Program-made: the position numbers and the translations under genes | Source of the DNA: an uncultured Bacteroides sp. | GTDB lineage: Bacteria; Bacteroidota; Bacteroidia; Bacteroidales; Bacteroidaceae | DNA length: 49,346 bases | Direction: 5' to 3' | Assembly: GCA_945965395.1 (NCBI GenBank) | Contig: CAMFND010000126.1 | Location: forward strand, 1 to 49,346 | Part shown: one piece after another, positions 1-49,346 of the stretch | How positions within the stretch are numbered: position 1 is the stretch's first letter | How the letters are laid out: each line of letters begins with the position of its first letter | The notes under the pieces: generated by a model | Told to the model about the DNA's origin: nothing | Database searches by the model: none | Seen by the model: only the letters and a program-made list of their open reading frames with translations

Positions 1-32
1 TATCAGTATATTGCATAAAAGTAAATTCTAAT

Positions 33-530
33 ATGAAGGAAAGACTTCTTATAAAATGTGATACTACTATTTATGCAGACGAGATTACAAATCTGCTTAT
101 TGAAAATAACATTGTTTCTCGCCAGCATGATGAGGGGCAAGACCAAAATCCTGGTGCTTATGGTGCTATCACAGGTATTGCAATATATGTTTTCGAGAAA
201 GATTATGAAAAGGCTGTTGAGATAATAAATCCTATTATTGACAGTAGAAATGAATCTCATGTCTGGTGCCCTAAATGTGGAAGTTACAATGTGTCAGCCA
301 TAGCCGTAAGCAACAAATACGGAACTGCTATAGCATTATGGTGCATCTTTCTTGTTCTTATTCCGGGGCTTTATCTTGTTTGGGCAAATGATTTGGGTAT
401 CAGATCAACTATCGCCGATTATATAGCATTGTCTATGTTTATTTCGTTTCTTGTAGTTGCATTCTTGGGGAAAATTTCTAATGCCAATTATATATGTAAA
501 GATTGTAATAAAAGGTTCCACCATAAATGA
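33..530 (+). CDS. DUF2007-like membrane protein with split zinc ribbon
   Basis: The 165-residue protein starts with about 70 residues resembling the DUF2007 family (putative prokaryotic signal-transducing domain). One CPKC half of a zinc ribbon follows at about residue 87, then two hydrophobic helices (about 102-122 and 131-150), and a second half CKDC near the C-terminus. The two cysteine pairs could come together on the cytoplasmic side to bind one zinc ion, with the helices forming a membrane hairpin. This layout is seen in small Bacteroidetes proteins of unknown role. The ATG at 33 is the first in frame; no strong Shine-Dalgarno is visible, which is normal for Bacteroidetes. A regulatory or sensing role is only inferred. 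Confidence 0.7.
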   Translation: MKERLLIKCDTTIYADEITNLLIENNIVSRQHDEGQDQNPGAYGAITGIAIYVFEKDYEKAVEIINPIIDSRNESHVWCPKCGSYNVSAIAVSNKYGTAIALWCIFLVLIPGLYLVWANDLGIRSTIADYIALSMFISFLVVAFLGKISNANYICKDCNKRFHHK

Positions 531-615
531 TTTTTTGTAGTGAGCTTGCTGAATTTGAAGTAACATACTATTCTTTTTTGCTACATTTACAAATCAAATA
601 AAAAACGGAGGTATC

Positions 616-1227
616 ATGAAAAAGACTTTATTTTTCAGTTTTTTATCTTTTATTTGTTGTATATCATCATATTCTTCGGAAGAAACTAGTTACCTAAATG
701 GTAACAGCACTAATTTACAACAGACCTCTTTAAATGGAGAAGCAAAAGCGTTAGCCGCCTGGAACAAACTAAAAGAAACATTTGGATATTCTCATACAGT
801 TTCAGACAGCATAGAATATCCTGATTATTACGGTGGCTCCTATATTGAAGATGGGAAACTAATAGTTTATATCGTTAAAGGATATAACGAAAAAACTCCC
901 CAATTACTAAGTTCTGACTCTATTTTTGTTGTCAAAGAATGTGATTATTCCTATAATGAATTACTAAAAGCAGCAAACGAGGTTTCCGAATTTATGGTAT
1001 CAGAAAAGAATGCAGAAAACCCCATAAGAGAAAAGTTATCTCTATGTTCTTTAAGTGAAACATTTAACTGGGTAGAAGTATATGTAAGCGACTTGTCGCC
1101 ATCTTTTATTTCTGAATTCAAAAAACAAGTATCTAATTCGCCTGCAATAAAATTTATTATTGCACCTAAATATGATGATTCTGAAAATATAGTTCCAACC
1201 CCTATTATTATCGATAATAATCTATAA
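616..1227 (+). CDS. Secreted protein of unknown function, probably cut short by an in-frame TAA
   Basis: The 203-residue product begins with a clear Sec signal peptide (MKK, then an FFSFLSFICC core, probable cleavage after the SSYSS region), so it should be exported to the periplasm or outer membrane. A purine-rich ACGGAGG lies just before the ATG. The mature part has no motif I recognise; it alternates short beta-type and helical stretches. The frame ends at TAA 1225-1227, but the same frame then stays open for another 56 codons to 1398, so the original protein was probably about 260 residues. The neighbours are a membrane protein upstream and a convergent outer-membrane barrel gene downstream. 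Confidence 0.6.
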   Translation: MKKTLFFSFLSFICCISSYSSEETSYLNGNSTNLQQTSLNGEAKALAAWNKLKETFGYSHTVSDSIEYPDYYGGSYIEDGKLIVYIVKGYNEKTPQLLSSDSIFVVKECDYSYNELLKAANEVSEFMVSEKNAENPIREKLSLCSLSETFNWVEVYVSDLSPSFISEFKKQVSNSPAIKFIIAPKYDDSENIVPTPIIIDNNL

Positions 1228-1398
1228 CCTTTAGGAATTACTTATATCAATTCCGGAGATTTCATTTACATATCGAAATATCGACCTCTCAATTATCAAG
1301 CAAAGCCAATGCTGGATACAAAACTATTAATGACAACAGACTGGTCAACTAAAAAGGGTCAAAGCAAGTTTGAATTCAAAATTATTGCTGGTATCTAA
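1228..1398 (+). pseudogene. In-frame continuation of the secreted protein gene beyond a stop codon
   Basis: Immediately after TAA at 1225-1227 the same reading frame runs 56 codons without a stop to TAA 1396-1398. It encodes protein-like sequence (for example GITYINSGDFIYISKYR and TTDWSTKKGQSKFEF) with codon usage like the upstream part. I read it as the severed C-terminal end of the 616-1227 gene, caused by a nonsense change or a base-call error. Confidence 0.5.
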
Positions 1399-1468
1399 CT
1401 ACTTCTCCATATTCATTTAACAGGGAATCGAACTGCATGAGTTTATCCGCTGCGCTGTTCAGCAAAAA

Positions 1469-3529
1469 TTAAAAAGACTTCATCAGCGAACTGTTCACCG
1501 ACTTATCGACCTCTCGTCTGACCTTCTTCGTTTTGTAACCGAAGTCGAAGGTATAAGCTAATTTGATGTGGCAGTACTGACCGTTTGTCCTGAAATCTTC
1601 GTCCGAATAATATGTATAGAGTTCATGCTGGAACGTTTTTCGAAACTTCCGGTCGGTAAACGGAGACACGACATTGACTTCCGCAAAGAAATTTCCCTTT
1701 CCGTATGTACACTCCAAACCGTAGTTGACGGGAATTTCTTCTACTCCCAGCGAAGTGGTGTTGACAACCTTGTTCCTGAAATTTACATAGGGAGAAAGGC
1801 TGAAATCGCCCACATAGATATTGGCATTAAGGTTTCCGGTCAGATTTCTGTTGCCGAAATTACACACGGAATGAACAGACGTATAATTGTATCTTATATC
1901 ACCCGACAGACTGAACATCCGGTTAAAGGAGTGCGAAGCCGAAAGTATAGCAGCATAATAATGAATGTTTCCACGGTTAACAAACGACCTGACGAGATAA
2001 GCATCCTGAACATAATAGTCGTGAACCACCGGATTATGGTCCAATTTGTACTGGAGAATGGCCGAAAGTCCGGTTTTCTTTATCTTACCGGAATAATACA
2101 GGAACGAATTGAATGAACGTCCGCTCTTCAAGTTCGGATTGCCAGTCTGTATCAGATAAGGATTGAGCCCGATGCGTGCCTGATTGATGAGGTCCATGCC
2201 GTAATTGTAATTGTTATAGGAAGAAGACCATAACAGCATACCTCCCTTCAACTTATATTGAAGGTTCAAATTGGCACGTGGCGACAGCTTGCTGAATTTT
2301 TCGCAGCCGTGAAGCCGGTACTGAAGCCAGTCCACTCCCACCCTTGACCGTAATGACAATTTCGGGCTAAAAGTATAATTGTAGGAAAGGAAAGCCAGCG
2401 ACTCATTTTTCCATAGTGACTGCCTCAGCGGATGGCTACCTTCGTATTGCGCATTCCACACGTTATGGAAATCGAACAGTTCGGCCGAAAAAGAGTGCTT
2501 TCCCTTGGACAGGTTATAGATGGCCGACAACCGAAGTCCTCCGGCATTTTCCGATTCATAGGAACCCGTCTCATAATTCCGTTCAGAGTAAGTACGGTTG
2601 TACAAGTTACGAGAATAAGTGCCATGCAATCCAAAAGTAAAATCCTGTGTCTTTGATATAGAGATAGTACCCGTAAGATCTAATTTAGGAAACAGGCTCT
2701 TCTGGTCAGTGTACAGCACAAAATTAGAGGCATTACCCATCGACTCTACCGTGCCAGCCACATTTTCACGGGGAGTGTTTTTATTTATAAGCGACAGTTT
2801 CCCAACGATATACCGGCCTGTCTTCTGGTGCTGGAGACGGAATTGTACATACTCACTGTGCCGGAAATGATTTTCATCGGATGTACTTAAACGCCCGACG
2901 GACTGCCCTGGTAATGCATAAGTTTCAGACATGCTGTTCCGATTATCCCTGACATTAAAGTAATCACCTCCAGCAAACAAGGAATAAGTCGTATTGTTAC
3001 GGTTGACGGTTGTAGCAATATTGTAGTCGCCATGCGTATATCCAATTGTCTGCCGACCATCCATCTGCAGGTAACCACCCGTCTTATATTGCTTCAGTAT
3101 AAAGTTGACAGCTATCTTGTCTTTGGCATATTTCCCGGTTGGATTGTCATGATACTCAATTTTTTCTATGTCCTTCGGACGGAGCATCTGGATGTCTTTG
3201 GAATCGGCCTGCTGCCCATTGATATAGAACGACACAGGCATACCCATTGCCTCAGCACTATTAGACTGTGTATCGATAATCATACCCGGAATCATCAAGC
3301 GTTTCAACACTCCATACCCGCTGTTAGCCGATTTCTTCTGCTGAGAGTTAGGATAAATTACCAAGTGATTGTCCACCCGCGACACATTCGATGCCACAAT
3401 GGTCACCTCATCCAATGCGATGGTCCGGCTGACGGAATCATTTGGCAACGTCTGTGCAATCATGCGGAAAGGGCATGAAAGGAGAAAACAGCCCATTACT
3501 ATTCTGGACATGTATTTCATTTTATCCAT
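1469..3529 (-). CDS. Outer-membrane beta-barrel family protein (TonB-receptor-like)
   Basis: A protein of about 686 residues with a signal peptide (hydrophobic GCFLLSCPF core ending MIAQ). A plug-like domain follows (DEVTIVAS, then GVLKRLMIPGM, FYINGQQADSKDI and LRPKDIEKIEY), then roughly 500 residues of alternating aromatic/polar strands typical of a 22-stranded barrel. This is the pattern of the outer membrane beta-barrel family related to TonB-dependent receptors; no N-terminal carboxypeptidase-like domain is present. The frame is open further upstream, but that part would overlap the divergent gene and precede the signal peptide, so I start at ATG 3529. ATG 3550 and ATG 3520 are alternatives. 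The -7 box at 3570-3577 fits these starts. The substrate is unknown. Confidence 0.85.
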   Translation of the reverse strand: MDKMKYMSRIVMGCFLLSCPFRMIAQTLPNDSVSRTIALDEVTIVASNVSRVDNHLVIYPNSQQKKSANSGYGVLKRLMIPGMIIDTQSNSAEAMGMPVSFYINGQQADSKDIQMLRPKDIEKIEYHDNPTGKYAKDKIAVNFILKQYKTGGYLQMDGRQTIGYTHGDYNIATTVNRNNTTYSLFAGGDYFNVRDNRNSMSETYALPGQSVGRLSTSDENHFRHSEYVQFRLQHQKTGRYIVGKLSLINKNTPRENVAGTVESMGNASNFVLYTDQKSLFPKLDLTGTISISKTQDFTFGLHGTYSRNLYNRTYSERNYETGSYESENAGGLRLSAIYNLSKGKHSFSAELFDFHNVWNAQYEGSHPLRQSLWKNESLAFLSYNYTFSPKLSLRSRVGVDWLQYRLHGCEKFSKLSPRANLNLQYKLKGGMLLWSSSYNNYNYGMDLINQARIGLNPYLIQTGNPNLKSGRSFNSFLYYSGKIKKTGLSAILQYKLDHNPVVHDYYVQDAYLVRSFVNRGNIHYYAAILSASHSFNRMFSLSGDIRYNYTSVHSVCNFGNRNLTGNLNANIYVGDFSLSPYVNFRNKVVNTTSLGVEEIPVNYGLECTYGKGNFFAEVNVVSPFTDRKFRKTFQHELYTYYSDEDFRTNGQYCHIKLAYTFDFGYKTKKVRREVDKSVNSSLMKSF

Positions 3530-3569
3530 ATAAGGCCTGTACTTATTCATTTTATTCTCATGACATTTG

Positions 3570-3577
3570 CAAATATA
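3570..3577 (-). promoter_or_regulatory. Bacteroidetes -7 box for the beta-barrel gene
   Basis: Read on the minus strand this is TATATTTG, matching TAnnTTTG. It lies about 40 bases before the ATG at 3529, giving a plausible short leader. No convincing -33 TTTG is seen. Confidence 0.4.
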
Positions 3578-3607
3578 TAACATTATTTCATTTATTTCCA
3601 TACCTTT

Positions 3608-4426
3608 ATGTCTATACAAACGAAAAAAAATATGGTTGGAAGCATCCTTGGCGACATCGCAGGCAGCGTCTACGAGTTCCACAACATCAAGACAAAAGAG
3701 TTTCCTTTCCTCACTCCGCAAAAGGGATATACCGACGACAGTATTCTGACCCTCGCTACGGCCGACTGGCTGCTGCACGGCGGAGACTGTGCCACCTATT
3801 ATTTCCGCTATGCCACCCGTTACCCGTGTCCATTAGGAGGCTTCGGCGGACGTTTCCGTGAATGGCTCCACCAGGGACAGCAAACGGGACAGCTTCGTCC
3901 TTACGGCAGCTGCGGAAACGGTTCGGCCATGCGCGTAGGCCCCGTGGGATGGGCATTCCGCACGGAGGAAGAGACGCTGGAGGCTGCACGCACATCGGCG
4001 GCCTGCACACACAATCATCCCGAAGGAATCAAGGGTGCCCAGGCTACGGCACTCTGCATCTTTCTGGCCCGGAACGGGAAAAGCAAGGAGGACATAAAAA
4101 ATACCGTCGAAGCAAAATTCGGCTACAACCTGAACTTCACCTGCGACGGCATCCGAGAAACATATCAATGGGACGCCACCTGCCAAGGCACCGTGCCCCA
4201 GGCCATCCGCGCCTTTCTGGACGGGACGGACTTTGAGGACTGCATACGTACGGCTATCTCACTGGGTGGCGACAGCGATACACTGGCCTGCATCACGGGC
4301 AGCATCGCAGAAGCATTCTACGGCATATCCTCTACCCTGCACGCTCAGGCCATGCACTACCTGCCAGCACATTTCCAACAGATAGTGATGGAATTTGAAG
4401 GGAAATTCGGAGCGAGTATCCGCTAA
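3608..4426 (+). CDS. ADP-ribosylglycohydrolase family protein
   Basis: 272 residues of the ADP-ribosylglycohydrolase/DraG fold, which removes ADP-ribose from modified proteins or small molecules using two magnesium ions. The family's metal-binding motifs are in order: GDIAGSVYE near the N-terminus, TDDS at about residue 42, GNGSAMR, HNHPEGIKGAQATA, and the C-terminal SLGGDSDTLACITG. All the expected acidic ligands are present, so it should be active. It has no signal peptide and is predicted to be cytoplasmic. ATG 3632 (MVGSILGD) is a possible alternative start. The gene is divergent from the beta-barrel gene and convergent with the cupin gene. The substrate cannot be told from sequence. Confidence 0.92.
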   Translation: MSIQTKKNMVGSILGDIAGSVYEFHNIKTKEFPFLTPQKGYTDDSILTLATADWLLHGGDCATYYFRYATRYPCPLGGFGGRFREWLHQGQQTGQLRPYGSCGNGSAMRVGPVGWAFRTEEETLEAARTSAACTHNHPEGIKGAQATALCIFLARNGKSKEDIKNTVEAKFGYNLNFTCDGIRETYQWDATCQGTVPQAIRAFLDGTDFEDCIRTAISLGGDSDTLACITGSIAEAFYGISSTLHAQAMHYLPAHFQQIVMEFEGKFGASIR

Positions 4427-4442
4427 AATTCATTCCTCCCCA

Positions 4443-4550
4443 AAACGCAAGTGCATTTCACACAAAACGCCTTTGCGTTTTACCCGAAACGTAAGTGCGT
4501 TTTAAGGAAAACGTAAAGGCGTTTACATCCAAACGTCGAAGCGTTTTTTA
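4443..4550. repeat. Five tandem AAACG...CGTTT hairpins between convergent genes
   Basis: Five short imperfect palindromes start at about 4443, 4465, 4488, 4509 and 4532, a 21-23 bp period. Each has arms of the form AAACGC/AAACGT and GCGTTT/GTGCATTT around 4-6 variable bases; the last ends in six Ts. They occupy the gap between the stop codons of two converging genes (4426 plus, 4581 minus), so a bidirectional terminator role is likely. Confidence 0.65.
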
Positions 4551-4580
4551 CCGAAAAGAAAATTTCTGATTCTCAGCCGG

Positions 4581-5012
4581 TTATTTTTTCAGAAAATCGG
4601 CCCGCATCGGAGAGAAGCAATCGATAAGCAAACCGGCCTCCAGGCACTTGCAACTATGCAATACATCCGGTTCCATGTAGATACCGTCGCCTGCAGATAC
4701 CACCTGCGTCTTGCCGCCCACGGTAAACTCAAACTTTCCGCTGGCCACGTAAGTGGTCTGCGTGTGATAATGCGTATGGGCTGTGCCTATGGCACCCTTC
4801 TCGAACTTTACTTTCACGAGCATCACCTGTCCGTCGTATCCCATAATCTGACGGGTTACTCCCTCGCCAGCCGGTTCCCACTCGGTTCCTTTCTCTGTTA
4901 TGAAGACCTCGCTGCGTGTCTTCTTTGTCGGTGTGTCGGTCGTGTTTTCTGCGGTAGCCGATAACACACTGCTCATTGCCAAAGCTGCCATCAATACAAA
5001 TGCTTTTTTCAT
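4581..5012 (-). CDS. Periplasmic cupin-domain protein
   Basis: 143 residues with a typical signal peptide (MKKAFVLMAALAMSSVLSATA) and one cupin barrel. The first cupin motif appears as AHTHYHTQTTYVASG, giving two to three histidines plus a glutamine in place of the usual glutamate. The second appears as GDGIYMEPDVLHSC with the third histidine. The metal site therefore looks mostly intact. Many such one-domain cupins act as sugar-binding or small-molecule sensor proteins. It is the last gene of a minus-strand run that begins at 7770, 25 bases after the PL8 lyase frame, which suggests a linked role in polysaccharide use, but that is inference. Confidence 0.85.
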   Translation of the reverse strand: MKKAFVLMAALAMSSVLSATAENTTDTPTKKTRSEVFITEKGTEWEPAGEGVTRQIMGYDGQVMLVKVKFEKGAIGTAHTHYHTQTTYVASGKFEFTVGGKTQVVSAGDGIYMEPDVLHSCKCLEAGLLIDCFSPMRADFLKK

Positions 5013-5037
5013 GTTTCTATTTTTCTTAACTGATTGG

Positions 5038-5712
5038 TTAGTCTATTTCAAAACGAAGGGTCGTGCCCCGATTCTTTCCTTGCGGAAGCACATGTGTGCC
5101 ACGCTTTCCGTTCACCGTAATCTGCACCTCATCCTGACACTGCATGGGGTCACTGAAGTACACCTCCCAGCGTCCGCCCGTTCCCCGTCCGATGCGGTAC
5201 AGACCAGGCGTGTAAAAATCCACTTCCAGTTCCGGTGTTACGCGAAGGGTAAAAGGTTCACGCACGGCTGCCCAACAGACCGAACGGTCGACCTGCCACA
5301 CTGCCTGCAAGCGGCTGTCGTTGCACATCACCCGGAAATTGTCGCTACGGAAGTTACGCAAGTCGGCTTCCGTAGCCTCGGGAAGCACGGCATAACAATA
5401 AGAAGACTCTTTCGGGCGTACACCGTGGTCCAGATAAAGGGTAAACAACCGGCCCGAAATGGTATCGTTCTTGTACATCTGCATCACGTCATGCCAGCTT
5501 CCGGAAGATGCTGCCGTGCGGGCAAAGCAACTGTCTGGATTGTTCCACAGCACATACCCGCGTCCGTGATGCCAGATTCGCGTATCGTCGGCAGTAGAGA
5601 TGCGAAGCGGTTCCTCCCTGCTCCAGCACTGCTCCACGGCAGTGGTGACATGAAGAGCCGAATCGGAAGAGATGCCCGCTCCCAGGCAAAGCACCGCCTC
5701 ATCGGCAAAGAG
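5038..5712 (-). pseudogene. C-terminal half of the PL8 lyase, severed by an amber codon
   Basis: This stretch is in the same frame as the upstream lyase reading frame, separated from it only by TAG 5713-5715. It encodes the continuation expected for polysaccharide lyase family 8: a LCLGAGISSD motif right after the stop, then beta-sandwich sequence (IWHHGRGYVLW, YLDHG, SYCYAVLP). A GTG at 5694 could in principle restart translation but there is no visible ribosome-binding context. Family proteins usually have an aromatic KSWFF-type motif at the stop position, so TGG to TAG is the simplest explanation. Confidence 0.75.
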
Positions 5713-7176
5713 CTAGAACTTCTGCGCCTTCAGTCCGTCGCGGTCCAGCTCCATGGCGCTGATTCCGTTTTTCTCATCCGACAAGCCTCCCACAAAGCGG
5801 CCCCGATTGCCCGGATAGTAGCTGTGCTTGAGCAACGGTACCGGACGGACATCGTCGTAACAGGTCACACCGGGCAATTTGCGCCAGTCCCATAACGGGA
5901 AGATATCGTAATATTCCGTTGCATCCTTATAGATATAGAGGACCCCGTCGGCCATGTAATAGCCTTTCATGTTATCGCCATTCATAGTCTCCACTCCCAT
6001 CACGCGGTCGGATGCCATCTTGAGCGAGGCCATCCATCCGGCACGACGGCTCAGCGTGTAGTCCGACTGCCAGAAATGCTTGTGGCCAATCAGCGCGTTG
6101 TGCGGCGAGAAACAGTTTTTCAGCAGACGGGCAGCCACCTGATTGCAGCGTGCATCGCGTCCGCCTCCCAGTTCGGTAGCGGCAAAAGCCAGGCTCAATG
6201 CCTTGTGCAGCGGAGCCGAAGCAAAAAGCTGGCGTCCCAAGGCGGCAATGTCCATTTTCCCCTGCCAGATAACCCACTGATAACCCTCTTCCAGCAATCC
6301 GGCAATCACCTCCAGTTGCGAAGGCGTAAAAGCCATCGACGTATCCGAAAAGAGGCCCGACAAAAGGCTCATGGTGTACACATACGCCAGTCCGTAGTTT
6401 CCGAACTGAGGTTGCGGCCCGTGCTGGTGGAAGCACCCGTCGTCCTTGATGCCTTCCTTTCCGCCCCGCACAATCTCCGACACAATCGTATCACGCGCCT
6501 GTTTCACTAAATCCAGGTCGTTTTCCAGCACCCCTCTCATCATGACGTTGCCCGCCAGCCACACCTTGTTCTGTCCGGTCATACCGAAACGGGCCTGCTT
6601 CATCACCGTGATGGCATCCTGCTTCTCGGCATCGGTCAGAAAAGGCTCAAACAAGATAAAGGCAGTGCCCAGCGTACGGGGAATGCCAATCTGATTATAG
6701 TACCAGTTCAGGCAGACCGGCTTCTGGACAAACCAGTAGCGCAAGGCCCGATGAATGGCCTTCTCCACCTTCTTCGAATGATAATATTCGTTTTCCGGAT
6801 TGCTGAAGTGCTTCACCATCTCGAGTATCCGTTCGGCATGCAGACGAGGGTCCCATCCCGAGCGGTTGGTGTCCTGATAATTGATGTCACTCCACGAGCC
6901 GTCGGCCTGCAACGCTTTGAGGTAATGCCTCATCCGAGCCGCTTCGTACGGCACACGCTGCTGGAGTTCCATCACCACACGGTCGGACACCGAGAAGCCC
7001 GGCTGGTTCTGCAAGAGCAGCTCTTTCAGAGGAGACTCCTCCCCTTCCGACTGCACATAAATCCGGTTGAAATTCTGCCGGATGACCGACAAATCGCCTT
7101 CCGCCTTGCCGAACGCCTGCGAGAAGGCCAGGCATGCGCAAAAAGAAAAAACTAAACGGGTGTATTTCATAGACAT
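5713..7176 (-). CDS. Polysaccharide lyase family 8 protein, catalytic half, truncated
   Basis: 487 residues: a signal peptide (LVFSFCACLAFSQAFG) then the alpha/alpha-toroid catalytic domain of PL8 enzymes (chondroitin, hyaluronan or xanthan lyases), which cleave uronic-acid polysaccharides by beta-elimination. The candidate catalytic residues are visible: the Asn of WLAGNVMMR, the histidines of FHQHGPQ (about 250-252) and the Tyr of GNYG a few residues later. The beginning of the central beta-sandwich is present (NGDNMKGYYMADGVLYIY), but the frame stops at TAG 5713-5715, where full-length relatives continue for some 200 or more residues. ATG 7170 is an equally good start. It lies 18 bases after the 7195-7770 gene, probably in one transcript. 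The truncated product may fold poorly. Confidence 0.82.
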   Translation of the reverse strand: MSMKYTRLVFSFCACLAFSQAFGKAEGDLSVIRQNFNRIYVQSEGEESPLKELLLQNQPGFSVSDRVVMELQQRVPYEAARMRHYLKALQADGSWSDINYQDTNRSGWDPRLHAERILEMVKHFSNPENEYYHSKKVEKAIHRALRYWFVQKPVCLNWYYNQIGIPRTLGTAFILFEPFLTDAEKQDAITVMKQARFGMTGQNKVWLAGNVMMRGVLENDLDLVKQARDTIVSEIVRGGKEGIKDDGCFHQHGPQPQFGNYGLAYVYTMSLLSGLFSDTSMAFTPSQLEVIAGLLEEGYQWVIWQGKMDIAALGRQLFASAPLHKALSLAFAATELGGGRDARCNQVAARLLKNCFSPHNALIGHKHFWQSDYTLSRRAGWMASLKMASDRVMGVETMNGDNMKGYYMADGVLYIYKDATEYYDIFPLWDWRKLPGVTCYDDVRPVPLLKHSYYPGNRGRFVGGLSDEKNGISAMELDRDGLKAQKF

Positions 7177-7194
7177 AGACTGAACGGTATTTTC

Positions 7195-7770
7195 TTATGA
7201 CAACATTCCGCCCGGCACGCGACCGATTTCCACTTTCTCGAATTTATATCCCAGGCGTTTGAGCTCAATGGCTACCCCGATGCGGAACATCGTACGGCAG
7301 GCACGGGCAAACACATGGAAGGCCAGCGGGCTCTGCGGCTCTATCAGTTCGTGGCGAATCAGTCCTACGGTAGTCTGTCCGCAACGGCGGATGATGTCTT
7401 CCAGCTGACGGGCTTCTTCACCGTCGAGCGACAAACCGAGTAAATCGCGCACGATGTGTTCATCCATGTCGTCAAATCCCTGCTCTCCGTAGTACGACTG
7501 ATAAGTAGCCTGTGCACTGGCCTCCCAGTCTTCGTCCCAGCAGAAAGCTACTCCCAGACCCAGATAAGCAGCCCAGGCCACCGACACCACGGGATAGTCA
7601 CGAATCTGTTCCACGGCATCGGCCACATACTCCGGTGCCAGGTCGTGCCAGCGGTTGTCCAGGTCCTCCGTAGCCAGCAGGGTGCCGTCCAGCACATGAT
7701 AGTCAGTACACAAACGCAGCAGTTCCTGCTGCAATCTCTCTTCAAAACGGTTCAAATATTCTGTATCCAT
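7195..7770 (-). CDS. Conserved hypothetical protein
   Basis: 191 residues with no signal peptide, rich in aromatic and acidic residues, predicted mostly helical. I do not recognise a named domain. It starts MDTEYLNRFEERLQQELL, contains a WDEDWEASAQATYQSYYG segment, and ends VPGGMLS. It is the first gene of the minus-strand run leading into the PL8 lyase and cupin genes, and has a good promoter box at 7793-7800. Its composition matches the chromosomal genes around it. The function is unknown. Confidence 0.7.
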   Translation of the reverse strand: MDTEYLNRFEERLQQELLRLCTDYHVLDGTLLATEDLDNRWHDLAPEYVADAVEQIRDYPVVSVAWAAYLGLGVAFCWDEDWEASAQATYQSYYGEQGFDDMDEHIVRDLLGLSLDGEEARQLEDIIRRCGQTTVGLIRHELIEPQSPLAFHVFARACRTMFRIGVAIELKRLGYKFEKVEIGRVPGGMLS

Positions 7771-7792
7771 TGGGGGTTCTTTATTTTTTTGC

Positions 7793-7800
7793 CAAAGATA
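7793..7800 (-). promoter_or_regulatory. Bacteroidetes -7 box before the 7195-7770 gene
   Basis: The minus strand reads TATCTTTG, an exact TAnnTTTG match, 22 bases before the ATG at 7770. It probably drives the hypothetical, PL8 and cupin genes together. Confidence 0.55.
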
Positions 7801-7842
7801 CGAGTTATAGTTTTTAAATCGTGTGAATTGCTTTTAAAATGA

Positions 7843-7874
7843 TTTGACATTTTAAGGACTTATGCCTAAATTTG
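7843..7874 (+). promoter_or_regulatory. Promoter of the WYL regulator gene
   Basis: TTTG at 7843-7846 and TAAATTTG at 7867-7874, separated by 20 bases, fit the Bacteroidetes -33/-7 consensus. The predicted start of transcription is about 50 bases before ATG 7930, which supports that start codon over the upstream in-frame alternative. Confidence 0.6.
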
Positions 7875-7929
7875 ACATAGGCAGGTGCTTTATTTTGCCA
7901 CATCACCAAAACTTTTCATTTTATTATTT

Positions 7930-8850
7930 ATGGCAGCAAACAAATTCGGACGATATATATGGCTGGTGGGTTTAATCCGATGCCACCCGTACATCACCTT
8001 CAACGAAATCAGTGAACGATGGGAAACCTGCGGACTGGGCGACGGGAAACCGCTCCCGTGGAAAACCTTCATGAATCACAAGAAGGCCGTGCAGACCATC
8101 TTCGACATTCTCATCTCCTGTGATGCCAGTCGAGGATATGGCTATTACATAGAAGATGCGGAATCGCTGGAAGGCGACTCCTTCCGTTCGTGGCTCATCG
8201 ATTCATACGCCACCCTGAACCAGCTTCAGGCAGACCGTCAGCTGGAGAAACGCATCTCATTCGAGAAGATTCCTTCGGGCAATAAATATTTGCAGACTTT
8301 CCTTCAGGCCATGCGTCAGAATTGTGTGGTAGAAATTACTCACCAAGGCTTTGGCAGGTCCCATGCCAGCACGTTTCAGGTAGAACCTTATCACCTGAAG
8401 GTGTATAACCGTCGTTGGTATCTTATAGGGTGGTCGGTATATTCTGAGGAAATAAGGACATACGCTCTTGACAGGATTCAGCACGTGAGCCTTACGGACG
8501 TGAAATTCCAGCTTCCCAAGGATTTCAGCATAGACCGGTATTTCGAGGGATGCGTGGGCATCATCTCCGACCCGGAATATGACATCGAACGGGTAGTTAT
8601 CAAGGCATACGGATGGGCACGAAACTACCTCTCTACTCTTCCCCTGCACGAATCACAACGCGAGATTGCCTCTGACGACGAATCCATCACGTTTGAGTTC
8701 AGGGTTCGCCCGAACTATGAATTCTTCCAGCTGTTGCTACAGCAAACTGACCAGATTGAGATTCTCGAACCGCAATGGGCAAAAGACGCCATGTGCCAGA
8801 TGGCGGAGAATATATTGTCGTATTACAAGAAATCCGAAAATGCACAATAA
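7930..8850 (+). CDS. WYL-domain transcriptional regulator
   Basis: 306 residues. The N-terminal quarter is a winged-helix-like region (FGRYIWLVGLI through GYGYYIED). The centre carries the WYL core (HLKVYNRRWYLIGWS, then IRTYALDRIQ), a ligand- or nucleic-acid-sensing fold, and the C-terminal part matches the WCX extension (VVIKAYGWARNYLSTLP). Such proteins control DNA-damage, phage-defence and CRISPR genes in many bacteria. ATG 7930 is chosen because the promoter at 7843-7874 leaves no room for the longer frame's N-terminus to be well translated. The 3' end overlaps the exonuclease fragment by 11 bases, so the two were once an operon. Confidence 0.88.
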   Translation: MAANKFGRYIWLVGLIRCHPYITFNEISERWETCGLGDGKPLPWKTFMNHKKAVQTIFDILISCDASRGYGYYIEDAESLEGDSFRSWLIDSYATLNQLQADRQLEKRISFEKIPSGNKYLQTFLQAMRQNCVVEITHQGFGRSHASTFQVEPYHLKVYNRRWYLIGWSVYSEEIRTYALDRIQHVSLTDVKFQLPKDFSIDRYFEGCVGIISDPEYDIERVVIKAYGWARNYLSTLPLHESQREIASDDESITFEFRVRPNYEFFQLLLQQTDQIEILEPQWAKDAMCQMAENILSYYKKSENAQ

Positions 8851-8953
8851 ATCCGGTATAAATTTCATAGCAATAGACTTTGAAACGGCTGCCGCCAAAC
8901 ATGCTTCAATATGTGAAGCAGATATCTGTGTGTGTATGCGAAACTGCATTTGA
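8840..8953 (+). pseudogene. N-terminal fragment of a DnaQ-like 3'-5' exonuclease
   Basis: A 37-codon frame beginning at ATG 8840 encodes FIAIDFETAAAKHASICE, the hallmark Exo I region (DxE) of DEDD exonucleases of the DnaQ fold. The protein then stops at TGA 8951 after NCI, and the remaining 130 or more residues of the domain are absent. The AT-rich DUF262 cassette begins immediately afterwards. The fragment overlaps the WYL gene end, as an intact operon partner would. I interpret it as a gene cut off when the cassette entered. Confidence 0.7.
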
Positions 8954-9010
8954 GGGAGTTAGAGGATATTTATATGGTTTGAATTATAATTACAATAAAA
9001 AATATTAGTT

Positions 9011-10822
9011 ATGTCAGATTTAGTTAGAAGTGTAAGTGAAATTTTCAATGACTCACAATTGAAACAGGTGTATTATAATATACCTGATTATCAGAGAGGC
9101 TATGAATGGGGAGACAATAACGTCAGATTGTTATTGGAAGATCTGAAGAAATTTCTTGATAAGATTTACATCTCCGATACCGATAAATTTCTTGATGATA
9201 AATTGTTTTATTGTCTGCAACATATCACAATCATAAATAAAGATAATGGAGAATATTATAATGTTGTTGACGGGCAACAGCGTTTAACTACCATTGCTAT
9301 TATTCTTTCATATTTTGGCAAGACAGATTTACTAAAAGGGAAACTTAAATATTCCAGTAGAGAAGATACCGGAGAATTTCTGAATAATGAGATTTTTACC
9401 AGAAAGTATTGGGAGCAAAATGACAAGAAGCATGTAAAGCATAAGGATGAGTTTTATATAAGAGCGGCTGCCAATATGGTTCAGACCTGGGATAAAGAAC
9501 AAGCATGGAATTCCAATCAAAGAGAACGGTATATTGAGATTTTACTAAATAGAACCAAATTAATAGTCAATGTAGTTTCTGGTAATGAAGAAATGATTTT
9601 TGCCAATATTAATGGTGCTAAAGCAGAGTTAGATGGAGCAGACCTATTGAGAGCAGTACAGATAACCCATTCATCTAAAGAGAAGTATGAAACAACACAT
9701 TCAGATAATAGTAATGAAGTAAACGAATATAGGGTTAAGATGGGAATGTTGTTGGATGAAATTAATAATTGGTGTGGACAGAAAGATGTAAAGACATTTC
9801 TTGGCAGATTTTTAAAGGATGACTCGTTTGATAAATCCGGTTTCAACGAAAAATTATACCCTATAAATTATCTTTACAGAATGATGTATGAAATGCATCC
9901 TGATAATAATATGCCTTTTGAATTCCGTTTTTTTGAATATGGATTAGACATTAAAGGTAATGGTGTTGGCGATGATAACTGGGAAATGTACATCGAACTG
10001 AAGCGTATTTATGGATTCGTGCGCGATTGGTATGAGAATGATGAAATATATCACTACTTGTCTTATCTGTTTTCCAACTTTAAATCTAAAGTTAATTTTG
10101 TTGCAATATACAAAACCTGGGAAGATAGCAAAGGCAAGGAATCATTTATAGTTGAATTAAAAAAAGAGATATCAAAGCGTATATTTGAAGGATACAGTGG
10201 TGATAGTGGAAATAACGAAAAACCTGCCAAAGAAATGTTGAAACATGATCTTACGAATTTAAGTTATAACTGGTATAATGAAAAAGAACTACTTGTCAGG
10301 ATACTTATACTTTTAGACGTAATTTACTCCTGCAAATCCAAGTATCGTTTACCTATAAATTATTTTGTATCAAAAGGTGAAGACATAGAACATATAGGAT
10401 GCCAGACTCCAAACGAGGAAGACTTAAACAATAAAGCAAAGTGGTTGGAGTATATTAAGAAACTGAATGATTATAAATTTGATATAGACAAAGGTAAACT
10501 TGATGAGTGGGAAAAGTTGCTTAAAGAAAAAGAGGTTATAGATAATGTTACATCAAACATAATAGACGAACTCAATTCGTATGGACTTAATTCAATAGGC
10601 AACTTAGTCTTACTGCATTCAAGTCAGAACAGAAGCTATCGTAATGCCTCATTTAATACAAAGAAAAGTATAATAATCGAAGATTACTATAATGACAAAT
10701 ATTCTATCAGACCATATACTTTGAAGGCGTTTTCATCTAATCATACAAGTATGTGGACTCTTGAGGATATTAAGAAAAGCACTGAAACTTTAGCACATGA
10801 TATTATTGATTTTTTAATTTGA
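9011..10822 (+). CDS. DUF262/DUF1524 protein, GmrSD-like restriction component
   Basis: 603 residues. The N-terminal DUF262 domain (ParB-like NTPase fold) shows DYQRGYEWG at 26 and DGQQR at 87-91, the motifs used for nucleotide binding in GmrSD-type enzymes, and a GAKAELDGADLLRA segment. The C-terminal part matches DUF1524, an HNH nuclease: EHIGCQTP with His461 and GNLVLLHSSQN with Asn531. Relatives are type IV restriction enzymes that cut modified phage DNA. The gene is markedly AT-rich compared with the chromosome before it, a sign of transfer. Six bases separate it from the second DUF262 gene, so the two are surely co-transcribed. No clear promoter box is seen upstream. Confidence 0.85.
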   Translation: MSDLVRSVSEIFNDSQLKQVYYNIPDYQRGYEWGDNNVRLLLEDLKKFLDKIYISDTDKFLDDKLFYCLQHITIINKDNGEYYNVVDGQQRLTTIAIILSYFGKTDLLKGKLKYSSREDTGEFLNNEIFTRKYWEQNDKKHVKHKDEFYIRAAANMVQTWDKEQAWNSNQRERYIEILLNRTKLIVNVVSGNEEMIFANINGAKAELDGADLLRAVQITHSSKEKYETTHSDNSNEVNEYRVKMGMLLDEINNWCGQKDVKTFLGRFLKDDSFDKSGFNEKLYPINYLYRMMYEMHPDNNMPFEFRFFEYGLDIKGNGVGDDNWEMYIELKRIYGFVRDWYENDEIYHYLSYLFSNFKSKVNFVAIYKTWEDSKGKESFIVELKKEISKRIFEGYSGDSGNNEKPAKEMLKHDLTNLSYNWYNEKELLVRILILLDVIYSCKSKYRLPINYFVSKGEDIEHIGCQTPNEEDLNNKAKWLEYIKKLNDYKFDIDKGKLDEWEKLLKEKEVIDNVTSNIIDELNSYGLNSIGNLVLLHSSQNRSYRNASFNTKKSIIIEDYYNDKYSIRPYTLKAFSSNHTSMWTLEDIKKSTETLAHDIIDFLI

Positions 10823-10828
10823 CAGACT

Positions 10829-13003
10829 ATGGACAAAAAAAATATAGAAGGACTTTTGGGCAATTACATGGTTGTACCTGAAATACAAAGAGAATATGTT
10901 TGGGGTAGTAATAAAAACATAGTAAACCAGTTTATTGATTCTCTTAAAGAAAATAAAGATATTAATGTAGGATTCTTATATTCCTATTCTAATGGAAACC
11001 AAGAATATATAATTGACGGACAACAGCGACTGACAACACTTGTGTTGTGTCTCTATTATGCATCCCTTATGCAGAAGGAGTATTATAATGATTTCAAATC
11101 TTTATTGAAAGTAAACAGTCCAAACATGGCTTTCACCTATCGTGTTCGATCTAATACGGAGGAATTTATGCAATGTTTGTTCAATAGCGGGTTGTATAAA
11201 GAAAAAGAAATAAAGGATAGTAAATGGTATCATGCGTGTTATGATTCTGACCTATCTATATCTTCTATGATTGCCCTCTTAAACTATTTGGATGAAATCA
11301 AGTTTAATGTAAAATATAATGATATTCTCAACATAGAATTCTGGTATTATCCTATAGATGAAACTTCTTTGGGAGAAGATTTGTATATTACTATGAATAG
11401 CAGAGGAAAGACACTTGATAATGCCGAAAAACTGAAACCATTGCTTTTTGAAAAAAGCAGGAAAGAGTTTAAAAATTGGGGTAAAATATGGGATGACTGG
11501 GAGGATTTCTTTTTTACATTGCTAAATGGTGATGACATCACTAAAATCAACGTAGCGATGAATAATCTAATCCGGATTGTTTGGGAATTGAAAACTTGCG
11601 GCGAACATAATGAGTTGAAACCGTTTGAAGCAATAAAAGATTTGAATTTATCTGACATCGAACTGTTTTTTGATGCACTCAAATTAATCGTAAATTCTGA
11701 GTTTAAAGACAAAGTCGATTTGCTGTTTGGCAATAAAAAAAGTGATGAGAGTGATGGTAATTTCTTGATTTTAAAATCCTTGCTGTTGGTATGCATTAAG
11801 TACAGAGAAGATGAAAAGATGAGAAATGTAGAGATGAAGCGAGTTTATCAGTTGATTTATAATAAGATGTATCGCAGAGGCTCTCAAAAGCATATTCCTT
11901 TACTTACATTACTTAAAACTTATCATGAGCGTATTGATGGTAATTTCTATAATATAGCGCTTGACGTATGTAGTGATGCCGGAAAAGATGACTATTTTGA
12001 TACATCTGATTTATTGATGATTCAGATAATGTCGGATTCTGTAAAAGACAACATTTCAGAACTTTCTGAAGTTGAGAAAGAATTCTGGAAAACTCAGAGT
12101 ACGGATGTTGTTAGATGTCATTATATATGGAAGGGTGATTTGTCTACTTTAATAAACTGGAGTTCGGAAAATAATAATTTTAATATTGAAACTTTCTGTA
12201 GATACTCGTCTTTTTTCGACAGTTTGTTTACTGATTTTTCAGGACATGAGATTAATTCGTTAAGGCGTGCCTGGATAGTAGGAATGAAAAAATATTCTCC
12301 TGTAAAAGTAGGCTCATATTATACTTTCTGCTGGGAATGGGAAGACTGGAGAAGGTCTATTACACAGCACAGTACTGACTTTAAATTGTTTATGGACAAT
12401 TTGATTAAATATAAAGAAGATGAAAAGACTTTGGATGATGCATTGGAAAAGTATATTAATAATAGTAGTGATAAAGATTATATTGAATTTGCAAAAAATT
12501 CATATTTAATTGATTTTACCAATAATTCAAATGCTTGTGATATTTACTATCATTGGGGAACTGATGATTGGTGGATTTGTACAAACTGTTCTCAAAGTCG
12601 TCGTCATACTGGATTTATTTCACGGCATAATGCATATATCTTAAAAAGTTTTGGAGCGGATTATAATAATAGTATAAATAATTCTAAGAAGATAGGAATA
12701 GGAGACTGGTGTGTATGGTATTGGGCTACGTCAAATGACAACTGTATAGCCGTTGAAAATTCTACATACCATATAGTTATTGATATAAGATATGATAATA
12801 AGCAGAAGAAATGCAACTTTATTTTAAAACCTCGTGAACCTCGACAAGATATTGAAGATAAGTTTGCAGAAGGATTTATTAAAAAAGAAAATGAGTATCA
12901 CCTTGAGTTGGATATGCAGGATGGATTTAATGCTGATTTGATTAAAGATAAAGTGCTGGAATGTATTAATCGTTTCGAGCAGCAAAATAAAAATGAAGAA
13001 TAG
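10829..13003 (+). CDS. Second DUF262-domain protein of the cassette
   Basis: 724 residues with an N-terminal DUF262 domain: EIQREYVWG at about 17-25, IDGQQR at about 62-67, and the downstream MNSRGKTLDNAEKLKPLL motif, closer to the family consensus than its partner. I see no DUF1524 histidine motif in it. The C-terminal 150 residues include TDDWWICTNC and IGIGDWCVWYWATS, which do not match any domain I know and could be a DNA-base-recognition module. Pairing two DUF262 proteins, only one with an HNH end, suggests a two-subunit restriction or abortive system. It is AT-rich like its partner. Confidence 0.82.
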   Translation: MDKKNIEGLLGNYMVVPEIQREYVWGSNKNIVNQFIDSLKENKDINVGFLYSYSNGNQEYIIDGQQRLTTLVLCLYYASLMQKEYYNDFKSLLKVNSPNMAFTYRVRSNTEEFMQCLFNSGLYKEKEIKDSKWYHACYDSDLSISSMIALLNYLDEIKFNVKYNDILNIEFWYYPIDETSLGEDLYITMNSRGKTLDNAEKLKPLLFEKSRKEFKNWGKIWDDWEDFFFTLLNGDDITKINVAMNNLIRIVWELKTCGEHNELKPFEAIKDLNLSDIELFFDALKLIVNSEFKDKVDLLFGNKKSDESDGNFLILKSLLLVCIKYREDEKMRNVEMKRVYQLIYNKMYRRGSQKHIPLLTLLKTYHERIDGNFYNIALDVCSDAGKDDYFDTSDLLMIQIMSDSVKDNISELSEVEKEFWKTQSTDVVRCHYIWKGDLSTLINWSSENNNFNIETFCRYSSFFDSLFTDFSGHEINSLRRAWIVGMKKYSPVKVGSYYTFCWEWEDWRRSITQHSTDFKLFMDNLIKYKEDEKTLDDALEKYINNSSDKDYIEFAKNSYLIDFTNNSNACDIYYHWGTDDWWICTNCSQSRRHTGFISRHNAYILKSFGADYNNSINNSKKIGIGDWCVWYWATSNDNCIAVENSTYHIVIDIRYDNKQKKCNFILKPREPRQDIEDKFAEGFIKKENEYHLELDMQDGFNADLIKDKVLECINRFEQQNKNEE

Positions 13004-13034
13004 AATAACTATATTTTTTCTTGCTATCCCTCAA

Positions 13035-13061
13035 TTTGGCATATTCGCATACATACTTTTG
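13035..13061 (+). promoter_or_regulatory. Promoter before the 73-residue ORF
   Basis: TTTG at 13035-13038 and TACTTTTG at 13054-13061. The spacer of 15 bases is shorter than usual, but the -7 match is exact and sits about 50 bases before ATG 13112. Confidence 0.4.
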
Positions 13062-13111
13062 GCATATCAAAGATTAATAACACAGAATGTCTAACCTTAA
13101 AAAATGAATTT

Positions 13112-13333
13112 ATGTCAAGAGTATTTAGAGTAACTCCGAAGAGAGTAAAGAGAACAAACGGAACAGTTCTGACACCTGAAATGGAAGTCACTGTAACTAC
13201 CCAAAGTCACACTTCTGACCCATTTTATAATGGAGCAAAAGAAGTGAAAGAAGCATATATGCGTATGTACGGCTTTGATTATCAGAAAGCTTGTTGCAGT
13301 AAGAACGATTTTGATTTCAAGAAATTAGATTAG
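13112..13333 (+). CDS. Small hypothetical protein
   Basis: 73 residues, basic N-terminus (FRVTPKRVKR) and an acidic end (FDFKKLD), with no signal peptide, membrane segment or motif I recognise. It has its own promoter-like sequence and is followed by a strong terminator, which supports it as a real transcription unit rather than a chance frame. It marks the end of the AT-rich cassette before the mobile-element backbone starts. Confidence 0.6.
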   Translation: MSRVFRVTPKRVKRTNGTVLTPEMEVTVTTQSHTSDPFYNGAKEVKEAYMRMYGFDYQKACCSKNDFDFKKLD

Positions 13334-13353
13334 TACTTACATTGACTTAACGG

Positions 13354-13392
13354 AAGGCTGTCTCAAATAAACTTTTGAGATGGCCTTTTTTT
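13354..13392 (+). terminator. Rho-independent terminator
   Basis: An inverted repeat of AAGGC-N2-TCTCAAA with TTTTGAGA-N-GGCCTT closes on a seven-T run. It ends the 13112-13333 transcript and probably the DUF262 cassette. Confidence 0.75.
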
Positions 13393-13908
13393 GTGTTTAC
13401 AAAAAAATTGGGCAGGCCTAGACTTCGCCCAGTCAAAACTTGCCCAGCTCCCAGATACAATAACCATAGAAACCATCATCAAACCAGTATTCAACTTTAA
13501 AGCAGCTGAATAAAGCGTAATCTCGCTTCCTCTTAAAAACACCTCAGGCTGTAACTCCCCGCTCCTCGCGGGAAAGTTACAGCCTGAGTACTATATCAAC
13601 AAGCCGTTAAGGCTTACAAACTTTCTTCAATCACAGCCTGCGCCACTCTAATATAGCTTTGATATTCAACTGCTAACACTATCGTTGTAAGCGGAGTGTA
13701 AGCGAATGTTTATTTAAAGCTTAAAGTTTGATGGATTTTCCATCATGGCTTAAAGGCATCGTTGAAAAGTTGGCTTAACTATCAGATGCTTACACTTTGA
13801 TGGCAAGATCTGACTCTGCAACTCAAATCAATTTCTTCACTAAAATCTTGTACTCACTACAAGCTCTACCAATCTCTCCAGACTAGGCAACTATGGTTAA
13901 TACTATGG
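13393..13908. other. Gene-free segment with a strong nested hairpin
   Basis: No credible gene is seen on either strand. It contains a perfect 14-bp stem (13543-13556 with 13575-13588) capped by an inner CCCGC/GCGGG stem, and at 13890-13913 two direct copies of CTATGGTTA just past the end of the XRE gene. This may be the junction between the DUF262 cassette and the mobile element, but no duplicated attachment site is evident. Confidence 0.5.
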
Positions 13909-14358
13909 TTATTTCTTTATGGGTTCACCCACCTTCTCCTTATAGAAGGATATGATGAGTGTTTTATCCTCAAGTGATTCCTCCAGACGTTTGATCTCGT
14001 CAGTTAGAACTTGAATGGTCTTGTCTTTTTCCTCCAAAACAACTTTCGTTTGGGACAGCTCACTCGCTACTTCCGATTCGCCAATCGTATTATTGGCATC
14101 TCCATGAATGGACACTGCTGCTAAATATGCAGATACGTTGTGCGTATCGGAAGCATACAGATCAAAGAAATTCTTCTCCAAGGCTACACTTATATCTATA
14201 AGTTTGCCTGTGTCGATGGTTTCTTTCTCCAGAATGCGGTTGATGTGCTGCTGGGGTACATGAATACGCCGCCCAAGCTCTGATTTACTGATACCTAGCT
14301 CTAGACGTCGTTTATCAATCTCCCTGCCTATATGAACATGTTTTATTCCTATACTCAT
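13909..14358 (-). CDS. XRE-family regulator with coiled-coil tail
   Basis: 149 residues. Residues 10-65 form a helix-turn-helix (KRRLELGISKSELGRRIHV, then PQQHINRILEKE) of the Cro/CI type. The last 50 residues, from about 100, are a charged heptad-rich coiled coil suited to dimerisation. It faces away from the small regulatory genes at 14504-15029, the usual arrangement for a repressor controlling excision or transfer functions of an integrative element. TGGTTAT/ATAACCA arms at about 14408 and 14454 in the divergent region could be its operators. Confidence 0.85.
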   Translation of the reverse strand: MSIGIKHVHIGREIDKRRLELGISKSELGRRIHVPQQHINRILEKETIDTGKLIDISVALEKNFFDLYASDTHNVSAYLAAVSIHGDANNTIGESEVASELSQTKVVLEEKDKTIQVLTDEIKRLEESLEDKTLIISFYKEKVGEPIKK

Positions 14359-14503
14359 AGCATCCGAACGAAATTTTTAATTGAAGCTCAAAAAAACATC
14401 AAACACTTATTGGTTATATAAACATAAATCATTTAATTTGCGGTATGCAAACCCATAACCATGGGGGCAAAATTAAACATTAAACATCAAACATCAAAGT
14501 TTT

Positions 14504-14695
14504 ATGAATGAAATTTCTACAAAAATTCGTCCTGCACTCGTTTCTCTTGAAGTAGGCGAAAGCATGGAGTTCCCCATCGAAAAGATGAAAAGTGTTCGAA
14601 CACAAGCTTCCGAACTGGGAATGATTCTCAACCGACAGTTCAAAACCAGAACAAATCGGGAGACCCACACGATTATGGTTACACGAGTTTCGTAG
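14504..14695 (+). CDS. Small conserved mobile-element protein
   Basis: 63 residues (VGESMEFPIEKMKSVRTQA ... FKTRTNRETHTIMVTRVS), predicted alpha/beta and basic at the C-terminus. Short proteins of this type are frequent next to replication and regulatory genes in Bacteroides phages and integrative elements; I cannot name a domain. It starts about 145 bases from the divergent XRE gene and ends 16 bases before the next frame, so the two plus-strand genes probably form one transcript. Confidence 0.65.
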   Translation: MNEISTKIRPALVSLEVGESMEFPIEKMKSVRTQASELGMILNRQFKTRTNRETHTIMVTRVS

Positions 14696-14711
14696 AGTAA
14701 ACCTGAGTCCT

Positions 14712-15029
14712 ATGAATGTTCTAGAATTCTCGGACCGAATGATTCCATACGAAGAGTTCGCCAATGACCTAGCAGCTAGAATTGCCAACATGATTCAATC
14801 CACCCATGATGACCCTGAATACATCAGTCAAAACAAGGCCTGGAGATTATTTGGCAGACGTAATGTTGAACGCTGGCGGAAAGAAGGGAAGGTTGAGCCG
14901 TGCAAACGACCAGGAAAGTTAGAATACAGAACTGCAGACCTTAGACTTCTACAGCGTACCACTCAAGACTACTTTAAAAAAGTTCAAGTAAGAACTAAAC
15001 GAGTACGTAAGCAAGATAAAAAAGACTAG
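14712..15029 (+). CDS. HTH DNA-binding protein, excisionase-like
   Basis: 105 residues. The segment EYISQNKAWRLFGRRNVERW followed by RPGKLEYRTADLRLL (about 38-80) has the layout of MerR/excisionase-type winged helix-turn-helix proteins, and the C-terminal 25 residues are strongly basic. It is probably a recombination directionality factor or transcription factor of the element. No integrase is in the window to pair it with. Confidence 0.65.
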   Translation: MNVLEFSDRMIPYEEFANDLAARIANMIQSTHDDPEYISQNKAWRLFGRRNVERWRKEGKVEPCKRPGKLEYRTADLRLLQRTTQDYFKKVQVRTKRVRKQDKKD

Positions 15030-15148
15030 ATTAAAAGCGACAGCGACTATACTTAACCTCGTCATCCTCCCAGAGTATAGCCACTTAATTCATTATTGGG
15101 AGACAAACCATAATAGTAGGAACTGGATTTTATCAATTTGAATATGTA

Positions 15149-15187
15149 ATGAGAATACCACACAAATCTGGTGTACCCCATTCTCAT
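15149..15187. repeat. Hairpin before the HTH and primase genes
   Basis: ATGAGAAT (15149-15156) pairs with ATTCTCAT (15180-15187), and an inner ACCA/TGGT extends the stem. No T-run follows, so an operator or leader structure is more likely than a terminator. Confidence 0.4.
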
Positions 15188-15219
15188 AGGCCATTGGTAT
15201 ATCCAAAAAGTAGAAAGAT

Positions 15220-15423
15220 ATGATAGAATCAAAGCCAATAGTAGACCCCCTGGGAGTCTATTCTGTAAAAAGAGCTTGTGCGGAACTGGGTGTCTGCTAC
15301 AAGACATTGCGTAAATACCGGATGAACGGCTACATACAGCCCATCAATCCGAGCATTTCCCGCCGTCTGAAATATTCCGGCCAGTCCATCCTGGACTGCT
15401 GGCTTAAACTCCGTATGTTATGA
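15220..15423 (+). CDS. Small HTH protein overlapping the primase gene
   Basis: 67 residues; GVYSVKRACAELGVCYKTLR and KYRMNGYIQPINPS give the helix-turn-helix plus wing of the HTH_17/excisionase group. Its stop overlaps the start of the primase gene (ATGA type), so translation is coupled. It may regulate replication or bind at the origin together with the primase-helicase. It is similar in style to the 21889-22149 protein. Confidence 0.75.
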   Translation: MIESKPIVDPLGVYSVKRACAELGVCYKTLRKYRMNGYIQPINPSISRRLKYSGQSILDCWLKLRML

Positions 15424-18400
15424 TCAGCGAGTCCACCATAGACAAGGTCAGGGAACTTCCCATCGAGACCATTGTGGGGCAGTACGTCAAACTGGCCAAG
15501 GACGGACGTACCAGCATGAAAGGACTCTGTCCGTTCCACAACGAGAACACCCCATCCTTCTCGATCAACCTGAACAAGAACCTCTATCACTGCTTCGGAT
15601 GCAACCGAGGCGGTGATGGCATCTCCTTTATCATGGAAAAGGAGAACTTGAACTTCCAGCAGGCGGTCCGCTTGCTGGCCGAGAAGTTCAACATCCTGAT
15701 GGAGGACGAATACGACGAAGAGCGTTCGGATGCCGACAAGACAAAGCAGGCACACAAGGATTCCCTGTATGCCATACTGGAAAAGGTACAGACCTTCTTT
15801 ACAGAGAATCTGCGCATTTCAGCCAATGATGACAGCCGTCATGCCCGGGAGTATGCCTACAACCGATGGCCGGAGAACTTCTGTGCAGAAGCAGGAATCG
15901 GTTATGCGCCAAGGGAAAGCCATACGTTCATGGACTTTTGCAAACAGCAGGGATTGAACGAAGAGTTTCTGATTGAGCTGGGGATGCTCCGGAAAAATGA
16001 AGACGATAAGCTCTATCCGATGTTCCGTGAACGTATCATGATTCCCATCCGGAACAAATGGGGACGCATCATCGCTTATACGGCCCGGTATATCGGCACC
16101 CATCCCAAAGCGCCCAAATACATCAACTCCATCACCAGCCTGCTCTATACCAAGGGAGAAACCTTGTTCGGCATTGACCGGGCTTTCCGTCTGCGTGACG
16201 CGGCCAACTTCATTATTGTGGAAGGAGCGCCGGATGTGCTGCGCCTGCAGTCCATCGGATTGGAGAATACGGTGGCCACCCTCGGAACAGCCTGGAACGA
16301 GAACCAGTTTGAGATATTGAAGCATTACACCAGCTCGCTTTGTTTCATTCCCGATACGGATTTGGCCAAAGGCAGTCCCTACGGACCCGGTTTCAAGGCG
16401 GTTATGGAAAACGGCGCCTTGGCCGTACAGAAAGGGTTCACCGTCACCGTCCGAGAACTGCCGTTTGGCTTGAGAGAACTGACGGATGAAGAACTGCTGG
16501 AAAAGTATGAAGGGACTATTCCAAAAGATGCCCAACGGGAAGTGCTTGTCAAGAATGATGCGGACAGCTACATTCTGGACATGGACATCTACCGCAACCT
16601 GAAGGAAAAGTATTTCATTGTCTGGATGGCGGAGAAACTGTTTGCCCAAGTGGATTCACTCGCCGAAGAAGGGCAATGTGTTAGCCGGATTGCCGGACTG
16701 CTGCGCTATGTCAAGGACCAGATGGTCTATACCAAGTGTATCGAGCAGCTGGGAAAGATTCACGGCAAGACCCGGCTGTGGCGGAGCGCCGTGGAGCAGG
16801 TGCGCAACGAATCCAAGAAGAACAGCCGCTCTCTGGCCATGGACCGGAAGCAGGAAGAAACGGATGCGCTCCGGCAAGTGGGACTTTTTGTCCGCAACAA
16901 CTGTTATTTCTGTATGGGGAAAGAGGATGAAGACCCTATCCGGCTTTCCAACTTCGTGATGGAACCCCTGTTCCACATCCATGACGAGAGCAACGGTGTA
17001 CGTCTGTTTCGGCTCACCAATTCGTTCCGTGAAATCTGCATGGTGGAACTGAAGGAGTCGGACCTGGTGTCGATTGCCAACTTCCAGCAGAAGATTGGCT
17101 CCTGCGGCAACTTCTTGTGGTTCGGCAAGATAGACAAGCTCAACAACGTCAAGGAGTTTCTGTATGCCCGCACCCGAACAGCCGAGCGCATCCGCAAGCT
17201 GGGCTGGAACGAAAGCAAGGAGTTCTTCGCTTTCGGTAACGGCATTGTTCAGGACGGCGAGTTCCATGAAGTGGATGACATGGGCATCATCACGGACAAG
17301 CAGAATTGCGCCTATTACATTCCGGCGACCTCCAAGATTTACCGCGACAACACGGAAATCTTCCAGTTTGAGCGCCTGATGGTGCATACCAACAAAAGCG
17401 GCGCCTTGCTCTACGACTATGTAGAAAAGCTGACTGCCGTCTTCGGAAACAATGCCCGGGTGGCTTTCGGCTATCTGCTTGCTACCCTATTCCGTGACAT
17501 CGTATATCGAAAGACCCGGCATTTCCCCATCTTAAATTTATTCGGTGAGAAAGGTACAGGTAAAACCACCCTGGCCACCAGTCTGGAGGCTTTCTTCCTG
17601 CATGACGTGGAACCGCCGAACATGGGTGTGGCTTCCGTTCCGGCCATGAACGACCGGGTATCTCAGGCTGTAAACATTCTTGTCGTGTTTGATGAATACA
17701 AGAACGACCTCGACATCCGAAAGATTGCCTTTCTCAAGGGACTTTGGGGCGGCGGTGGACAGACCAAGAAGAACACCCAGACGGACGGTATGGCCACCCA
17801 GACCATTGTGACGACCGGAGTGGTCATCTGCGGTCAAGAAAAGCCTACTCAGGACATGGCGCTCTATACCCGTGTACTATTTCTGGAATATTCCAAGACC
17901 AGTTTCAGCATACTGGAAAAGAATCACTACGAAGAGCTGCAGGCCATCTGCAATTTAGGTCTGACCCATTTGACCCTGGAGATTCTCAAATACCGCGACC
18001 TCTTTGAGAAGAACTTCTCTACCTTGTACGGTATCACCAAGAACGAACTGGCCATCCGGATGGAGGATGAACAGATCCATGACCGTATCTTCGGCAACTG
18101 GGTGATTCCGCTGGCTGCTTTCCGTACGCTGGAAACCGTTCTGAACCTGCCGTTCAACTACACCCAGATGCTGGAGACCTGTATCAGCGGTATGCGCAAC
18201 CAGAATGAACTGGCCAAGGAAAGTTCCGAAGTGGCAGACTTCTGGAATATGCTCCAGGGCTGGCAGAGTATCGGCAAATGCGTGGAGAAGGTACACTTCA
18301 ACATCCGTTACCTCACGAAGTTCCGTCCGATGCTGACGAACATGGACATCGAGTTCAAGGAGGCCCACCCGATTCTTTACCTAAATATGGCGGCCATCTC

Positions 18401-18704
18401 CTCGCTGTTCAGCAGCCGGAACTCCACCCAGAACATCACGGCCAACCGCTCGTCGTGGTCCACCATTCTCTCTTATCTGAAATCCCATCCGGCATTTCTC
18501 GGATTGAAGCAGGACCGGTTCCACATCATGCTGTCCAACGGCACCCCGGACTACATCATCGAAGAGAAGGACGGCAAAATGTGCCGGCGCATCAGGGCCA
18601 ACCGACCGAAAGCCATGTGCTTTGATTACCTGCAGTTGAAAGAGATGTTCGGACTGGATTTGGAAACGGTAGCGATAGCGGAAGATAGTGAAGACGATAC
18701 ATGA
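15420..18704 (+). CDS. CHC2/Toprim primase with C-terminal P-loop helicase domain
   Basis: 1094 residues. Zinc finger of DnaG type: Cys37, His40, Cys58, Cys61 (CPFH ... CFGC). Toprim catalytic core: VEGAPDV with Glu268, and PDTD with Asp312 and Asp314. The middle is unassigned. The C-terminal ATPase has Walker A GEKGTGKTT at 709-717 and Walker B VFDEYKND at 756-763, followed by a sensor-like TTGVVICGQE. It should synthesise RNA primers and unwind DNA for replication of the mobile element, as fused primase-helicases of phages and plasmids do. GC content is near 52%, unlike the DUF262 cassette. It is the largest backbone gene in the left part of the element. Confidence 0.9.
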   Translation: MISESTIDKVRELPIETIVGQYVKLAKDGRTSMKGLCPFHNENTPSFSINLNKNLYHCFGCNRGGDGISFIMEKENLNFQQAVRLLAEKFNILMEDEYDEERSDADKTKQAHKDSLYAILEKVQTFFTENLRISANDDSRHAREYAYNRWPENFCAEAGIGYAPRESHTFMDFCKQQGLNEEFLIELGMLRKNEDDKLYPMFRERIMIPIRNKWGRIIAYTARYIGTHPKAPKYINSITSLLYTKGETLFGIDRAFRLRDAANFIIVEGAPDVLRLQSIGLENTVATLGTAWNENQFEILKHYTSSLCFIPDTDLAKGSPYGPGFKAVMENGALAVQKGFTVTVRELPFGLRELTDEELLEKYEGTIPKDAQREVLVKNDADSYILDMDIYRNLKEKYFIVWMAEKLFAQVDSLAEEGQCVSRIAGLLRYVKDQMVYTKCIEQLGKIHGKTRLWRSAVEQVRNESKKNSRSLAMDRKQEETDALRQVGLFVRNNCYFCMGKEDEDPIRLSNFVMEPLFHIHDESNGVRLFRLTNSFREICMVELKESDLVSIANFQQKIGSCGNFLWFGKIDKLNNVKEFLYARTRTAERIRKLGWNESKEFFAFGNGIVQDGEFHEVDDMGIITDKQNCAYYIPATSKIYRDNTEIFQFERLMVHTNKSGALLYDYVEKLTAVFGNNARVAFGYLLATLFRDIVYRKTRHFPILNLFGEKGTGKTTLATSLEAFFLHDVEPPNMGVASVPAMNDRVSQAVNILVVFDEYKNDLDIRKIAFLKGLWGGGGQTKKNTQTDGMATQTIVTTGVVICGQEKPTQDMALYTRVLFLEYSKTSFSILEKNHYEELQAICNLGLTHLTLEILKYRDLFEKNFSTLYGITKNELAIRMEDEQIHDRIFGNWVIPLAAFRTLETVLNLPFNYTQMLETCISGMRNQNELAKESSEVADFWNMLQGWQSIGKCVEKVHFNIRYLTKFRPMLTNMDIEFKEAHPILYLNMAAISSLFSSRNSTQNITANRSSWSTILSYLKSHPAFLGLKQDRFHIMLSNGTPDYIIEEKDGKMCRRIRANRPKAMCFDYLQLKEMFGLDLETVAIAEDSEDDT

Positions 18705-18790
18705 CAACTGACATTTTTAATTCAAGCGATATACTAACATTATTATACACCCAGAAAAGGCTAATAACCATGCAGAAATAAGCTAAAGAA

Positions 18791-18822
18791 TTTGGTTAGA
18801 CCAAATATCTTTCTTATCTTTG
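18791..18822 (+). promoter_or_regulatory. Promoter of the Abi leader RNA and gene
   Basis: TTTG at 18791-18794 and TATCTTTG at 18815-18822 with a 20-base spacer, a near-ideal Bacteroidetes promoter. The expected start of transcription is about 18829, only four bases before the hairpin of the leader RNA. Confidence 0.7.
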
Positions 18823-18828
18823 CATCAC

Positions 18829-18880
18829 AAGAACCCGCCAAGCCTCTTCACAATGCTTAAATCGGCGGGTCGTTTTTTTT
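18829..18880 (+). ncRNA. Candidate short RNA or attenuator upstream of the Abi gene
   Basis: Between the promoter and ATG 18885 there is a complete intrinsic terminator: ACCCGCC (18833-18839) pairs with GGCGGGT (18864-18870), followed by CG and eight Ts. Inside the loop AAGC (18840-18843) can pair with GCTT (18855-18858), leaving an eleven-base loop. Most transcripts would end as an RNA of about 50 bases, with the Abi gene expressed only by read-through. Abi/HEPN toxins of the AbiF type have been reported to pair with small upstream structured RNAs that act as antitoxins; this has the right position and shape. The RNA itself has not been demonstrated here. Confidence 0.6.
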
Positions 18881-18884
18881 ATAT

Positions 18885-19778
18885 ATGAGATACACCAAGC
18901 AATACTCATCACCAGCCGAGCTTTTAACTATACTGAAAAGCAGAGGATTAGATTTTTCTGAAACGATGAATGCCGAGCAGATTTTAAAATCTATAGGCTA
19001 TTACCGCTTGTCAGGATACTTATACCCGTTCTTGGAAATTCCCAAAAACAATCATATTTATAAGAGAGGCAGCACTTTGAATGGTGCATTAAGCCTCTAT
19101 GAATTTGACCGGGAGTTTCGCTTACTTGTTTTTAATCAAATCGAACGCATAGAAATTGCAGTCCGCAGTGCCATCACCAACATCCTGTGTGCAGAAACCA
19201 ATGATGTGTTCTGGATTTCATCCCCATCGTATTTTGCCAATACAGAAAAGTTCAATAGAACCAAGGCACTCATTGATAAAGAACTGCAGACCAGCCGGGA
19301 GGATTTTATCTGCCATTTCAAGCGCACCTATGATGAACCCTACCCACCTTCCTGGATGTTGGCTGAAATCATACCTTTGGGAACATTGACACGAGTTTAT
19401 GAAAACATTGCCAGCAACCAGCTCCGGAAGAAGATTGCAAAGTACTTCGGGTTGTCGGTACCCGTTTTCGTATCATGGATGACCATCATTACTTTGACGC
19501 GTAACTCCTGCTGTCATCATGCCCGTCTGTGGAACCGCTCTTTGTCGTTGCGTGCCCTAACCATGACCAGGCCAATGCGCCCATGGCTTACAGGTGAGGT
19601 ACAGCAGGGACGTGTATTCTTTACACTCTGCATTCTGAAGCACTTTATGGATATTATCCGCCCAGGCAATGATTTTAAAACTCAGCTTCTGGCGTTGTTG
19701 GAAAAATATCCGATGATTGATATTTCAGCAATGGGGTTTCCTGAGAATTGGAAAAGCCAGCCAGTTTGGGCTGATTAA
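18885..19778 (+). CDS. Abi family (AbiD/AbiF-type) HEPN protein
   Basis: 297 residues of the Abi_2 family: KQYSSPAELLTILKSRGL at the N-terminus, then IGYYRLSGYLYPF and LYEFDREFRLLVFNQIERIE, all typical. The HEPN ribonuclease motif Rx4H is RNSCCH with Arg206 and His211. Such proteins are RNA-cleaving abortive-infection or toxin proteins that act when a phage perturbs the cell. The gene sits as cargo between the primase and a minus-strand operon, and has its own promoter and terminator-bearing leader, so its expression is held low. Its moderate GC content and separate regulation suggest independent acquisition. Confidence 0.88.
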   Translation: MRYTKQYSSPAELLTILKSRGLDFSETMNAEQILKSIGYYRLSGYLYPFLEIPKNNHIYKRGSTLNGALSLYEFDREFRLLVFNQIERIEIAVRSAITNILCAETNDVFWISSPSYFANTEKFNRTKALIDKELQTSREDFICHFKRTYDEPYPPSWMLAEIIPLGTLTRVYENIASNQLRKKIAKYFGLSVPVFVSWMTIITLTRNSCCHHARLWNRSLSLRALTMTRPMRPWLTGEVQQGRVFFTLCILKHFMDIIRPGNDFKTQLLALLEKYPMIDISAMGFPENWKSQPVWAD

Positions 19779-19817
19779 CAGCCTATATCCTTAATCGAAG
19801 CTTAATCCGGCTGATTT

Positions 19818-19954
19818 TTCTTCCAAACAATCTTTCTGGAAGAAACTTTCCAAGGAACGAACGCAAAAATATTTGCGTTCAACCATCAAAAATAGCCCAT
19901 TTTCACGCAAAACGGGAAGCTGGACGCAAATATTTTTGCGTTTAGCTTCCCGTT
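19818..19954. repeat. Cluster of palindromes after the Abi gene
   Basis: Three structures: TTCTTCCA/TGGAAGAA (19818-19844), an AT-centred palindrome ACGCAAA...TTTGCGT at 19861-19878, and a nested hairpin in which AACGGGAAGCT (19911-19921) pairs with AGCTTCCCGTT (19944-19954) around an inner ACGCAAA/TTTGCGT stem. They lie between the convergent Abi and SLOG genes and probably terminate both. Confidence 0.6.
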
Positions 19955-19976
19955 ACTCGTTTATTGAAGCAGTAAA

Positions 19977-20477
19977 CTAATACACATTGACGACAGGCAT
20001 CCGCTTCTCCCTTGCCTTGCGACAGGTGTAGGCTGTGCCGCCCTTCGGCTTGCCGTCAAAGTAGGCTATCACACTGCCGGAATGCGACAGCATGTAGTCG
20101 TTCCGTTTGAAATAGCATCCGTTGAAGTAGTCTTCACTCAGATGCACCACATCGTCTGCTTTGGAAAGGATATAGGCATAGCGTTGCTGCTCCACCATGG
20201 ACCAGGAAGCGCTCTGTCCCTTGAAGGGAACGACTGCTACCAGTTTCAGCATGGGGATGCTCAACTTGAGGGAAAGGACTTCCTCCGCTGCCATCATGTC
20301 GAAACCGAGCGCCATGCCGCAGTAGAACTTGCTCGCTCCTTGACGGATGGCTTGTAAAACGGCTTCCTTCAGCCGTACCCTTACTTGTTCTTGGTGGATG
20401 TGGGATATTTCTCTATGTCCGGTAAAGGCAACCGCCTTTGCCGTTGCCTTTACCTTCGTCATTTTCTTTTCTATCAT
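19977..20477 (-). CDS. SLOG-fold protein, DUF1273/YpsA-like
   Basis: 166 residues with AVAFTGHREI at the N-terminus, GASKFYCGMALGFDMMAAE in the first third, KADDVVHLSEDYF, and SGSVIAYFDGKPKGGTAYT near the end, the order found in DUF1273/YpsA-like members of the SLOG (Rossmann-like) superfamily. SLOG proteins bind nucleotides or nucleotide-derived signals. It follows the phosphoribosyltransferase-like gene by two bases, so the pair is an operon and may act on related nucleotide substrates. The partner reaction is unknown. ATG 20462 is an alternative start. Confidence 0.82.
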   Translation of the reverse strand: MIEKKMTKVKATAKAVAFTGHREISHIHQEQVRVRLKEAVLQAIRQGASKFYCGMALGFDMMAAEEVLSLKLSIPMLKLVAVVPFKGQSASWSMVEQQRYAYILSKADDVVHLSEDYFNGCYFKRNDYMLSHSGSVIAYFDGKPKGGTAYTCRKAREKRMPVVNVY

Positions 20478-20479
20478 TG

Positions 20480-21049
20480 TCAGTTCGTTGTTACTTTATA
20501 ATGGGTTTTAGCCAAGAAGATGCCACTGAGGACGTGTGCACCCAAGTTCTCCAATTGGTCGGAATAGGTAGCCCAAGTGATGCCGCGGGTGATTACATCG
20601 TCAAAGGTAACAATATTCTTGCCTTTGAACCAAATTTCATCAAACTCGATGATGCTCACCTTGCGGATTTCCTTCTCCAACTTGCGGTTCTCGTGGATGG
20701 CAAGGCGCCCACCGATTACCTTTACATGCTCAAAGCCGTTGATGGCTCCGGTCAGTTTGCAGACTCTCTCGCAAAATGCCTTGTAGCGGAGTTTGTTCTT
20801 CTCGGAGGTGGATGCCGGAACCGGAACAAAGGTGATGTCCTTGCAGCCATCGCCATACTGCTCCTTTAGGCTTGCTGCGGTCATTTGTGCCACTGCTTCA
20901 AAGCTTCTTCCGTCCTTGAAATCATATACCATCTGTCTGTCAGCCATTTCCTTTTCGCCGACGTTGCGGATGCGTTTCGGGAAATACTTGCAGAACCATG
21001 TCTGAGGCTTTTCCAACTGCTTCTTGAGGTGATTGTCCATGTGTGCCAT
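20480..21049 (-). CDS. Phosphoribosyltransferase-like protein
   Basis: About 189 residues from ATG 21049 (MAHMDNH); 21040 is the other option. The open frame extends to 21142 but that part lies in the upstream palindrome. The motif KGKNIVTFDDVITRGITW near residue 145 is the PRPP-binding loop of type I phosphoribosyltransferases (hydrophobic strand, DD, then T-G), and DITFVPVPAST earlier matches the loop of ComF-like proteins. The mobile-element context with a SLOG gene immediately downstream points to a nucleotide- or nucleobase-linked function rather than competence. Confidence 0.75.
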   Translation of the reverse strand: MAHMDNHLKKQLEKPQTWFCKYFPKRIRNVGEKEMADRQMVYDFKDGRSFEAVAQMTAASLKEQYGDGCKDITFVPVPASTSEKNKLRYKAFCERVCKLTGAINGFEHVKVIGGRLAIHENRKLEKEIRKVSIIEFDEIWFKGKNIVTFDDVITRGITWATYSDQLENLGAHVLSGIFLAKTHYKVTTN

Positions 21050-21102
21050 ACGCTCTGATTTTTTTTTCCCTCTTGTTTTGCTGTTTTGCAGCTTGTCCGA
21101 AG

Positions 21103-21247
21103 GGATGTTTTTTGCTTTTCTCAGAGTGCTGGCAGCCACCAATTAGGCAAATTCAGGGCAGAAAATACGCTCAACTTGTTTGAGGAAGATTTTCTGCAAG
21201 GGATTTGACGTTTGGTGGGGACAGCCTACCTTTGCAAAAAAATATCC
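21103..21247. repeat. Long imperfect palindrome with promoter, copy 1
   Basis: Left arm pieces GGATGTTTTTTGC (21103-21115), CACCAA, CAAAT and GCAGAAAAT (21158-21166) pair in order with ATTTTCTGC (21189-21197), ATTTG, TTGGTG and GCAAAAAAATATCC (21234-21247). The top has an inner CTCAA/TTGAG stem. The right arm contains a plus-strand promoter: TTTG 21204-21207 and TACCTTTG 21227-21234, spacer 19. The palindrome lies directly before the minus-strand start at 21049, with a small GCTG/CAGC hairpin and a GAGGGA-type purine tract (minus strand) between them. Copies 2 and 3 are at 23070-23284 and 48467-48671. Confidence 0.7.
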
Positions 21248-21888
21248 TCGTAGGCAAGATGAGAAAACGGTGAGCGTTTATCTTCCTGCTTCATTCATGA
21301 GCATGTATCACGACAGAAACTTAGCCTCGTAATCACCATAAGCTATGCCTGCTACATCCGCTTTCCATCGTCTTCTCCTTCTTTTAAAAAACATATCATT
21401 TCCACTCAGACCCACCTTATTTTGCAATGACACGGTTGATATTTCATTATCTGCTGATTATCAATTACATCTATATAGCCATTAGTGTTGACAATCGTTG
21501 ACAGCCGTTGACAAAATCCATTGGCCTACTTTCGTTCATATCCTCACGTTGACACTTTTCCGACATCTATCTATACTCTTTATTCTTTATAAAAAAGAAA
21601 AGTATTGATATAGAGGGGGTTCGGAAATCCAGGAAAAGGGCTCAAGGGCCATGTCAACAGTCACCCGATTCAACGCCCGAATATATGCCGCCCATAGAAA
21701 ACACATTGTTTTTTGGCTGCACACCATACTAAGCGCTATTCTTGGATGAAAGATGGATGAATGTTTAAGCAACCTTTTGCAAGGGGTATCACAAAATCCC
21801 ACAAAGTCACCCAAAATCCCTCATTGCATCACACGGAAGCTATTGTCACACAAGAGCTTTCTTCGTAATTTTACTGCATCAAACGCTT
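21248..21888. other. Gene-free region with iteron-like repeats, candidate replication origin
   Basis: No convincing gene. GTTGACA occurs three times at exactly 10-base spacing (21487, 21497, 21507), once more at 21548, and inverted at 21652-21658. AAAATCCC occurs at 21793-21800 and 21813-21820, flanking a CACAAAGTCAC. Phased direct repeats, AT-rich neighbouring sequence and the closeness of small HTH genes and a primase suggest a replication origin or a binding region for the 21889-22149 protein. Confidence 0.45.
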
Positions 21889-22149
21889 ATGCCTATGACC
21901 GACTTGAAGAACACATGGATAGCGATAGCTCCTGACCGGAACTACACCATCAAGGAAGCCTGCCTGTATCTCGGGGTACACCGATGCACCATCTACGACT
22001 ACATCAACAATCCCGAGCGACCTTTGCCTTTTATCCGGATCCATACCGATAAAAGGGGCATCCTCTTCCAGGGAAGCGACCTCATTGCCTACAAGGAAGC
22101 AGGTCTCCCGAGAAGAGGACGCAAGTTCAAGAACAGCCCTCGTGGATAG
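21889..22149 (+). CDS. HTH_17 / excisionase-type DNA-binding protein
   Basis: 86 residues: YTIKEACLYLGVHRCTIYDY (helix-turn-helix), then PLPFIRIHTDKRGILFQGSDLIAY (wing), then a basic tail. This is the small winged-helix fold of excisionases and of regulators in CTnDOT-type elements. It probably bends or marks DNA at the repeat region just upstream (21487-21658) for replication, excision or transcription control. MTDLKN at 21895 is an alternative start. It is convergent with the next gene. Confidence 0.8.
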   Translation: MPMTDLKNTWIAIAPDRNYTIKEACLYLGVHRCTIYDYINNPERPLPFIRIHTDKRGILFQGSDLIAYKEAGLPRRGRKFKNSPRG

Positions 22150-22182
22150 AGGGCTGCCTTTTAACTTGCCTTCTTGCGGAAC

Positions 22183-22560
22183 TCAGTTCCACTGGCTCCA
22201 GGGCAGACCTGCCAAGACAAATTTGCCGTCCGCTTCGGCCAGCTGGCAAGCCAACAGCCACGCTTCGGTGCGGATGGCATCCATGTCGCTCACGGCCTGC
22301 CGGAAACGGGATGGTGCCACGGCGCCCGACCGGACCATCCACTCCGAAGCACAAGTCTCCGGTTCGATGGCATCCACGAAGGACTCAATCTCCTTCACCA
22401 GGTTACTTACCTTGCCGTCCTTCATTTCTGCCGTGAAGGTAAACGGCACACCGCTCAAAGTCTTCCGTTGGAAGTCAAAGAAGAGTTTGCCTTCCTTGTA
22501 CTGAGCGGAAGCAGTCCAACCGAGTTGGGCTGCGATACTGAATATATTTCCATTCCTCAT
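22183..22560 (-). CDS. Conserved hypothetical of Bacteroides mobile elements
   Basis: 125 residues with no signal peptide or membrane segment. N-terminus NIFSIAAQLGWTASAQYKEG, then a strand-rich portion (KLFFDFQRKTLSGVPFTF), then helical SNLVKEIESFVDAIEPETCASEWM. I do not recognise a domain. Its position beside a DUF2958 gene and other element-backbone genes suggests an accessory role in the transferred element, for example anti-restriction or housekeeping of the entering DNA; this is a guess from context. Confidence 0.65.
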   Translation of the reverse strand: MRNGNIFSIAAQLGWTASAQYKEGKLFFDFQRKTLSGVPFTFTAEMKDGKVSNLVKEIESFVDAIEPETCASEWMVRSGAVAPSRFRQAVSDMDAIRTEAWLLACQLAEADGKFVLAGLPWSQWN

Positions 22561-22644
22561 ATCTCAGACTAAACCTACTATTTGAGACCTGCCCGGTCCG
22601 TGACGGATAAGGCAGGTCATTTTGTTATTACTTCATTGTCACAC

Positions 22645-23007
22645 TCAACTGCCCATTCTTGCAAGGAACTCCTGTAGCCGGCTGTCGCGCAGTTTCTTCA
22701 GCGGTGTCGGCTGGAAGTCTTCCTGCTGACGGACCTGCAGCTTGCCGAAGCCCTGTCTGGTCAAGTCCAGTTCGATTTCAGAAAGCTCGTTCAGGGAGAT
22801 GTAGCCGTACTCGTCCTCCATCAGTCCGATGACGATACCGAAGAGGATGGTGTCGCTGCCTTCCTTTTCGCCTTCAAGAATGAACCACCGCACACCACCG
22901 AGCGCAAAGATGGCACGGCAAATCGCTTCCTTTCCCTTGCCGTCCTGGGAATAGAGAGGATAGCCTTTCAAGGCTTCCTCCAACTGTGTTGTCATAAGTC
23001 TGCACAT
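22645..23007 (-). CDS. DUF2958-domain protein
   Basis: 120 residues from ATG 23007; the frame stays open to 23178 but that portion lies in the upstream palindrome. The DUF2958 pattern is clear: YPLYSQDGKGKEAICRAIF, WFILEGEK, FGIVIGLMEDEYGYISLNEL, and a C-terminal FQPTPLKKL. The family is common on plasmids and conjugative elements across phyla, often beside ArdC-type anti-restriction and transfer genes, without a known activity. Its leader follows the palindrome-promoter module at 23070-23284. Confidence 0.82.
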   Translation of the reverse strand: MCRLMTTQLEEALKGYPLYSQDGKGKEAICRAIFALGGVRWFILEGEKEGSDTILFGIVIGLMEDEYGYISLNELSEIELDLTRQGFGKLQVRQQEDFQPTPLKKLRDSRLQEFLARMGS

Positions 23008-23069
23008 AATTGTATCATTTAAGTTGGTTACGTTTCCGATTCTTCTCCCTCTTGTGAAGCCCTTTAGAG

Positions 23070-23284
23070 CTTCTTGGTCGGGAAAACCGTTTTTCGTGCA
23101 GTTCCTCACTGCGGACAACAGGGAGAATAAGGCAAGTGTGAGGTCCGAGGACTTTACGGAATACCCAATTTGACACAAATTGTGGAAGGCTGCCGGAAAG
23201 TCCTCAGTCCGAAAGCTTCAGCGGCACTTGACGTTTCTCCCGTCCGCAGTACTTTTGCACGTAGAAAACCATTGGACCAAGAAG
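23070..23284. repeat. Long imperfect palindrome with promoter, copy 2
   Basis: Pairs from outside in: CTTCTTGGTC (23070-23079) with GACCAAGAAG (23275-23284); CGTGCA with TGCACG; ACTGCGGAC (23108-23116) with GTCCGCAGT (23242-23250); GGGAGA with TCTCCC; CAAGTG with CACTTG; GAGGACTTT (23147-23155) with AAAGTCCTC (23197-23205). The top loop is a 41-base block nearly identical to copy 3, containing CAATTTG-N3-CAAATTG. The plus-strand promoter has CTTG 23227-23230 and TACTTTTG 23250-23257, spacer 19. A perfect 13-bp hairpin (23264-23298) follows. Toward the minus-strand gene there is a small GAAGC/GCTTC hairpin. Confidence 0.78.
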
Positions 23285-23429
23285 ATCCAATGGTTTTCAA
23301 AAAATTCCAGATTATGACTACAAGGGAAAAGATTAGCCCTAACAGGCTGTCTCAAACATATTCCTCAGAAAGTCCACGTTACCCGGCATCCTGACCATCT
23401 TGAAGATGAGCTACCCGAAAACCGTTGCC

Positions 23430-24235
23430 GTTGTGGGAACCTACAAAGTGAAGCGAAGTGGAGCCTTGCAGGTTCTCTCTATGGCAACGGATTGGAGTAT
23501 TCCGCTTGTCGCAAAAGCCTATCAGCCGAGCTTTGCTTGGTGTCACCGACACGGAGCAAACCGGATGACATATCCTTCCCCAAAGGTCATCACTTCCGGC
23601 ATCGCATAAAATACGATAAGTCGGAAGTGGTGACCAACATCTGTGAGCTAACTGCATAAACCATTCGATGGCTCTACTTCTGCAAGCGTAAGCCTGCGTT
23701 CGGTTGAACCATCGTGCAAATCACCGTTTGAAGACCAGTTTCCCAACCTCATTGACACTGTGAGAAACAGCTGAGTGGAGCGAAGTGAAACCCTGCTGCT
23801 TCTCTCTGTGGCAATGGACTGGAACTTCCATCAGTAGTAACAGCCTGTCAGCCGAGCTTTGCTTGGTGTCACAGACACGGAGCAAACCGAATGGCATATT
23901 CTTCCCAAAAGGTCGTCACTTCCGGCATCGCATACAATACGATAAGTCGGAAATGGGGACCAACATCTGTGAGCTAACCGTATAAACCATTCGATGGTTC
24001 CACTTCTGCAAGCGTCAGCCTGCGTTCGGTAGAACCATCGAGCAAGTTATCATTTGTAGATATGTTTCCCAACCTCATTGACACTGTGAGAAACAGCTGA
24101 GTGGAGCAAAGTGAAACCCTGCTGTTTCTCTCTGTGGCAATGGACGGGAGTCCTCCACCTGTTGCCAAAGTCTATCAGCCGAGTTTTGCTTGGTGTCATA
24201 GACACGGAGTAAACCGGATGGTGTCTGTCTATAAA
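23430..24235. repeat. Tandem array of ~327-bp structured repeats
   Basis: About two and a half copies of a 326-328 bp unit. The marker TCAGCCGAG recurs at 23522, 23848 and 24175. Each unit holds several stem-loops: GAACCT/AGGTTC in unit 1 versus GAGAAACAGC/GCTGCTTCTC and GAGAAACAGC/GCTGTTTCTC in units 2 and 3 (23762-23804, 24088-24130), around a conserved GTGGAGCRAAGTGAAACC-type loop; GGTCATCACTTCCG with CGGAAGTGGTGACC (23585-23635); CGATGGTTC with GAACCATCG; and TTTGCT-N2-GTGTC with GACAC-N2-AGCAAA. Open frames crossing it are short and repeat-driven. It holds no gene. Confidence 0.75.
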
Positions 24236-24382
24236 TCATTAAACCGTCATTTCCAATTAGAATAGCAGCATTTGTTTAACTATCCACTGATCAGTAATAC
24301 CTTGTTTAGCAACTAGTACAATTAACAATGTTAAAGTCGAAAATATATCAAGATATTGTTCTTTCGTTTCAGAAATAGTATA

Positions 24383-24390
24383 TACTTTTG
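24383..24390 (+). promoter_or_regulatory. -7 box before the lipoprotein gene
   Basis: TACTTTTG followed by C is an exact TAnnTTTG match about 58 bases before ATG 24448. A weak TTGT-like -33 is near 24357. Confidence 0.5.
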
Positions 24391-24447
24391 CGCGTTTTTA
24401 AAAAAACATCAGTTTAAGACAAACTTTTAAAAGAAAGGATTTTAGGT

Positions 24448-24897
24448 ATGAAAAAGATGAACCTAGCCTTGGCAGCAGCTTTGCTGATTAGCATGGCAGC
24501 TTGCACAAACAGCCCTAAGAAAGAGGCTGCAACTAAGGAACCGGCAACTACTGCAGCAGTCGCAACAGCAACCGATACAACAACCACTCTTGTCATGACA
24601 GGTACTTTTGAAGGTACTTTGCCTGCCGCATCATCTGAAGGTATCCGTACTTCACTGACTGTAAATGCAGACAGTACGTATTCTTACAAACAGGAATACA
24701 TTGGTGAAAAGGATGCGAACTTTGAAACAAGCGGAGTTTATCACTTGATTGGCAAAGACCTGATCGAATTGGTCACTCCTTCTTCAGGAGAGAAGACTTA
24801 CTATAAGCGTGTTGAAACTGGCTATATGCTGTCAGATAGTTTGGGCACAGTCAATCAAGGCGAACTTGCAGAACACTACATTCTGAAACTGCGCTAA
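24448..24897 (+). CDS. NlpE-type lipoprotein (copper-resistance NlpE N-terminal domain)
   Basis: 149 residues with a lipoprotein signal (LISMAAC, lipid on the cysteine at about residue 19), a threonine/alanine linker (about 25-48), then the NlpE N-terminal barrel: GTFEGTLPAASSEGIRTSL, NADSTYSYKQEYIG, FETSGVYHL. NlpE-like proteins sense surface adhesion, copper or envelope stress in Enterobacteria; in Bacteroidetes the role is mostly unknown. The usual CxxC of NlpE is replaced here by AASS. It has its own promoter and terminator and lies between the repeat array and the defence locus. Confidence 0.85.
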   Translation: MKKMNLALAAALLISMAACTNSPKKEAATKEPATTAAVATATDTTTTLVMTGTFEGTLPAASSEGIRTSLTVNADSTYSYKQEYIGEKDANFETSGVYHLIGKDLIELVTPSSGEKTYYKRVETGYMLSDSLGTVNQGELAEHYILKLR

Positions 24898-24919
24898 TTT
24901 TTTCATTTGACATAGAAAC

Positions 24920-24959
24920 AAGGGAGGAAGTTTTACAGGCTTTCTCCCTTTTATTTTTT
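24920..24959 (+). terminator. Terminator of the lipoprotein gene
   Basis: AAGGGAG (24920-24926) pairs with CTCCCTT (24944-24950), extended by AAG/CTT with one bulge, followed by a T-rich tail, 23 bases after the stop codon. Confidence 0.8.
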
Positions 24960-25037
24960 GAGGATTACATATCCCAACCATTTACCTCTCGTTGGAATTT
25001 GTTCCATTTATTCTTTGACTAAACGTAAATAACAAGG

Positions 25038-25090
25038 AAAAGGCAATCCTACAGTTATAACCTGGTTGTATAACCGCAGAATTGCCTTTA
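25038..25090 (-). terminator. Terminator of the defence operon
   Basis: AAAGGCAAT (25039-25047) pairs with ATTGCCTTT (25081-25089), with an inner GTTATA/TATAAC-type stem. On the minus strand the stem ends in TTTT, 50 bases beyond the last gene of the 37.7-25.1 kb operon. Confidence 0.6.
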
Positions 25091-25140
25091 ATAATGAAGG
25101 ACAGTTGCCTTCTATTGTCTACGGGTCTGTATGCATGAAG

Positions 25141-25710
25141 TCATTGCTTACCGATGTCATCCGGATTGGAAATTTCAACAGAAGTTAGTTCACTACTTGT
25201 TTTGTAATTCCCAATCAAATCACCCCGAAAAACTTTCTCAGCTTCCAGCCTCTTACCCTTTTCTATCTTGTGTATGAGAAGAATATCGTTTGGAAGAAGA
25301 CTGCTATTCGAAGCTTGGATGACTTCCAATGTCTTTTCTTCATGAAACATGATTACCTTGAATCTGACCACACGATCCATGTACTTGACGCATATTTCCG
25401 TATTTACATCCAAGGACTTTACATACACTGCCATATCTTGAAATCCCAATATACTATCTACAGAACGAGCCAGTAGATAAGCATCCCATGTAGAGTAACC
25501 TAAGTACAATGCAATGGTATTGAGCGTATAGGAATTTGTGCGATGGTCATCATTAATATACCCCAACAATCTTTTTAGCGTGGTTATGCCGATAGAACGT
25601 TGTGTAACCTCCAATATCAGTTTTGCCAACACTTCAAAATCTTTAGCCTGATCAAAAAGAAGACCGGATTTTGATTTAATATCGTCAATGACTATGTTGC
25701 TCAGTATCAT
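25141..25710 (-). CDS. Defence-locus protein with HTH-like N-terminus
   Basis: 189 residues. Residues 36-80 (RSIGITTLKRLLGYINDD, then YTLNTIALYLGYSTWDAY) resemble the compact helical DNA-binding-like module found at the start of many Bacteroidetes regulators. The remainder is strand-rich (ICVKYMDRVVRFKVIMFHEE, ILLIHKIEKGKR), possibly a sensor domain. Its start overlaps the PP2C stop by one base, so translation is coupled, and it is the last gene of the operon. I infer an operon regulator or an effector whose state is set by the kinase and phosphatase. No named family is recognised. Confidence 0.65.
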   Translation of the reverse strand: MILSNIVIDDIKSKSGLLFDQAKDFEVLAKLILEVTQRSIGITTLKRLLGYINDDHRTNSYTLNTIALYLGYSTWDAYLLARSVDSILGFQDMAVYVKSLDVNTEICVKYMDRVVRFKVIMFHEEKTLEVIQASNSSLLPNDILLIHKIEKGKRLEAEKVFRGDLIGNYKTSSELTSVEISNPDDIGKQ

Positions 25711-26399
25711 TATAATTCCACTTTTATGAATGAATAATTATCATCCATGTCAGAAGCCATGTCATTCAAACACTTCAGATTGGTATTGTCACTTGACGCC
25801 ATATATTCCTCTACGGGAAGCTGTTTATGAAAACCATCTGAACACAATAAGAATACATCGTTCTTCTGGGCAGATACCACTTTAATAGGAATTTCATCTT
25901 TAAGTTCATCACCCATGACGGCGCGAGTTACTATTGCTCCATATTTCTCATAAATCGAGGGCGTTATATTCACTTTAGCAGACAGCTGCTGCACGATGGA
26001 ATGATCTGTTGTACAGGTCATCATCTCGCCATCACTGTATTTATATACTCTACTATCACCCAACCAAGCAATATATGCCTGGCTATTGAGTATCAAAAGG
26101 ACAGCAATAACAGTTCCCATCTTTTTTCCACCCAATTCCATTCGTTTAACCATAAGGGCATCGTTGGCAAAAGCGATTGACTCCCTTATTAAATCTTCCG
26201 GAGAGTAATTTGTCATATTTTTCTCTATAAAACTCACAATTTTTGTAGCCACGGTCTGAGCGGCTATCTCACCATGTGAGTAGCCACCCATACCATCAGC
26301 TAAAACAAATATTGCAGAGTCAGCAGACAGTGACCGATGGATTATATAATCCTGATTCACTGTTCTGCTTCCTTTATTTGAATATTCTGTTATGTTCAT
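25710..26399 (-). CDS. PP2C-family serine/threonine phosphatase
   Basis: 229 residues covering a complete PPM/PP2C domain. Metal and catalytic motifs are in order: NQDY at about residue 15, LADGMGGYSHGE at about 33-44, MGTVIAVLL, WLGDSRVYKY, TTDHS, VTRAVMGD, LLCSDGFHK, and a final DDNYSFIKVEL. All expected aspartates are present, so an active manganese- or magnesium-dependent phosphatase is likely. It overlaps the large ATPase gene by four bases (ATGA) and the last gene by one. The obvious partner is the kinase-domain protein at the top of the operon: the phosphatase could hold the system off by reversing its phosphorylation. Confidence 0.93.
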   Translation of the reverse strand: MNITEYSNKGSRTVNQDYIIHRSLSADSAIFVLADGMGGYSHGEIAAQTVATKIVSFIEKNMTNYSPEDLIRESIAFANDALMVKRMELGGKKMGTVIAVLLILNSQAYIAWLGDSRVYKYSDGEMMTCTTDHSIVQQLSAKVNITPSIYEKYGAIVTRAVMGDELKDEIPIKVVSAQKNDVFLLCSDGFHKQLPVEEYMASSDNTNLKCLNDMASDMDDNYSFIKVEL

Positions 26400-29300
26400 T
26401 CTTTTACAGCTTGTATCGTATCACCACCATGTTTTGTTACACGTGGACGAATACTGATTTTTATAGGACGCTGGGTTATTGCCTTATCAGTAGCTTTGTT
26501 TGCCCACAGATATGCTTCACCAGAACCCAATGCAGCCATTTCTGTGGCTGTTAAGGTCTGCAGCGGAGTTATCGCTTTCTGAACATGCTTAACCCAGGCT
26601 GGTGAACTGAATCGGTGCATCACAACCATGGAACTTAGTTCTATAATTTCCGTAGGTAAGCTCATCGGATCCTGGCTTGCAATCATGATGGAAACGCCCT
26701 TATGACGCATCTCTCGGATTGCGGTCGTAATAGAATCCACCAGTTCCTTGTTGTTCATGTATTTATGCGCTTCATCAAAGACGATGAACTTATTGAAAGC
26801 CTTTCCGTCCACCGTCATCACACTTGAGAAGATATTAAGCATGACAACAAACAGACCAAGAGCTTCCTCTTTTTCAATAAACTCGTCACGCAAATCGACT
26901 ATAATCAATCTTCCCGGACGGAGATATTGCTGCAGCTTACAGCCGTCAGAAATATACTCCTCTGCAAAATCCAATTTTGTATTGGCTAATGCCCTCTGAG
27001 AAGTAGAAAGGTGGTCGCTGCTTGCAACACCTTGGCGAATATTTGCCAACGACATATTGTAGCGACATGCTTTCATGATCTGTTTGAGTTCTTTGATATA
27101 AGCAGAGTCATTGCCTAAAGCAGCCAAAAGGAACAACCAGTCTCGTACAGCCAGCTCAGAAGAATCAAAACCGATGGCATGTACCTCCAAGTCCGGATAT
27201 TGAGCCTTGCGTAATTCCACTTGTGCTTCGGGGGCAAGGAGGATAACGTCCTTGACAGAGTGGGCTTCAGCACCATATTCAGCCTTTAACTTAGCCAACT
27301 GACCAGCTTCATCATTAGGATATACCATCGACGTGAACTCGGGAGCATAATCCATGCTTTCGCTGTAGTGGAAAATAACCCCGGCCATAGGAGCTGGCAG
27401 TTTGTTTACCTTAGAATACTGCTTCAGAACCATTTCTGTGACAGAACCGATGGTGTAACTCTTACCAGCACCCTGTACGCCAAACAAGCTGATTGTATTA
27501 CACTCGTTCAAGTCCATACCAATCACGCGCCCATTCGAAACCATTTTTCCTAATACACCGAATTGGGGAGAATCACTGTTTTTCCCAACGATGACATCTA
27601 CCAGAGGTTCCTGATAATTCGGATCGGTTTCAGGCTGGTGAACCGGTACATCTACAGGGTCTGCCGGTAATGGATGATCATCTCCAGTACCATTTTCTTC
27701 AGTGCCTGCATTGGCCTCAGGAACTTTGGGTTCGGTATGTACGGAATCAACCGCAGGAACTTGTCCTTCCGATTCAGGACAGGTTTCTACAGTTGCTGTT
27801 TGTGAATTGTCTGACTCTTCTTCCGGATGGTCAAAGATTACAGAATGATTTTCTGTTTTCACCTTAGCTGAATTTTCAGTCTTCGACACAACAGGATCGG
27901 CTTCCGGTTCCTTCGGAACAATCACTTCATAATCCGTGTCAATATGCGTTGATACTTCAACGGGCTGAACAGGTTTTGGCTGAGCTTCCATACCTGTTGT
28001 AGTTACACTGAATGTCGGCTCAAAGAAATTGACAAAGTCATTGTCTTGAGCTTCCAGAATTTGAGTCTTCAAGTCACTACTTTCATCGAGAATCTGCTCA
28101 ATGACCGGATTACCCATCGTGTAGATTAGCGTATCACCATAGAAATCCTTCTTTTGGCGTTCAGTTTGCATGAAATCAAAGATTACGCCAAGCCGTTTGA
28201 AACGGACGGAATAACCATCAGAGAGTTTGCTCAAAAATACTTTGTATTCATGAGCCTTATCCGGATTAAGTTGACCATATCGTAACGAGCGATTGATGTA
28301 AAATTCCAGGAGCGACTTTAATTCCAGCACTTTCAGTTCACGGTCAAGTCGGTCATGTCCATCCACCGCAATTTCAAAATGGGAGCGAAGTGCCAGGATG
28401 GTATTTTCAATCTGGTTGACAATCTTCATGTGCAGTTCATCAGCCTGATAATAGGCATTTCTGCATTTTATCTCAACCACATTAAATAAGATTTCCTTGC
28501 GCTTAACATCAATCTTGACAACAAGATTATCTGCCCGTTCTTGGTTTTCGCTATCCAAATCAACGAATAACTCTTTATGCAGATCAATCGGAATCATGAT
28601 TGATTCTGTCGTGATACCCTTCTTTTCCAGGAAGCGTTTGGTCAAGGTGGTACCTATTACTTCGAATCCTTTCCGGGATGTTGTATTAACTTGCATAATC
28701 AACGAGCTGCTCACGGAACGGACATCCTCCAGAATTTGCTTGAAGTTCTCCTTGTCTTCAATATCAATTCCATACTGTTTGAAAAGCGGAACCATCAAGG
28801 ACGCAATTTCGCTGGTAGGTTTCGTGGTCAGATAAGAAGATATACCTGTCGCTTCATCATTCGGGACATAATCTAACAGATACGGGACATCGGAATCACC
28901 GCAGGGAAGATCATAGAATTCAGGTCCCATATTCTTGTCGAACGTAATCACCCAATCGCTGCTGTCATGAATGAACGACAGCAACATCATATCACTCTCC
29001 TTCAAACGGAGTGTTGTTGCCGGTACAGATTCTTCAATGGTAGAAGAAAGCATTTTACCAATCACTTCCTGTAAACGGGCAAACAAGCTAACTTCCAAAT
29101 TCGCCGATTCTGATACTGGGTTCGGCAAGCTCTTGTTGGAATAATAGCGATTCCAAACGAATGTTTTACCAATCGGCTTCGCTTCTACTATATCCCTGCA
29201 AATGGTACCATTCAAGAAGAAAGAGCGGCTCAGCTCACTTGGGCGAGAGGGCTCTGTACTTACAATAAACGGATTTACCAGGAAAGACAGATGAGCTTGA

Positions 29301-31954
29301 TAGTCATCATGCTTGTTGATAAAGTCACTTGTCTTATTTAAAGAAAAGCGAAGCTTGGGGAACAAGCGGTTAGCAGAAGCTTGTGAAAATACTTCCGCAT
29401 CGTTGGCAACAGCCGATTCCGGGTCAAGCAAATCCTTGAAAGATTCGCCAGACTGCAACATGTTTTCATCAGTAAACAGTCTGATTTCATAGGTCAGTTC
29501 ATGCCCGATTCCAATCTTTTCCAAGCGTACCAATGCTTCTGCAAATGTAGCAGCATCTCCTGCGTTAAATAAATTGATTACCAATTTGTCCGTATAGGGA
29601 TGAGATACGCTGTAGTTGAACAGATGGCGTACCACTAGGTCCAGATTCACATCACTATCAATGCGCTTTTCCCTTGCCACATTCAACAGCATGGAAACGT
29701 AGGATTTCAACTGACGATTGCCTGAAGAAAAAGCCTCTTCCGACTGGGTCGGTTGTGCATAAGCTCCCCAGCCAAATGTCAGTTCACCGATGTACTGATA
29801 GGCTTCCTTCAGCGGGTCATCACTCAATACGATAGGCGCTACATTCATAGGTATTTGACCCTGGAAAAGCTTGTCCAATTTCCGATACCATGCTTTTCTA
29901 TACTTTGGATTCTCAATGGTACGCTCTTCCCAGTCTTGATACAGTTCATAGAGATTTACAATCCAAGCCAGTCGCAACGGGTGCAAGGGACTAATCATCT
30001 TAATCTTGGTCTTACTGCCATCAGGCATTTCTACCGACAATAGAACTGTATCAATATTTTGAAGTTTGACGACAGCTTCCGTGCTCAGGTCTTTCTCCAA
30101 TTCTTCTCTGAGCCAAGCATCATACTCAGACAGATAAGCTTTAATCAAGCCCAAATTGCTGGTGAAATCCAAAGTGCTGGTCAAACCGGTTTCGTCTTCT
30201 GCTGACTCTCTGATGATAGCAAAGAGGTCTTCTCTCAATGCTCCCAATTCGTTTGGAATATGAATATCAGACACAGGAACGAACAACGGTTCACGAACGG
30301 CAGTATCATTCGGATTCATCAAATACGCATCTGTAGGATTACCGCCGAGCAAAGCCTCGATGTAACCAAAATCATTCGCATTTTTCAAGAAGGTGGATTC
30401 GAGTTGGATCAACTTCTTTGACATTTGAATTTGGTAAGCATAAGCCGCTCCAAAATCAAAATGATAGGTGTTGTTGAGATTACCATCGACCCACCGATTG
30501 CGATCAACGCCATCAGTTGGAATCTCCAAGTCTTCATTTTTAGCCAAATGAGCCGAGCGATAGAGTATGATGGCCTGTGTGTAGCTGTTGACTTTGGCAC
30601 GTTTGTCAATCTGACCTTCGGGCACTTCTCCATCGTTCACAATGGTAAATACAGCAGATTCGTTACAGTAAGCAACATGGTGTTCCAAGCGATACTGTTC
30701 CATCTGAAGGTTGGGATTCTCTTTCTTGGCTTCTTCCCAAGCTGCCTGTACCTGGTCTTCCTTGAACATTTTCTTTTGCTCAAGCACAATGCCATTCTCA
30801 TCTAAAGCTCGCACACGAAGCAGATAGTCACCTTCGTCAAACATGCCGTCTGCAATGTTCACTGACATCTTGCGTGTAGCACGTTTGTTGGTTCCTACCT
30901 TGGCTTTTTTGATTACACCCACCTCTGAAAAGTCGTCGATGTCAACCAACGCAATTTCGAAAGAAACAATGGCAGGGTTATCTTTAGGCGCAGGGTCGGT
31001 TGTAATGGTGAAGGAAACTTTTGATTTCTTCTCCGACAAGATGTTCAGGACAAAATTCCCTTCTTCATCCTTGACCAATTCTTTCTTGGAATCCTTACCT
31101 GTATTCAAGTCCACCATGACCTTTACAGGTCCGGAAGAACCTATTTCAAGCCAAGGCATCTTCGCATAATTAAATTCCGGATGTTTGCAAAGAATACACT
31201 CAAACAGCGAGTTGGCATCGTTCAAAGAATCATCAGAAGTCAAGAAGGTCATGAGCGCACGCTGAATGGTTCCTCTTTCAATCGGAAGAGAAGCTATACG
31301 GTCAGCTGCAGTCAAAGAAAAATCAGCAAGAATGGCCGATGCTTTTTCTTTGTTCAGCATAAAACGTCTGCGGACAGCATTCTCTTCTTTGAAAAGTTCA
31401 CTGTCCGGCCACATGCCAAATACGAACAACCCATTTCCCCAAGCCTCACTTGAATACTGGTTCAGTTCAAGATACAGGATATAGGAAATAAGATCACTCA
31501 TGTAGGCATGCACTTCATCCCTTAACAGTTCGAAGATTTGGGACCAGTTCGACCTCTTTTCTTCGGGCATCTCATCCATCAATTTATAGACAAAGGAATC
31601 CTGAAGGTCTGATGCCGACAAGTTTTGGAACGTAGCGTCACCATAGGAGTCTTCAGCCGATGTTCTACTGTTGGTCGGGACCAAAATCAATACCGCTTTG
31701 GACGGGTCATTTCTCAATTCAATGAGTTTCGTTGCATGGATATATTCATCCCCTTTTTCCTCTTCCGAGAGGATGAATACAGACAGATTCTCATTGATAG
31801 GACGCAACAAAGGAAGCAATACACGAAGTTCCTTCAGAGCAAGACCGGTTATCTTCATACAGTGCCCTGGGCGAACCTGCTTCAGCTTTGGTGCATATAC
31901 TTCAACGACGTGTTGAATAAAACGTTCGTAATATAGTGTTCTAATTTCTTCCAT
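26396..31954 (-). CDS. Giant HerA/FtsK-like ATP-binding protein, Mad8-like
   Basis: 1852 residues. The first 1350 or so are a long globular region without a domain I can name. An acidic, proline-rich linker spans about 1355-1475 (VPKEPEADPVVSKTENSA, then HPLPADPVDVPVHQPETD). The C-terminal ATPase has Walker A FGVQGAGKSYT near residue 1490, Walker B FIVFDEAHKYM near 1720, and an arginine- and glutamine-rich segment IMIASQDPMSLPTEI, as in HerA/FtsK/VirB4 translocases acting on DNA. It lies three bases after the previous gene and overlaps the next by four. Size, ATPase type and place after a kinase and a mid-size protein match Mad8 of the MADS system as I remember it. No BREX or DISARM protein fits. 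Confidence 0.8.
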   Translation of the reverse strand: MEEIRTLYYERFIQHVVEVYAPKLKQVRPGHCMKITGLALKELRVLLPLLRPINENLSVFILSEEEKGDEYIHATKLIELRNDPSKAVLILVPTNSRTSAEDSYGDATFQNLSASDLQDSFVYKLMDEMPEEKRSNWSQIFELLRDEVHAYMSDLISYILYLELNQYSSEAWGNGLFVFGMWPDSELFKEENAVRRRFMLNKEKASAILADFSLTAADRIASLPIERGTIQRALMTFLTSDDSLNDANSLFECILCKHPEFNYAKMPWLEIGSSGPVKVMVDLNTGKDSKKELVKDEEGNFVLNILSEKKSKVSFTITTDPAPKDNPAIVSFEIALVDIDDFSEVGVIKKAKVGTNKRATRKMSVNIADGMFDEGDYLLRVRALDENGIVLEQKKMFKEDQVQAAWEEAKKENPNLQMEQYRLEHHVAYCNESAVFTIVNDGEVPEGQIDKRAKVNSYTQAIILYRSAHLAKNEDLEIPTDGVDRNRWVDGNLNNTYHFDFGAAYAYQIQMSKKLIQLESTFLKNANDFGYIEALLGGNPTDAYLMNPNDTAVREPLFVPVSDIHIPNELGALREDLFAIIRESAEDETGLTSTLDFTSNLGLIKAYLSEYDAWLREELEKDLSTEAVVKLQNIDTVLLSVEMPDGSKTKIKMISPLHPLRLAWIVNLYELYQDWEERTIENPKYRKAWYRKLDKLFQGQIPMNVAPIVLSDDPLKEAYQYIGELTFGWGAYAQPTQSEEAFSSGNRQLKSYVSMLLNVAREKRIDSDVNLDLVVRHLFNYSVSHPYTDKLVINLFNAGDAATFAEALVRLEKIGIGHELTYEIRLFTDENMLQSGESFKDLLDPESAVANDAEVFSQASANRLFPKLRFSLNKTSDFINKHDDYQAHLSFLVNPFIVSTEPSRPSELSRSFFLNGTICRDIVEAKPIGKTFVWNRYYSNKSLPNPVSESANLEVSLFARLQEVIGKMLSSTIEESVPATTLRLKESDMMLLSFIHDSSDWVITFDKNMGPEFYDLPCGDSDVPYLLDYVPNDEATGISSYLTTKPTSEIASLMVPLFKQYGIDIEDKENFKQILEDVRSVSSSLIMQVNTTSRKGFEVIGTTLTKRFLEKKGITTESIMIPIDLHKELFVDLDSENQERADNLVVKIDVKRKEILFNVVEIKCRNAYYQADELHMKIVNQIENTILALRSHFEIAVDGHDRLDRELKVLELKSLLEFYINRSLRYGQLNPDKAHEYKVFLSKLSDGYSVRFKRLGVIFDFMQTERQKKDFYGDTLIYTMGNPVIEQILDESSDLKTQILEAQDNDFVNFFEPTFSVTTTGMEAQPKPVQPVEVSTHIDTDYEVIVPKEPEADPVVSKTENSAKVKTENHSVIFDHPEEESDNSQTATVETCPESEGQVPAVDSVHTEPKVPEANAGTEENGTGDDHPLPADPVDVPVHQPETDPNYQEPLVDVIVGKNSDSPQFGVLGKMVSNGRVIGMDLNECNTISLFGVQGAGKSYTIGSVTEMVLKQYSKVNKLPAPMAGVIFHYSESMDYAPEFTSMVYPNDEAGQLAKLKAEYGAEAHSVKDVILLAPEAQVELRKAQYPDLEVHAIGFDSSELAVRDWLFLLAALGNDSAYIKELKQIMKACRYNMSLANIRQGVASSDHLSTSQRALANTKLDFAEEYISDGCKLQQYLRPGRLIIVDLRDEFIEKEEALGLFVVMLNIFSSVMTVDGKAFNKFIVFDEAHKYMNNKELVDSITTAIREMRHKGVSIMIASQDPMSLPTEIIELSSMVVMHRFSSPAWVKHVQKAITPLQTLTATEMAALGSGEAYLWANKATDKAITQRPIKISIRPRVTKHGGDTIQAVKE

Positions 31955-31957
31955 TGT

Positions 31958-33514
31958 TTACAATTTATAGCGTGGACGAATCTTCTGTAGAATACAAGCA
32001 TCACTCATGTCCGTATAGAAACCAATCTGACGAAGTTTGTCCTTGAAAGCTTCTACATTCGTGCGAAATGCTTCATTCATTTCTACATCAGCGTTTGCAA
32101 AACGCTCTTCATTGACACCATTGATAATTAACCCATAGCGATTTCTTATTTCCTGGATCAATTCATCGATGGATAAGGAACGGGTTTCATAACTTCCATC
32201 TGTCTTTTCTTTCAGTACCAACAGTTGAACCAGCGTTTCCAACAACTTGGAACCCAGTGCACCCCGTCTGGGATGGCGACGAGAACGACTGTCAGCCAGC
32301 AGTTTGGATGGAGAGTTCTTCATCGTAACCGCATCCAGGAAATCATGCAAATAGCGATATTGATAATTACCCAAGTTTGATTTTTCCAAGACATGAACCA
32401 GCATGTCGAAGTAATCTTCTTCGGGGAAAAGTTCCAGCATTTCCCTAAAGTCCTCCTTGTCAAATTCCTTCTCGTCAGAATTGGGAAGATCCTTGCGTAT
32501 TCCATTCAGTACCGATTCATAAAATCCGTCTGACTTGTTGTTGTCTTCTTTCAGTATTCTCAAGGCTTCATCAATGGAGCAGTCTTTTCGGTCTTGGATG
32601 ATATCGGCCATATAAGTTGCCCGAATGTACTTGCCAATGCTATTCTGAAGTCTTTCGACATCCTTACAAGCATAAGTGGAAACAATACTATCCAAGTCAT
32701 CAGTCACATCCAAAAGCATCGACCAGTCATCGACGACCTGACGGGAACCGGCATCAACCATTTTAGGCAACAGATAAATCACCTTCATGGCATACAAAGC
32801 CAAATGAAAGCCACAGAGGATTCTCAAATAGTCAATAAACACCGCTCTGGGCAGCTTGTCCTTATAAAGCAAGAGCCTGCGAATATCATCGTTGAACAAT
32901 GCAGCCTGTTCACGCAGGAAGGGCTGTGGTATGGATTCAGCCACTTTGTTCAAGGTCTTACGTTCCTTCAAAGGTTTCGTAATATACAGAATACCGGTAG
33001 TGTCCACATCCAAATCCTCACTCTTGACGAGTTCGCCTGTTTGCTTGTCCCAGCCTTTACTGAGGTATCTTACCAAACCGTGCATGACCTCCGGATTACT
33101 GCGCAGCATCAGATAAAGCTGGTCGGAAGCGCGGTAGTCACGGCAGTACTTACTGTTTTGTACGCGGAAACTCAACAGATGCAACGGCTTGAGTGTAGAG
33201 ACATGTTCTTTCACCACATTTCCACGGTTGACCAATTCAAGCAGCGAACTGCGAAGCCAGTCCTCTACGCCATCCGGATTATCTGTTACACCACGGATGA
33301 CACCCTGATTTTCCAAGATAGCCAGGTTCTCTTTCAGTATGTCGATGGTATATTCTTTACGGAAAGACATATATACAGGAGCGCCATCAGCATACATCTT
33401 GATGAACAAATTGGTCAAAACACGATCCAATTTTACCGACTTAACATCGACATAGAATATATCTTTATTGAGGAACGCCTGTACCCCCGTTCCTTTCTTT
33501 AGTTTTAATATCAT
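31958..33514 (-). CDS. Mid-operon defence protein of unknown fold, Mad7-like
   Basis: 518 residues from ATG 33514; a TTG-started extension to 33538 would overlap the kinase gene. It begins MILKLKKGTGVQAFLNKDIFYVD. It is largely helical with a basic patch SRSRRHPRRGALG at about residue 420 and has no recognisable catalytic motif. It is four bases from the kinase stop and three from the next start, so it is tightly co-expressed. By position and size it corresponds to Mad7 of MADS-like loci; a scaffold or nucleic-acid-binding role between kinase and ATPase is inferred only. Confidence 0.7.
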   Translation of the reverse strand: MILKLKKGTGVQAFLNKDIFYVDVKSVKLDRVLTNLFIKMYADGAPVYMSFRKEYTIDILKENLAILENQGVIRGVTDNPDGVEDWLRSSLLELVNRGNVVKEHVSTLKPLHLLSFRVQNSKYCRDYRASDQLYLMLRSNPEVMHGLVRYLSKGWDKQTGELVKSEDLDVDTTGILYITKPLKERKTLNKVAESIPQPFLREQAALFNDDIRRLLLYKDKLPRAVFIDYLRILCGFHLALYAMKVIYLLPKMVDAGSRQVVDDWSMLLDVTDDLDSIVSTYACKDVERLQNSIGKYIRATYMADIIQDRKDCSIDEALRILKEDNNKSDGFYESVLNGIRKDLPNSDEKEFDKEDFREMLELFPEEDYFDMLVHVLEKSNLGNYQYRYLHDFLDAVTMKNSPSKLLADSRSRRHPRRGALGSKLLETLVQLLVLKEKTDGSYETRSLSIDELIQEIRNRYGLIINGVNEERFANADVEMNEAFRTNVEAFKDKLRQIGFYTDMSDACILQKIRPRYKL

Positions 33515-33518
33515 ATCA

Positions 33519-36500
33519 TTACACGTTAAGAGGTTCAATGACTATGTGCTTTTGACTGTCTAAACGTATTGCAGTAAACTTGCGATTGTTCTTTGTCACA
33601 AGTATTTCTGAATAGGTTTTTGCCTCCAGCAAATTCTTAAATATCTGCAGCTCAATGAAGCGTCCGCGCAAATCGTTTACAGAAGGACTGAATCCAGCAT
33701 GGATGTACTTGAGCATTTCATATAGGTCGAGACTCACCGTAAGTTGGATAAACTTATCCTCTTTATGACGGAAAATCAAGCTGTCGCTTTCATACTCAAT
33801 GTACTTCGTCAAGTGTTCGGTCTTATTCACATAGAGCTCGAATTCATCCAAAGAGAAACGGCGGTAACTCTTTGAAATCGGATCAGCTACGTTTGAACTG
33901 GCTAACAGAAGATACCCTTTGGTCAGCAACTCATTTGAGCAGCCTTCACTTGCTGAAATGGCACTTGCTAGGTCCTGCATGGTTTGCGCCAACTCCTTCG
34001 GGTCCTCCAGACGCAACTGCTTTTCAAAAGCACTGGCATATCTGTATGGCAGTCTTTTTTTGAAGTCTATGGCACCTTCAAAATACTGATGACGAACAAA
34101 CGATTTATGCCGGTTGGTAACCGCCATGCGTACATCGTCCGATTTCACCTCATAAGAGGGGATAATCATGTTATGATCATTGAAGTCCTTCAACAAGGAA
34201 TGCTTGCGGTCGCTAAATATGATGTAGTCATTGGGACGTTTGATACGATAATACAGATCACGGTCGAAGGCAGGAAGTGCCACACCAGCCACGTCTGTCT
34301 CACGAAGCAACTTCACCAGTCGGTCATTGGAATCCAATGTCGGCAAGTTGAAATATTCCACCTTGTTGGCATCGGGATAGACAACCGGAGCAGTGAGATT
34401 GAAGTAATAGTATTGCCAGTAATATTCTGGAATGTTATTGGCATTGACCAATTCAATCAGCGTCTTGACTTCATCACAAGAATAGTCACGAGTCAGCATC
34501 CAGGCTATCATCGAACGCAAATCACGCATGGTGATATGCAGTTCCCGCTTATATACAATGGTACGAACCAACCATTCCAGTCGGTTGATGACTTCATCGC
34601 CTGCACTGGTGTCCTGGAATGTATCTACGTTATACTTGATAAAACAGCGGTCGGCAACCGGACAGTTCTGGCATTTGCTCCACAATTCAGGACGAGTCAG
34701 CTTCTTCATTTGCTGAGCCAACAAACTTGGAGTTTTCGATTCCACATCCCGTGCTGTCACTGACCGCAGATTCAGGTTGATGACCATCAATCCCGGGAGC
34801 AATTCAGCATGTCCTTCCTTGTAGAAATACTCCTCGATATTATCCTGCAATATCCGCAGTTCGGGGTGCATGGACAAGAAATCCACCAGACGTCCCTCAT
34901 TGATGGCTATCACACGACCTTCCTTGGCTTGCGTGTAATCGTTCAATCCACAGAAGGGAGAAAGAAACTCACTCAGTACCTCATCGTTCGCCTTGTTGTC
35001 TTCATCCTGTGAGCCGTCGTAGTTCGATTCAAATCGAATGCCCGAGATGTAGAATTGCGAACCGTTGTTGGTATCAAACTGCAGCTTGTCCTGTCCCTTA
35101 TCTTCAATCCGGTGTATAAATGCCGTTTTACCATCACCTGCATTACCGGTGATGATAATCAACTTGTATTTCAAGGCTTCGATATCAGCTATCAACTCTC
35201 TATCCAACCGTGTCTCAGAATAGGTCAGCGCATCAAAGGCATGTTGGGCGACACCAGCTCTTGTACCGCCATTGCCGTGACGACTTTGGCTATACAGCGA
35301 GTTGATGTAATCCACAGGATTACCCATTTCTTTACCCTGATGAATGATTGAAATCATCGTCGAATCCTTCTGCATAGCATCCAGTCCGATAGCTTCCAGG
35401 GTATCCAGCATTTCTTGGGCTGTCTTGAACCGCTTGTTCTTGTCTGTACGGATAGACTTCATGATGAAGTCTGCCATCGCATCAGACAACTTATCATTAT
35501 AGTTACGGATATCTGTAGGTTGCTTATGGATATTAGGACGCAGGTTACCTCCAGGCCACGGATAGGCATGTGCCAGAAGTTCATATAGGGTGATACCCAA
35601 CGCAAATGTATCTGCGGAGCAATCCCAGTCAATTCTGTTTCCAGAGAGGATTAGGTCTGGAGCCATGTAGGGGAAAGTGCCGCCAAATGATTTATCCTCA
35701 GTGGTAGCCGAGATATTGAAGTCTATCAGCTTGTACTGCTGACGCTTGTGCCACATGATGTTGCTTGGCTTAATATCACGGTGGAAAACTGGCGGTTCCT
35801 TGCTCTGCATATAGGTCAGCGCTTTCAGAATTTGCGTAGCCATCTTGAAGATTTCATCGGCGGGAAGTCGCAAGTCGCCCTTGGTGTATTCGTGCAAATT
35901 CTCTCCCTCCAGCAACTCCATCAACGTAAAGAACAAGCCACCGGGAACTGTCCGGTCATTATGCTTGAACTCTACAATATTGGGATGATGCAGTTCTTTC
36001 AGCGCATTAAATTCATTGATGGCGTTATCAATCGAGGCATCCTTTTCGAATATCTTGATGGCAAGATATTGTTTCTGCATATCGTGCCACACCTTGAATA
36101 CCCTTCCAAAACCACCTTTACCCAGAATTTCGTGAAGCGTCATACTGGGAGAAACCTTCATACCGGGTTTCATATCCTTGAGGTATAAAGTCTTCTCCTT
36201 CTTTGTAGTTACGACCGTATGGGTCGTGGCTATCGTTTTATGTACTTCTTCATCAAAAGCCCGGTTCAGGAAGTCAAGCACTTCGTCGGCTGTTTGCCAG
36301 CGTTTATTGACATCAGCCACAATCGTCTTCTGAACAAACTCATCCATCCATGCAGGCAGTTCCTTCAGTACATGACTGGGCAGATGGTCTGCCGGCAGTT
36401 CACCCCCTAAGGCAGCCATGAAGGTAACCACACTGTCAAAAGGCAATTTGCCAACCATGAGCTGGTAAAAAATCACCCCCAAAGAATAAATATCGCTGGC

Positions 36501-37658
36501 AGAGGAAACGTCACCGTCCAACAGCTCTGGCGCTGTGTAGGGTGAAGACTGATTGCCCGTGGCATTAACCGAGAAGCTCAGGTCGATGTGCTCCACAAAC
36601 CACGACATTCTGAAGTTTGCCAATGCAGCTCTACCCCCTTCGTAAACATAGATGTTCTCAGGGCATACATCGCGGTGATATACCTGCACCTTATGTGCCA
36701 CTTTCAGCGCGTTCGCCACATCCATGATGATGCTCAGCTTATCCGTCTGTTTGAATGTCTTCTGATTGAGCTTGGCCCGCAATGAACTTTCATCCTGGTA
36801 GCGACTGATTTCATAGTAGTAGGTCTGCTCTTCATTCATCTGGCACTTTGTGTTGACAATGTATGGAGAATCCCCAATCTTCTCTTGTGCCATGTAAGCA
36901 TTTTGTACCGAATAGGTGAGCTGCTGCAGTTCCTTCGGACTTTTGTCAGCCACATCCAGCGGATATTCACGAACCCGATAACGAGCCGTAGCAATAAACT
37001 GAGGAATACAAAGGTATTCGGTAAATTCTTCCGTTTCCTGAAGCTTTTCCTCTATGCGATAATTGAATATCGTGGTACGTTCAGCTCGTTTCCGCTCTAC
37101 CGATTCCCCCGTGAGAAAATCCGTCAGCTGATTCATCAAAGGCTGGATGCCATTGGCAGAACGAGAAACCAGTTCGTGATTGGAGATAAATTCAGCCAAT
37201 GATTCCCCTAATGTAAAGGTCTGCTTGTAGGTGTCGCACGTAGGATCCAAACCAAACTTAGATTGTTGGGGATGGCTGAGCGTTACCAACGTAATGATTT
37301 GACCAAAATTCCAATCTGGATGCTGGTTCTTGATTTTAGATGCAAGAATACGGCTCTTTAACCCAGCCGTCTTATGCGGGTTAGCCACTTCCTGACCATT
37401 GCGGAACCAAGCATAGTCGTCTCCTTCCAGATTGCCAGCCCAATCCTTGTTTTCAATATGGTAGAGGGCATGAGGAGTCACCACCAAACAGTCATACTCC
37501 CAATATTTCATGATGCGGTTCGGTCCCGTAATCGCTATGTTACAATTGGGAATAATGTAAAAATTGTCAGGCAACTTCACCGACAGAAAATCCAGCAAAC
37601 GCTGTTCTCCGGCATTTACTGGTCCATCGTCATGAGGAGGTCTTTTAATGATTGCCAT
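33519..37658 (-). CDS. NERD - pseudokinase - kinase - P-loop ATPase fusion, Mad6-like
   Basis: 1379 residues from ATG 37658 (a TTG extension to 37685 is less likely). Residues 12-130: NERD nuclease-related domain with Asp56 and Glu69-x-Lys71 (YDCLVV ... IENK). Residues about 215-480: first kinase lobe pair with HRD (YHRDVCPEN, about 325) but NFR instead of DFG, and no Gly-rich loop, so a pseudokinase. About 508-770: second kinase with LGKGGFGRVF, AIKIF, HRDIKPSN (about 622) and DFN. About 836: Walker A GNAGDGKT, then a CxxC-x5-C zinc motif (CQNCPVADRC) in the ATPase part. It could combine sensing, phosphorylation and DNA cutting in one polypeptide. The PP2C gene downstream supplies the reverse reaction. 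Matches Mad6-type kinases by position. Confidence 0.88.
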   Translation of the reverse strand: MAIIKRPPHDDGPVNAGEQRLLDFLSVKLPDNFYIIPNCNIAITGPNRIMKYWEYDCLVVTPHALYHIENKDWAGNLEGDDYAWFRNGQEVANPHKTAGLKSRILASKIKNQHPDWNFGQIITLVTLSHPQQSKFGLDPTCDTYKQTFTLGESLAEFISNHELVSRSANGIQPLMNQLTDFLTGESVERKRAERTTIFNYRIEEKLQETEEFTEYLCIPQFIATARYRVREYPLDVADKSPKELQQLTYSVQNAYMAQEKIGDSPYIVNTKCQMNEEQTYYYEISRYQDESSLRAKLNQKTFKQTDKLSIIMDVANALKVAHKVQVYHRDVCPENIYVYEGGRAALANFRMSWFVEHIDLSFSVNATGNQSSPYTAPELLDGDVSSASDIYSLGVIFYQLMVGKLPFDSVVTFMAALGGELPADHLPSHVLKELPAWMDEFVQKTIVADVNKRWQTADEVLDFLNRAFDEEVHKTIATTHTVVTTKKEKTLYLKDMKPGMKVSPSMTLHEILGKGGFGRVFKVWHDMQKQYLAIKIFEKDASIDNAINEFNALKELHHPNIVEFKHNDRTVPGGLFFTLMELLEGENLHEYTKGDLRLPADEIFKMATQILKALTYMQSKEPPVFHRDIKPSNIMWHKRQQYKLIDFNISATTEDKSFGGTFPYMAPDLILSGNRIDWDCSADTFALGITLYELLAHAYPWPGGNLRPNIHKQPTDIRNYNDKLSDAMADFIMKSIRTDKNKRFKTAQEMLDTLEAIGLDAMQKDSTMISIIHQGKEMGNPVDYINSLYSQSRHGNGGTRAGVAQHAFDALTYSETRLDRELIADIEALKYKLIIITGNAGDGKTAFIHRIEDKGQDKLQFDTNNGSQFYISGIRFESNYDGSQDEDNKANDEVLSEFLSPFCGLNDYTQAKEGRVIAINEGRLVDFLSMHPELRILQDNIEEYFYKEGHAELLPGLMVINLNLRSVTARDVESKTPSLLAQQMKKLTRPELWSKCQNCPVADRCFIKYNVDTFQDTSAGDEVINRLEWLVRTIVYKRELHITMRDLRSMIAWMLTRDYSCDEVKTLIELVNANNIPEYYWQYYYFNLTAPVVYPDANKVEYFNLPTLDSNDRLVKLLRETDVAGVALPAFDRDLYYRIKRPNDYIIFSDRKHSLLKDFNDHNMIIPSYEVKSDDVRMAVTNRHKSFVRHQYFEGAIDFKKRLPYRYASAFEKQLRLEDPKELAQTMQDLASAISASEGCSNELLTKGYLLLASSNVADPISKSYRRFSLDEFELYVNKTEHLTKYIEYESDSLIFRHKEDKFIQLTVSLDLYEMLKYIHAGFSPSVNDLRGRFIELQIFKNLLEAKTYSEILVTKNNRKFTAIRLDSQKHIVIEPLNV

Positions 37659-38120
37659 AATATTTCGTTTTTTAATTGTTGTCAAGTATATCTTTCAGTC
37701 TGTCAATGATACGTTCGGCTCTCAGCGGAATTTCTTTCTGCAAGAGATAAAAAAACTCCCAGTTTTACAATCCAGCAAATGACCAGCAAATAGAATCAGC
37801 TTGATAAGGTACTGATTCTGAATGCTAATCATCATAGTGAGCACGTTTCAGCAAATGACCGGCAAATAGAATTTGCCATGTAACTGAAACGGCTATGGTG
37901 TCCTAATGCTTCGTGGTTATAGCCGAATTATAACCGAAGCTTGCTTGTATTTGCTTAGCTGAATGCGCTTTACAAAGACGAGCTAACATTATAACCGAAT
38001 TTATCTCAGCAATTTATCTCAGCAAATGACCAGCAAATAGAATCTGTACCATAAGCTACTGATAATCGAGCTGTATTTAGTCCAATCACACTAGTCAGCA
38101 AATGACCAGCAAATAGAAAT
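37659..38120. repeat. Repeat-rich spacer before the kinase operon
   Basis: Four near-identical 23-bp elements at 37773, 37849, 38020 and 38096. Each contains CAGCAAAT (or CGGCAAAT) twice, 11 bases apart, and ends in AGAA. Spacings are 76, 171 and 76. The 53-base intervals after copies 1 and 3 resemble each other (both contain ATAAG-N-TACTGAT), so this is a degenerate 76-bp tandem repeat with an insertion in the middle that itself contains a duplicated TTTATCTCAGCAA. The last copy ends three bases before the AlbA_2 stop codon. No gene is seen. Iteron-like regulator binding is a possibility. Confidence 0.7.
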
Positions 38121-39569
38121 TTATCCCCATATAGGAATGTATTTCATATAGCGTTGGCCAGTTTCAGAGTCAATCGGTTTAATCAATTTCTTTTCCAAGG
38201 CTTCTTTAATAAGTCTTGAAATGCTTGCAGAAGAAGTTGGTTTCAGCCCAAATCGTTCTCTGAGAGAACTATTTGTAATACCATCGCCTTCTATATACTT
38301 TAAGCAAGCATGCATATATGTTGACCAGAGTCTGTCATCCATCTGCATACTGGTAAAATCTAAGTGTGAGAACAACGTTACTTTTGTGTCATCTTGATAG
38401 ATTTGTATGCGAGGAGCCGGAATCTGTTTTAATTCGCAACTAATAACCATTCTATCCCAGCCACGCCCCAATTCTTCGCACATGCCTAAGCGTCTCATCA
38501 GGGATGCCAGCTTTTCATTGCGCGATTTCGGAGGATTATCAATGATACGCATCACATCCACTAAAGGTGTACCGGGATTTGTAACCTCTACACGATTGTC
38601 AAAGAGTTCAATGACTACACCAGCTCCTGTAATATAAAGGTCTTGGTGAATGCAAGCATTTGCAATGGCCTCTCTAATTGCAGGAAGCGGGAACGTACTT
38701 GTTGAGCTTCGTTGAATTTCATTAATATTTTCTTTAGAGGGAAGTAGCATATTTACTACTTTCACTGCTTTTTCAAAAGAAATAGCATAGCCCTCATCAA
38801 GCGTTTCTTCCTTTAGAATGGCCAATCTGTTCAGCTTGTCATATTGTACTACTCTGATAGCTTTCCGTCCTAAACGAGAAAAGGACGAAAGTTTCTTTGC
38901 AAAAAGAATAGCTCCTAAATTCGTGATGGCATAAAGGCCATCGTCTTGTTTGACCAAAAGGTCTTCTTCGAGCAGATAGTGAGCACATTCTTCAAGCGAA
39001 TCAGGCATCGGAATGCGCATGATGGTGAAATACGCTTCATAGTTCAGCAGCCGCATAGCTTCTTGCAGTTTCAAGCCCGTTTTAGTAAAAGTTTCTTCAA
39101 ACTGCTGATGACGTAATTTATCCCAAAGCTGGGTTTGCAACACAGGAAATTCAATTATCTTTTTGGTGTAGCTACCCGAACGGATATAATCTACTTTCTG
39201 GAAGGTGACAGGTGTACCTTCTGCTTTTGTTATTACAATCAGTTCAACATGCGCTCCATCAATATCGACATCATGAAACTCAAAGTTAGCATTCTTGGAG
39301 AGTAAGTAGCGCAACCAATTCTCAAGTTCCTGATTACCTTTCTTCTCGCTCTTTAATCGTACGGTTGTGCCAATGATATCGTGTGTACTATCATCTACGC
39401 CCCATATCATGTAGGCATTATTTCTATCGGCAAGCACAGCACTATTGGCAAGGGCACTAATGTCCTCGCCAATCATTTCTGGTGACCAATTGTTGTGCTT
39501 AAACTCCACCCATCCAGATTCATTGGGTTGCTTGCACAGTTCTTTAACAAGTATATCTAAATTTTCCAT
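38121..39569 (-). CDS. AlbA_2 / HATPase_c_4 protein with C-terminal winged helix
   Basis: 482 residues. N-terminal Schlafen-type AlbA_2 domain (WVEFKHNNWSPEMIGEDISA at about 19-38, YMIWGVDD, YIRSGSYTKKI). GHKL-type ATPase region near 290-330 (AIREAIANACIHQDLYITGA, then EVTNPG). C-terminal helix-turn-helix (TNSSLRERFGLKPTSSASISRLIKEAL). Such proteins were formerly called RecG-like regulators and commonly accompany type I restriction-type loci. It begins seven bases after the S-subunit stop, so it belongs to the methylase operon. It is an insertion relative to the MADS order as I know it, or an alternative Mad3/Mad4 component. Confidence 0.85.
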   Translation of the reverse strand: MENLDILVKELCKQPNESGWVEFKHNNWSPEMIGEDISALANSAVLADRNNAYMIWGVDDSTHDIIGTTVRLKSEKKGNQELENWLRYLLSKNANFEFHDVDIDGAHVELIVITKAEGTPVTFQKVDYIRSGSYTKKIIEFPVLQTQLWDKLRHQQFEETFTKTGLKLQEAMRLLNYEAYFTIMRIPMPDSLEECAHYLLEEDLLVKQDDGLYAITNLGAILFAKKLSSFSRLGRKAIRVVQYDKLNRLAILKEETLDEGYAISFEKAVKVVNMLLPSKENINEIQRSSTSTFPLPAIREAIANACIHQDLYITGAGVVIELFDNRVEVTNPGTPLVDVMRIIDNPPKSRNEKLASLMRRLGMCEELGRGWDRMVISCELKQIPAPRIQIYQDDTKVTLFSHLDFTSMQMDDRLWSTYMHACLKYIEGDGITNSSLRERFGLKPTSSASISRLIKEALEKKLIKPIDSETGQRYMKYIPIWG

Positions 39570-39576
39570 TGCTATT

Positions 39577-40926
39577 CTACTTAGTCCAACTTTCGATTTC
39601 TTGCTCTATCATCGAGATGGCTTTACGTTCGTTCTCAATAGCCTTTCCTACTTTTTTACTATATTCTAACACGAGTTTATGTATGTTATCTATGATAGAG
39701 TCTTCGATGATAGGAATGGGAATTAACTTTAAATGATGGGGCTCTATATGTTGTATTACAGATCCAAATATATGTTTCTGAATAAGAGCCTTACCTATAG
39801 AAGACGAAAGGAACGCATAGATATACCCACCTCTGAGGATGTCATTCGGTTGTAGCCGAATGACATCCTCAGAAACAAGCTTCTGAGCATGTCCGGCATG
39901 CGCCCAAGCGACATTTCCAATTGTACCCGATCTTGGTATCAAAATGGTGTTTTCTTTTATGGCTAAGCTAGTAATGTTTGTAGTTTTGGTTTTTGATAGT
40001 TGTTTTTTACTATCAGGACTAGCAAGAAAGATGTCTGCACCTCCTAGAAAAACGATGCCATTTTGCACATAATATCTTTTAAATATATCAGGCCGTGAGA
40101 TATCTTCACAAACTTGACCCAATGGCTTCCATTTAAAGTTTTTGTAGATATATTTTTCAATATCGTGACCTTCTGATATATAATAATTTGCTTCGAATCT
40201 TCTATTGTGAGAGGAGAGAATAGTGCGTGAAGAAACACATCCAACATTTTTCTTTGATGGATAAGGAATGATATCTTCAACTTGCTGTATTGCTTGCTGC
40301 AACGCATCAGCAGCCTCTTCACGCAATCTTGCCGACTCCTGTATTAAATCATCAACTTCCTGCTGGAAGGATGCAGGGAAATCTGGTATAGGAAGATTTG
40401 CAACCATTTTATCTGTGATAAAAGGTTGAACACCGCCTGTTGCATGTTTCCAGAAAGATAGGTTGCCATATTTTGATGCCAAATAAGCATAGATAAAACC
40501 ATTTTTGAATTCATCTTTTACAACAATTCGAATGATATTATCAGACCCCATCATCTTATATTTTTCCCAATAATTGGGGACAAAAGCTGTTTGTCCTATG
40601 GCTCCTACACGTCCAGTTAAAATCATTCCACCCTTTAAAACAGAAGATTCATCATATCCATATTTTCGTGACATGTAGTTACAACTCATTAAGGGATTTT
40701 GTGCCATCATATCAGAGTTACTAAGAAATGGCACACCACGTTCTGGGCGGGTATAAACACGACGTCCTCGACCTGTTGTGTATATATTGGAACAGTAAAA
40801 ATTCAAACAATGACTAGAATGATTATGAAGTGTATTATCATAGATGTTAATATCTGCATTATGATAACTTCCATCCATTCTCATTGATTGTCTTACTGTC
40901 TTGATTGAAACTGAGATACTTTTCAT
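39577..40926 (-). CDS. Type I-like DNA specificity subunit (HsdS-like), Mad5-like
   Basis: 449 residues with two target-recognition domains separated by coiled coils. The first TRD covers about 1-185 (ending VANLPIPDFPASFQQEVDD) and its helix EVDDLIQESARLREEAADAL. The second covers about 220-420 (GQVCEDISRPDIFKRYY to HHLKLIPIPIIEDSIIDNI) and is followed by a helix rich in Glu/Lys to the end. The LPIPDFP and LIPIPIIE signatures are typical of HsdS. It should set the methylation site of its partner methyltransferase, recognising a split DNA motif. Its start overlaps the methyltransferase stop by four bases. Confidence 0.9.
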   Translation of the reverse strand: MKSISVSIKTVRQSMRMDGSYHNADINIYDNTLHNHSSHCLNFYCSNIYTTGRGRRVYTRPERGVPFLSNSDMMAQNPLMSCNYMSRKYGYDESSVLKGGMILTGRVGAIGQTAFVPNYWEKYKMMGSDNIIRIVVKDEFKNGFIYAYLASKYGNLSFWKHATGGVQPFITDKMVANLPIPDFPASFQQEVDDLIQESARLREEAADALQQAIQQVEDIIPYPSKKNVGCVSSRTILSSHNRRFEANYYISEGHDIEKYIYKNFKWKPLGQVCEDISRPDIFKRYYVQNGIVFLGGADIFLASPDSKKQLSKTKTTNITSLAIKENTILIPRSGTIGNVAWAHAGHAQKLVSEDVIRLQPNDILRGGYIYAFLSSSIGKALIQKHIFGSVIQHIEPHHLKLIPIPIIEDSIIDNIHKLVLEYSKKVGKAIENERKAISMIEQEIESWTK

Positions 40927-42959
40927 TTCTGTTCCTCCAAGAATTTAGCATAAGCAGCAGCCACTTCCGGCAAATCATCAGCCAAACGCTTTACACGTTC
41001 ACGGCGACTGCGCACAATTTCATGACCATTTTCTGTGTAAGCCAACCATTTCTTTTCGTGGGCAAAGAGAATCTCTGCACCATCTTCATCCTTCTTATAG
41101 ATAGGCACACCGCGTCGGTCTTTACCCACTTGCTCAACAATGGCCATAAACACATCGTAATCCTCTTTGTCGATGGGGATAAGCAATTCTTCGGATGTTT
41201 TCTTTTGGAGGAACAGCAAAGAGGCCTGCACACCAACCTGAGGCAAGAAGGTTTCTACCGGAAGGTCGATGGAGGCCAGCAACTTGAAGTGCTCTAAGAT
41301 CCATTTGCGCACACTTTCCGTGTTTGGATTACCCAAAATGCCATCAGGCAATACAATACCCATTTTGCCACCGGGCTTTAGGAAGTTGTAGCATGCCTCA
41401 ATAAAGAGAACTTCTGGCGCATTACTATCCAGAGCATACCGGCGGGCAATCTCTACATCCACCTGCACCTTGGCGCCAAAGGGAGGGTTTGTAAATATCA
41501 TATCGAACTTACCCTGTGCATTGTCCGATGAAGTATCAAAATGGAAATCCTTATCCTTACTGTGCAGAATACTTTCATTCACAGCTTCTGCAATCAAAGG
41601 ACGGTCGGGCTTGTCACCCTGCGGATAATCCAAAGAGTTGATATTGAAAATATTGCTATGTCCATCACCTGCCATCACCATGTTCATTCGTGCCGCCTTC
41701 TTCAAGTCGGGGTCGAAGTCGAAGCCGAAAATCATGCGCTCGGCATAATGACGCACTCTTTCATCCACTTCGGGTGAATTGACACGAGCGGCCAAGCGCA
41801 CTTCGTCCAGGTCCGGGTAAAGATTGCGTGTGATTTTGCGGCGCACATGGTCGAGTACCATAACCAGGAAACCACCCGAACCACATGCCGGGTCGAGTAC
41901 ACGGGTGTCCTCGTTGGGATCGAGCATTTCCACCATGCACTTAATGATGTTTCGCGGAGTAAAGAACTGGCCGGCTTCCTGCTTCAAGGTGTTGCTCACG
42001 ATGGTTTCATAAGCAGTACCTTTCACATCGACCGTTGCATCCAAAAAAGAATATTTTGCCAATTCTGCAGCAACAAAAGCCAGTCCACGGTCAGAGAGCA
42101 TGATTTGCTCAGAACCATCAAAGACATCGCGGAACATCTGGCTGTCCTTCAGCTCCTCGAAAAGCCCACGGATGCGAGTGGCAACTGCCTTTCGGCCTTC
42201 TTCCGTGAATTGCTCTGTTACGCCCACCCAGAAACGGCGACGATAGCTGATGCCCTCTTTGGCATCGGCATTGCGGCGTTTCTCATCATAAAGCTTACAG
42301 AATATCAGGTTCAGCAGCTCCCAGAAAGCCGTTTTCTTCATGCCTTCATTGCCATAGATGTAGTCATGACAGCGCTTGAATGTCTTGATCAACGATTCGT
42401 TTGCCGGCTTACGGGGCATGGCACGATCACCCTGCGCTTCCAGGTCGGCAAGCGTTTGACCATTAGCCGGGAAATCGGAAATATCTTGTACGTCCGCCTG
42501 TCCAAAGTCATCTTCTGCATAATAGCGGTATAGCAAATCCTCTCCGTTGGTCCAGCATCCAAATTCACAATCCGTAAACGTCAGGATATTGTCGAGCATG
42601 GCTTCTGCGCCTTTCTTCGTATCCGTCGGTTTCACCTTTGCATCTTTGGCAACAACGACAAAGCGAATGAGGTTCTCCACCTCATGTGCCTTACCTTCAT
42701 TGAAGATAGCCAAATCAACACTTTGAGCCCGACTCTTTTCAGAATCAGGATCTTGGTAAGTCACCCTAAAGTCACGCTCCATGTCTTCAGGAGCAAATCC
42801 ATATTCTTCAGCCATCATATCTATCATTGACTGAAGGGTCAGTTCTTTATCTGTCGCTTTCACGACCTTATTAGTCAGCACACAAACCAGTTGGTTATCT
42901 TCCAAAACCAATTCGTCATTTTCCTGTATGCCATCCATCGGGGTTGTTTTATCTGCCAT
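40923..42959 (-). CDS. N6-adenine DNA methyltransferase with HsdR_N-like N-terminus, Mad2-like
   Basis: 678 residues. Motif I DPACGSGGF near residue 355 (S-adenosylmethionine site) and motif IV TNPPFG near 486 (adenine flipping and methyl transfer) define an N6-adenine methyltransferase of HsdM type, and the helical stretch before it matches the HsdM N-terminal bundle. An additional N-terminal region (about 45-150: SVDLAIFNEGKAHE, RFVVVAKDAKVKP) resembles the HsdR_N nuclease-like fold, but the usual E-x-K is AKDAK, so it is probably inactive and only binds DNA or partners. It is followed by a specificity subunit, with no HsdR in the window. Methylation probably marks self DNA. Confidence 0.9.
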   Translation of the reverse strand: MADKTTPMDGIQENDELVLEDNQLVCVLTNKVVKATDKELTLQSMIDMMAEEYGFAPEDMERDFRVTYQDPDSEKSRAQSVDLAIFNEGKAHEVENLIRFVVVAKDAKVKPTDTKKGAEAMLDNILTFTDCEFGCWTNGEDLLYRYYAEDDFGQADVQDISDFPANGQTLADLEAQGDRAMPRKPANESLIKTFKRCHDYIYGNEGMKKTAFWELLNLIFCKLYDEKRRNADAKEGISYRRRFWVGVTEQFTEEGRKAVATRIRGLFEELKDSQMFRDVFDGSEQIMLSDRGLAFVAAELAKYSFLDATVDVKGTAYETIVSNTLKQEAGQFFTPRNIIKCMVEMLDPNEDTRVLDPACGSGGFLVMVLDHVRRKITRNLYPDLDEVRLAARVNSPEVDERVRHYAERMIFGFDFDPDLKKAARMNMVMAGDGHSNIFNINSLDYPQGDKPDRPLIAEAVNESILHSKDKDFHFDTSSDNAQGKFDMIFTNPPFGAKVQVDVEIARRYALDSNAPEVLFIEACYNFLKPGGKMGIVLPDGILGNPNTESVRKWILEHFKLLASIDLPVETFLPQVGVQASLLFLQKKTSEELLIPIDKEDYDVFMAIVEQVGKDRRGVPIYKKDEDGAEILFAHEKKWLAYTENGHEIVRSRRERVKRLADDLPEVAAAYAKFLEEQK

Positions 42960-43028
42960 AATTTACAAAAATACCATCTAAGTTTTACTTAACCATATCC
43001 AAGTTAGTCCATGTTTCAAATCAGCCAT

Positions 43029-43340
43029 TTACTTCTGGGAATTGCTCTTCATTTCACTATTAGCAAGATGAAGGGCACGCCGTGCTACCAGCGTAGATTC
43101 ATCCTTGGTTACATTGATAATCTTATCGGCCGTCCATAAAGACCGCAGTTCTTCCTCTTCCACATGAAGTATGTCCGCTATAGGGACGATATACTCATCT
43201 CGAAAAGGACGAATGCCTCTTTCAATCCTGCTATACATTGGTGCATCCACACCAATGGCGTCAGCAATCTGACGCTGTTGTACATTCAGCTCATCACGGA
43301 GCTGTTTTATTCGTGCGAGTAACATGTTTGAATTTACCAT
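43029..43340 (-). CDS. XRE-family regulator of the defence locus, Mad1-like
   Basis: 103 residues; RDELNVQQRQIADAIGVDAPMYSRIERGIRPF is split between helices two and three of a Cro/CI helix-turn-helix, and LHVEEEELRSLW is the usual C-terminal extension of this group. It lies 69 bases before the methyltransferase start on the same strand, as the first gene of the operon. An inverted repeat ACTTGTC-N7-GACAAGT overlaps its promoter (43383-43403), so autorepression is likely. The role may be to silence the methyltransferase until the element has settled in a new host; that is inference. Confidence 0.82.
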   Translation of the reverse strand: MVNSNMLLARIKQLRDELNVQQRQIADAIGVDAPMYSRIERGIRPFRDEYIVPIADILHVEEEELRSLWTADKIINVTKDESTLVARRALHLANSEMKSNSQK

Positions 43341-43368
43341 GTGTGCAAAATAAATTGTTATTGCTCAA

Positions 43369-43403
43369 CAAAGATAGTATTTACTTGTCAATTTTAGACA
43401 AGT
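43369..43403 (-). promoter_or_regulatory. Promoter and likely operator of the defence operon
   Basis: On the minus strand TATCTTTG (43369-43376) is an exact -7 box. The perfect 7-bp inverted repeat ACTTGTC/GACAAGT (43383-43389 and 43397-43403) covers the -33 area, where a bound XRE dimer would block RNA polymerase. Confidence 0.6.
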
Positions 43404-43565
43404 AGGAGCCTTTATCTTCTACTCACTACGTGCTTTTTCTTCATAATCATGCCGTGCAACACTTTAGATGGCATGTTTGGTGCCAAAAACCTCCTTTTCA
43501 AAAAGGTTTTCTATCCATGTTAGTCCATGTTGATACAGAGTCATGGCAATCCGAAATAAACCTTA

Positions 43566-43573
43566 TAACTTTG
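43566..43573 (+). promoter_or_regulatory. -7 box of the DUF4468 gene
   Basis: TAACTTTG followed by C, about 70 bases before ATG 43644. The -33 region is weak. The preceding gap from 43404 to 43643 holds no other gene I can support. Confidence 0.4.
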
Positions 43574-43643
43574 CTTTCAGAAACAAAAAAAGACCTTAAA
43601 GAGACCGAAAAATTAAGTATATAATCTATAATCAAACAACGCA

Positions 43644-44327
43644 ATGAAAAAAGTAATTTCTATCATGGCACTGGTATTTTGTGCCTTATCTATCAATGCG
43701 CAGATTCTGCGAACAGAAGAATTAGAAGACTATGCCAAGGAAAAGTATGGTGAAAAATGGGTGGATGCTGCTGAGAACTTGGGTAGCCAGCTTAAGTTGG
43801 ACAAGAATAATGCCTTGACTTTTACTCAGGTCATTGAAACTCCGGGAAAGACAAAAGATCAACTCTACGTGCTGTTGAACTATTGGTTCTCTGCAACTTT
43901 TAATGATGCCAACTCCGTTATCCAGCTGAACGACAAAGAACTTGGAAGCATTATCGCCCAGGGCTTCATGTCAGGCATTGCCCAGCATGCAGGTGGCATG
44001 AACGCCTATAGCGTAAATATCAAGCCGGTTATCAAATGCGACATCAAGGACAACAAGATACGAGTGACCTATACGGTACCTTTCTATTCTGTTGTACGCC
44101 AAGTTGGTGGTGGATGGGTAGGAGCCATCGGCGGTAGTGTGCCTTCACGTTCCGATGAAAATTGGGTATTGGATGAATGTTTCCCATTTTCAACCAAGAA
44201 GGATTCTCACAAAAAGACATCCAGCAAAGCCCTTATCATGTCTTATGCTTATTCAAATGTAGTGATGGATAAGATTGAAGAATGTGTTAAGAATGGCTTG
44301 GTTGGCAATGAAGATGACAACTGGTAA
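43644..44327 (+). CDS. Secreted DUF4468-domain protein
   Basis: 227 residues with a signal peptide (MKKVISIMALVFCALSINAQ). The DUF4468 fold (TBP-like) region runs from about residue 60: FTQVIETPGKTKDQLYVLLN, YWFSATFNDANSVIQLNDKE, then VKPVIKCDIKDNKIRVTYT-like strands. These proteins are exported and abundant in Bacteroidetes; no enzymatic activity is known. It has its own promoter box and a strong terminator, runs opposite to the defence operon, and appears as separate cargo. Confidence 0.82.
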   Translation: MKKVISIMALVFCALSINAQILRTEELEDYAKEKYGEKWVDAAENLGSQLKLDKNNALTFTQVIETPGKTKDQLYVLLNYWFSATFNDANSVIQLNDKELGSIIAQGFMSGIAQHAGGMNAYSVNIKPVIKCDIKDNKIRVTYTVPFYSVVRQVGGGWVGAIGGSVPSRSDENWVLDECFPFSTKKDSHKKTSSKALIMSYAYSNVVMDKIEECVKNGLVGNEDDNW

Positions 44328-44379
44328 GGTTTAATATCCTTTGAATGATGCCTTGATAATTTCAAAAGGTGTCAGAATC

Positions 44380-44421
44380 ATTAAGGGAGCAGGCTAAGGT
44401 AGTTTGCTCCCTTAATTTTCA
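44380..44421 (+). terminator. Rho-independent terminator, possibly bidirectional
   Basis: ATTAAGGGAGCA (44380-44391) pairs perfectly with TGCTCCCTTAAT (44405-44416) and runs into TTTTC. The next gene on the minus strand ends at 44427, so the same hairpin may end both transcripts. Confidence 0.85.
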
Positions 44422-44426
44422 TATAC

Positions 44427-44900
44427 TCACTTCGCCTTCGGTAGCCGGATTTTCTTGTTCTTCTCCTCCCAGGCATCCACATAGTTGTTCAATGCTTCAG
44501 AGATAACGTCTTTCAACAGAATACCTTCCACGAGGGAAATGTATTTCACCTTACGGACCAAATCCGGATCCACGATGAAGGTGGCGCGGATTTCCTGGGG
44601 CTTCCTGGCACTTTTAGCTGTTTCGCCTTTCTTGGGACGACCCACATTCTCCCTGCGTTTGGCATCCAGTTTGGACTTCATTTGTTCGGTAGCAGCCGTT
44701 TCGGATGCTTCCTGCTTTGGAGCCACTTTCAAAGATGGTGCCTTCTGACTTTCCTGCTTATCATCTTGAACTGCTGGCTGTTCAACTTGTTCTGCGGCTT
44801 GCTCTACAGTCTGTTCCTTAGGCTGTTCCTGCACCGATTCTGATTGATTGGCTTCACCCATAAAGCCGTCCATCAATAAGGATAAATTTTTCTTACTCAT
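44427..44900 (-). CDS. DUF3408 protein with ribbon-helix-helix-like C-terminus
   Basis: 157 residues. The first 95 are low-complexity, rich in Gln, Glu and Ala, and likely disordered. The C-terminal 55 (EIRATFIVDPDLVRKVKYI, then GILLKDVISEALNNYVDAW) have the strand-helix-helix pattern of ribbon-helix-helix DNA-binding proteins. In Bacteroides conjugative elements a DUF3408 gene regularly follows parA, and the pair may act in partitioning or in readying DNA for transfer. It lies 85 bases downstream of parA; the short TTACTT repeats in the gap could be its binding sites. Confidence 0.82.
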   Translation of the reverse strand: MSKKNLSLLMDGFMGEANQSESVQEQPKEQTVEQAAEQVEQPAVQDDKQESQKAPSLKVAPKQEASETAATEQMKSKLDAKRRENVGRPKKGETAKSARKPQEIRATFIVDPDLVRKVKYISLVEGILLKDVISEALNNYVDAWEEKNKKIRLPKAK

Positions 44901-44903
44901 ATT

Positions 44904-44940
44904 GCTTACTTTATTACTTGTTTACTTGCTGATTTACTTA
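44904..44940. repeat. TTACTT repeats downstream of parA, candidate partition site
   Basis: TTACTT starts at 44906, 44914, 44922 and 44934. TACTTTATTACTTG and TTACTTGCTGATT here both recur before parA (45803-45816 and 45810-45822). The same motif on both sides of a parA gene suggests a centromere-like site. Confidence 0.45.
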
Positions 44941-44985
44941 CTATGTTACCAATAACCTTTGTGATTAGTCATATAGTAATATAGT

Positions 44986-45750
44986 TTACCTATTTTCTTC
45001 CCGACTGATTATTTCATCGGTCAGTGTACGATAGTCCGTTGCGCCATTGCTTTTCGGGTCGTATTCATAGATGGTCTGACCGGAAAGCGGCATTTCGGCT
45101 ATGGCGATATTCTCACGGATTTTCGTCTGAAAGACCTTCTCTCCGTACCGCTTTTCTACCATGGAAATCACTTCCTTGTTCAACTTCCGGTTATTGAACC
45201 GGGTGAAGAACACCCCACCCAACTCCAGTGTCGGGTTCACCCGGCGCTTCACTTCCCGGACTATATCGTCCAGCATGGTCAAGCCTTTCAAGGGCAAGGC
45301 TTCAGCGGTGAGCGGTATATAGAGTTTGTCTGCTGCCACCAGTGCATTGGTTGTCACGATACCGAGTGAGGGCGAACAGTCCATCAGGATGTAGTCATAC
45401 TTCTCCTTCTGTTCATCGAGGTAGGATTTGAGAATGCCCTCCCTTGCCATCATGGTAGCCATGTCTATTTCGGCTCTTGCCAGGTCCAGCGATGCTGGAA
45501 CGAGGTCCAGGTTTTCACGGATGGGAATGATGGGCAGCGGTTGGTCTTTGACCAGCGTATCATAGATGCTTGTTTCCGGGTCTTCATTCTGCGTCAGCGT
45601 GAACGTGAGGTTCTGCTGTGCATCCAGGTCAATGAGCAACACACGTCTTCCTTGCAGTGCGAGTGCTGCACCTATACATGCGGTAGAGGTAGTCTTGCCG
45701 ACTCCACCTTTCTGATTACCGATGGTTATTGTCAAGTTATTTCCTTTCAT
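44986..45750 (-). CDS. parA: ParA-family partition ATPase
   Basis: 254 residues from ATG 45750 (a TTG-started extension to 45780 is less likely). Deviant Walker A KGGVGKTT near residue 12 with the signature lysine, VLLIDLDAQQNLT (Walker A'), ILMDCSPSLGIVT (Walker B), and a conserved YIPLTAEALPLKG loop: a full ParA/Soj protein without an N-terminal HTH. ParA ATPases move DNA by patterning on the nucleoid; in Bacteroides conjugative elements they help maintain or mobilise the circular form. It is upstream of DUF3408 on the same strand and preceded by a -7 box at 45797-45804. Confidence 0.93.
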   Translation of the reverse strand: MKGNNLTITIGNQKGGVGKTTSTACIGAALALQGRRVLLIDLDAQQNLTFTLTQNEDPETSIYDTLVKDQPLPIIPIRENLDLVPASLDLARAEIDMATMMAREGILKSYLDEQKEKYDYILMDCSPSLGIVTTNALVAADKLYIPLTAEALPLKGLTMLDDIVREVKRRVNPTLELGGVFFTRFNNRKLNKEVISMVEKRYGEKVFQTKIRENIAIAEMPLSGQTIYEYDPKSNGATDYRTLTDEIISREENR

Positions 45751-45784
45751 TATCTTCAAGATTAAAAGTTTACTATTCAATTTG

Positions 45785-45822
45785 TTTCTTTACTTACAAA
45801 AGTACTTTATTACTTGCTGATT
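45785..45822 (-). promoter_or_regulatory. parA promoter overlapping TTACTT repeats
   Basis: TACTTTTG on the minus strand (45797-45804) is the -7 box of parA. TTACTT copies at 45790 and 45810 flank it, so the partner protein could repress here. The remainder of the gap to 46101 is AT-rich and shows no gene; CAAACAAA-type repeats occur near 45910-45930. Confidence 0.45.
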
Positions 45823-46101
45823 AGGCAGAAAGTTTACTCATTTATTCTGCAGAAAAATCACTTTTCTGATGATTTTATTTCCTTGTTAATCAACCATTAA
45901 ATAAGCATCAAACAAATATCAAACAAACATCAAGATGGTTTTTGTCCTGCTGAACAATCTTCCTTATATTCAAGAATTGGCAAGCAGAAAGAGCGCCTTA
46001 ATTCAGCTTGAAATAATTTGTCAATACATTTCGTATGGTATGCTTTTAAACTCCGACCCACACCTTACGGCGGAAGTCGGAGCGGAACATATATAAGGAA
46101 T

Positions 46102-47376
46102 TTACGCTGTCTGTTTGGCTGCGAGTATCTGATGGGCATGCGCATTGACCAGTCGGACAATCCGGTCATGGTGCGGAGTATTCGTATTGCACAGCCCACG
46201 GCTCTGTATCACTTTCCCCTCTGTCAATGAGAATTCAATCGTTTCGATGGGATTCCCCTCCTTGTCATGAGCCGATAGTATCAAGCTGTCCGCCTTGGCA
46301 TAGTATTCGCATTGGAAGACACAATGATGCAGGGCATTTCCCTCGGCTTGGAAGGCTTCCAGACTATCGAGTACCGAAATCACCAGGTCTTTGTCGGTGA
46401 TGGTTATGCCGAAGTAGCGTGACTTCTCCTTGTAGAACTCGGCTTCCTTCCGTTTGGCTCGCTGCATCTGCTCCTGACTTCTGCGTTTCTGCTCCATTTG
46501 GTTGTGTCGGTTCATCCAATAGTCATGCTCGGCTCTGAGGTTCTGCGGACAGATATACTTAGGGTTGCAGATGTCCTTGCCACACTGCTCCAGCAAGCGG
46601 ATGGTATCTGCCCACAATCCCATGTCCGAAGGGCGGTAGTGATGCCGGGTGGCTACTTTATACGACTGCCAGCATCGGTCAAGTTCCAAAGGTCGGTGTA
46701 CAAAGTAAGACACGGCATGTAAATCTTTTGACTTGAGGATGGTTTCCATCCGGCTGTCCGTCAGCACGGCTTTCATCAGTTTCATCGGGTGGCAGTCGGG
46801 CAGCTTGCCTTTCATGCCGTTGCGTTTCAGTTCGGGCAGCAGCCGATAATGCGGATAGACATAGGTGTCGGCAATGAGCCAATGGACTTCGTTCGGTCGC
46901 TTCAAGGTGATTTCAGATGCCCAATCGAAGCAGTCCACATAATAGCTCAATGTCCTTGCTCTTGCTGTGACAGCCAACTTGCCTTCGGCATTGAGCCACA
47001 GACGGCATGCCTCCCAGTAGTCTACCTCCATAGGCATTCCTTTGCAGAAGGTCGTTTCCAAACGGAATACCCGTTGCACCTGCAAGCCTTCCACCACTTC
47101 AAGGGAAGAAAAGTAGTAGGCTTCCTTGATGGTGCGTTTGAGGGTGTCCTTTATCTGTAAGCGAGTACCGCAATAAGGGCAGCATACCGACTTGCCTTTT
47201 CCCTCATGGTCGAAGTGTCTGCCACAATCGCCACATGTACACTTGTGTGCGGAAGTACGGAAGCAGACATGTCCTGCCACTTTCCGCACTGCCCATGTGA
47301 GCACTTTGCGGCTTATGGCGGTCAGCTTCTCATTGGAAGCTGCCACCTGTTTTTCTATTTTCGTTCTTGCCTTCAT
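46102..47376 (-). CDS. PcfJ-like protein
   Basis: 424 residues. The N-terminal part has a zinc-ribbon-like pair CGDC ... CCPYCG at about residues 48-70. The C-terminal region carries the PcfJ signature: FQAEGNALHHCVFQCEYYAK, LILSAHDKEGNPIETIEFSL, VIQSRGLCN and HDRIVRLVN. PcfJ proteins are encoded on conjugative plasmids and integrative elements from Enterococcus to Bacteroides; their biochemical role is not settled. Its start overlaps the PcfK-like gene stop by four bases, so the two are translationally coupled. Confidence 0.88.
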   Translation of the reverse strand: MKARTKIEKQVAASNEKLTAISRKVLTWAVRKVAGHVCFRTSAHKCTCGDCGRHFDHEGKGKSVCCPYCGTRLQIKDTLKRTIKEAYYFSSLEVVEGLQVQRVFRLETTFCKGMPMEVDYWEACRLWLNAEGKLAVTARARTLSYYVDCFDWASEITLKRPNEVHWLIADTYVYPHYRLLPELKRNGMKGKLPDCHPMKLMKAVLTDSRMETILKSKDLHAVSYFVHRPLELDRCWQSYKVATRHHYRPSDMGLWADTIRLLEQCGKDICNPKYICPQNLRAEHDYWMNRHNQMEQKRRSQEQMQRAKRKEAEFYKEKSRYFGITITDKDLVISVLDSLEAFQAEGNALHHCVFQCEYYAKADSLILSAHDKEGNPIETIEFSLTEGKVIQSRGLCNTNTPHHDRIVRLVNAHAHQILAAKQTA

Positions 47377-47804
47377 AGTTCCATACCTTGAAAGAGTGAG
47401 AGTTCTTGAATGGGTTGGGGTTGCGGTTTGGCTGCCTTGGGTCGGCTGTTGCGTTGCTGCAGCTTTCGCATTTCCTCCTCCTGGTACCGCTTGAGGGCAA
47501 TGGCTCGTTGTTCTGTCTTCTCAGCCTCGGTTAGCTCAATGTGATGGTTCACTACCACATTGCAGTCCATCGGCTTGCCGATTTCCAAATGGGGTTCATC
47601 AATCGCATGGACTGCCATGGCATACACCTCCATGTCGCTGAAACCGCAGCAGCCGGATTGTTGTACGGCATGGAAGATATAGTTGACCACATCGTCAATG
47701 GTGCGTGTGGTGGTTTCATACTTGGCACGGAAGAGTTCGTCTTCCTTGGCTCGGTTATCAAGATAGTTTTGGATGAGTTCCTTGAAATGGTCAGTTCCTT
47801 TCAT
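47373..47804 (-). CDS. PcfK-like protein
   Basis: 143 residues, beginning KGTDHFKELIQNYLDNRAK, the usual opening of PcfK-like proteins, and containing IDDVVNYIFHAVQQSGCCGFSDMEVYAMAVHAIDE-type helical sequence split over residues 37-70. The end is glutamine- and proline-rich and probably flexible. It is coupled with the downstream PcfJ gene in the same order as on conjugative plasmids. A transfer-accessory role is likely. Confidence 0.86.
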   Translation of the reverse strand: MKGTDHFKELIQNYLDNRAKEDELFRAKYETTTRTIDDVVNYIFHAVQQSGCCGFSDMEVYAMAVHAIDEPHLEIGKPMDCNVVVNHHIELTEAEKTEQRAIALKRYQEEEMRKLQQRNSRPKAAKPQPQPIQELSLFQGMEL

Positions 47805-47854
47805 ATGTTCCTAATGTTTAAGCGTAAATAATCATCTGTAGTCACCGCCTGTAT

Positions 47855-48091
47855 TCAGCCTACCATAACGTGGCAGTCCACCACTTCGGCAGGAAGACCG
47901 AAAGCCGGAAAATGTGAGAAGTAAGGGAAATATTCTCCCTCTTGTTCCGTTGCGGTAGTGATACCCATAACCTTGTTCTCCGTGTACCACTGGTTAATCA
48001 GAACGATTTCTTCATCCGTCAGTCCGGTTGCATCCGAGTTGAACAGATAGCAGAGTGCCCATGTCGGGATGGCTTCAATGAGAGTGTCCAT
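47855..48091 (-). CDS. Small conserved mobile-element protein
   Basis: 78 residues beginning MDTLIEAIPTWALCYLFNSD with TGLTDEEIVLINQWY in the middle and FSHFPAFGLPAEVVDC near the end. I recall near-identical short proteins in many Bacteroides elements under a domain-of-unknown-function label, but cannot assign an activity. It lies 50 bases upstream of the PcfK gene and 27 after the next gene, in the same operon. Confidence 0.75.
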   Translation of the reverse strand: MDTLIEAIPTWALCYLFNSDATGLTDEEIVLINQWYTENKVMGITTATEQEGEYFPYFSHFPAFGLPAEVVDCHVMVG

Positions 48092-48118
48092 AGCGTTTTC
48101 TTTTTAAGTTCGTTACTA

Positions 48119-48421
48119 TTAGATGGGAAGCAGTTCCAGCAGTTTCTTTAGTGGAATGGAGTTGATGTCCGACTTGAGGAAGTGAACTATCCATTCTGGC
48201 TCTTCAAAAAGCGGGTGCATGGGTTCCACACTGAAATCGTCCCCGGTGGAATAGCAGTCGATATGTGCGAAGTTGTTGCCATCCTTGCGGATATGTGCAT
48301 AGAAAGGAGGCATACCGCAAAAGCACTTGCGGAGACTCTCTCTGTCCCACTGCAGGGTGAGTTCGTAAACACTGCCCTTATAGAGCATCTTTTCTTTTCG
48401 GTCTTTAAGTTTGTATGCCAT
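48119..48421 (-). CDS. Hypothetical protein heading the PcfK/PcfJ operon
   Basis: 100 residues from ATG 48421 (MAYKLKDRKEK); the longer open frame to 48559 runs into the palindromic module and is not used. The sequence WDRESLRKCFCGMPPFYAHI and FAHIDCYSTGDDFSVEPMHP has two cysteine-histidine clusters, but no domain I can name; the C-terminus is amphipathic. It is the first gene after the third palindrome-promoter module, as the phosphoribosyltransferase and DUF2958 genes are after theirs. Confidence 0.7.
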   Translation of the reverse strand: MAYKLKDRKEKMLYKGSVYELTLQWDRESLRKCFCGMPPFYAHIRKDGNNFAHIDCYSTGDDFSVEPMHPLFEEPEWIVHFLKSDINSIPLKKLLELLPI

Positions 48422-48466
48422 AGCTGAACTAATTTTTCCCCTTTGGTTTGAAGCCTTTCGGCTTCT

Positions 48467-48671
48467 CACTCCCGGGTGATTTTTACGATGCCTCTTCTCA
48501 CGAAGGGTGTAAGGGACGGAAGGCAAATGTGGCAAGGGGAAAGCAGACGGAATACCCAATTTGGCACAAATTGCGGAAGGCTGCCGGCTGCTTTCCTTGC
48601 AGCCAAGCGCAGCGCCATTTGACGCCGTACCGACCCTTCGTACCTTTGTATCGGAAATTTCATCGGGAGTG
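48467..48671. repeat. Long imperfect palindrome with promoter, copy 3
   Basis: From outside in: CACTCCCG (48467-48474) with CGGGAGTG (48664-48671); ACGAAGGGT (48500-48508) with ACCCTTCGT (48633-48641); CAAATG with CATTTG; GCAAGG with CCTTGC; GGAAAGCAG (48538-48546) with CTGCTTTCC (48588-48596). The top loop nearly equals that of copy 2 and has CAATTTG-GCA-CAAATTG. Plus-strand promoter: TTTG 48618-48621 and TACCTTTG 48641-48648, spacer 19. Between it and the minus-strand start at 48421 lies a GAAGCC/GGCTTC hairpin and an AAGGGGA purine tract (minus strand), matching copies 1 and 2 in layout. Confidence 0.78.
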
Positions 48672-48811
48672 CGGATGCTTTAGGATTATCAAATTATCCA
48701 TATAGATGTTCACAAGCAAGATAAAATCAACAAAATGACTTGTAGAACAATTTATAGGCATGGAATTCTTATATTCCTGAATTTTTACACATGATAATCA
48801 TATAAATTAGG

Positions 48812-48819
48812 TATCTTTG
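48812..48819 (+). promoter_or_regulatory. -7 box of the last XRE gene
   Basis: TATCTTTG followed by C. With transcription starting near 48826, the ATG at 48844 would have a short leader and that at 48829 almost none. Confidence 0.5.
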
Positions 48820-48828
48820 CACAACAAT

Positions 48829-49086
48829 ATGAATCGCGAAACTATGGAACAACGAATCAATAGAATAAAAGTCGTATTAGCAGAGAAACAGCGAACCAAC
48901 AAATGGTTAGCTGAAAAATTAGGTAAAGAGTACTCTACCGTTTCCAAGTGGTGTACTAATACAAATCAGCCTGATTTAATAACGCTATCGAAAATTGCAC
49001 ATCTACTAGATGTAGATATACGCGAACTATTAGTGAGCGGGAAACCCATCATAAAAGAGTTTGACTATACCTCCGATAGTAAATAA
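48829..49086 (+). CDS. XRE-family transcriptional regulator
   Basis: 85 residues from ATG 48829; ATG 48844 (MEQRINRIKVVL) is also plausible given the -7 box just upstream. IKVVLAEKQRTNKWLAEKLG and STVSKWCTNTNQPDLITLSK form a Cro/CI helix-turn-helix of the type common in Bacteroides elements, and LLDVDIRELLV is its usual C-terminal helix. It is transcribed away from the third palindrome module. It probably regulates the right part of the element. From 49087 to the window end I see no further gene. Confidence 0.85.
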   Translation: MNRETMEQRINRIKVVLAEKQRTNKWLAEKLGKEYSTVSKWCTNTNQPDLITLSKIAHLLDVDIRELLVSGKPIIKEFDYTSDSK

Positions 49087-49346
49087 CACTAAGTAATAAA
49101 ATCTTATCTTCTATAGTCCACACACTCAATATACAGGAAAGAATTCAGATTTGAATGCGTACGGCCATCACTGTGAAGTTGTGCCTTTTGGCACATAAAT
49201 TTATTCGTATTATTTTGCTTGGCAATAACCCTCTTTTCGTTGAAGAAGGATGATCTGAAAGATAAGAAACGAACGTAACAACATATGCATATTTGATATA
49301 GAATAAGAGAAAGCATACTCTCTACAATTCAATAATCGAAATGAAC

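What the first reader, a model, noticed from the sequence alone, without database searches (positions are those of the whole stretch)
25141..43340. MADS-like defence locus with an added PP2C phosphatase, a C-terminal regulator and an AlbA_2 gene
Seen: nine minus-strand genes, XRE, N6-adenine methyltransferase, HsdS-like subunit, AlbA_2/HATPase protein, NERD-kinase-kinase-ATPase, a 518-residue protein, an 1852-residue HerA-like ATPase, PP2C, and a 189-residue HTH-like protein. Genes in each of the two blocks overlap or lie within a few bases. There is no HsdR. Known: the methylation-associated defence system (MADS) has an HTH protein, methyltransferase, S subunit, kinase, Mad7 and ATPase Mad8, as I recall. 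Inferred: this is a Bacteroidetes variant in which a dedicated phosphatase opposes the kinase, giving a reversible on/off control, and the last gene may be its target or regulator. This variant may be undescribed.
Basis: partly seen in the sequence, partly recalled or inferred. Interest (0 to 1): 0.88.

Follow-up and report, generated by a model that had tools for sequence, protein, structure and literature searches.

The report
Phage-defence operon with built-in phosphatase brake
A Bacteroidota genome carries a DNA-methylation-based phage-defence operon of the MADS kind whose effector genes are distant relatives of a known DNA-nicking, DNA-pumping complex, and which, like most of its sampled relatives in this phylum, has an attached protein phosphatase that probably opposes its own protein kinase.

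Summary
In detail: nine minus-strand genes at 25141-43340. NCBIfam equivalog models for Mad2, Mad5, Mad6, Mad7 and Mad8 are passed above cut-off; no Mad3 or Mad4 match. (1) Mad6 (C-terminal half), Mad7 and Mad8 are homologues of SspF, SspG and SspH, phosphorothioate restriction effectors: profile comparisons match one-to-one at 96.6-97.8% with six cross-pairs at or below 0.5%. Mad8 keeps a PD-(D/E)XK signature in 79 of 79 sequences. A 2026 review lists the MADS restriction step as unknown, so this makes it testable. (2) PP2C is a lineage-wide component: in 56 of 59 assessable Bacteroidota loci and 0 of 14 others, three changes on the Mad7 tree, metal-site residues intact in 57 of 57. In 7 of 28 genomes examined, Mad6 and this PP2C are the only gene matching Pkinase and the only PP2C found. 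The 189-residue gene is patchy (12 of 57). AlbA_2 sits in a variable slot (filled in 12 of 75 loci). Which way phosphorylation switches the system is inferred, not shown.

The parts
43029..43340 (-). XRE-type HTH gene in the Mad1 position
   Evidence: HTH_3 E 4.2e-12; no PADLOC mad1 match at E 0.01
40923..42959 (-). Mad2, N6-adenine DNA methyltransferase (marginal N-terminal HSDR_N_2 match)
   Evidence: NCBIfam MADS2 803 bits, cut-off 720; Pfam
39577..40926 (-). Mad5, HsdS-like specificity subunit
   Evidence: NCBIfam MADS5 408.8 bits, cut-off 400; distance correlation with the other genes 0.11-0.18
38121..39569 (-). AlbA_2/HATPase_c_4 gene, cargo in a variable slot between mad5 and mad6
   Evidence: Pfam; slot filled in 12 of 75 loci by different genes
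33519..37685 (-). Mad6: NERD, degenerate kinase, kinase, SspF/DndF-type P-loop core (conserved ATG start at 37658)
   Evidence: NCBIfam MADS6 705 bits; conservation
37293..37616 (-). NERD nuclease-like domain of Mad6; E27, D65, [ED]78, K80 in 76 of 76
   Evidence: Pfam NERD
36279..36884 (-). first kinase domain of Mad6, degenerate: HRD Asp kept in 54 of 76, DFG Asp replaced by Asn in 61 of 76 (NFR in the window)
   Evidence: PF00069 match
35406..36137 (-). second kinase domain of Mad6; K544, D637, N642, D655 in 76 of 76
33531..35333 (-). SspF/DndF-type P-loop core of Mad6 (extent from the match to L099, residues 785-1385)
   Evidence: hhalign to SspF 97.8%, E 7.4e-13; to L099
31958..33514 (-). 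Mad7, SspG/DndG-type homologue
   Evidence: NCBIfam MADS7 540 bits; hhalign to SspG 96.6%, E 5.8e-10
26396..31954 (-). Mad8, SspH/DndH-type homologue: methyltransferase-like fold, nuclease signature, HerA-like ATPase
   Evidence: NCBIfam MADS8; hhalign to SspH 96.7%, E 3.3e-10 over residues 346-1291; model
28412..28663 (-). PD-(D/E)XK signature of Mad8: E1098, D1142, E1161-x-K1163, Q1181
   Evidence: 79 of 79 Mad8
26408..27517 (-). HerA-like ATPase domain of Mad8
   Evidence: PADLOC mad8 and HerA models, Pfam HerA_C
25710..26399 (-). PP2C phosphatase, component of the Bacteroidota form
   Evidence: Pfam PP2C_2; 56 of 59 Bacteroidota loci, 0 of 14 others; metal-site residues 57 of 57
25141..25710 (-). 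189-residue protein: helical N-terminal half (HTH-like by its order of helices) plus beta-rich C-terminal half, accessory
   Evidence: model pLDDT 86.9, pTM 0.51; in 12 of 57 PP2C loci

Best explanation
This is a MADS-type restriction-modification operon of the Bacteroidota form. Mad2 with Mad5 marks host DNA by adenine methylation (inferred from the families). Mad6-Mad7-Mad8 is an FGH-type effector complex of the kind used by phosphorothioate systems (homology shown here): it would load on unmarked DNA, Mad8's HerA-like motor would move the DNA and its PD-(D/E)XK domain nick or cut it (activity inferred from DndFGH). In MADS the F subunit has an N-terminal NERD-pseudokinase-kinase block. The PP2C is its dedicated antagonist: it removes phosphates from Mad6 itself and/or Mad7/Mad8, and I think most likely acts as the brake that keeps the kinase-driven response silent until infection (direction inferred). 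About half of the sampled Bacteroidota hosts hold no other PP2C of this Pfam family, which would explain why the operon brings its own. The 189-residue protein is an accessory, perhaps a regulator, in some Bacteroidales copies, and AlbA_2 is interchangeable cargo.
Against: No activity was measured. The direction of the switch is not shown: the phage-kinase precedent suggests that phosphate turns FGH off, which would make PP2C an activator. With a single Ssp sequence in place of a profile the G and H matches were weak (Mad7-SspG 67.4%, Mad8-SspH 35.5%; Mad6-SspF 95.7%), and the Mad8-SspH match does not include the ATPase domain. The nuclease fold was not matched in the PDB. PP2C tracks HsdM as closely as Mad6 (0.90 each), so co-inheritance does not single out the kinase. 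MADS outside Bacteroidota keeps the kinase without an adjacent PP2C, and 2 of 12 MADS genomes without a MADS PP2C had no PP2C_2 match at all. Host PP2C scarcity is confounded with phylum (Fisher p 0.04). SpoIIE-type PP2C was not searched. The kinase-less MADS bridge is one locus. Mad3/Mad4 are missing.
Confidence: 0.6

Rival explanations
1. Guardian model: phosphorylation switches the FGH-type effector off, and the PP2C keeps it on, both against its own kinase and against kinases that phages send in.
For: The JSS1_004 phage kinase inhibits DndFGH nicking by phosphorylation in vitro (PMC12345140, abstract and passages). PP2C is co-inherited with the effector. Effectors with an F subunit too short for a kinase exist, so the kinase is not needed for the ON state.
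Against: No PP2C was found in 13 other FGH stretches, eight with a kinase-less F, although they would face the same phage kinases.
Confidence: 0.25
2. Toxin-antitoxin model: the Mad6 kinase/NERD block is a suicide back-up effector and the PP2C is its antitoxin; phage inhibition of PP2C triggers cell arrest, as in KKP.
For: KKP is a kinase-kinase-phosphatase defence module in which a phage protein inhibits the phosphatase and frees toxic kinases (PMC11341870, passages). Mad6 also has a kinase pair and an intact NERD. PMC10853773 (passages of section 20) proposes back-up effectors for such DndF fusions.
Against: KKP kinases are separate short genes; the 14 assessable MADS loci labelled as other bacteria do without an adjacent PP2C, which an antitoxin should not allow unless a host PP2C serves (present in 10 of 12 such genomes).
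Confidence: 0.3
3. The PP2C is a passenger that was once captured downstream of Mad8 and has no part in defence.
For: It evolves faster than the core (dN/dS 0.14-0.29 against 0.01-0.06 for Mad6, Mad7, Mad8 and HsdM where computed), and the tree allows two losses.
Against: Kept in 56 of 59 loci with metal-site residues intact in 57 of 57 and a 1- or 4-nt overlap with Mad8 in 48 of 57.
Confidence: 0.07

Closest known systems
MADS (methylation-associated defence system)
   Same: Mad2, Mad5, Mad6, Mad7, Mad8 equivalog models passed; order M, S, kinase, Mad7, Mad8 as in the plasmid locus L013
   Different: No Mad3/Mad4; PP2C after Mad8; AlbA_2 between Mad5 and Mad6; XRE gene does not match the PADLOC mad1 model
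DndFGH / SspFGH restriction complexes
   Same: Mad6 C-terminal half, Mad7, Mad8 are homologues in the same order; NERD-pseudokinase-kinase fusions of DndF are already described (PMC10853773, passages)
   Different: Paired with methyltransferase and specificity genes, not phosphorothioation genes; PP2C
KKP kinase-kinase-phosphatase module
   Same: Kinase pair opposed by a PP2C in one gene cluster, in defence (PMC11341870, passages)
   Different: Kinases are separate short genes; no DNA modification or FGH effector
TerY-P triad (VWA, PP2C, kinase; name recalled)
   Same: PP2C and kinase together; such a triad lies after Mad8 in L064, one of the three Bacteroidota loci without the MADS PP2C
   Different: Has a TerY-type VWA protein; none among the nine genes here
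Type 2 BREX PglW
   Same: NERD and kinase N-terminal half (PADLOC PglW E 6e-73; NCBIfam 236 bits, cut-off 990)
   Different: No PglZ or BrxC among the nine genes; C-terminal half is SspF/DndF-like
PADLOC candidate PDC-M21
   Same: One of its proteins, PDC-M21C, matches the PP2C weakly (23 bits, E 9.3e-6)
   Different: No other PDC-M21 protein was matched; its composition is not known to me

Membership tests
MADS | Mad2, Mad5, Mad6, Mad7, Mad8 homologues | tested here: met
   Five of five above NCBIfam cut-offs, Mad5 only just
MADS | Mad1 regulator | tested here: inconclusive
   XRE HTH in position but no mad1 model match in PADLOC or NCBIfam
MADS | Mad3 and Mad4 (eight-gene list recalled; AAA_21 gene and a second gene in this position in L013) | tested here: not met
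   No model match in the nine proteins and no gene between M and S; hence filed as a variant, not as the eight-gene type
MADS | Restricts phage | not testable with these tools
   Needs plating assays
DndFGH/SspFGH | F, G, H homologues in order | tested here: met
   hhalign 97.8/96.6/96.7% with cross-pairs at most 0.5%; weaker with single sequences
DndFGH/SspFGH | H subunit with a methyltransferase-like domain (inactive in DndH) | tested here: met
DndFGH/SspFGH | H subunit with a REase domain | tested here: inconclusive
   PD-(D/E)XK residues in 79 of 79, but the fold was not matched
DndFGH/SspFGH | H subunit with a HerA/FtsK ATPase | tested here: met
   HerA models
DndFGH/SspFGH | Partner phosphorothioation genes | tested here: not met
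   None among the nine genes; M and S subunits instead
Type I restriction-modification | HsdR translocase/nuclease | tested here: not met
   No HsdR protein among the nine; only a marginal HSDR_N_2 domain in Mad2
BREX type 2 | PglX, PglZ, BrxC core | tested here: not met
   No match above cut-off among the nine proteins
KKP | PP2C followed by two separate kinase genes | tested here: not met
   Gene order

The most novel reading that the evidence does not exclude
Bacteroidota run a phospho-gated restriction complex: a methylation-guided, DndFGH-type translocating nuclease whose F subunit carries its own kinase and whose activity is set by a co-inherited phosphatase, with phage attack on the phosphatase or kinase as the trigger. 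As far as my searches show, a restriction effector switched by a built-in kinase-phosphatase pair has not been described.
Probability: 0.4. Interest if true: 0.8.

Novelty: new variant of a known kind. Interest (0 to 1): 0.6.

Why it matters
A 2026 review still lists the MADS restriction step as unknown (PMC12904381, passages). Showing that Mad6-7-8 are FGH-type effectors with a conserved nuclease signature in Mad8 turns that into a site-directed-mutant experiment. The lineage-wide PP2C adds a likely reversible control layer, and a natural contrast (Bacteroidota with it, other sampled phyla without) in which to study it.

Tried and rejected
Rejected readings: plain type I R-M (no HsdR); BREX (no PglZ/BrxC among the nine genes); the 189-residue gene as a core part (12 of 57 loci); AlbA_2 as a core part: the slot is filled in 12 of 75 loci, with AlbA_2 in eight (window, L014, L017, L018, L024, L094 by Pfam; L015, L016 by similarity only), YhcG in L019, CpXC in L020.

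Led nowhere or weak: the 189-residue model (pLDDT 86.9, pTM 0.51) had no PDB match at E <= 0.001; the PDB sequence search with Mad7 gave nothing significant, with Mad8 only HerA-type ATPases; the Mad8 core model had no Foldseek match at E <= 0.001, best 1.6e-3, and the 50 rows of VIA-align shown were methyltransferase-type folds mostly over model residues 166-492, so the nuclease rests on motif and order of elements. BpuSI, named in PMC10853773, was not among the rows shown. Kinase-less relatives were sought in 391 and 395 genomes: 2 and 4 matched, the starting genomes included. The Maestri 2024 MADS paper is not held, so what it says about Mad6-8 or a phosphatase is unknown to me. Nine literature searches listed no paper that I recognised as linking MADS with FGH or a PP2C with MADS; several listings were capped (for example 25 of 498), and only passages, abstracts and two sections were read. 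'PP2C' occurs 0 times in the main text of PMC12839542 and PMC10853773; 'MADS' and 'phosphatase' 0 times in the latter.

Limits of the survey: the scan found 154 relatives and kept the best 80 by similarity to a mostly Bacteroidota alignment, so other phyla are under-sampled. Near-identical loci (L026/L027, L029/L030, L050/L051, L011/L071) are counted separately. Bacteroidota labels are mine, from record titles; L060, titled Bacillus, is among the 14 others though its Mad7 lies in the Bacteroidota clade. Dropped before 56/59 and 0/14: 12 loci with Mad8 under 1700 residues or under 900 nt beyond it (4 Bacteroidota-labelled, 8 others), none with a PP2C match. Host counts used 40 of 41 genomes asked (L069 not held), which I chose mainly from named isolates; the nine were picked because one search showed two Pkinase matches. 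Tree: quick method, midpoint root, L064 at an open fork; starred branches force two changes, not three.
Full report
Observation. The nine genes are present as described. Five pass NCBI's equivalog cut-offs for MADS proteins: Mad2 803/720 bits, Mad5 408.8/400, Mad6 705/460, Mad7 540/410, Mad8 214/175; PADLOC models mad2, mad5, mad6, mad7 and mad8 match the same proteins. Pfam finds PP2C_2 in the 229-residue protein and SLFN_AlbA_2 + HATPase_c_4 in the 482-residue one, and a marginal HSDR_N_2 in Mad2. No Mad3 or Mad4 match. The window is a whole contig of a 3.72-Mb, 161-contig assembly with one Mad7 match.

How common. With the Mad7 model, 6 of 395 genomes of the phylum matched, own genome included (1, the own, above cut-off), and 4 of 301 of the family, own included, all four above cut-off. 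A scan of genome contigs with a nine-sequence Mad7 alignment found 154 relatives and kept 80; one more came from viral contigs and four from plasmids.

Gene survey. In 86 loci, the window included, the PP2C was found in 57. Among loci with Mad8 of at least 1700 residues and at least 900 nt beyond it, it is present in 56 of 59 labelled Bacteroidota, 0 of 14 others, and 1 of 1 viral contig; 12 loci could not be judged. The three Bacteroidota exceptions are two Hymenobacter loci (L012, L069) and L064. On the Mad7 tree of 78 rows the label needs three changes (shuffled mean 18.6, 0 of 500 as low; starred branches force two), read most simply as one gain after the Hymenobacter branch and two losses: L064, and L060, a copy in a record titled Bacillus sp. 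that sits inside the Bacteroidota clade. L064 has a VWA/TerY_C gene, a PP2C_2 gene and a kinase gene downstream, and the L060 host has two PP2C_2 matches, so in both another PP2C is at hand. Over 40 loci, PP2C distances follow Mad6, Mad7, Mad8 and HsdM (r 0.90-0.92) while HsdS does not (0.18): the operon travels as a unit apart from its specificity gene. PP2C overlaps Mad8 by 4 nt in 32 and by 1 nt in 16 of 57 loci.

Conserved residues. PP2C D17, D35-G36, D115, D188-G189 and D220 in 57 of 57. The second Mad6 kinase keeps K544, D637, N642 and D655 in 76 of 76; the first is degenerate (HRD Asp in 54 of 76; DFG Asp is Asn in 61 of 76). The Mad6 NERD keeps E27, D65, [ED]78 and K80 in 76 of 76. Mad8 keeps E1098, D1142, E1161-x-K1163 and Q1181 in 79 of 79.

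Kinase and phosphatase. Of 28 genomes with a MADS PP2C, 15 have no other PP2C_2 match and 13 do; of 12 MADS genomes without it, 10 have at least one (Fisher p 0.04, confounded with phylum). Nine of the 28 showed only two Pkinase matches, and in nine of nine both lie in Mad6. In seven of these nine the MADS PP2C is the only PP2C_2 match, and PF00481 adds no other place. So in 7 of 28 genomes no other partner for either enzyme was found; SpoIIE-type PP2C was not searched. No PP2C was found in 13 other FGH stretches, of which L097 is cut inside its H gene and eight (L098, L099, L131, L133-L137) have an F subunit too short for a kinase (lengths). Precedents point both ways on direction: KKP uses a phosphatase as brake on toxic kinases (PMC11341870, passages), and a phage kinase turns DndFGH off by phosphorylation (PMC12345140, abstract and passages). 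I favour the brake but hold the guardian model open.

Accessory genes. The 189-residue gene is in 12 of 57 PP2C loci and in none of the other surveyed loci, adjacent to PP2C in ten of the twelve. Its model has a helical N-terminal and a beta-rich C-terminal half. Relatives, mostly weak, occur in 42 of 121 same-family genomes, own included. Of four such relatives whose surroundings were fetched, three lie directly upstream of a kinase-like gene (Pfam Pkinase checked for L120 only), beside a gene that I recognise by eye as guaA; the three look like one syntenic locus, so this is one hint, not three. The slot between mad5 and mad6 is filled in 12 of 75 loci, with AlbA_2-type genes in eight; the window and its relative L014, 96% identical in Mad7, carry AlbA_2 proteins only 23% identical.

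Verdict. A real MADS-type locus, a new variant of a known kind. The strongest new points are the FGH identity of Mad6-7-8 with a conserved nuclease signature in Mad8, and the PP2C as a lineage-wide component of the Bacteroidota form. The first may be stated in the original MADS paper, which I could not read.

Noticed in passing
window 9011-13003: Two adjacent GmrSD_N genes, the first also with GmrSD_C, in a stretch of low GC (0.30-0.33); a WYL-domain gene lies upstream at 7885-8850.
   Followed up: partly
window 18885-19778: Abi_2-family gene, a further likely defence gene.
   Followed up: no
window 15420-18704 and 44986-47804: DnaG-type primase, ParA-type, PcfJ and PcfK genes: the defence genes sit on what looks like a mobile element.
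   Followed up: partly
window 40923-42959: Marginal HSDR_N_2 match (26.2 bits, cut-off 25) in the N-terminal part of Mad2.
   Followed up: no
L064:17725-21559: VWA/TerY_C, PP2C_2 and kinase genes downstream of a MADS that lacks its own PP2C.
   Followed up: yes
L060: MADS of Bacteroidota type in a record titled Bacillus sp., without PP2C; likely horizontal transfer.
   Followed up: partly
L099:3509-15431: Kinase-less MADS-like locus: short Mad6, Mad7, methyltransferase, specificity subunit, Mad8.
   Followed up: yes
L095, L096, L097: A distinct family with a kinase-bearing F subunit, G and H; L096 has a stand-alone DNA methyltransferase gene beside them.
   Followed up: partly
L120:5006-6856, L121:3536-5455, L122:4982-7016: Relatives of the 189-residue protein directly upstream of kinase-like genes.
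   Followed up: partly
L019, L020 (Pfam); L017, L022, L023 (similar N-termini by eye), between HsdS and Mad6: Other cargo in the AlbA_2 slot: a YhcG nuclease in L019; CpXC-type proteins with large uncharacterised proteins in the others.
   Followed up: no
L094: A MADS with PP2C and the 189-residue gene on a 42,999-base contig classed as viral.
   Followed up: no
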